In this document: in pieces, positions 1 to 64,000 of the stretch
Layout of the letters: each line of letters opens with the position of its first letter
Position numbering within the stretch: position 1 is the first letter of the stretch
Assembly: GCA_001414345.1 (NCBI GenBank)
Contig: LLCB01000027.1
Coordinates: 1-64,000 of the forward strand
DNA length: 64,000 nt
Reading direction: 5' to 3'
From: Hymenoscyphus infarciens
Lineage: Eukaryota > Ascomycota > Leotiomycetes > Helotiales > Helotiaceae
The notes under the pieces: model-generated
The model's database searches: none
The model's input: the letters and a program-made list of their open reading frames with translations, nothing else
Told to the model about the DNA's origin: nothing
Program-made: the position numbers and the translations under genes

Positions 1-455
1 GTGGGGGGGTGAAAAGTGGAAGAGAGAATGTCGTCGCGAGATAGATTTTTGCATGTGCATACTACATAGACGGACAGATTTCCTCAGAATGCTATGATGG
101 TAGATTTACAGAATTCCTTCCAAGATACTGATGTGCAGTAGTAGTGATTGTTGTGTAGTTGGCGTGCTTTTGAAGTCTATTTACATGGTTGTATACTTCC
201 CAATTCTCATTTTTCTTCAAATCGCGAGTATTTAGTAAAATGACACCGTACTGTTTCCATTTTTTTACTAGAAGCTTTTCGTCTTTCCACTGTTCTTGGC
301 AATTTCACCCCGGGGAAATATCCAATGGGCACGTGATAGTTCCGGGGATATCAGGTGATCTGAGCCACAACCACAGCCACACAGCCACTATTTCCTGCAT
401 TTTTATTATCTCAATCTCAGCTATACTAAACGCTAACCTACTAAGAAGCGACTAA
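1..455. other. Left margin, no gene supported
   Basis: This stretch has ordinary base composition, unlike the AT-rich DNA that follows. Short open frames exist, including an 88-codon one from 189 on the plus strand, but the translation is low in complexity, has no recognisable motif and does not look like a protein. A CACGTG box lies at 330-335. It may be the flank of a gene lying outside the window. Confidence 0.5.
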
Positions 456-830
456 GCGGACTTAATAGCTCTTATAATAAAGAAGAGATAACTAGGTTTA
501 GTCTTTTCTTTATATTAAAACTACTATAACTTTACTAATTTAAAAGCTTGAGAAAAAAAGAGAGATCTATATCTAAATAAGTCTTCTCTTACTTTATAAC
601 TTTTATCTAGCTTACTTTATTATAATACTTAAGTTAAGCTAGATATAGCTGCTTCTAAAGACTTTTATATATATTAGAAATTATTAGTAAGCTTATAGAA
701 TATATAAAATATAAAGATGTTTAAGATAGGTTCATTCTTAATATAAATCTCTTTCTTTATTTCATTTGCTCTTGACTCTATTAAAGTCTGAAACCCTAAA
801 CGATCTAGCAAGCTTATAAGCTTCTCCTCG
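456..830. other. AT-rich, RIP-like margin
   Basis: Composition falls abruptly to very AT-rich DNA rich in TA steps and poor in CA/TG, then returns to normal near 830. No transposon ends were found here. Part of it (674-830) is in frame with the end of the phosphotransferase pseudogene, so this may be mutation that has spread from a repeat into the gene's 3' end, or a remnant of another element. Confidence 0.5.
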
Positions 831-1077
831 CTTATGCGTCTCAATGCCATTCTCCGATCCTTATCTCGATTCATGCTTAGGAAGTCCTCATTACATAATC
901 TCCACGGCACCAAGGCGCCTAAGATCTCTTCAATATCCGCCAACTTCTCAATGCCCGGAATGGTACTTAGTCGCTTCACATCCTTCTTCTGTAGCTCTTC
1001 CTCCCATGCCTGCGCGACTTCTCAATCAATCCCTGGACCATTATCGGGAGCTAGAAGAGGCGAAGGAAACTGGCCCG
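674..1077 (-). pseudogene. 3' half of APH-like phosphotransferase gene
   Basis: Read on the minus strand, the frame gives a peptide with the pattern AWEEEL..KRLSTIPGIEKLADI..ILGALVPWRLCNEDF and ends LLDRLGF. This is the C-terminal segment I know from the fungal APH-like (phosphotransferase enzyme family) proteins. It joins in frame to 12310-12510 once the hAT element (1078-12301) and one 8-bp duplicate are removed. An in-frame TGA at 1022-1024 lies where a sense codon, probably Trp, is expected. The frame then runs into AT-rich DNA and stops at 674, so the original stop is uncertain. Non-functional. Confidence 0.8.
1070..1077 (+). repeat. Left 8-bp target duplication of the hAT element
   Basis: CTGGCCCG lies directly before the left terminal repeat and recurs exactly at 12302-12309 directly after the right one. 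Eight-base duplications are typical of hAT transposases. Confidence 0.93.
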
Positions 1078-1100
1078 CAGTGTTTTAGCTTTCCCCGCCT
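1078..1100 (+). repeat. hAT left terminal inverted repeat
   Basis: Begins CAGTGTTTTAGCTTTCC and pairs with the reverse complement of 12279-12301, which reads CAGTGTTTTGGGTTTCC; three mismatches over 23 bp. Confidence 0.9.
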
Positions 1101-1465
1101 TAGTTAGCCTAGCACTCTGGAGAGGATAGGCTATCCCTCTCTATTAGGAAAGGAGAGAATAGGCTAATTTTACTTATAGGCTAGGCTAAATTAGGTAGGA
1201 GAGATACTAAATTTAGATAAGAGAGGTAAAGAAGACTAAAAGAGGAGGCTAGATAAAGAGAAGTACTAGAGAAGATAAGATAGAATAGGAAGTATATAAG
1301 TAAAAAATATTAAAATAAGTAAAAAGTAATAAAAAGTACTAATATTATAGACTAATTTAAAAAGTATAAAAATAATAATATTATTAAAGTTATTAAAAGA
1401 TAAGATATTATACTTAAATTATAGTATTATCTTAGTAGATTAGTAATAACCTAATTCTCTTTATC

Positions 1466-1724
1466 TATAATAGTATATTATTATCTTAGATAGCTAAGAG
1501 TACCTATTATATATAAGGTTTTAGTAGTTATTATCTTATATTATCTGTTTTAGGAAGGTTATATAGGTTTAAGCTTTTATATTAGCTAATATATAACGTT
1601 AGTTAGTTTTATACTTCTTATATATTAGTATTATTTAGAGCTATCTTTACTCTTTACTTTTAGTTTTCGTATTAATAACTACGAATAGACTACTTCTTTA
1701 CTCTACTTCTACTTTATTATTATA
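1466..1724 (+). repeat. Element A 5' LTR
   Basis: Begins TATAATAG (TG start mutated to TA) and ends ATTATA (CA mutated to TA). It matches 11542-11800 over its whole 259 bp. Confidence 0.9.
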
Positions 1725-2246
1725 TTAAACTAAAGGTCTCTCTTCTTATTAAGCTTCTTAACTTTACTTCTATTCTAGCCTCTCTACTACTAACTCTATA
1801 AACCTTTTAAATAGCTTCTTAGACCTCTTACTAGTAACTCTTAAATTAATACTAAGCTTAAGACCCCTTTCTAGCTTTAGATCCCCTTCTTCTAGTATCT
1901 AACCTCTATCTAGTATTTTTAGATCCCCTCCTTCTAGTATCTTTAGATCCCCTCCTTCTAGTATCTTTAGATCCCCCTCTTCTAGTGTTTATAAACCTCT
2001 CTCTCCTTTTTAACTTTATATTAAACTAATTTTATTATAAGGCGTTAAATAACCTTCTAGAGCTACCTCTCTTTTTTAAAAGACCTTCTAAACCCTCTCT
2101 AAACTAAAAACTATATAGTAAATATAAAAAGTCTTAAAAAGACTTTTTAAATATAGATAATAGGTAGATAAGATAGAGGTAAAAGGTATATAAAAGATAA
2201 AATAATTAGTTAAAGAGATAGAGGATAAAATTATAAGTAAACTTCG
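1725..2246 (+). other. Element A leader between 5' LTR and insertion of B
   Basis: AT-rich untranslated-looking sequence with a short tandem repeat in its middle. No protein-like frame was seen. Confidence 0.5.
1876..1990 (+). repeat. Tandem repeat of about 25 bp
   Basis: The unit TTTAGATCCCCTCCTTCTAG plus TATC recurs about four times with small changes. The C-rich core is striking in otherwise AT-rich DNA. Confidence 0.8.
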
Positions 2247-2627
2247 TATAATAGTACGCTATCCTGAATTGTCGGCATTCGTGAAACTGCTGATACCTCT
2301 ACGACTACCGATACTCCTACGACTTATAAGATAGAAGAGGCTAAAGAGAGTAAGAATCGGATGTTATATATTTCACTTTAAGGTCTTATATGTTTAGCTT
2401 CAAAGCCCTTGTTATTTTAGTAGCTATATTAGAAAGGACTCGGATATTATTCTTATTAGGACTTAGTAGTCTCTAACCTCTTATATATAGATGTTTATAC
2501 TCGGTATAGAAGAAGAATAGTTTTTCCTTTTCTTCTATATTAAAGCCTAGTATCTACTCACGTTATTTAGTCTCGAATACACTCCTATATACCTCTTCTC
2601 TTATAGTATATATTTTATACTATTATA
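2247..2627 (+). repeat. Element B 5' LTR
   Basis: 381 bp, equal in length to the 3' copy. It retains more C and G than the 3' copy (for example ATCCTGAATTGTCGG against ATCTTAAATTGTCAG), so the two were mutated independently. Confidence 0.94.
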
Positions 2628-3199
2628 TAAAAAGGAAAAACTCTTCTTTACTAGTAATAGCCTTTATAATATCTCTTTTAAGCTTATCGTTGCTTTATTT
2701 GTTTTAATTTTAATTTAGCCTAGAATTAGACTATAATAATATATTCTTAAATAGCTAGGATTCTAGAGATCTCCTAGACAGCTAGTAATACTAGGGTTTA
2801 GTATCTATATAGACAGCTAGTAAAAATCGTATCTTATATGTTAAGGGATTAGAATACACTAAGTGTTCCTAAGAATCCTAATAACCCTCTTAGTATAAGG
2901 ATTACTATATATAATTCAAATAGTTAATAATATAAACAGTTATCTAGAAAACTTCTAAATCGCCTTCTTTTTAACCCCCCTTTTTTAACATTTAATATAT
3001 TAGACTTAGGAGCGACCTTAGGTCCTTTCTAAGCTCTACTTTAAAGTATAGAGCCTCCTCTTAGAGAATAAAGTTAAGTACTTATAGAAAGGTCTCTAAC
3101 TTAATACTACTTACTAAAGAATAAAAAGTCTTAGAGTAATAAAGGTAAAGGGGTTACTTCTAGAAGCTAGAGAGATAACTAAGACTTCTCTAATATAGA

Positions 3200-4340
3200 C
3201 AAGATATAAGAAGTAATTTAAGCTATAGAGGCTAAGAACTAAGAAAAAGATAAAAGAATTTAGTAGTAAGATAACTAAATTACTTAATTAGTAGATTTAG
3301 TATAATAGATTAGTAGATACTTACTAGGAAATAATCAGACTCCTCCTTTATACCCTCTTATTATACTAGACTATCTTTAAATACGAAACTTAATCTCTAA
3401 TATTCTTCCTTTATAATAATCTACTCTATAATTATAAGCTAAAACCTTACTAAGAGCCTAATAACTCGTCAAAAGCAAAATTATAAAGAAAATTAAACCT
3501 TTAAACAATAGTACTTTACTTACTTATAAGTAATAGAAGATATCTATATATAATAGACTCTAAGTAAACGCCGACTATTACTATATACTTAAAACTCGTA
3601 AAGCCCTTATCTAAGAGACAACTACGAAACTCGCTAAGAACTACTTAGAGCTCTAATATAAGTTAGATATAGGTAATATAGCCTTTAAAGATTAATAAGA
3701 TATAATTAAACTTCTTAATTCCTACTTCTTAACTAGTTATAAGAAGAAGAATACTTAGAATAAATTTTAAGCTCTATAAATAGGTAGAAAGGGTTATATA
3801 AGAGAAACCTTTTTAGATTTTAGAGTACGCTTCTTAAGTATAGCTATACTTAGAGGAATACTAGAGTTAGAAAGATTCTACTAGATATAAGATAAGATTA
3901 TACTATAGTTCTAAGGTAGCTCTACTATAGCTAAGAGAGATTAGAATTATAATTTTAACAAGATAGTAGTATATCTTTTAGCTCTAGATAAGGAGAAGCG
4001 CTAAAACATAGAATTATCTACAACTAGTACTATAGCTAAACTAATTAGTATAACCTTATTATTTAAAAAGATAAGTACTTTTTAATTCTTACCTAGCTTA
4101 ACTCTAAAACCCTCTCTACTCTTACGTAGACTTAATCCTATATCTTAGAAGATTTTATAAACTCTTAGACTATTTTCTATTAATAAAAAATCAAAGACTA
4201 TATTAATAGACTAAGTCTCTACTAGTACGAAGTATTACTATTATAATAAGCCTAGGCATTTTAAACCTAATTATTCTAATCTTCCTAGTATTAATAAGAT
4301 AAATAATTAATATAAAGAAGAATAACCTTCTAAAGAGTAC
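3200..4340 (+). pseudogene. Element B gag remnant
   Basis: The plus-strand frame, read through TAA/TAG stops, ends with a retroviral-type zinc knuckle near 4231-4276: the pattern is C-x2-C-x4-H-x4-C, with the three Cys codons (TGT) now TAT while the His, Lys-Pro and Phe-Lys-Pro residues around them remain. Gag forms the particle and binds RNA through this knuckle. Start and end are approximate. The segment 3818-4015 resembles 10395-10595 of element A. Confidence 0.75.
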
Positions 4341-4559
4341 TCTAACTCTAAGCTAAGTTAGGAGGAAAACGAAGAGGCCTAGGTAAAAATTCCTTCCTAA
4401 GCCTATATAATTATAACCTAACTAGACTTAATCTTTCTAAGCTTATAAGAGGAAAACAGTTCTTTATAAATACTACTCTTAGTATATAGAGATATAGTAT
4501 TAAATTATAAGCTTTAGTAAATATAGAAGTAAACAGGTACCTGTTTCTAAATTAGCTCC

Positions 4560-7500
4560 TAGCCTTATACTTATCTAAGATAATAGGTTTGAAGATTTAG
4601 AGATTACTATATATAGTGTCTATTTATAGATATAATAATAGTACTAAAAGCTAAGTAATATAGTATATACAACTATATCTAAATATTAATAAACGTTATA
4701 TTCTTAACTACCTCTTTATTATCCTAGACCTTAGATAATAAGACCTAATTATTAGTAATAAGTAGTTAAACTACTTTAAAATCCTTCTTAACCTCTTAAA
4801 GAGCTAGATTACTTAGCTAGCCGATTACTTCTTAACTCTCTACTTTAGTAAGAAGATCTTACTTTCACTTTCTAGCTAGAACTAGAAACCCTTTTTAAAT
4901 TACTAGTTAGATATAAATTAGAAGAAGTATATTATCTAGTAATAAGAAAGACATAAAAAGAGTAGACTTATAAATATAGCTAAGCTATTACTTCTATTTA
5001 TAATAATAACTCCTCTTAAAATTTTAACCTTTAACTCTAGTCTAAAGCCTCTTTAAACTACTAGTATAGTTTTAAAAAACTAGACTCTATACTCTTTTAT
5101 TAGTAAAATAAGTACTAATATTATATACTTTAATATAAAATAACTTAACTTAGAATTTTATATAACTAGTATCTATAAGCTAGATTAGATTATCAACGAA
5201 AAGTCAGCCTCCCTTTAAGACAACGATAATATAAGAGCCCTAATATAGGCTTAACTCTTAAAATGTTATTCTTCTTATAAAGACGTATTCTTAAAAGTAG
5301 CTTTTAATAAGCTCCCTTCTTACTATGAATATAACTATAAGATTACTTTAAATAAACTACTTTCTAACTCCTTTTCGCCTCTATATTAATAGTTAACCGT
5401 AGAGCTTAAAGCTATAAAGAAGTATCTTATAAAGAACCTAGATAAGAGGTTTATTGTTAATAGTAATAGCCCTTTTACCTCTCTAGTACTCTTTATTAAA
5501 AAAGCTAATAGTAATAAGCTATAGTTCTATATTAATTATAGAAAGCTTAATACTCTAATCTAAAACAATTCCTACTTAATCTCTTAAATTAATAAACTCT
5601 TTTTAAAAATAAGAATAACTAAAATCTTTACTAAGTTAGATATAAGATAAGCTTTCTATTATATCTAGATAGACTCTATCTTAGAAGAGATAACTACGTT
5701 TAGAATAAGGTATAGTATATATAAATATAAGGTCCTTCCTTTTAGACTCTATAACAGCTCTACTATCTATTAACGTTATATAAACAACGTCTTAATCGAT
5801 TATCTAGACGACTTCTATATTACCTACTTAGACGATATTTTAATTTATTTAGACACTATTAAAGAATATAAGAAATAAGTTAAAAAGGTTCTAAGTCGGC
5901 TCTAAGAAGTAAAACTTTAAGTAAATATTAAGAAAAGCGAATTTAGTATTATTAGAGTTAAATACTTAGGATTTATCTTAACTATAAAAAGACTTAAAGT
6001 TAATCCTAAAAAAGTAGAACCTCTATAAAACTAGGTCTAACCTACTACTATAATAGGTATAAAGTCTTACCTAGGGTTTATAGGATTTTATAGATAATTT
6101 ATTAAAAGTTATACTAAAATCGCTAAACCCCTAACCATAATAATACACTCTTTAGAACCTTTTCTATAGACACTTAAATATAATAAAGTCTTTAAAATAC
6201 TAAGGACTAAGCTACTTACTATATAAACCTTATACTACTTCAATCTTAATTATAATATAAAGGTAGAAATAGACTTCTTAGAAGGAGTAATAGTAGGTGT
6301 TTTCTCATAATAATATAATAGCCTTTAGTACTTTATTAGGTTCTACTTACACGTCTTAGTCGACTACGAATCGAACTAGGAGATCTATAACAAAGAACTA
6401 TCTACTATTATAGAAGCTTTTAAGAAATAGCACCTTAAACTTATATCGTATTAGAAGCGTATTAATATATATTTAGACTATAAATTATTAGAATACTTTA
6501 TAATAACTAAGCTACTTATAACTAAGTAAGTCTAATAGATAAAGTTTTTATTAGACTTTAACTTTTAGATCTAATTTACGTCTAAGAAGAGTAACTAAAA
6601 AGCAGATATATTAACTTAATATAAATAAGACCTAAAAACCTATAATCAAGCTAAATTAGATAGCTACTTATATACCCTCTTAGGACCTAATTAGTTAGAC
6701 TCTTAAATCAATGCTAAACTTACTTAAATCTTTTTATAAGAATAGTCTATATCTCTTAATATAATAGATATTATTCTAGAGTTAAGTTTAAATATAATTT
6801 AAAAGTTAAAAGAAGATAACCTATACTTCTTTTAAAAAGAACGTTATAAACTTCTAAACAAATACTCTATCTTACTAGATAATTTACTTCTCTTTAAGAA
6901 TCGACTTTATATTTAAAAGAACACTAAACTATATACAAAGCTAATTCAAGAAGTCTATAACTAAGTATCTAGTACTTACCTAAGTATAAAAAAGACATAC
7001 TAGTTATTAGTATAATACTACTACTAGGTCAGACTAGGTTCAGACTATAAGAAGTACGTAGCAAATTATTAAGCCTATAAATACTCTTATCCTTAATAGA
7101 CTAAGTAGTAAGGCTTTCTTCACTCTCTTCTAGTACTCGACTATCCTATATAATATTTATATATAGATTTTAAATCATTCTTAAAAGATAAACATAGATT
7201 TAACGCTATACTAGTATTTATTAACTAACTTAGAAAGGATTTAGTATTAATACTCTACTACTTGACTATAGATACTAAAAGCCTAGCTAAACTCTTTATT
7301 TAATAGATTTACTATTTTAGTTACTACTCTAAATCAATTACATCTAATTAAGGACTTTAATTTATATTATTATTTTAGACTAAATTTTATTAAATAATTA
7401 GTATTAAGCTTAAGCTTAATACTACCTATTATAAATAAATAGATAAATAAATAGAGATAATAAACTAATATATTAATTAGAAACTAAAGCCCTTTATAAG

Positions 7501-8180
7501 CTACTACTAAGACAACTAGAGCGAATTAATCCCTCTAATAGATAGAGTATAAATAACACTTCTATACTTATCTATTAGTATAACCCCTTATTAGCTTAAG
7601 TTTAAACTCGATCTAAGGACTTTATAAGACTAGAATATACTAAAGACGTCTATTCCCTAGGAACATCTTAACTACGATAAGGTAGTAAAAGTAGCCTAAT
7701 ATATATATTCTATTTAAGAGATAGTAAAAGATAATATAAGTAAGGCCTAGAAAAGAATAGAGAATAGTACGAATTAATACTAAAGAGCTATTAACTAAGA
7801 CGTTAGAGACAAAGTCTACTTATCTACTAAGAATCTTAAGATAAATCGTCTTAGCTAAAAGCTTACTAAATAGTAGATAAGACCTTTTAAAATACTAGAT
7901 TATATAAGATACTCCTATAAGCTAAAACTTCTAGAAAGATTATTAATTTATAATATTTTCGTCTCTAATATACTTTTAAAAGATCTAAATACCTCTCTAT
8001 TAGAATAAGAGGCTCTAGAGCCTCTACTAGACATTATTTAAGGTATATAAGAATAAGAGGTTTAAGAAATACTTAGTAGTAGACTTTTTAAAAGATAGCT
8101 ATAATATTAGATAAAATAGGTTAAATATAATTTAGATCCTACTTAGTATTTTATAGATAATTTTTAGGGTTTACTATATC
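4560..8180 (+). pseudogene. Element B pol remnant with chromodomain
   Basis: Motifs are readable in order despite stops. The reverse transcriptase shows FYINYRKLN near 5525, LDIRQAFYYI near 5635 and the catalytic YLDD near 5825. RNase H shows the EIDFLEGVI block near 6268. The integrase finger reads as VYNQVSS..KTYQLL followed by the ANYQAYKYS-like Cys pair (now Tyr) at 6940-7090. A chromodomain lies at about 8055-8165 (EILSSR...LQYQIKQ..YNLDPTQYFIDNF). Chromodomains direct insertion to histone-marked chromatin. Protease is expected near 4570-4900 but I could not pick its active-site motif with confidence. Confidence 0.9.
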
Positions 8181-9692
8181 GTCTAAGAGACTTTTATACT
8201 AAATATCTAGAATAGCTAAGACTACTCTAACTCCTCTCTAAATAGATTAATATATAGGAATTAGATAAGAATTAAGTAAAAGAGTTAATTTATAAAACTC
8301 TATTAATACTCTCTAATTCTAGTTACTCTTAATAAAGAACTTATAATAAAAACCTAAGATAAAACACTAACTAGTAGAAATATTTAAAATTAATAAAGTA
8401 AAGAACTAAGACTAAGTTACTACTAAAATAAGGCCTACTAACCCTCTCTAGGCTAAAGCCTCTCCTTCCTCTAACTTATTATCCTCCTCTCTACCCTCTT
8501 AAGTATAAGAAGCCTAAACTAGCTCTTCCTCTACCTCTTTCTTATAAGTACGCTTCTTACCTTAGCGACCTCCTATAACTAGCTTAGGAGAGGACGCTTA
8601 TAAACTCTTTAAGTAGGCCTTAAAGAGGACCTAAACCTAGGTTTAGATAGAGGTTCTACTCTCTATAATATAGTATAAAGACTGTTAAATATTAGTAACT
8701 AAAACCTCTTTAATAAGTAAGAGGTACTTATAGTAACCTTAGTATAAAGCGCCTAAGTCTTCTCTAGAAGGACGAACTATACCTTTAAACTATTCTTTAG
8801 TACTTCTACACTAGTAATAACTAATACCTTATCTAAGGCCTTAGTAGCCTTCTTAATAGCCCTTTTCTCCTTCTTAAGCTTAAGCTTACTAAACTCCTTC
8901 TCTATAAACTATAGTAACTACCTAAGTTAGAACGAATTTAGTATATATTCAGAATTAAACTTACTAGAATATATATAGTATTCTACTCTATATAATACCT
9001 ATACTTTTTCAACTTCGACTTCTTAAAAGCGTATACGTAATCTCTATTCTAAGATTTTACCTAAAAGTACTAAATATAGTAGACTTAGTAGGTAGCTAGA
9101 AGTATACTAGGAGAATATAGGAGAAGCATTTTACTATATTAGATTAGCTCTAAACTAGGCCTAATAAAGGAGAGAAAGACTTACTTTTATATATATATAT
9201 AATATATATATATATTCTAAGATAAAAGTTAGTATATAAGAATATACCTAATTAGAAGGTATTCTTACTATATATTATTTTAGATAAAAAGAAAAGAAGA
9301 AGAGAAGTTAGAATTAGAGAAAAGTCGCCTACTAATATACTACTTATAATAATAGCTATTACTTTATAATTATTATTTATTACTTAATAATTACTATTAT
9401 AATATATAATAATAGTAAGAATACGATAACTCTATAACAGCGTACCGCTTTCTACCTAATAGCTAATAATTAGCCTCTCTTCTGTTTACATCTATTATCA
9501 TATAGTATATAATAGTAAATAAAAAACGATTATCTCTTAAAATAATAATACTACTAGCTACTAACTCTACTCTAACTACTAGACACTATAATAGTAGATA
9601 AGTTATATTCTTTATAATAATTACATAAATAATGCTCTAGTTAACTCAATACTATACTAATTAATAACCGAAGACTTAAGATAAGTCTTTTT
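8181..9692 (+). other. Element B 3' untranslated region
   Basis: AT-rich DNA between the chromodomain and the 3' LTR with an (AT)n run near 9190-9215. No convincing frame was found. A purine tract (AAAGGAGAGAGAA, 9693-9705) directly before the LTR is the likely primer for plus-strand synthesis. Confidence 0.6.
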
Positions 9693-9705
9693 AAAGGAGA
9701 GAGAA

Positions 9706-10086
9706 TATAATAGCACGCTATCTTAAATTGTCAGTATTTATAAAACTACTAATACCTCTATAACTGCCGATACTCCTATAACTTATAAGATAGAAGAGGC
9801 TAAAGAGAGTAAAGATTAGATGTTATATATTTTACTTTAAGGTCTTATATATTTAGCTTTAAAGCTCTTATTATTTTAGTAGCTATATTAGAAAGGACTT
9901 AGATATTATTCTTATTAGGACTTAGTAGTCTCTAACCTCTTATATATAGATGTTTATACTTAGTATAGAAGAAGGATAGTTTTTCCTTTTCTTCTATATC
10001 AGAGCCTAGTATCTACTTACGTTATTTAGTCTCGAACGCACTCCTATATGCCTCTTCTCCTGTAGTGTGTATTTCGTGCCGTTATA
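9706..10086 (+). repeat. Element B 3' LTR
   Basis: 381-bp copy of 2247-2627, followed by the target duplicate CTTCG at 10087-10091. Confidence 0.94.
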
Positions 10087-10239
10087 CTTCGAAGTTAAAA
10101 ATTATACTTCTAAACTCTCCCTAATCTAACTCTCTTTTAAACCTTTATTTAAACCCTTCTTTGCTTTTTAAAGCCTAAATTTTAGACCTCTTTTACTTAA
10201 GAGACACTGCTACCTCTAATACCTTCTTACTACTTCCTT

Positions 10240-10640
10240 TAACTTAGATATAAATTAGTCGAAATACTCTTTCTATTAGAACTAAAGAAGTAAGCTCTTA
10301 ACTAAGTTATTACTATCTTTAATAATACTAACTAAACATTATCTAAAAGAGATAGAAGTAGAATTAGAATAAGATTATACTAAAGAAACTTTTACTAACT
10401 TTAAAAGGTTACTTTTTAAGTATAGCTATACTTAAAGAGATACTAGAGTTAGAAAAGTTCTTTTATATATAAGATAAGATTATACCTTAGCTCTAAAACA
10501 CGTCTACTACTTTTAAGAGATACTAGAATTACTAAAATAGTAAATAATCTTTTAGCTATAGATAAGGAGATATACTAAAACGCTAAGTTACTTATAATTA
10601 GTACTCTAGTTTAAAAGAATACTCCTCTATCTAGCTATAA
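10240..10640 (+). pseudogene. gag-like remnant in element A
   Basis: Contains runs near-identical to element B gag, for example AAGTATAGCTATACTTA and the stretch ending CTATAGATAAGGAGA, over about 200 bp (10395-10595 against 3818-4015). It lies after the insertion point of B and so belongs to A. No pol motifs follow it; 10640-11541 is AT-rich with no frame seen. Confidence 0.7.
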
Positions 10641-11541
10641 ACTCCTTATAATCTAATAGTAACTCTTTTTTTCGAAATTAGAAGATAAATAAGTCTTTAA
10701 GTACCTAAAAAGAATAAGATAGCTTATAAGCCTAAGTAATATAGTTTTATATAACTAGATATTTAAACTTAGATACTACTATATCTAAAACTACTCCTTT
10801 TATTATCCTAAACCTTGAATAATTTAATAAACTTTAGTAATAACTTTACCTTTAACTACTTAAAACTACTCTTTTTATTATCTTAAACTTTAAATAATAA
10901 AACTTTAATAACTTAGCTATAACTTTGTCTTTAACTAGTTAAAACTCCTCCTTTTACTATCTTAAATATTAGATAGTATTTTTAAATTTAATAATAACTC
11001 TTTTAACTAGCTAAAACCTTACTAACTCTAATTAAAGTCTTACTTTCTTTTACTTCTAGTTAGACTTAGAAGTTTTATTTAAATTTAAATTAAATATAAA
11101 TTAATATACTTTTAAAGTAAGCTCTTAACTAAGTTAAGTACTTTTTAATTAACGACTTCTAACTCTACTCTAAATTCACTTTTAACTCTACTTTAAACTT
11201 TTCCTAATTTTTAAACTTCTTTTAACCTACTAGATAGGATTAGACTATACTCTTTTAGTAAATACTTATTTTAATATTAAAAGATTAGAAACGAAGTCTC
11301 TTTATAAGTATTTATAAAGTTGATTTAAAACTAATATCTTACTTATAATAATTTTAATAGATAAAGTATCTATAAACTTAGGTTAGCTATAATTTAGACT
11401 CTAATCTACCTTCTTACTTATAATAAAATTAATAAATATAATAAATACTTTAACTTTAATAATAATACTATAATATCCTAATTTAACTTTAAATAATAAG
11501 AGAAATAGACTTAAAGATAAGTCTTTTTTAAGAGAGAGAGA

Positions 11542-11800
11542 TATAATAGTATACTATTATCCTAAATAGCTAAAAGTACCTACTATATATAAGGTTTTAG
11601 TAGTTATTATCTTATATTATCTATTTTAAGAAGGTTATATAAGTTTAAGCTTTTATATTAGTCGATATATAATATTAGTTGGTTTTATATCTCTTATATA
11701 TTAGTATTATTTAAAGCTATCTTTGCTCTTTACTTTTAGTTTTTGTATTAATAACTATAAATAGACTACTTCTCTACTCTACTCCTATCTTATTATTATA
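11542..11800 (+). repeat. Element A 3' LTR
   Basis: 259-bp copy of 1466-1724, preceded by a purine tract and followed by the TTATC duplicate at 11801-11805. Confidence 0.9.
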
Positions 11801-12278
11801 TTATCTAGCTACTTATCTTCTAAGTCCTTTTCTCTCTACTTCTCTTATAACTTTCGGTCTATAATAATCTATACTTAGAGGTACTAAGTTACCTCTATTA
11901 TACTTAAATATAAGAGCTTATAGAAGTAAATAGTACTAAATTAAGTACTCTACTAAGTACTTAATTTACTATAATAAAACCTCTATTTTTAGGTACTAAT
12001 TAGAAACTAATATTATATACTTTTCTTAGGTAGTACCAAATCTACTAATAATACTATAAATAATATATTTAAGGCTAGTATATACCCTACCTAGCCTCTT
12101 CTATAAGCTAGGAAAGGCTACTCTAATACCTCGGATAGGAAAGAATAGACAGAACAAATTTTAGAATAGGATTAGAGTAGCTAGGAGAAGTAATATATTA
12201 GAATAGGATTAAGCGGGATAGCTTTAAAATAGAGGTAGGAAGGAGAAGGATCGTTAAGGAAGGATAGGATAATAGATT

Positions 12279-12301
12279 AGGCGAGGAAACCCAAAACACT
12301 G
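12279..12301 (-). repeat. hAT right terminal inverted repeat
   Basis: Reverse complement begins CAGTGTTTTGGGTTTCC and pairs with 1078-1100. The boundary between the RIP-type AT-rich DNA and normal gene sequence is sharp here. Confidence 0.9.
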
Positions 12302-12309
12302 CTGGCCCG
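12302..12309 (+). repeat. Right 8-bp target duplication of the hAT element
   Basis: CTGGCCCG, identical to 1070-1077. Confidence 0.93.
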
Positions 12310-12955
12310 TGAGTTTGGCATTGCGTAGTGCTTCAGCCTCTATCTCTTGTAGAGTCGTGTCTCCCGACCAACCGCGAAACCGGCCGCCGTTGCTGCCAAA
12401 CGAGCGGAAGAACTCATATGCTGGGTGCAGGATACTGGCAAAGTCGTAGTCGAGGAGTGCAGTTATACGGCCTGTGGTAGGATCATAAAGAAGGTTGTCG
12501 GGAGCTTTGCCTCAGTGTTAGTGCCAGGCTAGAGGCCAAGAGTAGGAAAGGTATTTACTGAAATCCGCGTGTATGATAGACTTGCCATTCTTGGTGAGGA
12601 AGTGAGAGAACAGTGCTGGCAGCCCATGCTCGATAAAGGCGTCAATACGTTCTCGAATACCGTTAACATGCCAGCCCTGAAGATACGGGTTTGTCTCTGC
12701 CTTGGTGAGCACTACTCTCAGGCGGCCTCTGTAAGAGTCTTCAAAGGTATCCCAAGGTCCCGCACCGACGCTTGTCATGGGTCCGCTCACGATGGTGCCG
12801 CTGTCATTGAACGCCACACCTCCGAAGCCGTGAATACTCTTGGGAAGGGGGTAGTCCTGCAGTGCCTTCAGCAGGCCAGCCATTTGTGCCAGGATCCTCC
12901 TCTTTTGGCCAAAAGACATGGCTCTCCCGAATTCCTCGCCAATTGTATAATAGTT
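12302..12955 (-). pseudogene. Middle part of APH-like phosphotransferase gene
   Basis: Minus-strand exon 12559-12919 (and in-frame upstream codons GEEFGRA to about 12945) joins 12310-12510 across a 48-nt intron (12511-12558: GTAAAT donor, CACTAAC branch site, GAG acceptor). The splice restores the kinase-like motif HADFSKAPDNLLYDP. Counting from the Met at 12919, His117 and Asp119 are the catalytic pair, Asn126 binds metal, and LLDYDFA at 139-145 supplies the second metal-binding Asp. These are the hallmarks of APH/choline-kinase-like folds that phosphorylate small molecules or act as inactive relatives; substrate unknown. The sequence is not RIP-mutated. It is broken after LTGQ by the hAT element, and the 5' exons are missing where the giant element starts. 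Confidence 0.85.
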
Positions 12956-13046
12956 TCTAAGCTTACTTGAAGTTTATAAGACAGATGCTCTTAAACTTAC
13001 TATTCTCTCAACAGTAGTCCCTTGAGGTCGGCTGGCACTTATGCTT
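12956..13046 (-). other. Short spacer between pseudogene and giant element
   Basis: Ordinary composition. A possible 44-nt intron with a GTAAGT donor lies on the minus strand just upstream of the pseudogene exon, but I could not follow the frame into a recognisable N-terminus. Confidence 0.35.
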
Positions 13047-13171
13047 CTGTCACGTATTTTTGGGTTGAAAACGCTCTGAGGAGCACCTCGGGCATGCTGA
13101 CACACCCTGCCAAGGGTCGGATCTTACGTGTATATCCGACCATGAGTTTATAAGAACCGGTTTTTACGTAC
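13047..13171 (+). repeat. Left end of giant element (terminal inverted repeat)
   Basis: From 13102 to 13171 this equals the reverse complement of 61895-61964. It contains a small dyad, GTCGGAT and ATCCGAC separated by 11 bp (13115-13139). From 13047 to 13101 it is related to the right end only in patches (CTGTCACG, AGCACCT..GGCATGC). Unlike the inside, it is not RIP-mutated. Confidence 0.85.
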
Positions 13172-16100
13172 TTGATTAATTTATTAATTACCTATATAAA
13201 AAAAAGTATAAGGTAATAGATTTATTTATCGATTACCTTATAATAAATTTAAGAGAAATAGAAGTAGATAATCGATTTATTTATTAATTATACTAGTAAA
13301 AATAATACTAGGTAATCGATTAATTTATTAATTACTTTACTAGTAATAATAATAATAGTAATCGATTTATTTATCGATTACCTTACTAGAAATAATAATA
13401 CTAGGTAATTGATTTATTTATTAATTACCTTATTAGAAATAATAATACTAAGTAATCGATTTATTTATTAATTACCTTACTAGGAATAATACTACTAAGT
13501 AATCGATTTATTTATCGATTACCTTACTAGAAATAATAATACTAGGTAATTGATTTATTTATTAATTACTTTACTAGAAATATTAATACTATTTTATTAA
13601 TTACCTTACTAGAAATAATACTACTAGTAATAATACTAGGTAATCGATTTATTTATCAATTATCTTACTAGTAATAATAATACTAGGTAATTGATTTATT
13701 TATTAATTACCTTACTAGAAATAATAATACTAGGTAATCGATTTATTTATTAATTACCTTACTAGTAATATTCATACTATTTTATCGATTACTTTACTAG
13801 AAATAATACTATTAGTAATAATACTAGGTAATTGATTTATTTATCGATTACCTTACTAGTAATAATAATACTAGGTAATCGATTTATTTATTAATTATCT
13901 TACTAGAAATAATAATACTAGGTAATTGATTTATTTATTAATTATCTTACTAGTAATAATACTAGGTAATAATACTAAGTAATCGATTTATTTATCGATT
14001 ATCTTACTAGTAATAATAATACTAGGTAATCGATTTATTTATCGATTACCTAGCTAGTAATAATAATACTAAGTAATTAATTTATTTATCGATTACTTTA
14101 CTAGAAATAATAATACTAGGTAATCGATTTATTTATTAATTACTTTACTAGAAATAATAATACTAGGTAATCGATTTATTTATCGATTATCTTACTAGTA
14201 ATAATACTACTAGGTAATCGATTTATTTATTAATTACTTAGCTAGTAATAATAATACTAGGTAATCGATTTATTTATCGATTACCTTACTAGAAATAATA
14301 ATACTAGGTAATTAATTTATTTATTAATTACCTTACTAAAAATAATAATACTAGATAATTAATTTATTTATTAATTATCTTACTAGTAATAATAATACTA
14401 GGTAATCGATTTATTTATTAATTACCTTACTAAGAATAATACTACTAGATAATCGATTTATTTATCAATTACCTTACTAGAAATAATAATACTAAGTAAT
14501 CGATTTATTTATTAATTACCTTACTAGAAATAATAATACTAGATAATCGATTTATTTATTAATTACTTTACTAGAAATAATAATACTAAGTAATCGATTT
14601 ATTTATCAATTACCTTACTAGAAATAATAATACTAAGTAATTAATTTATTTATTAATTATCTTACTAGTAATAATAATACTAGGTAATTAATTTATTTAT
14701 TAATTACCTTACTAGGAATAATACTACTAAGTAATCGATTTATTTATTAATTACCTTACTAGAAATAATAATACTAAGTAATTAATTTATTTATTAATTA
14801 CCTTACTAAAAATAATAATACTAAGTAATTAATTTATTTATTAATTACCTTATTAGAAATAATACTACTAGGTAATTAATTTATTTATTAATTACCTTAC
14901 TAGAAATAATAATACTAAGTAATCGATTTATTTATTAATTACCTTACTAGAAATAATAATACTAAGTAATCGATTTATTTATCGATTATCTTACTAGTAA
15001 TATTAATACTATTTTATTAATTACCTTACTAGAAATAATACTACTAGTAATAATACTAGATAATCGATTTATTTATTAATTACCTTACTAGTAATAATAA
15101 TACTAGGTAATCGATTTATTTATTAATTACCTTATTAGAAATAATAATACTAGGTAATCGATTTATTTATCAATTACCTTACTAGTAATAATACTAAGTA
15201 ATAATACTAGGTAATCGATTTATTTATCAATTACTTTACTAGAAATAATACTATTAGGTAATCGATTAATTTATCGATTACCTTACTAGGAATAATACTA
15301 CTAGATAATCGATTTATTTATTAATTACTTTACTAGAAATAATAATACTAAGTAATCGATTTATTTATTAATTACCTTACTAGAAATAATAATACTAGGT
15401 AATCGATTTATTTATCAATTACTTTACTAGAAATAATAATACTAGGTAATTAATTAATTTATTAATTATCTAACTAGAAATAATAATACTAGATAATAAT
15501 ACTAGGTAATCGATTTATTTATCGATTATCTTACTAGAAATAATAATACTAGGTAATCGATTTATTTATCGATTACTTTACTAGAAATAATACTACTAGG
15601 TAATCGATTAATTTATTAATTATCTAACTAAAAATAATAATACTAAGTAATTGATTTATTTATTAATTACTTTACTAGAAATAATAATACTAGATAATCG
15701 ATTTATTTATCGATTACCTTACTAGGAATAATACTACTAGGTAATCGATTTATTTATTAATTACTTTACTAGAAATAATAATACTAGATAATTAATTTAT
15801 TTATTAATTAGCTTACTAGAAATAATAATACTAAGTAATTAATTTATTTATTAATTACTTTACTAGAAATAATACTACTAGGTAATTGATTTATTTATTA
15901 ATTATCTTACTAGTAATAATAATACTAGATAATCGATTTATTTATCGATTACCTTACTAAGAATAATAATACTAAGTAATCGATTTATTTATTAATTACT
16001 TTACTAGAAATAATAATACTAGGTAATTGATTAATTTATCGATTATCTTACTAGAAATAATAATACTAGGTAATCGATTTATTTATCAATTACTTTACTA

Positions 16101-19100
16101 GAAATAATACTACTAGGTAATCGATTTATTTATTAATTACTTTACTAGAAATAATAATACTAGATAATTAATTTATTTATTAATTACCTTACTAGAAATA
16201 ATAATACTAAGTAATTAATTTATTTATTAATTACTTTACTAGAAATAATACTACTAGGTAATTGATTTATTTATTAATTATCTTACTAGTAATAATAATA
16301 CTAGATAATCGATTTATTTATCGATTACCTTACTAAGAATAATAATACTAAGTAATCGATTTATTTATTAATTACTTTACTAGAAATAATAATACTAGGT
16401 AATTAATTAATTTATCAATTATCTTACTAGAAATAATAATACTAGGTAATTAATTTATTTATCGATTACTTTATTAGAAATAATAATACTAGGTAATTAA
16501 TTAATTTATTAATTACCTTACTAGAAATAATACTACTAAGTAATCGATTAATTTATTAATTATCTAACTAGAAATAATAATACTAAGTAATCGATTAATT
16601 TATTAATTACTTTACTAGAAATAATAATACTAGGTAATCGATTTATTTATCGATTACCTTACTAGTAATAATACTAGGTAATAATACTAGGTAATCGATT
16701 TATTTATCGATTATCTTACTAGAAATAATAATACTAAGTAATCGATTTATTTATTAATTACTTTACTAGAAATAATAATACTAGGTAATTAATTAATTTA
16801 TTAATTATCTAACTAGAAATAATAATACTAGATAATAATACTAGGTAATCGATTTATTTATCGATTATCTTACTAGAAATAATAATACTAGGTAATCGAT
16901 TTATTTATCGATTACTTTACTAGAAATAATACTACTAGGTAATCGATTAATTTATTAATTATCTAACTAAAAATAATAATACTAAGTAATTGATTTATTT
17001 ATTAATTACTTTACTAGAAATAATAATACTAAGTAATTAATTAATTTATCGATTATCTTACTAGGAATAATACTAATAGATAATCGATTTATTTATTAAT
17101 TACCTTACTAGAAATAATACTACTAAGTAATTAATTAATTTATTAATTACCTAACTAGAAATAATAATACTAGGTAATCGATTTATTTATTAATTACCTT
17201 AATAGAAATAATAATACTAGGTAATCGATTTATTTATCGATTACTTTACTAGAAATAATACTAAGTAATCGATTTATTTATCAATTACCTTAGTAATAAT
17301 AATACTAGGTAATCGATTTATTTATCAATTACCTTAATAGTAATACTACTAGGTAATCGATTTATTTATCGATTATCTTATTAGAAATAATACTAAGTAA
17401 TCGATTTATTTATCAATTACTTTACTAGAAATAATACTAAGTAATTAATTTATTTATTAATTACTTTACTAGAAATAATACTACTAAGTAATCGATTAAT
17501 TTATTAATTACCTTACTAGAAATAATAATACTAGGTAATCGATTTATTTATCAATTACCTTACTAGTAATAATACTAGGTAATAATACTAGGTAATCGAT
17601 TTATTTATCAATTATCTTACTAGTAATAATAATACTAGATAATCGATTTATTTATCGATTACCTAGCTAGTAATAATAATACTAAGTAATCGATTTATTT
17701 ATCGATTATCTTACTAGAAATAATAATACTAGGTAATCGATTTATTTATCGATTATCTTACTAGAAATAATAATACTAGGTAATTGATTAATTTATCGAT
17801 TATCTTACTAGAAATAATAATACTAGGTAATCGATTTATTTATCAATTACTTTACTAGAAATAATACTACTAGTAATAATACTAGGTAATCGATTAATTT
17901 ATCGATTACCTTAGTAGTAATAATACTAGATAATAATACTAGGTAATCGATTTATTTATCTATTATCTAGCTAGAAATAATACTACTAGGTAATCGATTA
18001 ATTTATCGATTACTTTACTAGAAATAATAATACTAGGTAATCGATTAATTTATTAATTACCTTACTAGTAATAATAATACTAGGTAATCGATTTATTTAT
18101 TAATTACTTTACTAGAAATAATAATACTAGATAATCGATTTATTTATCGATTACTTTACTAGAAATAATACTACTAGGTAATTGATTTATTTATTAATTA
18201 CCTTTATAGTAATAATACTAGGTAATATCGATTATAGTACTAGTAATAATACTAGGTAATCGATTTATTTATTAATTACCTAGGTAGTAATAATAATACT
18301 AGGTAATCGATTTATTTATTAATTATCTAGTTAGTAATAATAATACTAGGTAATCGATTTATTTATCGATTACCTTACTAGGAATAATACTAGTAGGTAA
18401 TCGATTAATTTATTAATTATCTTACTAGAAATAATACTACTAGGTAATTGATTAATTTATTAATTATTTAACTAGAAATAATAATACTAGGTAATCGATT
18501 TATTTATTAATTACCTTACTAGAAATAATAATACTAAGTAATTAATTTATTTATTGATTACCTTACTAGGAATAATACTAGTAGGTAATCGATTTATTTA
18601 TTGATTACTTTATTAGAAATAATACTACTAGTAATAATACTAAGTAATTGATTTATTTATTAATTACCTTACTAGAAATAATACTAGGTAATCGATTTAT
18701 TTATTAATTACCTTAGTAATAATAATACTAGGTAATCGATTTATTTATCGATTATCTAGCTAGTAATAATAATACTAAGTAATTAATTTATTTATCGATT
18801 ACCTTACTAGAAATAATAATACTAGGTAATCGATTTATTTATTGATTACTTTACTAGAAATAATAATACTAAGTAATCGATTTATTTATTAATTACTTTA
18901 CTAGAAATAATAATACTAGGTAATCAATTAATTTATTAATTATCTTACTAGAAATAATAATACTAGGTAATTGATTAATTTATTAATTACTTTACTAGAA
19001 ATAATAATACTAGGTAATCGATTTATTTATCTATTACTTTACTAGTAATAATAATACTAGGTAATTAATTTATTTATCAATTACCTTACTAGAAATAATA

Positions 19101-21765
19101 ATACTAGGTAATTGATTTATTTATTAATTACCTTACTAGTAATAATACTAGGTAATAATACTAGGTAATCGATTTATTTATCGATTATCTTATTAGAAAT
19201 AATACTACTAGGTAATCGATTAATTTATTAATTACCTTATTAGTAATACTACTAGGTAATCGATTAATTTATCGATTATCTTACTAGAAATAATAATACT
19301 AGGTAATCGATTTATTTATTAATTACCTTACTAGTAATAATAATACTAGGTAATCGATTAATTTATCGATTACCTTACTAGAAATAATACTACTAAGTAA
19401 TTGATTAATTTATTAATTATCTAATTAGAAATAATAATACTAGGTAATCGATTTATTTATTAATTACCTTATTAGAAATAATAATACTAGGTAATCAATT
19501 AATTTATTAATTATCTTACTAGAAATAATAATACTAAGTAATTAATTTATTTATCGATTATCTTAGTAATAATAATACTAGGTAATCGATTTATTTATCA
19601 ATTACTTAGCTAGTAATAATAATACTAGGTAATCGATTTATTTATTAATTACTTTACTAGAAATAATAATACTAGGTAATCGATTTATTTATTAATTACT
19701 TTACTAGAAATAATAATACTAGGTAATCGATTTATTTATCGATTACTTTACTAGAAATAATAATATTAAGTAATCGATTAATTTATTAATTACTTTACTA
19801 GAAATAATAATACTAGATAATTAATTAATTTATTAATTACCTTACTAGAAATAATAATACTAGGTAATCGATTTATTTATCTATTACCTTACTAGTAATA
19901 CTACTAAGTAATTGATTAATTTATCGATTATCTTACTAGAAATAATAATACTAAGTAATCGATTTATTTATCGATTACCTTACTAGTAATAATAATACTA
20001 GATAATCGATTTATTTATTAATTACCTTACTAGGAATAATACTACTAGGTAATCGATTTATTTATCGATTACTTTACTAGAAATAATAATACTAGGTAAT
20101 TAATTTATTTATTAATTACCTTACTAGAAATAATAATACTAAGTAATTAATTTATTTATTAATTACCTTACTAGTAATATTAATACTATTTTATCGATTA
20201 CCTTACTAGAAATAATACTACTAGTAATAATACTAGATAATCGATTTATTTATCGATTATCTTACTAGTAATAATAATACTAGGTAATTAATTTATTTAT
20301 TAATTATCTTACTAGAAATAATAATACTAGGTAATCGATTTATTTATTAATTACCTTACTAATAATAATACTAAGTAATAATACTAGATAATCGATTTAT
20401 TTATTAATTACTTTACTAGAAATAATACTACTAGGTAATTAATTAATTTATCGATTACCTTACTAGGAATAATACTACTAAGTAATCGATTTATTTATCA
20501 ATTACCTTACTAGAAATAATAATACTAAGTAATCGATTTATTTATTAATTATCTTACTAGAAATAATAATACTAGATAATTGATTTATTTATCGATTACT
20601 TTACTAAGAATAATACTACTAGGTAATTGATTTATTTATTAATTACTTAGCTAGTAATAATAATACTAGATAATCGATTTATTTATTAATTACCTTACTA
20701 GAAATAATAATACTAGGTAATTGATTTATTTATTAATTACCTTACTAGAAATAATAATACTAGGTAATCGATTTATTTATTAATTATCTTACTAGAAATA
20801 ATAATACTAAGTAATCGATTTATTTATCGATTACCTTACTAGGAATAATACTACTAGGTAATTGATTTATTTATTGATTATCTTACTAGTAATAATAATA
20901 CTAGGTAATCGATTTATTTATTAATTACTTTACTAGAAATAATAATACTAGGTAATCGATTTATTTATCAATTACCTTATTAGAAATAATAATACTAGGT
21001 AATCGATTAATTTATTAATTATCTTATTAGAAATAATAATACTAAGTAATTAATTTATTTATTAATTACTTTATTAGAAATAATAATACTAAGTAATCGA
21101 TTAATTTATTAATTACTTTACTAGAAATAATACTATTAGGTAATTGATTAATTTATTAATTATTTAACTAGAAATAATAATACTAGGTAATTAATTAATT
21201 TATCAATTACCTTACTAGAAATAATAATACTAAGTAATTAATTTATTTATTAATTACCTTACTAGTAATAATACTAAGTAATAATACTAGGTAATCGATT
21301 TATTTATTAATTATCTTACTAGAAATAATAATACTAGGTAATTAATTTATTTATTAATTACTTTACTAGAAATAATACTACTAAGTAATCGATTAATTTA
21401 TTAATTACCTAACTAGAAATAATAATACTAGATAATCAATTTATTTATTAATTACCTTACTAGAAATAATAATACTAGGTAATTAATTAATTTATCGATT
21501 ATCTTACTAGGAATAATACTAGTAGATAATCGATTTATTTATTAATTACCTTACTAGAAATAATACTACTAGGTAATTGATTTATTTATCGATTACTATA
21601 CTAGAAATAATACCTTACTAGTAATAATACTAAGTAATCGATTTATTTATCTATTACTTTAATAGTAATAATTCTAGGTAATAATACTAGGTAATCGATT
21701 TATTTATCGATTACCTAGGTAGTAATAATAATACTAGGTAATTAATTTATTTATTAATTATCTTC
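13172..21765 (+). repeat. Left array of 47-bp hairpin repeats
   Basis: Roughly 180 units of 47 bp (some 44). Each has a 26-bp palindrome, arms GGTAATCGAT and ATCGATTACC around TTATTT, then a spacer TTACTAGAAATAATAATACTA. Copies differ mainly by C-T/G-A changes in the arms (ATCGAT, ATTGAT, ATCAAT, ATTAAT). Interspersed variants carry an extra ACTAGGTAATAAT or a shortened palindrome (TACTATTTTATTAATTACC, at about 13590, 13775, 15005 and 20175). The array starts immediately inside the terminal repeat and no gene lies in it. Confidence 0.95.
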
Positions 21766-22559
21766 TCTTATATAAGTAAGCTAATATACGTTACCTAACT
21801 TAAATTTATATAAGCTACGTTATTACTTAATATAGCTTTCTTAGAGTACTATTCTTAATATCTTTATAGTTTAAAACACTCTTTAATCCTACTTTACTAT
21901 ATTTATTATTCTCTTTAAACATTTTGAAATTCTACTAAGAGATCTATAATTAAACTTTTACTTTATATAACCTTTATATAATACTAAACTTTATACTTAA
22001 TCCTTATCTATTAATAGACTATCTTAAGATCTCTCTATTTATAGATCTCTTATTATTATATTATTTAAATATAGTCTTACTAATTCTTATAATACTAATT
22101 TAAAATACTTTTTTTATAAACTCTATACTTAAATTAATACTTTAAACTCTAATTAAATTTAATATTAACTTAAAAGTTATTAAAAAAGGTAACTAGCCTA
22201 ATATAGTCTTTTTAAAACCTGATTTAAGTAATGTAAGAAAGTATTTTATAGATTATTATTTTACCTTTTAGATTAAAATAATAAGAACTGATTAATAGTT
22301 TACTAATATATAGTAAAGTATTTTAAAGTAGACTATAATAAAGGTAAGTAATACTAGAAGAAGGTTATAGATTTAGAGTATAAAAATAGGCTATTCTCTT
22401 CTAAAAGATAATATTTTATAAGAAACTATCTTAAAAGAGACTATCTTAAAAGAGGGTTTCCTAAAAGGTAGTTTTTTAAAAAGTAGCTATCTAAGAGAGT
22501 ATATAATAAAGGGAGTTAAACGGTTAAGATAACTAGTTCTATAAAGAGAGGTTATTAAG
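21766..22559. other. AT-rich core, no gene assigned
   Basis: RIP-type sequence following the left array. A short run of related 15-bp motifs (AACTATCTTAAAAGAG and variants) lies near 22420-22470. No frame could be followed with confidence. Confidence 0.5.
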
Positions 22560-23530
22560 GTCTTTCTATAAAGGTAGGAACTTCTTTTAAAAGTAATTAT
22601 AATATAGAACTACTAAGTAATAGGGAATTTTTAAGTAATAATATAAACGTAGTATTTTAATATCTAGTTATATTATAGAGACCTTTTTAGAAGGTATAAA
22701 GTTTAGAAATATTATCTAATATAGATAAAAGCTTTATAAAGTATATAACTAGTTAATTATAAAATTAACTTAGAAAAGGACCTAGTAGTAGTTTATACTA
22801 TACCTAAGAAACTAGTTATTCTAAAAATAGTCTACTAAGTACTCTTTTAAGTCTACTAATAAAAGCTTTCTTTAATTCTTAAGAAAAACTATTATAGATT
22901 ATTTCTTTTCTTATATTATAAGAATATACTAAGACTAGTAATCTTATATAAGTTAAGTTAGATAAATTAAGTTAGAAAGCTAACTAGGAAATTATTAATC
23001 TTCTTTCTAAAGGTATAATAGATACTTATAATATTATAAAATAAGCTTATAAAAATATATAAGCTACTCTATCTATTATAAACACCTAAGCTAAATTAAT
23101 TAAATAAGTATACCTTAATTTATAGACTACTCTAGTATAAGAAGAAAAATTATATTAATTTCTACTTTCTTAAAACTAGTAAATATATAGAAAACGAAGA
23201 TAATAAATATTAAATACTTAATAAGAGAAGGAAAGCTTATAATTAGTTAAATAAGATTTATAAATAAAAAAGAAACGTTAAGAAATTTAGAAAAAAGATA
23301 CCTTTTTAAGATATAAAAAGGTATATAAGAATAAATATAGTAAGTAAAAGCACCTTTAATAAACTAAAATATAATAATAAGAATATAGATAAGGATTCTT
23401 TTATAAATACTAATAAGTAAGATAATAAAGATAATATTAGACTTCTATAAATTAAATAGTTATATAAAAATTATAAGTTTATTATTTAACTTCTAAAGAA
23501 TAATTTAATAATTAACCTTATATTCTTTAA
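22560..23530 (+). pseudogene. Decayed reading frame 1, unidentified
   Basis: One plus-strand frame can be followed for about 320 codons if TAA/TAG are taken as mutated Gln or Trp codons. The reading is rich in Lys, Gln and Arg and predicted to be coiled-coil-like in its second half, with a W-x-x-N-W-E-I-I-x-L-L-S-K-G-I-I-D segment near 22975-23025. I do not recognise the family. Some fungal tyrosine-recombinase (DUF3435) proteins have a similarly charged C-terminus, but no R..H-x-x-R..Y residues were found, so this is not claimed. Confidence 0.4.
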
Positions 23531-24419
23531 GTATTCTATTATAATTAAAAAGCTATAGTTAACTAACTCCTCTTACTCTACTCTATATTTATTACTAATT
23601 TAATCTCTACTTTACTTATAATATCTATTATACTAATTAATAGATACTAATTAGTAATAGATTAGAAGATATACTAGGTTATAAAGTATACTAGAATAGG
23701 TTAGGAATAATTATAGTATTAGAAGGAATTATAGTAATAGGCTATAGAATTATAGTAAAGTAGAATCGCTTTCTAAGTAATATAGTAATAGAATTTAATA
23801 GTACTACTTTAGTAGAAAAAAGGTAAATATAACTTATTATAATTTAAATTAGTAAGCTATAATATCTATTACTTCTTAGATATATAGTACTATTATTTAA
23901 ATAAAGAAGTTATATAAACATTTATATTTAGATAAAGTAAGTAGGTTTTATTACTCTTTATATATATAATATTATTATTTCTTTTTTTTATTTTATTTAC
24001 TTATATATATCTATATATTCTAAACTTCTTTATTAGAAGTTTTATTAATCTTCTTCTATAAGCTACTTTATTATTCTTTTCTTTTAGTATAGCTCTATAT
24101 ATTCTAAGTATATATTTTATTAATTATTATGTTTATAATACTCTTTATTTTTCTTTTAGTCTTAATTACTTAGTATTACTTTTCTTTATTATATCCTTCT
24201 TTTAGTAGAGTATAAGTATATTATAAGAGTTAACTAATAGTAGAAGAAACTAGGATTAGAATATAGAAGAAACCTAGTAAAACCTAACATTATATTAATA
24301 TTCTTATTTAAAGCTATAAATAAGAATAATAGCGTCTTTAATTAATATTATTACTAGTATTCTTAACGCTTTCTTTATTAAAATATTAAAATCTAGATAA
24401 AAAACATTTATATATCCTA

Positions 24420-25860
24420 TTTATTAATACTTCTTCTTACTTTTCTTTCTTATTAATCTCTCTATATATTTACTCTTAGCCTTTCTCTTCCTTATATTAG
24501 CTATTCTTTCTTCTATAGCTCTCTTTCTCTTCTTAGCCTTTACCTTCTTAGCCTTCTCTTTTATATCCTTCTCCTTTATATCTTTCTCCTTCTCCTCTAT
24601 TATGATTTTTAGTTAAAACCTTATCTAGTAAAGCTCTAGAGCCTTTTAATAACTTAGTAAGTGTTATTATATATACTAGTAATAGATGTTAACCTTAATT
24701 ATTTTAGAATAATTATTTCTTAAACTTTTAAATAAGAATTAAGTTATAAATAGAGCTATATAATAATACTAAAAAACCTTTTTATCTCTACTATTATAAA
24801 GAATCTCCTTTATATAGTAATACTAGTATATTATATTAATAACTAGGTTATATATATAAGTAAAGTTAAAGGTATATATATTAATAGTACTTTTAGATAT
24901 TAGTAGTAGTAGAAGATCTAGAACTCTATAGATTATTTTACCTAACTTAGAAATAGTTATTAACTTAGATTTAGAATTTTAATATAGTGTTAGAGTAAAT
25001 TAAATCTAATTCTTATACTTATAATTAAAAAATATATTATAAAGATCCTTTATTACTATTATCTTCGACCTAGCCTTTAATCTAGCCTTTAATCTAGCTA
25101 TAGATCTTAGTTTCTTTAGAGTTAGCGCTTCTAGGTTAACTTCCTCTTCTTCCTCTATTACTTATAAGAGAGATATTCTATTAGTAAATAGATATTTCTT
25201 AAGTTTATTAGAAACACTATTTTATAAAGTACTACTAGTTAAGTTAGGTTATAAATTAAAGAGTCTAAGTATACTTAAGCCTACTTCTTTTATTATATAT
25301 TTTTCCTTATCTATAAGTGTTTTAGTATTTAGAATTAAATCTAGTTTATATCTTATATTATTTATTTATACTAGACTAAGAGTTACTATATTAATTAGAC
25401 TAAACTTTCTATTTATAAGATCTTTTTACTATTATTAAGAAAGAAGTTTATATATATCCTTCTAATCCTTATATATATTATTTATATTAAGTTAGAAGAT
25501 ATTATAGATATTAAGCTAACTCTTCTTTAAGTATATTAAAAGAAAGAGTTCTAGTTTATTACCTTTATAAGCTAAAAATTTACTCTATTTTTAAATAGGT
25601 TTATAATCTAATATCTTAATAAAAAGATTATTACTTTTAACTATCTAGACCTATCTCTTTATAATATCTATAATATCTATTTTAATACTATCTATTTTCC
25701 TAGAAATTACTTTATTAAAGTTTATATATAATAAATAGTCTATTTTTAGTAAGTTAGAATATTAAAGATAGTTAGTTAGAACTTTATATAAAACTTTTTA
25801 AATTATATATACTACTAGGTATAAATCTAAATACTCTACTCTCTATACTTAATTACTAAT
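24420..25860 (-). pseudogene. Decayed reading frame 2, unidentified
   Basis: A minus-strand frame runs for about 480 codons without an indel, interrupted only by TAA/TAG. The last 60 or so codons (24421-24610) contain no stop and encode a highly basic, helical tail made of KEKDIKEKDIKEKAKK-like repeats. Upstream is an acidic EEEEEV stretch followed by LKKLRSIARLKARLKARSK. A mid-section (about 24880-25000) of 50 stop-free codons is Leu/Ile-rich. Stop-free runs this long are unlikely by chance at this base composition. The family is not recognised. Confidence 0.5.
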
Positions 25861-26879
25861 CTTATACTATTTATCTAAATACTTAAGAGATTCTTTATAC
25901 TTTAATATATAAAATTTAAAAGTCCTTTTAAATTTATAACCTACTATAAATATATTATACTAAGCTTTTATCTTTACTATATCTAATCCTTAGTCTTAAC
26001 TAGATATTAATATATAAGATAATACTACTCCTTTTATTATAGAAGTAACTTTAGAACTAGGGTTTAGATTCTTTAAAGTATCCTTCTTACTAGAAACTTA
26101 TATATAGAATTTAAGCTTCTCTAATCTATCTAATTTAGATAAAGAATTAGAGATATTATCTATATCCTTAGTTATAAGCTTCTCTAATTTATCTAAATCT
26201 AATTTATCTAATTTAGATAAAGAACTAGAGTTACTAAGGCTAGCTTTATTATTTTTATCGTTCTTATTACTAAAATCTACTATTAGAGATAATAAACTAG
26301 CTTCTTAGAGTAATCCTTTATATAAATTTTTAGTTATAGAAGATAATAGTAGTATTTAAGATAATAAAGGCTATATATTAGAGTTAAGATAATCTTCTCT
26401 AATTAAAGATTTGTTTATAATATCTACTACTAATAATATAGGTTTATTATAATATGTCTTTATTATTAATAAGTTTACTAGTATATTAAATAAATCTTTT
26501 ACTATCTTGTCCTAAATTTACTATTTATATAGTAATTTTATTATAGAAATAATAGTATTTTAGTATTCTTTAATTTTAGATACCTTCTATGCTTTTTATA
26601 AAGTCTTACTTACTAAGGAAATTTTATTCTAAAGTAAGGGTATAATTTTAGCCTTATTACTTTAAATCTACTATTTTAGAAGTTTAATAATAGAGTTAAA
26701 TATATCTTATATAGAAAATTTATATTAATAATAAATAAGAAGATTATAAGCCTACGTTTCTACTTTAAGTAGCTAGCTTTTAAGTTAAAGAACTATTCTT
26801 CTACTAAGTAGTAGATATATTATTATTAGAGAATAACTCTAGTATTTTAAAGGATAATTTACTAGAGAGGAAAACTAGT

Positions 26880-28110
26880 AACGAAATTCTTCTAAGCTCT
26901 AAGACTATTTAACTTCTAATAATAGATAAGTAGAGAGTATTCCTAGATAGTAGGGGTTTATTACTAAGGTAACTAATAATATTTAAAGAGATAGTTAATT
27001 TTAAGATAAATATAGTTTAGTACTTAAAGGTAAAGACTTACTATCTACGTCTTTAAAACTAGACTAAGATCTTAATAAACTATAAGCTTTTATAATTAAT
27101 AAAGATAATTTAATTAAAGAACTATAATAAACTTTAGAAAGAGTTACTTTAATTAAGAAACTAATCCTATTACTAGTTAAGATAAGAGAAAAGGCTTAAG
27201 AATAGTCTATAACTTCTATAAGAGTAGGATTAATAGAAGAATTAATCTTTAAAGTTATAGAAAGTATATAAGATTTAGTTAGAAGCTTAGAATCTATAAT
27301 CTTAAAAGATATAAATAAATTTAAAAGTAAGACTATAGTCTTAGAAGAAAGGTAAGATCTAGTTAGAGTAATAAAGATTATAGTATTAGTTTTTAAAGAG
27401 GTAATGTTTTATAAGAGCGTAAGTAAAGAATTCTACTATTTAGTTATACTATCTAGTAAATAGAATAACTTTAAGTATATACTATCTTATTATTATATTA
27501 TAAGCTAGTATAAAGTTAAAGAGGCTAAGAGATAATTATACTATATAATATAAGCTTAGTAATTTAGTAATAACGAATTTTTTAAGTTTAACTAATTAAT
27601 TTCGTCTTCTTCTATTAACTAGGTTCTAATATAGTCTTTTTATTAAGTTTCTAGAACGCTAATATCTTTAATTCTAGGTTATAGTTCTAGTAATATTATA
27701 TCTTTACTAGTATAATCGCTTATAAGATAGTAATTACTTATAGAATAGTAATTACTTATAAGATAGCTAGTAGATTATAGCTTTATAAATACTACGTCTT
27801 TACTAGTATAATCGCTTATAAGATAATAATTACTTATAGAATAGCTAGTAGATTATAGCTCTATAAATACCGTGTCTTCGCTAGTATAATTACTTATAGA
27901 ATAGCTAATAGATTATAGCTCTATAAGTATCGTATCTTCACTAGTATAATCACTTATAGAATAGCTAGCAGATTATAGCTCTATAAGTACCACGTCTTCG
28001 CTAGTATAATAGCTTATAGAGTATAATTCTAAAAATACCCTTCTTTTACTAATATAATAGATAGTAGGCTAAAAATCTAAAGACATAGATTCTAAGATAG
28101 GAGTTTAGAG
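26880..28110 (+). pseudogene. Decayed reading frame 3 with 20-residue repeats, unidentified
   Basis: A plus-strand frame can be followed through TAA/TAG stops for about 400 codons. The first part reads as long charged helices (patterns such as LIKELQQTLERVTLIKK), and the end runs into a 60-bp tandem repeat (27690-28020) that keeps the frame. Function unknown. Confidence 0.4.
27690..28020 (+). repeat. 60-bp minisatellite, 4-5 copies
   Basis: Unit begins CTAGTATAATCACTTATAGA and ends CACGTCTTCG. The first copies carry an 18-bp extension. Both 60 and 18 are multiples of three, as expected for a repeat inside a coding frame. Some copies are less RIP-mutated than their surroundings (CGTGTCTTCG, CCACGTCTTCG). 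Confidence 0.8.
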
Positions 28111-28804
28111 CTTTAGAGATAATATATCTTTAATATCTTTAGTATCTTTATTAATAGAAATACTAGTAGGTTTACTTAAAAGCTAGAACTATAAAGAAGT
28201 TATATATCTTCTTATAGATTATAAAAGAGTAGCCTTAGATAAATATTAGTAATAACTAAAAATAAGAAATAATACCTACAATCTAGTAAGAGCCTCTTAT
28301 ATACTTATATTTATATTAGCAATTATCTATACTTCTTTTATTATAATTATTCTAGTTTAGGCTAGTCTTTATAGAAGTAGTAGATGTTTTTAGAGTATAT
28401 TTAAAGGTTAAGATAGTACTAGTAGATACTATTTTATAAGTATATAATAGTTATTAACTAAACTCTATACTAAATACTCTCCTCTTATCTCTCTTATTTT
28501 AGTAAATTATATACCTTTAATAATACTTAAAATAATCTAAATTATAATATTTAAGGTTTTTCTTCTTAATTAAATTTATTTATCCTTAGTTAATTAAATA
28601 TAAATAACTAGTAATAGTTAAGTCTCTTAAAGTAACTCTTAAATTCTCTCTCTACTATTCTATATAATAAACTCTAATCTCTTATATCTACTAATCTATT
28701 TAGAAGAAACTAGGTTAAATACTTCTAGTAGAATATAAAATAAGTAAAGTATACTAAAACTTATTCTTAGCTATTCTAATATAGACGTTTATATACTAGT
28801 TATT

Positions 28805-29853
28805 AAATAATAACTTGTTTTTTAGCTACTTGTTTCTTAGATTTTCTAGTTATAATAGTTAATTTACCTTTCTTAAGAGAGAGATAATAAGCTTCTACTA
28901 TAAAGTCGATAATATAAGGTAAAATATAAGGGTTATAAAGCTTTTTAAGATTAATATCTAAGGTATTTAATACTACTACTAAGCTTATAGAAGTGCTTAC
29001 TAAGCTTATAGAAGTACTTACTATTAGTTTATCTAAAGTATAAATTAAATCTAAAAGTAGCTAACTAAAATTAGTAAAACTTAGATTAATTAAGTTTAAG
29101 CCTACTTTTAAACTTTCTTCTATCTTAAATAATAGCTAGCTAAGTTATTTAGTAATATCCTTCTTATTATCTTTCTTATTATCTTTCTTATTATTAATAA
29201 TAAAAAGACCCTTTTTAGCCTTATTATTAAAATTAAAAGATAGAAAGTCTAACGTTTTATTAATTAAGTTATTATTTTATAGAAAATAATTAAAATCTAT
29301 TTCCTTATCTTTAACTAAAAATAGAAGGAGATAGTTTAAATAAACTTTAGTAGTATTTTCCTTTATAAGCTTATTTTAGAAATTTATTTTCTCTACTACT
29401 AAGACTAGTTATATAGTATCTAACTTAAAGCCTAAATTAACTAAGTTCTTAAGAATAGAACTACGATTTTAAGAATTTATAGAATAAGTTCTAACGTTTA
29501 AATTAGTAGATTCTAATATAGAAGAGGCTTTAACTACGTTACTAGGAATAACTAATATAGAATTTATAATAACTAGGCTAGACTTAAATATAAGAATAAA
29601 AGGTAGTAAGTTAGCTTTAAAAAGGGAGAGATATATTACTAATAATATAGAATTAACTAGTAGTAACTTAGAAGAGAGGATAAAAGTAGTCTTAATATAT
29701 AAATTAACTAGTAGTATTATTAAGAGAGAGACTAAGAAGGCGTTTTAGTTTAAATTTTAAAGAATTAGTAGCTTAGATTCTAACTTTTAAATACTTTTAA
29801 TTAAAGGTTTTAGAGATTTAAGTTACTTTTCTCTTAAAGTATTAATAGTTTTA
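28805..29853 (-). pseudogene. Decayed reading frame 4, 3' part, unidentified
   Basis: Minus-strand frame of about 350 codons ending near 28805, with roughly 90 consecutive stop-free codons at about 29470-29745. Near the end it contains the direct repeat DNKKDNKKD and a basic RKSKKQVAKKQ tail. It is cut at 29854-29858 by the copia insertion (TCCTC duplicate), and similar-looking sequence resumes at 37642 on the same strand, although the frame across the junction is shifted by one base. Not recognised. Confidence 0.5.
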
Positions 29854-29858
29854 TCCTC

Positions 29859-30033
29859 TGTTACGAGACAAAGGTAGGTTAGATAAAGGATTACCTGATG
29901 ATCTCTACCTTTTAAGTAAGGAGTATGGTATTTAAAGCCTTATACTCTCCTCTATAGTTCTAGGAATTAAGCATCTACTTTAACTTCACTTTGCTTATTC
30001 TATGTTCTTGATATAGCTTCTATAATTACTATA
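29859..30033 (+). repeat. copia 5' LTR
   Basis: Starts TGTTACGAGAC, ends ACTATA. Keeps the TG that the 3' copy has lost to TA. Confidence 0.94.
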
Positions 30034-30046
30034 GTTATAAGCCTGG
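30034..30046 (+). promoter_or_regulatory. Putative primer-binding site (half-tRNA-iMet type)
   Basis: GTTATAAGCCTGG immediately follows the LTR. It approximates the complement of the initiator tRNA just 5' of its anticodon (GGTTATGAGCCC-like) rather than a tRNA 3' end. Inference from memory of copia priming. Confidence 0.5.
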
Positions 30047-31079
30047 TTAGTAGATAGGATACTACTTCTACTACGCTGGTTATATTAGCTTTATCTTCTT
30101 TTTTATCTATTCTTATCTTCTCTTTAAGAGTACTACTTTTATAATAGTAAGCTTACTCTCGACTGAAAAGGTCCTTCTTACTAACTGAAACTCGTAGCTT
30201 ATATAGTATAACTGCTTCTTTTATATTACTTACTAAGAAAGAGTCTAGGAATACTTTAATCTAAATAGCCTTAATACTAAGAATACTAATAAGCTTAAAA
30301 GACCCTATTCTATAATTAAATAGGCTATACTTGATAAGAATATTAGACTCGAAGAAGCCTAGCTTATAGTAAATAAAGCCTAGGATATACTCTTAGTAGC
30401 TTAACGTATTAGAAGAAATCTACTAGAACCACCTCTCCTAGTATTAGCCGACGACGTTAAAGAGGACTTTAGAGACGATATTAAAAGATATACTTTTAAA
30501 ATTAATAAGCTTTATACTATATAAGGTAAGATATATAAAGTTAGCTTCTAAGTAGAGAGTACTATAGACGAGTTTATACTCTTAGAAGCTTAATTCTTAC
30601 TTAGGTATACTAGGAAATTCGCTCTCTAAGACCTAATTCAAAAGCTTAAAAGCAACTTAGTACTAATATTAGAAAGCGTAGAAGATATAGTATATATAGA
30701 ATACTAGAATATGCTTACTTAAACTAAATCGGGGTCTATAAACCCTAATCGCTAGTTCTCTAACTAGAAACGCTACTATAACTAAGCGAAAAATTTTCAA
30801 CTCTTAGAGATTAAGGGTCTACTTATAATAAAGAACTTCCTAGATATAGTTTACTAAATTACTTCTACCTAGATAATAAGTTAAAAGATATAGTTAATTA
30901 ATAATATAGAGCTTAGGAAAGGAGTTATATTACTTAATAATCTTACTAAAATGTTTTTAGAGATCTTATATAAACACCTTATATTAAAGACTAGTAAGAA
31001 GGCTAGTAGAATGTTTTTTGTCTTTAGAGGTAGAAGTAATAACCTATCTAATTCTAGGAATAGAGCCTAAAATAGAGGT

Positions 31080-34000
31080 TCTAATAATAAGAAATGTCTA
31101 TATAAGACTAGTTAAGGACACTTTTAGAAACCTATTAACTACTAAACTTTAGAATTCGTACTTACTAGAAAGTATAATCCTACTCTTAATAATCCCTTAG
31201 ATAATAAAGAGTTAAAAGAGATTATATAGTACTTAAGAGCCTCTTTTTAGATAGACCTTTAAAAAAAACTAATTAAAAAGTTCTCTATAGTATAATCTAA
31301 GTTTGGAAAGGGATCTATAAGCTCTACTTAGAGGTTATTAAAATACTCTATTAGGAATATAAGTACTATAATCTTATCTTTAGAGCTTCTAACTAATCTA
31401 GAAAGAATAAACTAAGCCCTAAAATAGGGAATCTACGCTTTCTTAGCTAAATATACTAGACACTCTCTTATAGATTTAATACTCTTCGATAACTATAGAG
31501 TAGTCTATCTTATTAATAGTAAAGATATACTTATTCTAGGAACCTTTAAGTACTTAAATAATATAGTAGAATTAGGAACGACTAATATTCTAATTAGTAG
31601 AATAGGAATAAGAGTTATAAAGAACGTTCTTAGGAGTAAGAGAGGAAGTAACTCTATAAATCTAACGCTTACTAATATTATTATAATTAAGAGTTTTTAT
31701 TCTAATATTATCTTAGAAGTATATATTAGGGAATCTAGAGTATAGTATAATAGGTATAACTGTTTACTACGCTTTAGGCTTATAAAGAATAGTATAGTTG
31801 TTAAATCTTTAATTTATATAGTAAACTTAGTCTTATTTAAATATAACCCTATTAATAACTATACTAAGCTTTAAAACCCCTAAGCTATGTTTACTTTAAT
31901 ATGTCTAATACTCTTTAAAAAGATTAATAAACGTTTTTATAAGAAGATAAGAGACTATACTAGACTAAGAAGCGATTTAGTAGAAATTTAGTATAGAAGA
32001 TTAGGATATCTAAGATAGGAAGCTCTTAAAGCTCTAGTCTAGTTAGTAAGGAACGTGAAAATCATAAGTATTAAACGAGCGAAGTGCTTATACTATACTA
32101 TTACTTATACTTAGAACATGGTTTTAAGATATATCTCTAAGAATAGGAGTATACGACTATTCTAGTAGTACTTATAGGCTCTATTTAACTTCTTAACTAG
32201 ATATAATAGAGCTAAATAGCTCCTTCTAATAAAAGAGGAGTATAGTAGAAAGCTCTTTAGATTTATAATAATAAATAAGAGAGGAGAAACGGTGTTTAAA
32301 AAGCTTAGGAACTTTAAAAGATGGGTTAGATAGTAATATAGTCTTTTAATTTATAAGCTTAAGTATGATAATAATAAATTAGTAATCTTATAATATAGCG
32401 CCTTAGAATATACTTTATAGGTTACTAAAATTAGAATAGACTTAGAGCTTATACTAACTTATACTTATAAGCTGAATAGAGAGGTAGAGAGAGTAGGATA
32501 AGAAGTAATTATATGCTTAATTAAAATGTTATCTACTACTAACTTACTATAACGCCTCTAGACTAAGTTAACTATAGCTAGAATCTAGCTTTATAATATA
32601 AGTCCTAACTAAAGAAATAAGTTTAAGACACTAAATAAGGTGCTTTTATTATAGTTTAATAATTATTTCTACTAGTATAATCTAAAGTTTAGAAACTTAG
32701 TAATAAAAGACCTTAGACTAGATTAGAATAGAATCTATGTTTATAGATCTAGGGCTTATCTACTAAAAAAGGAGAGAGAGTAAGAAGTTAAGAAGAGAGC
32801 TTTTAAAGTTAATCCTAGAGCTTATATAGGTTATTTAGTTAGGTATATCTTATTAAATATCTACTATATCTAGGTTCTATAGCTTAATTAAGTTATTATA
32901 ACTTAGAACGTTATATTTAATAAAGAAATCTTTTATATACTAGAATATAAAAAGGTAGAATAATAACCTATTATAATTACTTATATAGTAGTATAGTATA
33001 TAGTTAAGTAGGAGTAATAAGATATTAAAGCCTTACTTAAAAGTGTTAGTATATATAAAACAGAGAGCGTAGGAAAACTAAAACTAGGAGCTTAACTAGT
33101 AAAGGATATCTTACCTAAAGCTACTAATATACTAAGTAAAGCTTTAATTAGCTAGAACTTAGGAGTAAGGTTAGAAAAGGGAGATATAATCTCTTCTAGG
33201 TTTAGACTTCTATTACTTAGAGTAATACTTAAACCTAAAAGTATACTAGAATAGGTTATAAGCTCTTAAAATAAGTAAAATATAAGAATCTCCTAATAAA
33301 CTATAAGACTCTCTTAATAAGCGTTTATAAGATTCTCCTAACTATAAAATAATACTAAAAGTATAAAAGGCCTAAGTAGTCTATTAATTAGAATAAGCAA
33401 TAGAATACTAGAAGGAATCTCCTAATAAAATAGAGAGAGTAAGCCTTTCTAATAATAAAGCGACGTATAAGAAAGAACTCTTAATATACTAGTTCTAGAA
33501 ACTTCTAATATAAAGTTAACTAAGAAGTAGGGAATAATAAATATAGAAAGCGAAAACCTAAAAGAGCCTAAGATAAAGTAAGAGTATATAAAGAAAGTAT
33601 ATCTACCTATATTAAGAAAGAGTAGAAGAGGTTAACTTAGAGAGAAGGACGCTAGAGATATAATAATCTCTACTCTACTAGTTATATTAATTAGGATAAA
33701 GCTCTAATAGGCTATTCTAGAATATTTAAATTATTTCTTTAGTACTTTTTAGCCTTTATTAGAGAGTATAGTATTAAATAAGGAAGACTTATAAGATATC
33801 TACTATATTATTATAGTAGTAATAATAGAGGAAGAAACGCCTCTAAAGCCTAGATACCTACGCCTTTATTAGTTAAAACTACTAAAAGAGCTAAAATTAT
33901 AGAGAGAACTTATAAACTATCTACTTAGTAAGTACTTTAAAGACGATTTAGAGCTTGAAATTAAGAACTTAAAGAAAAGGAAATACTAGCGTATAATTAA

Positions 34001-35460
34001 AAAATAGAACGCTAAAACGAAACCATTACCTCTAAAGTAAGTATTCACATATAAATATAACTCTATAAACTATCTAATTTAATACCAAGCTTAGCTTATA
34101 GTAAGAGGTAATCTCTAATAAGAAGATACTATCCTTTTAATATATACTACTATACTTATAGTAAGATTATTCTAAATAGCTATAGTAATAGCTACTAGAT
34201 TTAACCTAGAGATTAAGTAATATAACGTTATAAACGTGTTTATTAATATAGAAAGGGATATAGAAGCTCTTCTAGTAGCTTACTAACTTCTAGATAGATA
34301 TTAATAAGAGAGACTATATATTAAATTAGATAGAGCACTTTATAAGTTAAGAGATTCTCTAGCTCTATAGTTTAAATACTTTATAACTACTCTTTAAGAA
34401 TATAGCTTAATACCTTATCTAGAAGAACCTTATATTTATATAAATCTCCTAAAGAAGGTTTTTATAATCTTTTATATAGATAATATATAGATAATATACT
34501 ATTAAGATAACGAATCTCTAGTAAGAGTTATAATAGATAAACTAAAGCTTTTATATAAACTATACTTACTTAGTAATATAGAATAGTATCTTAGAGTAAA
34601 AGTCTATAGAGATAGAGTATAGAAAAAGATATAGCTCTCTTATAATATATATATTAAATAAGTTATTAAACGATTTAAGCTTATTAATAGAGATTACCTA
34701 AGTATACTACTTCTAATATATAAACTAAAAAAGAATTAAGGAATAGCGAAACCTATGTTTATAAAGTTCTATTAAGAGAAGGTAGGTTTAGTACTCTATA
34801 TAGTAATTATAATATAACTAGATATTATATTTACTACTTCCTAGCTTTTATACTTCTTAACTAACCTAAATAATAAATATATAGCTATAATAGATTAGTA
34901 TATTTAATACTTATTTAGGATAAGGTTCTTAGGAATTATATATAAGAGAGAGCTTAGGGGTATATAACTAGTGCTTGCCTTAGACGTATTATATACTAAT
35001 AATCTAGAAACTTAAAGATCTTCTAATAAATATATAATATCGTTATTTAGTAGACTTATAGCTTAGAGAGCCTTATAATAAGATATAATTATAATATTAA
35101 TAATAGAAGCTGAGCTCTTAAAAGTAAAACAGCTAGGTATAGAAACAATAACGTTAAAGCGTCTTTTTAGGGAACTATAGCTTAATTTAGGTAAGATATA
35201 GAATATATTCTACGATAATTAATAAACTATCTAATTAATTACTAAGGAAAATAAAAGAATATCTATAAAGCTTTAATATATAGATATCTAGAATATATAG
35301 CTTTATTAGAAGTACTAGAAGAGATCTTTCTAAGTTACTTATTTACTAATAAATAATATACTAGTAGATAGACTTATAAAAAACTTATCTAGATAAAAAT
35401 TCAAATATTTTAAAGCTTTACTTAATCTCTAGAATACTTATTCGCTTAGTAAAATACTCT
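31080..35460 (+). pseudogene. copia gag-pol remnant
   Basis: Readable through stops: a knuckle (KCLYKTS.GHF.K) near 31090-31140; a GAG-pre-integrase YRRLGYL motif near 31990; reverse transcriptase FTYKYNS..YLI.YQA.LIVRG at about 34045-34115 and a degraded YVDD (YIDN) near 34475; and RNase H with EKVGLVLYIVII..DIIFTTS at 34780-34860. The integrase lies between 32030 and 33000 but its catalytic acids were not individually placed. A gag start upstream of 31080 is not resolved. Confidence 0.88.
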
Positions 35461-35754
35461 CTTAAGAGGTAAAAGTATACTAAATTTTAAGTTAAAACTA
35501 TATTTTTAAGTTAAAAACGCTCTTTTAGAATAGTAAATAACACTTTCTATTATTTTTATATATTATTATACTTTACTTTGTTATTTTACTTATATATTTT
35601 TAAGAAGTTTTATTATTTTTTATATTATAATTATTTAGAGAGTATTATAAGCTTGTTTTAGATTTTATTTATTTATTTAATTATTATATACTTAGTAATT
35701 AAGTGTTATAAGACCCTTCTAAGAAGTACTATTAAATATAAATATAAAGTTTTA

Positions 35755-37060
35755 AAAGAACTAACTACTACTACATAAACGTAAAGTATACTAACTAACT
35801 AATAGTACTTCTTCTAATACTTAGAAATAGTTTTACTAAGAGTAGTAAGCACTATATCTATTTTGTTAAGAGTATTACTAAGATTAATACTATTAGACTT
35901 ATTATCGCTATTATTATCCTTAGATTCTTTACTCTTAGAAATATCCTTCTTACGCTTATAGCCTTTTAAAGAACGCTTAAAATAGTTATTAGTAAGCTTT
36001 TTAGAAGACGACTTCTTAGAAACTAACTTTATAGGAGTAGTTTTCTTTAAAATAGTCTTTCTTAGAATAGACTTTAGAATAGATTTTTTAAGATAGCTCT
36101 TTAAAAGAACCTTTAAAAGCTTTTAGATAGACTTTTACTACTTAGAGAGAGAGGTATTATCTTTACTATAAATAGTAGAACTCTTATAAGAAGTACTTAG
36201 GTTCTTAGTTTAACTACGAGTATTAGCTCCTATAAGTAGAGTACTATTTAAGATAAAAGCTATAAAAAGAGTACTCTTAGAAACACGGTTACTATGCTTT
36301 AAAATCTTAAGAGTATTACTATCTAGCTTATTATTAGAAGTAGGACTCTAAAAACTATTAAGCTCCTTATAATAATAAGTATAGTTTAAAACTAAGGATA
36401 ACTAAGAGCTTCTAAAACCTTATTTAAGACCTATATAGATTACGCTATATAACTTCTCCTACTCCTAAATTTATAAAATTAGCTAAGGAAATTAAATAAG
36501 AAGTAGAGGACTAACTAAACAAAGCTCTATATAAACTTTATTACTAATATTAGTTTAATATTTCTTAAGATTTTTAGTTAAGGTAATTATAAAAGGGAGA
36601 TAGATACTTAGCAACGCTTTATAAGAGTGTCTAATAGCGTAGTTAAAATAGTATATAACTTTTTTAGATTCTATATTATAATAGCAACTAGTTAATTTAC
36701 TAGCTATTATAGAAGTAATATAGCCCTTATAAGGAGCTTCTTAAAAATTCGAAATATTATAACAAGCTTTCTTAATAGGAGGCGTAATAAGTAAGCTCTT
36801 ACTACCGACAGTTAAGTGCTTAACGTCGTTATTAAGAAGTTTATTTAAGAGCTTAGTATTAATAGCTAGAAGCTTCTTAAGAAGTTTTTCGTATTTAGGA
36901 CTATCTTTAGAGGCACGATATTAATTAGAGCTTATAACTACTAACTTCTCTAGCTCGTTCTTAGAGATATTAATAGTATAAAATCTACTAAGCGTACTAG
37001 CCTAGAGCGTAACCGGGCTAGAAGAGGAAACACGCGAGGGATTCGATATTTAATATTCTT
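35755..37060 (-). pseudogene. Long antisense frame in the copia 3' region, unidentified
   Basis: On the strand opposite to pol, one frame can be followed from about 37060 to 35755, some 430 codons, with stops only TAA/TAG. It includes stop-free runs of over 50 codons near 36740-36890 and another long one in 35800-36080. The N-terminal half has mixed composition; the C-terminal third is very rich in Lys and Ser (KKSSSKKL, GYKRKKD), like a nucleic-acid-binding tail. GC content is higher than in neighbouring DNA. I do not recognise it. It may be an antisense accessory gene of the element or a captured host fragment. Confidence 0.5.
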
Positions 37061-37461
37061 ATATAGTTAGCTAAAGTATAGAATAAAGATTGATATACTT
37101 AAAAGAATAACGCCTAGGTTCTAATCTATTAATTATATATTTAATACCTTCCTTATTATCTTTATAAACTTTAACTTTATAATGTTTATAGATAAGTATA
37201 GGGTTATTACTTATAGGGGTCTTACTATCTAGAAGATAAGAGATCTAAGAGAGAGGCTATTTTAGTTAATATAAGAGCCTAGGAAAGGTAAATATAAGCT
37301 TTATACTATAGTCTTTTATTAAGTAGCGCGTGCTATAGTAGTCTAGTAGTAGTAGGAGAGTTTTAAGGAAGTTATAAAAAGAAAAGAAAGAGTTTAAGTT
37401 ATTAAACCTATATATATAGTAAACGACGCTTTCCTAATTAGGAAAGGTTATTTAAGGGGTA

Positions 37462-37636
37462 TATTATAGAATAAAGGTAGGTTAGATAAAGGATTACCTG
37501 ATGATCTCTACCTTTTAAGTAAGGAGTATAGTATTTAAAGCCTTATACTCTCCTCTATAGTTCTAGGAATCAAGCATCTACTTTAACTTCACTTTACTTA
37601 TCCCATGCTCTTGATATAGCTTCTATAATCACTATA
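37462..37636 (+). repeat. copia 3' LTR
   Basis: 175-bp copy of 29859-30033, preceded by the purine-rich TAAGGGGTA and followed by the TCCTC duplicate. Confidence 0.94.
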
Positions 37637-37641
37637 TCCTC

Positions 37642-38770
37642 TTTTACTTTAACTACTTTTACTAAGTAGTTTATTAGTAAAGATACTAAGAAGATTTAAA
37701 AAAGGCTTATTAGAAGTAACTTAAGAAAGTAAAGTAGTTAATTTATCTAGCTATTCTTTTAAAAATTAAGAACTAAAAGTAAGGATTTTTAACTTAACTT
37801 TAATAAAGGTTTTTAGAACTAGAGATATCTTAACATTAGTAATTAAAATTATAGGTATATTATTATCTAACTACTTATTACTATCTATATTCTACTCTAA
37901 TCTACTATATTATTTTAATTTAAAGTATTAGCTATTAAGTTTAATATTATCTATAAAAGAAACTAGAGTACTATTCCTTTTCTATTTTTATACTTTATAA
38001 TCTAATAAGTATATAGCTTTCTCTTTTAAGTAAGTAAGAATAGTTTTATTATATAAGTTAGTAGGTTTAAAGCTAATATCTCTTATTAGTATATTTATAG
38101 TATAGATAGATATAGAAAAAATATCACCTTTAGCTATCTTTCTATGTTTTTTAAACTCTAAAATAGTTAAGTAATTAAGTTAGTATATAACGTTTCTAAT
38201 CTCTCTAAAGACTTTATTAGTATATTTTAAATTACTTTTTCTCTAAAGTAGAGTAAGAATATTAATTCCTCCTACTATATATATATTCTTATTATCTAGT
38301 AAGTATATATCCTTAAGTATAAGTTTAGCTTTCTATTATCTACTTAATTAAGAAAAAGGTACTCTAATCTAAGCCTTTACCTATAATAGAATATATATAA
38401 TACTATTATAATACTTCTTATATCTTAATTATTACTTTATAGTTAGATAGAGATCCTTTATAAGAATAGCGAAAAATAGTTAGTTAACGTTAGTATAATT
38501 ATAAAAGGCTATAGCTTTATTAGGAATTTTAAGAAGACTTTTATTAACTTCTAAAGTTATAATTCTAAGACTAGCTAGGCAACGTTAAATATTAGTATTA
38601 TTAGTTAAGAGAGAAACTCTATAGTATTTATTATTTATAAAGAAGTTAGGTTTAAATTATAGAAGTATTATAAATTAAGAATATAAATATAGATATAAAT
38701 AACTTATAAAATATAAGAGTAGATAAGGTCTATATTTATAGAAGCTATAGTTATAAGTTAGTCTCTATTT
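37642..38770 (-). pseudogene. Decayed reading frame 4, 5' part, unidentified
   Basis: A minus-strand frame of about 370 codons broken only by TAA/TAG, on the same strand as 28805-29853 on the other side of the copia element. Readable segments include ITLEVNKSLLKIPNKAIAFYNYTNV and KLILKDIYLLDNKNIYIVGGINIL. No family was recognised. If the two parts are one gene it encoded at least 700 residues. Confidence 0.45.
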
Positions 38771-41700
38771 TAAGAAATGAATATAGAGTAGTATACTAAA
38801 TTAATTATACTATACTAAAATATAATTAAGTATCTAATAATATTATATAAGGTTAGATATATAAAGTTAAAGTTAAATTAACTCTAATACTTAGTTATAT
38901 ATTAACTTAGACTCTACTTATTTCTAATAGTTATATAATATACTAGGTAGGTCTTTATCTTAGTAAATAAACTACCTTAAGATAAGGTATTTACTTCTTC
39001 CTTCTTATAACTCTAATATATTCTTAAATAAGCTACTCTCTATAATCTACCTTACTCTAAAGCTAATTAAATAGTACTTAGTATTCTTACTATAATATAT
39101 AAATATTATAATAAGTTAAAAGTATCTTATAGTCTTATAGTGTTTTATAGTACTAATATCTTATACTATTACTAATCGTTATTAGATTCCTTATAAAGCT
39201 AGTCTTTTACTACTTATATTAGTATACTAAGAATAGTATAGACGTAATCCTTAGTTTTCTAATACTAATTAGTCTACTTATCTTTATAATACTAGGATCT
39301 CTATCTCTCTTATTAAATAAAAGCGCTTCTTAAAAAATTAAGTAAGTATTAATTAATTAAACTTTTTAATCTAAGCTAATTAGCTAGAACTTTACTACTC
39401 TTAGTATTTTAACCTTTTAAACTCATGTTTCTTCTAAACTTACCTTATTCTATATAAATACTAATAATTCTTATTATACTATTATTACTTCTACTAGTAC
39501 TAATAATTCTTAATATATAGTTATTATATTTAGAGCTCTTATAACCTCTTAGAATACTTCTTAAAAGTTACTCTATATCTCTCTCTAAATACCTACTTAC
39601 TATAGATCTTCTTATAAATCTCCTTATATAGCTATATGATTACCTTAGTTGTCTATATCTATATATTAATTAAGTATTTTTTTACGTTTACTAAGCCTAC
39701 TTAACACTTATACTATTAATAACGTTATTAATAATACTAATAATAATAATAATATACTTAATCTTAATAATACTAGTTCTAGGAATGTTTTAGAATATAT
39801 AGGTAAAATAGGATTATAACTTACCTTACCTCGATAAAGTTTTATAAATAGAGCTTTAAATTTTCTTAAAACATAAGTTAACGTTATAGAAATTACTAAA
39901 ATCTAGATTAATATAATATTTAATTATACTTATTAGAGCTTTTAAACTAGTCTCTTACTAATTAAAAGATATACTACTAAAAAATCTAAGTATTTTACTA
40001 AGTATTAAGATAGCTTACTAAAGTCTATAGTTCTTAAGACTTTTTTATATATTAGTTAATTCTACTATATAGCTACTAAAAAGCCTAAATTTCTAGATAA
40101 CGCTATTACTAAATATAAGTAAATTTAAATAATTATATACTAAAGAAAAAAGCAACGCTTAAGACTTATTTCTTATAATAAGTTAAAAGGTCTTAATATT
40201 TCTAATATTTTATCTAATCGTTACTATAGATAAGTTATAGTTTATAGTTTATATTCTAATATAATTATCTTTTTTATTTTTTTTTTTATACCTATATTAA
40301 AGAGCTTTAGAAGTTTAGTAGTGTTTTCTATAATAATCTCTAGCTAGCTATATTAATAAGAAAGGTATAGCTATCTAAGAGTCTTATAGTCTTATATTTA
40401 TTACTAGTATTTAGTAGTATTTTTTAATAATATTTATAAGTATATTCCTTATTTAATAATAGCTAGAGCCTTAAGCCTTACTTTTTTCATATTCTTATAT
40501 ATAGTTTTTTTAAAATATAATTAGTTATAAGAGTATAGTTTATTATTTACGCTATTTAGCTATATACTAAGAGTTAGTAGTCTTTAAAGTTGATTAATTT
40601 AGTTATTTTAAAAGCTTTATTATTATATTATTCTAAATATATATAGTTAAATATATTATTATACTAAATAAAGTAGTAATACCTTAATTAAATAGTACTA
40701 TATATTAGAAAACTACTATATTAGTACTAATAAGGTAGTACTAATATAGCGACTATATATAGTTAGAACTAAATACGATTACTTTCTTTGTTTTAATACC
40801 TACAAGTATAAAAGGACTTTAATTAATTAAAGTAATACTTAATAAAGAAAGAGTTATATCTATAAATTACCTAAGATAATTTTATAAGATAATTTCCTAA
40901 GATAATTTCTTAAGATATTAAGCGCTTTTTAAAAAATAAAATAAAAGAGTATTATACTTCTCTTAATATAAGACTATAGAGCTAAAAGTAAAAAAGATAG
41001 TTATAAGAAAGTAATAACTTTATTTAATTATTATCTAGATAATCCTTTTATATATAGATTTCTTAGTAAATAAGTATAAATTATTTTCCTATTATCTACT
41101 TATTTTTATTTATATTATAAGGCTTTTTTACTAGCTTTAAGTTCTTAGATATATTATCTCTCTAACTATAGAGAAGCTTCTATTTTAAATCTATTATATA
41201 TCTTATATCTAAGTAAATAATTAAAAAAGAAGGTCTTCTTAGATAAGCTATCTTTTATCTATTACTTAATAGTTCTATTAAAGTTAAACTAGAGAAAGGA
41301 GAAGAAGTTAAACTTTAGATATATATAGTTAATTTATTTCTATATTTATTTAGATAGAATTCTTATAGTTAAATAATAGATAATATATAAAAAAGTTATT
41401 TCTATCTTTTATTATATATTCTATCTTTATAAATCTAAAAATTTTTTACTTACTTTTAAAAGAAGATTAAAAACTCTATATATTAGTAAGTATAAATAAA
41501 TATAATCTACTTAGTATTTTTATTATTAAGGTTTATATATTATTTCTTACTTTTATTATAGAGTTTATAATAAGAAGTTATTAAAGTCGACCTAGTTTTA
41601 GAAATCTATTAGTATCTTAAAAATATTTATTAACTTTATAATTAATAAAATAATTTAGATATTAGTTATAGTCTTAGTTTATAAGAGAGAACGTTTCTAG

Positions 41701-42689
41701 TTAAGCTTTTATCTAATATAATTCTATTAAATATAGTTCTATTTAAGAGAATTCTATTTAGACGTTATTCTAAAAACTTTATTCTATTAATATTATAATA
41801 CTAAGTTAAAAATTAATTTAAAAGTATAATCTTTATTATAATCTTTATAAAAAGTATATATCTATTATATTTATACTTATTTATAACTTATTATTCCTTT
41901 ACTACTAGCTTTTCTATAACACTACTATACTCTTTAATATACCTATTCTTCTCTATAAATTATCTTTTAATTTTCTATACTAATTTAAATTTTACTATAA
42001 CTAGTAGTTTACTAGTTACTAACCTATGAATTTAAATTCTATTATTTCTTTACTATTTTAGAAAGAGATATTTTCTTCTAAGAAATAACTACTCTATATC
42101 CTACTCTATATACTCTATACTTTATTATATATTTAGTTAATCTACTATTTTAACTAATATTCTTAGAATACTTCTTAAAGTATAAAGTATAATATTTAAT
42201 ATTAAAAACGAATTACTTATACTTAATAAGTATTATCTATTACTAAAAATTATCTATTATTTTCTACTTTAAAGAGAATAGCTATTATATATAATAAAGA
42301 AAAAATTTAGTTTATAGGTTAAATTTATATTTTAGATTTAGCTAAGATAATTAGTAGAGTAAGGCTAGAGCTAAGTAAACTAGAATAGACTAAAGTAGAG
42401 TCTTATTTATAAAATATAATTTATTTATTTATTAATAGTAGAATCTCTTATAAATTATATTAATATTAAGTCTTTATCTCTTTTTCTATATTTACTTCTA
42501 TACTATCTTCTCCTAATATTATATATTATAATCTCTATAATTTATACTCTTAATCTTAGATTTAAGCTAAGATTTAAGTCTACCTCTAATAAGAGATCTA
42601 AGATATACTTAGTTCTAATATAATTAGTCTAATATAGGAATATAAAGACTCTAAGGTCTATTAAAAAATAATACTTAACTAGCGAAAAA
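38771..42689. other. AT-rich core, no gene assigned
   Basis: Heavily RIP-mutated. Around 39720-39770 a run of AAT-type triplets would encode poly-Asn on the plus strand, and plus-strand frames near 39790-40650 are protein-like for short distances. Nothing is supported well enough to call as a gene. Confidence 0.4.
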
Positions 42690-44000
42690 ATCCCCCTATT
42701 TATACTTAAAGCTAATTTAAAATAAGGAATTTATAAATTCTCTATTATAAGAACTTATACCTTTACCTATAAAAGACTAAATAATAAAGAACTAGTATTT
42801 AGTATCTATACTTTAGATCCCTTAACTAAAGAATATTATTAGTTTAGAGTTAAATATAGTAGACTAGATTCTAATAATATAGCTTATCTTAATAAAGAGG
42901 ATTTTAGCTTTCTTAAAGATATAAAATTATATTCTCTAGAGAACCTTAATCTTTTAGTAATAATATAAAAGAAGTAAGTCTAGCTTACTACTACTTAGCT
43001 ATTAGTTATTTATAATTTTTAGATTATAAGCTTTTATTTAATAAAAGAGGAGATAAGTATAATTAAAGATCGTCTAAGGAAATCTATATAAGATTCTTAA
43101 GAGTTTCTATTATCTATCTTACTTTTTAATAATCCTATATATAATCTTATAATTTATACTATACTTAAAGAAAAGGTTAAATTTACTATATACTATTTAA
43201 AAAACCTCTTACTTAGATAATTAACTATATATATTTAAAAAGATAAGGCTAAGGTATAGTCTCTCTAGTATTAGTTATTTTAAGAGTAATTTAAAACTCT
43301 ATATAATAACTACTATAAAATTATAAAATTACTTTAAATCCTTATTAATAGCTTAATATCTTACTAAGAATCTAACTAGTATATAAACGTAATTATTATA
43401 TTAATCTATATTAAAAGATATTATCTTAGCTTAAATAATATAAATACTATTAAGAATTTAACTTAGCTTCTTAGAGTTTATATAAATAAGAGATTAAATA
43501 TAGATATAGTAATAGATATTAGGCTTAAGAGAGATATTTATAATTTTAAAGTTTTAAATAGATTAGAATTTTATAAATTAATATAAAACTATAGTTAGTT
43601 TCTAAATTATTATATAAACTTTAAACTAATACTATATAGAAATAAAACGACCTTATAAGATAGAGGATTTAGTAAGTAATATTAAGAAGAAATAAAAACT
43701 TACTATATAGTTAATATTTTAATATTATCCTATTCTAAATATATTATAAATTATTTTATTATATTAAATATATTTAAATTAGATAAGTTATAAGAAATAG
43801 AGTAGAAATAAGATATATAATAGATAGTAGTAAGAGTTAAGATTAATAAGTAGTGCTTAGGTATATATAAGATAAATAGTAAAGTAGAGACTTAAATTTT
43901 AACTAATAAAATATAAGTATATACTATATATCTTCTATCTCTCTTCTATTCTATAATATATTATATATTTAATTTTACTCTCTTCTCTAAAAAAAAATAA
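42690..44000 (+). pseudogene. Decayed reading frame 5, unidentified
   Basis: The best-preserved frame of the core: about 430 plus-strand codons without indel, interrupted only by TAA/TAG. Near 42720-42890 it reads GIYKFSIIRTYTFTYKRL, then LDPLTKEYY, then FRVKYSRLDSNNIAYLNKEDF, a mixed, globular-looking composition. A charged helical section follows near 43190-43300, and a basic segment RVYINKRLNIDIVIDIRLKRD near 43470-43540. No motif of a known transposase, polymerase or recombinase was recognised. Confidence 0.5.
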
Positions 44001-44284
44001 TAAGTTTCTCTACTAATAAATATATATAAATCTTCTTCTAAATATTCTTACTTACTACTAACTACCTTTAATAACTCGACTAGATAGTTTTAGTATTAAA
44101 TCTAGTTCTTATATAGATAAGTTTAATCCCTTTCTTTTCTAATATATCTACTTAAGTTCCTCTCTTTAGAAGTTAAATATATAATTCTATATACGCTATA
44201 TTAAAGCTTATAAGTAAACAAGTATTTATATCCTTCTAAATATCCTATCTTAATAAACCTAATAAGATTAGTAGTATATTAGAG

Positions 44285-44485
44285 TATATATTAGTAGTAT
44301 CGATATTAGAAATATTACTTATAATACTATAGTTACTAGTAGTATTATTAGTAGTATTAATATTAGAAATATTACTTATAATACTATAGTTACTAGTAGT
44401 ATTATTAGTAGTATTAATATTAGAAGTATTACTAGTAATAATAAAAGTACTATTATTACTAGTAATACTATTATTACTATTATTA
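44285..44485 (+). repeat. Imperfect tandem repeats of AGTAGTATTATT type
   Basis: A block of about 57 bp containing ATATTAGAAATATTACTTATAATACTATAGTTACT is repeated, followed by shorter triplet-based repeats (ATTACTATT). Confidence 0.7.
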
Positions 44486-45429
44486 CTATTAGTTAAGCAA
44501 AGTATTTATTATAATAGGTTAGGAATATAAGTTCTAAATAGGGATATAATCTTTTAAATTAATATAAAACAAACGTTAGCTTCTAAGAACTCTCTAGTTT
44601 ATATAAGTAAACGAAATACTTAAGGTCTAAAGCCTATTTCTTTATACACTTCTCTAAATTAATTCCCTATATAAGTATAGAAATAACTCGTTTCGTCGGT
44701 TTCTTTATCTTAGCTCTAATTACTAATATAATATATTATTTTATATCTATATTTTTCTAAGATCTCTATCTATTATTCCTATATTAGCTAAGAGCTAAGA
44801 TTCTATAATTTATATCTTATCTTACTTATATACTAATTAATATAAAGGCTTTATTTATAGTTTTATTTTTATAATTCTTAATATACTACCCTTATTTACT
44901 AATATCTACTTAGACATTTTCTACTACTAGTATAGCTTAGTATACTATTATATATTTATCTTTTACTTCTTTATTCTAGTTAGCTTTCTCTTATTTACTA
45001 AGTTTCTACTACTAATTAGATATAAACATAGAACTATAACTACTTATTAAAAGGTTATTTAGGTCTTTCTTCTATTATTATTTATATTTCTCTAAAATAT
45101 CTTATTTCTTTCTTTCTTAGAATAAATCCTAACTTATAAGAATTTAATAGGTTATAGAAGAAAAGCCTTTTATAGACTTTCTAATATACTTAAAAATTAA
45201 GTTAATATTTTCTCTTTATTATAGTTTAATAATCTTAGCTATAGAGTTATTAAAATTATAAGTTAAGTAGTTAATTTAATCCTTAACTATTATAAAGAGT
45301 AGAGGTCTAGGTTAATTATATTTTATTTATCTAAAGTTAAAAGCTTTATAATACTAGTTTTCCTAATAAAGTTCTTTGTTATCTCTAGTATTCTCTTTAC
45401 TACTATTATTTAAAAGACTATTCTTACTT

Positions 45430-45490
45430 ATATTATTATCTAGATTATTATCTAGATTATTATCTAGATTATTATCTAGATTATTATCTA
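45430..45490 (+). repeat. 12-bp tandem repeat
   Basis: ATTATTATCTAG repeated about five times. Confidence 0.85.
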
Positions 45491-45504
45491 ATAGACTACT
45501 ATAT

Positions 45505-45925
45505 CTATTAGTAACTTAGAGAGAGAGAGTATTTAGCTAGATAAGAGGCTACTTATTAGTAACTTAGAGAGAGAGGGAATTTAGCTAGATAAGAGGCTAT
45601 CTATTAGTAACTTAAAGAGAGAGAGAATTTAGCTAGATAAGAGGCTACCTATTAATAACTTAAAAAGAGAGAGGATTTAACTAGATAAAGGACTACCTAT
45701 TAGTAACTTAGAGAGAGAGGGAATTTAGCTAGATAAGAGGCTACTTATTAGTAACTTAAAGAGAGAAGGAATTTAGCTAAATAAGAGGCTATTTATTAAT
45801 AACTTAAAAAGAGAGAGGATTCGGCTAGATAAGAGGCTATCTATTAGTAACTTAAGAAAGGAGAGGATTTAGCTAAATAAGAGGCTATCTATTAGTAACT
45901 TAAAAAGGGAGAGGATTCCTCTAAA
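45505..45925 (+). repeat. 48-bp minisatellite, about 8-9 copies
   Basis: Unit contains TATTAGTAACTTAGAGAGAG, then GGGAATTTAGCTAGATAAGAGGCTA when written in two parts. The length, 48 bp, equals 16 codons, so it may have been a coding repeat. Purine tracts GAGAGAGAG vary by A/G transitions. Confidence 0.88.
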
Positions 45926-46969
45926 CCGTGCTTATTATTACTCTTTTTATTCTATTCTAGTTTAATTTAGTTTAACTAGATCTTTTCTTTCTTTTAAAAG
46001 TAAAGAGTTAACTTATTTATAACTTAGTATTACTATAAATATTAGTAGATAACTAGGTTAGAATAGAGTAATAGAGATAGTAAGAGAGTAATATATATTA
46101 TAGAAGCTATACTAGAGGTAATATTAGAAGTAGTTATTTAATATATCTAAGTAATTTTTATTAAGAAAGAGGATTATTTTGTTAAAATAATTTTATATAT
46201 ATTTAGCTATGTCTATAGAGTTAGAAGAATTAGTACTTAAGTATTTAATTAGAATACTAACTAGAAATAACTAAAAAAAACTCTAGAATAAGTAATAACT
46301 AAAAGTAGACTAATAAAAAGGTAGAATATAATAAAATATAATTAAAAATCTTTTAACTTCTTAAGTAAAATTATCTAAGTTAAAGTATCTAATATTTAAG
46401 GATTATCTCTTAGTTATCTACTTATAAGCTATACCTAGAAAGTTAGAGACTTAAGCTAAATTCTAGCTACTAGTATTATAATAACATTATACTCTAACTT
46501 TTATCTTTTAATCTTCTACTATTTATATTACTTATACTATATATAGTCCTTTTATACTACTATAACTCTTAAAATATAGTATATATTTATTTCCTCTATT
46601 AAGCTTTCTATAACTATTATTATAATAATAATTAATTTAATACTTTATACCTCTTTTAAATTAATAAATATATAATATAATAAAACTAACCTAGGCCCTT
46701 AACTAATATTAATTTATGTTATATACTTTATAAATAGTTTATAGATAAAAAATCATAATACGCTTAGAAGTTCTTAAAAGGCTTAAAAGAGTATAAAATA
46801 GTTATAATAGAAATTAAAAAATTATCTTTTAAAGTAAATAGTATTTATTAGACTAAAATAAACTAAACTAATTAATATTTCTTATCTCTTCTAATATAAT
46901 AATATATTATATTCTATATATAAAAATATAATATTATTAAGAAGAGTAGTAAAAAAAACTAACAAAATA

Positions 46970-47600
46970 TAAATAATTTATATAAGAAACTTTAAGTTAA
47001 ATACTCTTACTTAAAGAACCTTTATCTAAAATTCGTTTAATTATACTAACGAAAAATTAATAACTTTATTAAGTTAAAAGCTTAAAAGTTAGGTAAAGAG
47101 AAGTTATTTAAGATTAATAAAGGAATAATTAAATAAAAGGTAGCTATAAGCTTATAGCTCTACTCTACTTAAGATAGTAATACTTTAATTCTACTAATTA
47201 AGCTAAAGAGCTTAAAAAATAAGAAAGTAAATATATAATAAGAAGTAGTATAGTAATTAGAATTAAAAGACGCTTATTAACCTACTCTTCTACCTATATA
47301 TAAAATAGTATAAAAATAATTATAAAAAACCTAGGAAATAGTTATAAAAGAATATACTAATTTACTCTTTTAAGATATAATTTCTATTTATAAATTAACC
47401 TTATCTACTTACTAAACTTAGTAATATAAACCTATCTACCTCTTTAAAAATAGAACTCTAAAATCTAATAGTATATCTTCTAAATTAGAGCTATTACCTT
47501 TATCTAATAATTAATACCTACTAAAGATTTAATAATACTAGCTATATTCTTTACTAAATATAGAAACCTTTTTATAAAATTAGACTATTAATAGTTTAAT
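46970..47600 (+). pseudogene. Decayed reading frame 6, unidentified
   Basis: About 200 plus-strand codons read through TAA/TAG stops with mixed composition (for example KLKSLKNKKVN and TLSTYQTQQYKPIYLFKN). It could be a fragment of a larger gene. Not recognised. Confidence 0.35.
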
Positions 47601-50600
47601 TCTATAAAACATCTATATATATTATACGATTTATAAAGTATAGAGTATTAGCTAAAGAATAAAAAACAGATACCGAAGACGGATTATTTAATAGTAGTTA
47701 AGAAGAAGCTTGTTTTTAACTAATTTTATATACTAAAAAATAATTTAATAATAATAGAAAAAGACTTATTAATACTTAAATTATAAGAGCCTAAATCGCT
47801 CTTATAATTTAATATTAAAGTAGGATATATATATATTAAAACGTAAGAATATTTAAAATATTATAAAGAAGGATAATTACTAATATATTTAAGAATACTA
47901 GTATTATATTATAAAGGGCTAGATTTTTCTTCTATATATAAGAAGTTGAAAAAACCTAGCTAGATATATAATAAATAACTCTAGAATAATACTAGCTAGC
48001 TTAGTCTTAATTATTATTAAGATAATATTATTCTACTACTATAAATATACTTAGTAAACGATAGAAGAATATTTATTCCTCTTAGTTACTATTCTTAAGT
48101 TTAATAATAACTTAAATATTATTTTAATAATAAGAACTAGTACTTTAATACTTCTTTTAGATAAGCTCTTAAGACTTATTATTATCAGCGTTAGTATTAT
48201 TAGTATCTATATTAAATCGATATTTATACTTAAGCTCTAAGACCTTTTACTATTTAATTTATTAGTTATATTCTAAATAAGTATAAAGAAAGGCTTACTT
48301 AATTAGACTTCTTATACTTTTAAATATCTAGCTTAGTAATATTATAGAATTCCTTAAGCTATAGTTTATTAGTAAAAGAATAAAAGAGATAGTTTTATAT
48401 TTCTTATAATAGAGATACTCTTAAGAGTTAATTAGTAATGTAATAAGTCTTTATACTAATTAGCTATATCCTTAAGCTTATATATCTCCTTTTTAGCTTT
48501 AAATAAAGGAATAACTATTTCCTTCTACTTCTTAATAATAGCTTTTAACTAGCTTAACTTATTATAAATACTATTAAACTTAGCTTATAACTTAACTAAG
48601 AAAAGGGATTTTAGAAAAAGCTAAAGTTATATATTACTTTAAGTAGTAAAGAATTCGTTCTTACTTATACTATCTCTACTAAAGTTATAAAGTTATTAAC
48701 TTATATAACTTAGTATACTAGCTAGAAGCGCTTAATTAACTAGGTTACTATTAGTAGGTTTACTAGTAAGAGTATTAAGAGTATTAGAAGTAGATATAGT
48801 AGTAAATTAATAATAAGATAATATATTAGAATAATAAGTATTTAAGAGGTTATAGTAAGAAGATTCTAAGAGGTTGACTATAAGGGCTTATAAGAGAACA
48901 AGAGTACTAGAACTTATACTAAGAGTAATAGGTTATAATAATAATATATAATAAACTTAAGAGTTTATATCTTAATATAAAGTTCTATAATAAGCTAAAG
49001 ACATATAGTAAGGCTAAAGACGTATAATAAGGCTAAAGACTTATAATAAAGACTTATAATAAAGACTTATAATAAAGACTTATAATAAAGACTTATAATA
49101 AAGACTTACTAGAGAAGCTTCTATAAGGTTAGGCGTAAAAGCTTATAATTTATAAGAAAGACTTATAATAAAAGCTTACTAGAGAAGAATAATTAAAAGA
49201 CTATTAAGTAATAAGGTTATATTAAGTTAAAGTTAAAGTTAAAATTAAAGTTAAAGTTATTCTAAAGTAGAGAATTAGTAAGGCCTTTACTAAGCTATAA
49301 CGCTAAGGCTTTATTTAATTATATATTAAGTTAAGTCTTTATTTATTTATATATTTAGATTTATTTACTCTTTAAATAATATTCCTTTAATAAAATCTCT
49401 CTATATAGTTTAACTATCTATTTATCTTAAACTATACTACTCTATACTTACTTAGTTTACCTTATTTTTATTAGAGCTATATCTAGTAATAATTATATTA
49501 AAACCTTTAATATAATCTCTATAATTTTTATTATTTACCTCTTTACTATTCTTACTATCTTCTATATTATCCTTATTACTACTATTACTATTACTATCTT
49601 CCTTACTATTAATATTATATTTAAAGGGAACGTTGCTCTAGTCTAGAGTAGTATCTAAGATAGTATTTAAATATATTAAAGATATAGTTAAGAGAAAAAT
49701 ATAGATTCTTTAAAGTATATTTAAATACTATTAGTCTTTATAAAAACCTTTAGATTAAACTTATATTTACTTACCTTTAAGCCTATTTTTAAAAATCTTA
49801 TTCTTAATATTCTTATAATAATTTAATAAGAACTTAGCTATAAGTACTCTTTTAATAATTTATATGTTTTATAAGTAGAGCTCTTATAATATTAAAAAAT
49901 AAGAATAAGAAATTAAAAGTACTTAGAGTATATTAATTAACTAATTTACTACTTAAATCTATTTAGAAATTATAAACTTAACTTCTTTAGTAGCTCTCTT
50001 ATACTTTAAAATAGTATTAATTCTATATAGAATAGTAATATTATTTATAAAACTTATAAGTAAGCCTAAGTTCTCTTTATCTAAAAGACTAAGCTAAGTA
50101 CTTATTCTAATCTTATACTATTATATTCTATAATTTAATTCTTCTTTAAAAGATATAGAGTTAAATATTTATAATAATATTAGTAGTAGATTATAATTTT
50201 TAGGTAGTTAATTATATAATCTTTAGATTTCTTAACTTCTTTTAACTATAGAGGGTAGGTAATAGAATAAGGCTTTTATATATTCTACTAATTTTTTTAT
50301 ACTCTTTATATCGAAATAGTTATAAATATTCTAAACTTCTTAAACTTACTAAGTAGCTAGTTTATAATATTTATAAACCTCTACTTTAATTTAAAGATAA
50401 ATTTAAGAGTTTTAATACTATTTATAATTTGTACTTTTAACCTTCTAATCTTTATACCTTTAACTAGTTCTTAATAACTCTTATATTAATAATTTATATA
50501 CGTATTCTAATAACTATCTAATAGAACGTTTTCTAGATAAATAATATAGAATAATCTCTAAAGAGAAGCGTTTTATTCTTTTAAGTACTTATTTTTTAAT

Positions 50601-52139
50601 ATTAACTCTAGAAGGCTTAAGAGTGTTAAAGACTAATTAGTATTTATTCTTATAAGCTAGAATTCTATTTAAGTAAGTAAATAGTCTTTCCTTTATTACT
50701 ATTAATATAGCTTCTTTCTTTTTCTTAAACTACTTCTCTTAAATATACTAATAATCTTATAATTTATATTATATATTATCTTTTTTATCTATTAATTTAC
50801 TTATAATAAGATAGGCTTAGGTAGTAGTAATAGTATCTCTATATTAAGTATAGAGAGATTAAGTTCTCTTATATCTTTTATTTAAAGTAGAACCGAGTTC
50901 TTCTCTCTATATAAGTCTTTAATATTTTATTTAAGTATTTAGAAGAGCTTCTCTTAATAAAGTAGAGTATATATAATAGATTAAGACTAAATAACTTTTT
51001 AAAGACTAGTCTTTTTCTACTCTCTCTCTATTACTTAATCTAAGAAATTATTATTAGTAAGTACTCTACTATAATTAATAATCTAAAGTATAGGAGTATT
51101 AATAAAAAGCGTTTATAGTATATCTTATCCTATATACTATTTTAGAGTACTCTCTCTTAAAATAAGACTAAAATTTATATATAATATTATATTAAAATAT
51201 AATATATACTTAGTTAAGAAGTTAATTAAATATTAATTTTAAAAGATATACTATAACTTAAAAAGTCTCTTTATAATAAAAATTAATAAGTTAAAGAGTT
51301 ATTTTATACTAGTAGACTATATTTATTAACCTAGTTTAATCTAATCCTTTAAATTTATCTCTAGCTTTATTTTTAGCTATAGCTACTTAAAAATAATAAG
51401 AATAACTATTATTAGAAATATTAGCCTTTAAACTATTCTCTTTTTTAGAAGAAAGTGTTATACTATTCCCTACTTTATTAGACGTAGAAACTACTATATC
51501 TATTTCTACTATACTAAGAGTAATACTAGATTTAGATTTAGAGTCTTAAATAAAGAATTTACTATTACTATAAGGCTACTAACTAAAAGGCGGATTTCCT
51601 TATCTCTTTTTACGTTTTTATTAAAAATTACTATCTTAGCTCTAATTATATAAAGCTATTAGTCTATTATTATTATTATCTTAGAAGAAATAAGTAAAGT
51701 ATATATAACTTAAAGATAGAGAAATAGTCTACTTATAGTCTAGTTAGTATTTATTAACTTTAGTGTTAAAAAGCTCTTAACGTCTATTTTCTACTAGTAA
51801 CTAGTTATAATAGGTATATGCTTATATTTTTTTAAGATTAGAAATATAATAATAATACTAGTGAATAAGTAACTTTTATAATCTTATTACCTAAGAATAT
51901 TAAGAAAGCTTTTTAACTATAGAAACTTTATAAAAGAGCTTAAGAAGTTATAAATTAAAAGTAGATTATAAAAAGATAGTAGTAGTTAGAAAAAACCTCT
52001 CTTTAATAATTGTATATGCTCTTATATATAGGTATTTATAGTATTAGATATTTTTTTCTTTTATAATAGCTAAAATATATTAGCTTATAGAATATACTAG
52101 AATATACTTAAAGATTATACTTATAAAGTAAGTAATAAA
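47601..52139. other. AT-rich core, no gene assigned
   Basis: RIP-type DNA. It contains a 13-bp tandem repeat (GACTTATAATAAA, about 49020-49115) and short AGTTAAAGTTAAAGTT runs near 49230. No frame was followed far enough to call. Confidence 0.4.
49020..49115 (+). repeat. 13-bp tandem repeat
   Basis: GACTTATAATAAA in about six near-perfect copies. The unit is not a multiple of three, so it is unlikely to lie in a coding frame. Confidence 0.8.
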
Positions 52140-53080
52140 CTACTTTATAAGAAGATATTATATAGGTATAAGGATATTTATAAGCTAAATTTCTATTAAA
52201 TAATACTTAACTAAGAATAGGTATTATATTACCTTAATTATACTTCTAAGAATTGCGATTAGATAAATTAGTATACTTTTTCTTAAGTTAAGAGCTAATT
52301 AATTTATCTTTAGAGTCTAATTTAGTACTTCTTACTCTCTCTCTCCCTTCTTCTCCCTCTTTTTTAGAATCTTTATTATAAAAGTCTTAATTATAATTGT
52401 TATCTAGATTATAATTATTAAAAGAAGAGAGCTAATAAGAGTTTAATAATTACTTTAATTGTTAGCCTTCTTATATATAGAGAGATAAATTACTATTTAT
52501 CTTTTAGTATATATATAATCTTATCTTAATAAGACAACTATATTTATTAATAGATATTTAAGAAGTTAGAGAGAATTTATTACTAGAAAGGTATACCTAG
52601 TAGCGGTTTTTTAAAGATATATTAATTTAAGAGGAAGAAAGTTAAATATAATATATGTTAGATAAAAGAGGTTATATTAGTAGTATAGGCCTAGTTAGCT
52701 TATTTTAAATAGATATTATATATAGATCTTCCTAGGCCTAAGTAAGTAGCTTTATAAACGTCTATAGGCTAAATTCTCTTATCTCTAACTAGATTTAACT
52801 AATTTCTATGTAGTCTTATTTACTAAGGTAATAGATAAAGTTCTTATTATTTTATATTTATCTATATAGTATATAATTATCTCTTTATTATATATTACTA
52901 TATATCTCTAACTAATAAGTATATAGCTTTTAGTAGTCTTCTATCTAAATAATACTTATTACTTATATTATATAGTATACTTATAGAAGTATTATAACTA
53001 ACGTCTTAATAGTCTTTAAAGACTAAGTACTCTCTAGTGTGATTTACTTTATTTTAACCACTATATACTATCTACTAGAA
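52140..53080 (-). pseudogene. Decayed reading frame 7, unidentified
   Basis: A minus-strand frame of about 310 codons with TAA/TAG stops only. Readable parts include TREYLVFKDYQDVSYNTSIS, RRLLKAIYLLVRDI and DVYKATYLGLGRSIYNIYLKQ. An Arg-rich RGRRRERE block lies near 52340. Family not recognised. Confidence 0.45.
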
Positions 53081-55145
53081 TTACTCTTAAGAATTACTAT
53101 TAGTTAAAGCTTTATTCTATTTCTATTATATACTCCTTTACTCTTATAACGTAATATTCGCCTTTTACTAAATAAGATATACTTATTTACTTCTCTAAGA
53201 AAACCTATATACTTTACTATATATAACCTAAGTTGTATTCTAGCTAGTATATATAAGATATCTAGAAAGTAAGTAAATCTTTAAAACCTTTATAAACTAT
53301 TATTAATATCTAGTCTAAACTAGTTATTTACTCTACTTAGCTATACTAAATAAAGAATAAACTTAGGAACTTAGATTCTAATTTAATACCTTAACTACTA
53401 TAAATAAAATAGATTTATAGAACGTTATATACTTAGGCCTTATAAAAGATATTATTAATAGCTATAAAGCTCTTAGTTATATAATATTAGATAGAATATA
53501 AAGTTATTATAATAAATATAATAATATCTTTTATAAGATTCTTTAAAATGTTACTAAATAGACTAGTATAGACTCGTCACTCTTTAGTAATCTAATAACT
53601 ACTAACTACTATAATTACTATCTTTAGAAAGAAGTAGAATTCTTTAATAGAAGTTCTTACTAATTTATAAATAGTCTTAGTTTAGAAAGAGATATAATAA
53701 AGATATAGTATACCTATAATTTAATAATTCTTATTAATAAAGTTTACTAAGATAATCTATAACATAGTTACTAGTATATTACTTAAAGTAAGACTCTTAG
53801 TCTTTCCTTACTCTAAAATACTAAGTACTACTTATAGCTACTATAAGTACTCTATACTAGGTTACGTAACTACCTTTATTATTAAAATTATTACTACTAT
53901 TATTTTAATTACTCTTATTTATTAAAATAAATAAAAGAAATAAAGTATTAAATAATATCTCTTATAAAGTCTATACTAAGTAAATAGCTTTCTTTTCTCT
54001 ACTACTATCTAGGTAAAACTTAACCTATTATTCTAAGAGCTAGCTATAGTAAGGATTTACCTAATCTTATTTATATTATCTAGCTTTAATTTTATCTAGC
54101 TCTATTATAATTTATAGTTAATAGATTGTCTTATTTTATAATATATATATTAAAGGAACTATTACTTTATAATAAGTTATTATTATAAAATCTTATTTAT
54201 AAAATACTACCTTTTAAAATAACTATTCTAATAAGTATTTATCTTAGATAAACTTATATAGAATAGTACTTTTTAAATATACCTCTTAGAATAACTCTAT
54301 ATATATATATATAGTAGAAGTAAGAGTAAAGTTTATAGTAATATTATTAGTAACTTTACTAGTAAAGTTTATATAAGTTTAACCTATATTAGATTAGTTA
54401 TAGTAAAAGGATTAGAAAGATTAAGTTTTCTAGTTTCTATCTAGTTACCTTTCCTTAGTAATAAAAGTACCTCTTATTTAACTAAGGATTTAACCTCTCT
54501 ATTAAATAAATTAAGACTTAAGACTTTTTATTTTAAATTATAAAATAAAATAACTCGATAATATTAGTATATTTAGTAGTAAAAGTTTATATATATATAA
54601 CGCTTTACTCTCTAGTATAGTCTTCTCTATCTACTACCTTATACTAGGTTATCTATAACCTTTCTATATTAGCTAAAATTCTTATAACTTCTTATAATAT
54701 AATAGGGTTTATTTATCTCCTAACTACCTCTTAGCTACCTTTTAACTACCTTACTATATATTATTTAAAATTACTATTAGTTAGAGAATAAGTTTATCTA
54801 GCTTTTTCTCTCTTTATCGACTATACTAGTAAAGATAATAAAGTTCTATCTAGTATAATTTAGTAACTATATAACCTCCTTATACTCTTATTATCTTTAA
54901 AATCGTTATACCTTTTTAATAGCTATCTTAGTAGCCTTTCTCTTATTATTTAGTACTAAGAAGGCGATAGATAAAACCTTATAAATTCTACACCTACTAT
55001 ACCTTAATAAGAAGATAATAGGATATATAATATAAGATCTTTATTATACTTAGCTTTGTTTTTATTTTTTTTAGTTTCTTTTTAGCTATCTAAAGCCAGC
55101 GTTATATAGACGTACTTAGACTCTACTTTATTAGTAGAAAGACTA
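53081..55145. other. AT-rich core before the right array, no gene assigned
   Basis: Both strands offer long readings through TAA/TAG, but without stop-free stretches good enough to choose a frame. Confidence 0.4.
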
Positions 55146-58100
55146 TACTCAATTACTTAGTATTACCTAGTATTATTACTACTAAAGTAATCGAGAAATA
55201 AGTCTATAACCTAGTATTACTATTATTAGTATTAAAGTAATTAATAAATAAATTAATTATCTAGTACTATAACTACTAGAGTAATAGATAAATATATTAG
55301 TTCTAAGATAATCTAAATAAATCGATTACCTAGTATTATTAGTTTTATTTACTTATTAGCTAAGGTAATAGCTAAGTATATAAATCTAGATAAGCTTATA
55401 TATATATTAATTAAATAAAAATTAAGTATACTAGTAAGTATATTTAATCTAAGAGAAGATTCTTATAACTATATTACTTAAAAGTCTTTTAAAGATATAT
55501 TAGACTTTCTCTTTTTCTTATTTAATAGTACTATTAAGATAATTAATAAATAAATTAATTACTTAGTAATTAATAAATAAAATCGATTACCTAGAGATAT
55601 TACTATAAAAGTAATTAATAAATAAATCGATTATCTAGTAGTTTTACTAGTACTATAATCAATAAATAAATCGATTATAAAGATTACTACTAAAGTAATT
55701 AATAAATAAATCGATTATCTAGTATTATTATTACTAGTAGAGTAATCGATAAATTAATCGATTACCTAGTATTATTATTACTAGTAGAGTAATCGATAAA
55801 TAAATCGATTACCTAGGAAGATTACTACTAAGGTAATCGATAAATAAATCGATTAGTACTATTACTAGTACTATAATCGATAAATAAATCGATTACCTAG
55901 TATTATTATTACTAGTAGAGTAATCGATAAATAAATCGATTACCTAGTAGTATTACTAATACTATAATCGATAAATAAATCGATTACCTAGTATTATTAT
56001 TCCTAGTAAGGTAATCGATAAATAAATCGATTATCTAGTAGTATTATTACTAATAAGGTAATCGATAAATAAATCGATTACCTAGTATTATTATTTCTAG
56101 TAAGGTAATTAATAAATAAATCGATTACCTAGTATTATTTCTAGTAAGGTAATTAATAAATTAATCGATTACTATTATTATTATTACTAATAAGATAATC
56201 GATAAATAAATCGATTACTTAGTATTATTAGTACTAAGGTAATTAATAAATAAATCAATTACTTAGTATTATTATTTCTAGTAAGATAATTGATAAATTA
56301 ATCGATTACCTAGTATTATTATTACTAAGGTAATTAATAAATAAATCAATTACTTAGTATTATTTCTAGTAAGATAATTAATAAATAAATCGATTACTTA
56401 GTAGTATTACTATTAAGATAATTAATAAATAAATCGATTACCTAGTATTATTTCTAGTAAGGTAATCGATAAATAAATCGATTACTTAGTAGTATTACTA
56501 TTAAGGTAATCGATAAATAAATCGATTACTTAGTATTATTATTTCTAGTAAGGTAATTGATAAATTAATTAATTACCTAGTATTATTATTACTAAAGTAA
56601 TTAATAAATAAATCGATTACCTAGTATTATTTCTAGTAAGGTAATCGATAAATAAATCGATTACCTAGTATTATTTCTAGTAAGGTAATTGATAAAATAG
56701 TATTAATATTACTAGTAAGATAATCAATAAATAAATCGATTACCTAGTATTATTATTTCTAGTAAGGTAATTAATAAATAAATCGATTACCTAGTATTAT
56801 TATTTCTAGTAAGATAATCGATAAATAAATCGATTACTTAGTATTATTATTACTAAGGTAATCGATAAATAAATCGATTACCTAGTATTATTTCTAGTAA
56901 AGTAATCGATAAATAAATCGATTATCTAGTAGTATTACTATTAAGGTAATTAATAAATAAATCGATTACCTAGTATTATTATTACTAAGGTAATCGATAA
57001 ATAAATCGATTACCTAGTAGTATTACTATTAAGGTAATCGATAAATAAATCGATTATCTAGTATTATTATTTCTAGTAAGGTAATTAATAAATTAATTAA
57101 TTACCTAGTATTATTATTACTAAGGTAATCGATAAATAAATCGATTACCTAGTATTATTTCTAGTAAAGTAATCGATAAATAAATCGATTATCTAGTAGT
57201 ATTACTATTAAGATAATTAATAAATAAATCGATTACCTAGTATTATTATTACTAAGGTAATTGATAAATAAATCGATTATCTAGTAGTATTACTATTAAG
57301 GTAATTAATAAATAAATCGATTACTTAGTATTATTATTTCTAGTAAGGTAATTGATAAATTAATTAATTACCTAGTATTATTATTACTAAGGTAATTAAT
57401 AAATAAATCGATTACCTAGTATTATTTCTAGTAAGGTAATTAATAAATAAATCGATTACCTAGTAGTATTACTATTAAGGTAATTAATAAATAAATCGAT
57501 TACTTAGTATTATTATTATTAAGATAATCGATAAATAAATCGATTACCTAGTATTATTTCTAGTAAAGTAATTGATAAATAAATTAATTACTATTATTAT
57601 TATTACTAATAAGGTAATTGATAAATAAATCGATTACTTAGTAGTATTATTCCTAGTAAGGTAATTAATAAATAAATCGATTATCTAGTATTATTATTTC
57701 TAGTAAGATAATTAATAAATAAATCGATTACCTAGTATTATTATTTCTAGTAAAGTAATTAATAAATAAATCGATTACCTAGTATTATTATTACTAAAGT
57801 AATTAATAAATAAATCGATTACCTAGTATTATTTTTAATAAAGTAATTGATAAATAAATTAATTATCTAGTATTATTTCTAGTAAGATAATCGATAAATA
57901 AATCAATTACTATTATTATTATTACTAGTAAGATAATCGATAAATAAATCGATTACCTAGTATTATTATTACTAAGGTAATTAATAAATAAATCGATTAC
58001 CTAGTATTATTATTTCTAGTAAGGTAATTAATAAATTAATCGATTACTTAGTATTATTATTACTAAAGTAATTAATAAATAAATCGATTACCTAGTATTA

Positions 58101-61100
58101 TTTCTAGTAAGATAATTAATAAATAAATCGATTACCTAGTAGTATTACTATTAAAGTAATTAATAAATAAATCAATTACTTAGTATTATTTCTAATAAAG
58201 TAATTAATAAATAAATTAATTACCTAGTAGTATTACTATTAAGGTAATCGATAAATAAATCGATTACCTAGTATTATTATTTCTAGTAAAGTAATTAATA
58301 AATTAATCGATTACCTAGTATTATTATTACTAAAGTAATTGATAAATAAATCGATTACCTAGTATTATTTCTAGTAAAGTAATTAATAAATAAATCGATT
58401 ACCTAGTATTATTTCTAATAAGGTAATCGATAAAATAGTATTAATATTACTAGTAAGGTAATTAATAAATAAATCGATTACTTAGTATTATTATTTCTAG
58501 TAAGATAATCGATAAATAAATCAATTACTTAGTATTATTATTTCTAGTAAAGTAATCGATAAATAAATCGATTACCTAGTATTATTTCTAGTAAGATAAT
58601 CGATAAATAAATCGATTACCTAGTAGTATTACTATTAAGGTAATTAATAAATAAATCGATTACCTAGTATTATTATTTCTAGTAAAGTAATTAATAAATT
58701 AATCGATTACTTAGTATTATTATTACTAAGGTAATTAATAAATAAATCGATTACCTAGTATTATTATTTCTAGTAAGGTAATCGATAAATTAATTAATTA
58801 CCTAGTATTATTATTACTAAGGTAATCGATAAATAAATCGATTACCTAGTATTATTTCTAGTAAGATAATCGATAAATAAATCGATTACCTAGTATTATT
58901 TCTAGTAAGGTAATTAATAAAATAGTATTAATATTACTAGTAAGGTAATCGATAAATAAATCGATTACCTAGTAGTATTATTCCTAGTAAGGTAATTGAT
59001 AAATAAATCGATTATCTAGTATTATTATTTCTAGTAAAGTAATTAATAAATAAATCGATTACCTAGTATTATTATTTCTAGTAAAGTAATTAATAAATAA
59101 ATCGATTACTTAGTATTATTATTACTAAGGTAATTAATAAATAAATCGATTACTTAATATTATTTCTAGTAAAGTAATTAATAAATAAATCGATTACCTA
59201 GTATTATTTCTAGTAAGGTAATCGATAAATAAATCGATTACTATTATTATTATTACTAGTAAGGTAATTAATAAATAAATTAATTACCTAGTATTATTAT
59301 TACTAAGGTAATTAATAAATAAATTAATTACCTAGTATTATTATTTCTAGTAAAGTAATTAATAAATTAATTAATTACCTAGTATTATTATTACTAAGGT
59401 AATTAATAAATAAATCGATTACTTAGTATTATTTCTAGTAAGATAATCGATAAATAAATCGATTACTTAGTAGTATTACTATTAAGGTAATCGATAAATA
59501 AATCGATTACCTAGTATTATTTCTAGTAAGGTAATTAATAAATAAATCGATTACCTAGTAGTATTACTATTAAGGTAATTAATAAATAAATCGATTATCT
59601 AGTATTATTATTTCTAGTAAGATAATCGATAAATTAATTGATTATCTAGTATTATTATTACTAAGGTAATCGATAAATAAATCAATTACCTAGTATTATT
59701 TCTAGTAAAGTAATTAATAAATAAATCGATTACCTAGTATTATTATTTCTAGTAAGGTAATCGATAAATAAATCGATTACTTAGTATTATTTCTAGTAAG
59801 GTAATTGATAAATAAATCGATTACTTAGTAGTATTACTATTAAGATAATCGATAAATAAATCGATTACCTAGTATTATTATTTCTAGTAAGGTAATTAAT
59901 AAATTAATTGATTACTTAGTATTATTATTACTAAGGTAATCGATAAATAAATCGATTACTTAGTATTATTTCTAGTAAAGTAATCGATAAATAAATCGAT
60001 TACCTAGTAGTATTACTATTAAGATAATCGATAAATAAATCAATTACCTAGTATTATTATTACTAAGGTAATCGATAAATAAATCGATTATCTAGTAGTA
60101 TTACTAGTAAGGTAATCGATAAATTAATCGATTACCTAGTATTATTATTACTAAGGTAATTAATAAATAAATCGATTATCTAGTATTATTTCTAGTAAAG
60201 TAATCGATAAATAAATCGATTACTTAGTAGTATTACTATTAAGGTAATTAATAAATAAATCGATTACTTAGTATTATTATTACTAAGGTAATTGATAAAT
60301 AAATCGATTACCTAGTATTATTTCTAGTAAGGTAATTAATAAATAAATTAATTACTATTATTATTATTACTAGTAAGGTAATTGATAAATAAATCGATTA
60401 CCTAGTAGTATTATTCCTAGTAAGGTAATTGATAAATAAATCGATTACTTAGTATTATTATTTCTAGTAAGGTAATTAATAAATAAATCGATTATCTAGT
60501 ATTATTATTTCTAGTAAGGTAATTGATAGAAAAATTGATTACTTAGTATTATTATTATTAAAGTAATTAATAAATAAATTAATTACTTAGTATTATTTCT
60601 AGTAAGATAATTGATAAATAAATCGATTACTTAGTATTATTTCTAGTAAGATAATTAATAAATAAATCGATTACTATTATTATTATTACTAGTAAGGTAA
60701 TTAATAAATAAATTAATTACTTAGTATTATTATTACTAAAGTAATTAATAAATAAATTAATTACCTAGTATTATTATTTCTAGTAAGGTAATTAATAAAT
60801 AAATCGATTATTTAGTATTATTATTTCTAGTAAGGTAATCGATAAATAAATCGATTATCTAGTATTATTATTACTAAGGTAATTGATAAATAAATTAATT
60901 ACTTAGTATTATTTCTAGTAAGATAATCGATAAATAAATCGATTACCTAGTATTATTTCTAGTAAGGTAATCGATAAATAAATCGATTACTATTATTATT
61001 ATTACTAGTAAGGTAATTAATAAATAAATTAATTACTTAGTATTATTATTACTAAAGTAATTAATAAATAAATCGATTACCTAGTATTATTATTTCTAGT

Positions 61101-61890
61101 AAGATAATTAATAAATTAATTAATTACTTAGTATTATTATTACTAAAGTAATTGATAAATAAATTAATTACCTAGTATTATTTCTAGTAAAATAATTAAT
61201 AAATAAATCGATTACTTAGTAGTATTACTATTAAGGTAATCGATAAATAAATCGATTACCTAGTATTATTTCTAATAAGGTAATTAATAAATAAATCGAT
61301 TATCTAATAGTATTACTATTAAGATAATTGATAAATAAATTAATTATCTAGTATTATTATTTCTAGTAAGATAATTAATAAATTAATTAATTACCTAGTA
61401 TTATTATTACTAAGGTAATTGATAAATAAATCGATTATCTAGTATTATTTCTAGTAAGGTAATTAATAAATAAATCGATTACTTAGTAGTATTACTATTA
61501 AGGTAATCGATAAATAAATCGATTACCTAGTATTATTATTATTAAGGTAATCGATAAATAAATCGATTACCTAGTATTATTTCTAGTAAGGTAATTGATA
61601 AATAAATCGATTACTTAGTATTATTATTTTTAGTAAGATTATTAATAAATTAATCGATTACCTAGTATTATTATTACTAATAAGGTAATCGATAAATTAA
61701 TCGATTACCTAGTATTATTATTTCTAGTAAAGTAATTAATAAATAAATCGATTACTTAGTATTATTTTTACTAGTATAATTAATAAATAAATCGATTACT
61801 TACTTCTATTTCTCTTAAATTTATTATAAGGTAATTAATAAATAAATCTATTACTTTATACTTTTTTTATATAAGTAATCGATAAATTAA
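55146..61890 (-). repeat. Right array of 47-bp hairpin repeats
   Basis: The same 47-bp (or 44-bp) unit as the left array but in the opposite orientation: arms GGTAATCGAT and ATCGATTACC around AAATAA, spacer TAGTATTATTATTTCTAGTAA. About 145 units. It starts loosely near 55150, with a repeat-free gap at about 55380-55530. Shortened units (AAAATAGTATTAATATTACT) recur at about 56695, 58435 and 58920, mirroring those of the left array. 61790-61890 matches the inner flank of the left terminal repeat. Confidence 0.95.
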
Positions 61891-62067
61891 TCGAGTACGT
61901 AAAAACCGGTTCTTATAAACTCATGGTCGGATATACACGTAAGATCCGACCCTTGGCAGGGTGTCTGTGCATGCCTAAGGTGCTGAGGAGCTTGAATTTA
62001 AGCGGTGAAAACTCTGCTATGTATACAGGGAAATGGGGTCACGTGAGACCCCCTTTTTCCGTGACAG
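61891..62067 (-). repeat. Right end of giant element (terminal inverted repeat)
   Basis: 61895-61964 is the exact inverted copy of 13102-13171. The outer part (61965-62067) is longer than on the left and contains an imperfect palindrome GGGGTCACGTGAGACCCC at 62036-62053, ending CGTGACAG. Confidence 0.85.
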
Positions 62068-62254
62068 CTTCTTATTATCAGACTCTTGATAAAGTGTTAC
62101 GGGTAGTTCATCGTCTGCGAGTCACAACAGCGTGGGTTTATGATAGATGCTTGTATTGAACTCAAATGTAACAAGTAGATAAAAAGGTGAGAAAACACGG
62201 TCCATGATAAGAGTCAAAAACTTCAAAGTCCCCAACTAATGTGACCACAATTCT
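62068..62254. other. Spacer between giant element and dioxygenase gene
   Basis: Ordinary composition. It holds the 3' flank of the minus-strand dioxygenase gene. An open frame crossing from the terminal repeat (61923-62159) is not protein-like. Confidence 0.5.
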
Positions 62255-63410
62255 CTAGATGTTCAAGGCTTCCCGACGCCCAGTAGAGTTGGGGTCTAGG
62301 TAAGGTGCCTCTCCAATTCCACAGACACGATTAGCACGTCTGATACCACTTCCACCATAATCATAAGTAGCACACTGTACGAGAAATAATAAGCGAATAT
62401 CCCGTTTGACAAGGTAGTGAAACTCACATGATACACACTGCGATTATCCCACACAATAAGGTCATCAGTACTCCATTTCACCCTCGCTTGAATCTGATGG
62501 TTCTCCGTAATCAAGCGTTGGAGAAACTCGCACATGAACTTATTCTCGACGTCTCCTAATCCTTCGACTTTCTCGAGATGGTGGCCAAAAGCAAAGAGGG
62601 ATTTCCAGCCGGTGACGGGATTAGTTCGGACACAAGGGTGCGATGCTCTCAGTTCGGGGCCGACATTCTGCGGTGCTCCACGAGTGCCTTTCCACAACCT
62701 GTCGACCACATTTTCCGGCTTGTGGTTCCCAGGACAGAAGACTGCGTTCAACTTCTCGAGCAGCTCTGCCATAGGAGGGGAGAGGAGATCATAGGCTTCG
62801 TATGCGGAGGCAAAGAGGGTGTCTCCCCCGCAACCTGACTTTGTTGTTAGAATGGAATCCCCGCAGACTGGACACTTTTCAGAATTTAGAATTGGGAAGA
62901 TTACTCACCAGGAGTCAACTTCATATGAAGTGTCGTGTAGTCTGGAGTGACATGTTCAAAGGAACCGTCAGTGTGCCAGCCGTCAGCGCGACTTTGATTC
63001 TTCTCAGTGCCCTTGGAGTAGCCTCCCTCCTGGATGTAGAGCTTCTTCTTGGGGTCGCGGGCTGGAGACAAGACCTCGCCGTCTAGCGAGCCATCAGGCA
63101 ACTCCATATGGTTGACTGGATGGATCCAGAGATCCGAGGTTGAGGGTCTTCCCGTGAGTTGACCTAGCTTGCGCGCGAGCAATTTCTGGTCCGGGATGCT
63201 GAGATCGTTTTGCTTGGGGAAGATGACAAGACCGCGACGCGAAACGAGGATCGCGAGGTCGCGGATTTTGGCATCGGATTCTGGCGAGTGGAGAATCTCT
63301 GATACACTGAGTCCGTCGAGGACTGTTCCGATCAGGGGAGTCACATCGGATTGTTGGTATTTGTCCAAAGTGCCGGACGAGGTGAAGGACTCAGTCTGGA
63401 TGGAACCCAT
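62255..63410 (-). CDS. TauD-type Fe(II)/2-oxoglutarate-dependent dioxygenase
   Basis: Three exons on the minus strand: 62909-63410, 62428-62834 and 62255-62374. The introns are 74 nt (62835-62908, GTGAGT donor, TTCTAAC branch site, CAG acceptor) and 53 nt (62375-62427, GTGAGT, TACAG). The exons sum to 1029 nt, 342 residues, ending ALNI-stop. The TauD/TfdA fold is clear: the iron ligands are His146 and Asp148 in WHTDGSF, and His303 in WDNRSVYH; GIRRANRV (from residue 313) supplies the Arg that binds 2-oxoglutarate; PGCGGDTLFASAYEAYD follows the first intron. Such cytosolic enzymes hydroxylate a small substrate, in some cases releasing sulfite from taurine-like sulfonates; the substrate here is unknown. 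Start chosen at the first Met (MGSIQTE). No RIP damage is visible although the giant element ends 188 bp away. Confidence 0.93.
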
Positions 63411-64000
63411 TGTTGAATGTAAGCGTTGTATGAGAAGATGAAGAATGTGAATGAAGCTGACTTCGGGATAAGGTTTTATTCAACGATACCTGATCTTCTT
63501 ATATACATTTCTTTTCTCCTCGAGCCGCTCAGTCTTTCAACGATGATCCTGGTTTTCAGTCTAGAGTTCACTTTGATCACATCTCGATTTTGTCTTCTAA
63601 ATTCCCCCCCCCCCCCCATGCTTATGAGAATCAATCTACTTTCACCGTCAATTCAGCGGTGGATTCAGGTGTGACGCTTGGCTCAAGCAATTGTACCAGG
63701 CTCAATGGGCAGGTTCTTTCTGTAAGAGGCAGTTACTTAGCAAATTTCATGTATTGTACCACACGTGTGGCTCCTTTCAATGTTGATTCCTTATCATCAA
63801 ATTCTATTGCAACCCCCGTTTTCGTCACACGAGCAATGAATCGGATCATAACCCAATTATTTTCTTGGATAACCGTTTTGATTTTTTGGCAGCTGTTGGG
63901 GGATTTGTCCGTTTAGGCAGTCGTTTTCAATTTTCCTAGATTGTTTGAATTTAAATCAGCACTACGAGTCCAGGCGATGAGGGAATTTCTTTCTTTCTAT
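63411..64000. other. Upstream region of the dioxygenase gene, no further gene seen
   Basis: Ordinary composition with a C14 run. Two short overlapping plus-strand open frames here are low-complexity and read across the poly-C tract, so they are not called. It presumably holds the dioxygenase promoter, though no specific site was identified. Confidence 0.5.
63604..63617 (+). repeat. Poly-C tract (14 C)
   Basis: Homopolymer of 14 C, about 195 bp upstream of the dioxygenase start; on the gene's strand it is a poly-G tract. Length may vary between isolates or be a sequencing or assembly uncertainty. Confidence 0.9.

What the first reader, a model, noticed from the sequence alone, without database searches (positions are those of the whole stretch)
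13047..62067. A 49-kb element with inverted ends and huge inverted repeat arrays, possibly an undescribed giant fungal transposon
The outer ends are inverted copies (70 bp identical, 13102-13171 against 61895-61964). Inside them lie mirror-image arrays of one 47-bp hairpin unit, then a 33-kb decayed core with unfamiliar genes. Native size without the copia element is about 41 kb. I know of no named fungal element with this plan: Starships have no such arrays, and Polintons have different ends and recognisable polymerase genes. Identical outer tips beside heavily mutated interiors suggest selection for or recent use of the ends, or exclusion from RIP.
Basis: partly seen in the sequence, partly recalled or inferred. 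Interest (0 to 1): 0.9.

Follow-up and report, generated by a model that had tools for sequence, protein, structure and literature searches.

The report
Giant jumping gene with palindrome-array arms
A likely fungal genome holds at least 22 insertion sites of a giant mobile DNA element whose arms, where read, are mirror-image arrays of one short palindrome; a KDZ-type transposase likely moved it, and the arrays are predicted to be the docking sites that would let such a large element be gripped at both ends.

Summary
Its limits are 13084-61982, flanked by the 8-bp duplication CTGAGGAG. Forty copies of the tip were read in the same genome. Thirty-six pair up into 18 insertions by matching 8-bp flanks (14 exact, 4 with one transition), always one 'G' end with one 'A' end; shifted and shuffled controls give almost none. 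Pieces of the 25.5-kb native core recur colinearly in 17-19 places at 91-95% identity. Differences are 1611 transitions to 30 transversions: a young burst later hit by RIP-type mutation.

The decayed gene at 52136-49692 (minus) is homologous to a relative that passes Pfam's KDZ and CxC1 thresholds; the window's own reading gives no Pfam match. The arms hold about 176 and 140 copies of one 26-bp palindrome. A related family has a different palindromic unit at the same places. A second gene (about 46640-47190) travels with the transposase in 16 of 20 diverged contigs.

I read it as a KDZ transposon with a Foldback/Galileo-like plan. Fungal KDZ elements that I saw in print are 9-11 kb. That the arrays bind the transposase or its partner is inferred, not shown.

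The parts
13076..13083 (.). left 8-bp target-site duplication CTGAGGAG
   Evidence: sequence; one of 18 matching flank pairs
13084..61982 (.). the whole element, 48.9 kb with a nested LTR element, about 41.1 kb without
   Evidence: ends defined by comparison of 40 tips and the duplication
13084..13171 (+). left terminal inverted repeat, 'G' type end (CACCTCGGGCATGCTGACAC...)
13265..21612 (+). left arm: tandem array, 47-bp period; 176 units of the palindrome GGTAATCGATTWATTTATCGATTACC counted in 13084-21790 (168 without mismatch)
   Evidence: TRF; unit counts; hairpin fold of a unit
21790..55100 (.). core, 33.3 kb with the nested element and about 25.5 kb without; its pieces recur colinearly in 17-19 places at 91-95% identity
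   Evidence: LTR pair; intervals in C128, C450, C442, C38; 7 LTR differences, all transitions
46640..47190 (+). gene 2, decayed: protein of unknown function, conserved in other families and as an intact 359-aa reading frame elsewhere in the genome
   Evidence: strand chosen because the plus reading matches the C32 and the intact frames, although the minus reading scored slightly higher against family B alone (182 against 173 bits)
49692..52136 (-). KDZ-type transposase gene, riddled with stops
   Evidence: frame comparison; homology to a KDZ/CxC1-positive relative
37674..40279 (.). two further blocks (37674-38677, 39834-40279) conserved in family B, identity unknown
   Evidence: one reading of each scanned, no Pfam match
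43736..45413 (.). further block conserved in family B, identity unknown
   Evidence: one reading of it scanned, no Pfam match
55566..61799 (-). right arm: inverted tandem array, 44/47-bp period; 140 units of the same palindrome counted in 55101-61982 (131 without mismatch)
   Evidence: TRF
61895..61982 (-). right terminal inverted repeat, 'A' type end (CACCTTAGGCATGCACAGAC...)
61983..61990 (.). right 8-bp target-site duplication CTGAGGAG
   Evidence: sequence

Best explanation
This is one of at least 22 insertion sites of a giant DNA transposon with inverted ends and 8-bp target duplications, likely moved by the KDZ-type transposase encoded in its core, whose two arms of about 316 palindromic repeats are predicted to be docking sites that bring the far-apart ends together. 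Shown: the ends, the two end types, 18 pairs of 8-bp duplications, the recurring core, the arrays, and the homology of the decayed core gene to a KDZ/CxC1 protein. Inferred: movement by cut-and-paste through a staggered cut of 8 bp, as in other KDZ elements. Also inferred: that the transposase, or the co-travelling gene 2 protein, binds the palindromes, as Galileo transposase binds repeats in its long ends. Inferred: after a recent burst the host's RIP-type process mutated the copies. A 1.3-kb derivative of two head-to-head arrays (24 units in all), with both tips and a perfect duplication, suggests that tips plus about a dozen units per side are enough for movement in trans, unless its core was lost after insertion.
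For: Tips: 40 scored of 42 candidates in the genome. Of all 40 read, 36 pair into 18 by 8-bp flanks (14 exact, 4 with one transition), each pair one G end and one A end. Control: 8-mers shifted outward by eight distances from 1 to 20 bp give 0 exact and one near match in all; shuffled 8-mers give a mean of 0.084 exact, maximum 2 in 500 trials. Core copies at 91-95%. Transitions 1611 to transversions 30 over 27,986 sites, from 8 of 9 loci, which belong to six other copies. Transposase: best frame in family comparison. A relative at C32 passes PF18758 (56 bits, cut-off 26.6) and CxC1 (28.9, cut-off 26.9). The window frame aligns to it with 142 bits, against at most 30 for 300 shuffles and 28 for 54 other core frames. 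Arrays recur with a different unit in family B. Gene 2 lies on the same contig as KDZ in 16 of 20 diverged contigs of a capped list. Miniature element at C70. Published yardsticks: KDZ 8-bp duplications (PMC12810828, PMC12730594, passages) and Galileo binding sites (PMC3688188, abstract).
Against: The window's own KDZ reading gives no Pfam match at all even at E 10, and the genome-wide PF18758 search rang only at C32, not in any copy of this element. No homologue was found in the protein collection. No binding to the palindromes is shown. Within-unit pairing is no better than between units (8.22 against 8.12 of 10 pairs on the left, 8.19 against 8.14 on the right), so there is no sign that the hairpin itself is still selected. 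Array length varies from about 2 to 9 kb between the arms measured, some of them cut by the stretch fetched, and the miniature has only 24 units in all. The contig C69 joins two different insertions, so some array-spanning joins may be assembly errors.
Confidence: 0.8

Rival explanations
1. The element is a KDZ transposon, but the arrays are passive satellite DNA: tandem units that grow and shrink by slippage and unequal exchange and do nothing for movement.
For: Array lengths and spacing patterns differ between copies. There is no within-unit covariation. The miniature lives with 24 units in all.
Against: In the 316 counted units the 26-bp palindrome varies almost only by RIP-type changes and at one A/T position (the search pattern itself tolerates those, plus two mismatches, so strongly altered units are not seen). 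Family B keeps an array with an unrelated palindrome at the same place.
Confidence: 0.3
2. A decayed Starship or Polinton that merely carries a KDZ element inside it.
For: Size and cargo are in the range of such elements. The Pfam negatives for DUF3435 and DNA_pol_B_2 are weak because of decay.
Against: 8-bp duplications with inverted ends on 18 insertions fit a DDE transposon. The core pieces that hold KDZ and gene 2 are colinear in the copies found, and the two genes keep company in diverged families. Neither marker gene was found.
Confidence: 0.03
3. An assembly artefact that joined two inverted copies of one array.
For: Contigs often break inside arrays, and C69:49298-82247 joins two different insertions.
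Against: Both window ends carry the same 8-bp flank, and so do 17 other pairs, 15 of which lie on different contigs.
Confidence: 0.01

Closest known systems
KDZ (Kyakuja-Dileera-Zisupton) DNA transposons of fungi, e.g. Cryptococcus KDZ1-KDZ3 (PMC12810828, passages read)
   Same: KDZ transposase with a CxC1 domain, inverted ends, 8-bp duplications (4-8 for KDZ2/3).
   Different: Those are about 9-11 kb with 139-241-bp inverted repeats; here about 41 kb native with arms of kilobases made of palindromic tandem units.
Giant KDZ elements of algae (Ectocarpus up to 30.3 kb; Chlamydomonas 31.7 kb, active; PMC12477816, passages read)
   Same: Superfamily, giant size, accessory genes, nested insertions.
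   Different: No array arms mentioned in the passages read; a brown and a green alga; the element here is larger.
Kyakuja and Zisupton as described in PMC12730594 (passages read)
   Same: CA..TG termini (reported there for two Kyakuja families) and 8-bp duplications (reported for Zisupton).
   Different: Those Kyakuja families have 7-bp duplications and no inverted repeats. I did not place this transposase in a tree.
[quoted passage not shown]
   Same: Long inverted ends with internal tandem repeats, which hold multiple transposase sites in Galileo; variable arm length; chimeric copies.
   Different: P-superfamily transposase, 7-bp duplications, arms of about 0.3-1.2 kb rather than 2-9 kb.
Starships (PMC9594970, passages on Horizon and Icarus)
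   Same: Giant fungal element.
   Different: Tyrosine recombinase captain in Horizon; none found here (weak negative), and no palindrome arrays in the passages read.

Membership tests
KDZ superfamily | KDZ transposase domain in the element itself by a profile hit | tested here: inconclusive
   0 Pfam families for the window reading even at E 10, but it aligns at 142 bits to a relative that passes PF18758 at 56 bits.
KDZ superfamily | CxC zinc-chelating domain before the transposase core | tested here: inconclusive
   CxC1 28.9 bits over a cut-off of 26.9 in the C32 relative. The window aligns through that region but is not scored on its own.
KDZ superfamily | 8-bp target-site duplications | tested here: met
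   18 pairs among 40 ends.
KDZ superfamily | 5'-CA..TG-3' termini (reported for Kyakuja, PMC12730594) | tested here: met
   36 of 40 ends begin with CA (35 CACCT, 1 CACCG). The other four begin TACCT (3) or TATCT (1), that is with C-to-T changes.
Kyakuja, Dileera or Zisupton subfamily | placement in a transposase tree | not tested
   Too decayed to build without mending; left out.
Foldback-like architecture | long inverted ends built of internal tandem repeats | tested here: met
Galileo / P superfamily | THAP-domain P-type transposase | tested here: inconclusive
   Not seen in the Pfam scan of 8 readings, 5 of them from the window core; the decay makes negatives weak. Galileo duplications are 7 bp, here 8.
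Starship | DUF3435 tyrosine recombinase captain | tested here: inconclusive
   No match in the genome, but the control genomes did not ring either.
Polinton / Maverick | protein-primed DNA polymerase B | tested here: inconclusive
   No match in the genome with DNA_pol_B_2; one control genome rang, below the cut-off. Decay makes the negative weak.

The most novel reading that the evidence does not exclude
A new clade of giant two-protein KDZ transposons. The KDZ transposase works with a dedicated partner (gene 2) that reads long arrays of palindromes. Each family keeps its own palindrome matched to its own partner protein, like a lock and key, and the inverted arms also recombine with one another, shuffling ends and rearranging host chromosomes.
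Probability: 0.35. Interest if true: 0.8.

Novelty: new variant of a known kind. Interest (0 to 1): 0.7.

Why it matters
It would extend cut-and-paste KDZ transposons to about 41 kb in a RIP-competent genome and offer a reason why: hundreds of near-identical palindromic sites that could hold ends tens of kilobases apart. It also gives a clean natural experiment: 18 insertions with 8-bp duplications, nearly identical when they landed and then mutated independently. That lets one date the burst, measure RIP along an element from tip to core, and watch inverted arms exchange. Because contigs here break inside these arrays, similar elements may be hidden in other fungal assemblies.

Tried and rejected
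Direct Pfam scan of the window's transposase reading: nothing. Protein-collection search with the C32 transposase reading: none of 7991 candidates. Search with the intact gene 2 relative: two unnamed proteins; with a profile of the gene 2 alignment: two, one of them new. Pfam on the intact gene 2 relative: only sub-threshold matches. Pfam on seven other readings: nothing except DUF7924 at C32. AlphaFold2 model of P0001: mean pLDDT 38, useless, so no fold search was run. Naming the host by assembly size in papers: none. Captain and polymerase searches: negative but weak. An early idea that the core simply flips between fixed tips was dropped. Of the 22 ends (of 40) with enough sequence fetched, two carry the start pattern of the other end type and three neither pattern, and C256 has a G-type outer arm running into the right core edge. 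That is exchange of several sorts, or in part assembly error.

Full report
WHAT IS THERE. The 70-bp tips are identical in inverted orientation, the mirror-image arrays are real, and a very AT-rich, RIP-marked core lies between them. The window is contig C191 of a 65.6-Mb assembly in 742 contigs.

ENDS AND TARGET DUPLICATIONS. The tip was found in 40 scored places of 42 candidates in the genome. Reading all 40 side by side moves the true end 18 bp outward, to CACCT. There are two end types. 'G' is CACCTCGGGCATGCTGACAC and 'A' is CACCTTAGGCATGCACAGAC, 20 of each among the 40. In the window the G end is at 13084 and the A end at 61982, and both are flanked by CTGAGGAG. When the 8 bp outside all 40 tips are compared, 18 pairs match (14 exact, 4 with one mismatch, each of the C/T or G/A kind). 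Each pair consists of one G and one A end. Four ends stay single (C120, C237, C256, C532). Moving the 8-bp frame outward by 1, 2, 3, 5, 8, 10, 15 or 20 bp gives no exact match and one near match in all; shuffled 8-mers give a mean of 0.084 exact, maximum 2, in 500 trials. Three pairs lie on one contig each (window, C69:115546-156833, C70). The other 15 are split between contigs. This is transposition with 8-bp duplications at 18 sites, and at least 22 sites counting the single ends. The 18 duplications show no obvious shared sequence; flanks have a median GC of 0.44, and 37 of 40 are at or above 0.30.

CORE. DNA searches with four pieces of the core find colinear copies at 91-95% identity, the window included: 13 over the full query plus 4 long partial ones for 22.0-27.0 kb; 15 plus 3 for 50.0-55.1 kb; 13 plus 6 for 37.7-42.7 kb; 15 plus 4 for 43.3-49.7 kb. 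Pieces under about 1 kb are left out of these counts, and by the tool's own note the counts are lower bounds. In C128, C450, C442 and C38 the interval corresponding to window 22000-37702 is 7919 bp instead of 15702, so the nested LTR element (repeats at 29870-30033 and 37473-37636) is missing there; native size is about 41.1 kb. Between the window and eight loci from six other copies the differences are 1611 transitions and 30 transversions over 27,986 sites (totals summed by me). The copies were therefore almost identical when they landed and were then mutated by a C-to-T process.

TRANSPOSASE. Comparison with diverged families (B at 71-73%, C at 68-69%, further ones at 70-75% over the right part of the core) shows a gene on the minus strand, with one frame far ahead of the five others (401 bits against at most 181 for the best match to B). 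It spans 52136-49692 in the wider comparison. The window's own reading has about one stop in ten codons and gives no Pfam match. A genome-wide search with PF18758 rings once, at C32:51332-51916. That relative passes KDZ at 56 bits and CxC1 at 28.9 bits. The window frame aligns with it in two pieces, 142 and 67 bits. The best of 300 shuffled versions scores 30 bits, and the best of 54 other frames of the same AT-rich core 28. I take the KDZ assignment as about 0.9 likely.

GENE 2 AND OTHER BLOCKS. The block at 46642-47184 is the most conserved DNA of the core: 78-80% in seven family B contigs and 71-72% in five others. The plus-strand reading matches the C32 frame, which has 88 matches in the genome, each with stops inside except one: an intact 359-aa frame on C128, outside any element found. 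Against family B alone the minus reading scores slightly higher (182 against 173 bits), so the strand rests on the C32 and intact relatives. Three proteins from the large collection match the intact relative or its profile, without name or Pfam domain. Of 20 contigs with a diverged KDZ gene in the capped list, 16 also carry gene 2 (B 7 of 8, C 4 of 4, others 5 of 8). Its function is unknown; that it partners the transposase is inferred from this company. The further blocks at 37.7-38.7, 39.8-40.3 and 43.7-45.4 kb stay unidentified.

ARMS. The left arm has 176 and the right arm 140 units of GGTAATCGATTWATTTATCGATTACC with up to two mismatches, 168 and 131 with none. In these, eight C/G positions vary by RIP-type change (490 of 1408 cells left and 348 of 1120 right, summed by me, taking the palindromic base as the original), one position is A or T, and the rest are invariant or nearly so. 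The pattern itself allows those changes, so strongly altered units are missed. A perfect unit folds into an 11-bp hairpin, but pairing within units is no better than between units, so no structural selection is visible now. Tips show 14% RIP-type change (171 of 1200 cells). Unit spacing gives a second label, readable in 22 of the 40 ends: six of ten G ends begin with one spacing pattern and 11 of 12 A ends with another, while two G ends (C138, C69:82247) carry the A pattern and three ends (C120, C69:49298, C70:17451) neither exactly. I read this as exchange between inverted arms. C69:49298-82247 has two G ends that pair with C63 and C115, so two insertions are joined there, by recombination or by assembly.

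FAMILY B HAS THE SAME PLAN. At the left core edge of C461 stand 11 units, 48 bp apart, of a different, perfect palindrome, TAGTAGATATATATATCTACTA. Strong matches to it (mostly 91-100%) lie at the same edge in C595, C513 and C501, and weaker ones (75-82%) beyond the right core edge in C461, C668, C598, C513, C501, C609 and C615 (rows of a cut list only, letters not read). The window holds none of it, and the family B stretches read hold none of the window's unit. A shared plan with an exchanged unit argues for a function.

HOW IT LIKELY WORKS. Reported for KDZ: 8-bp duplications (PMC12810828 and PMC12730594, passages). Reported for Galileo: transposase sites in the tandem repeats of its long ends (PMC3688188, abstract). 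From these I infer a transposase that cuts at CA..TG ends and is loaded by the arrays, either by itself or through the gene 2 protein. The 1308-bp element at C70 (both tips, 24 units head to head, TSD CGGGTGAG) fits movement in trans with few units. Likelihoods: transposon 0.99, KDZ 0.9, arrays bound by an element protein 0.55, gene 2 as the binder 0.35.

AGAINST WHAT IS KNOWN. Giant KDZ elements exist in algae, at 30.3 and 31.7 kb (PMC12477816, passages). Fungal ones that I saw are about 9-11 kb with inverted repeats of 139-241 bp. A review of giant transposons does not mention KDZ or Zisupton (PMC6431247, term search of its text). Searches for a printed description listed none that I recognised from titles and abstract openings, in an open-access library that lacks most subscription papers. 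Starship captain and Polinton polymerase searches were negative but weak. I file it as a new variant: a KDZ transposon with a Foldback-like plan.

Noticed in passing
C128:45197-46276 (L058:1198-2277): An intact 359-aa reading frame related to gene 2, outside any element found, with a 56% identical unnamed protein in the large collection: possibly a domesticated copy.
   Followed up: partly
G000 C80, C225, C703: Each carries two gene 2 matches about 10 kb apart, so there are probably further element families with this gene.
   Followed up: no
C70:16144-17451 (L018): 1.3-kb miniature: two arrays head to head between both tips, 24 units in all, with perfect duplication CGGGTGAG.
   Followed up: yes
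C69:49298-82247: A stretch with two G-type ends whose duplications pair with C63 and C115: two insertions joined, by recombination or by assembly.
   Followed up: partly
window 1-12000: Another AT-rich stretch with strong RIP-type dinucleotide bias over most of its length, not examined.
   Followed up: no
C32:54800-56000 (L035, L036): Reading with DUF7924 (PF25545, 35.7 bits) close to the KDZ gene at C32.
   Followed up: no
window 29870-37636: Nested LTR element missing from the four other copies checked; its repeats differ at 7 of 164 sites, all transitions.
   Followed up: partly
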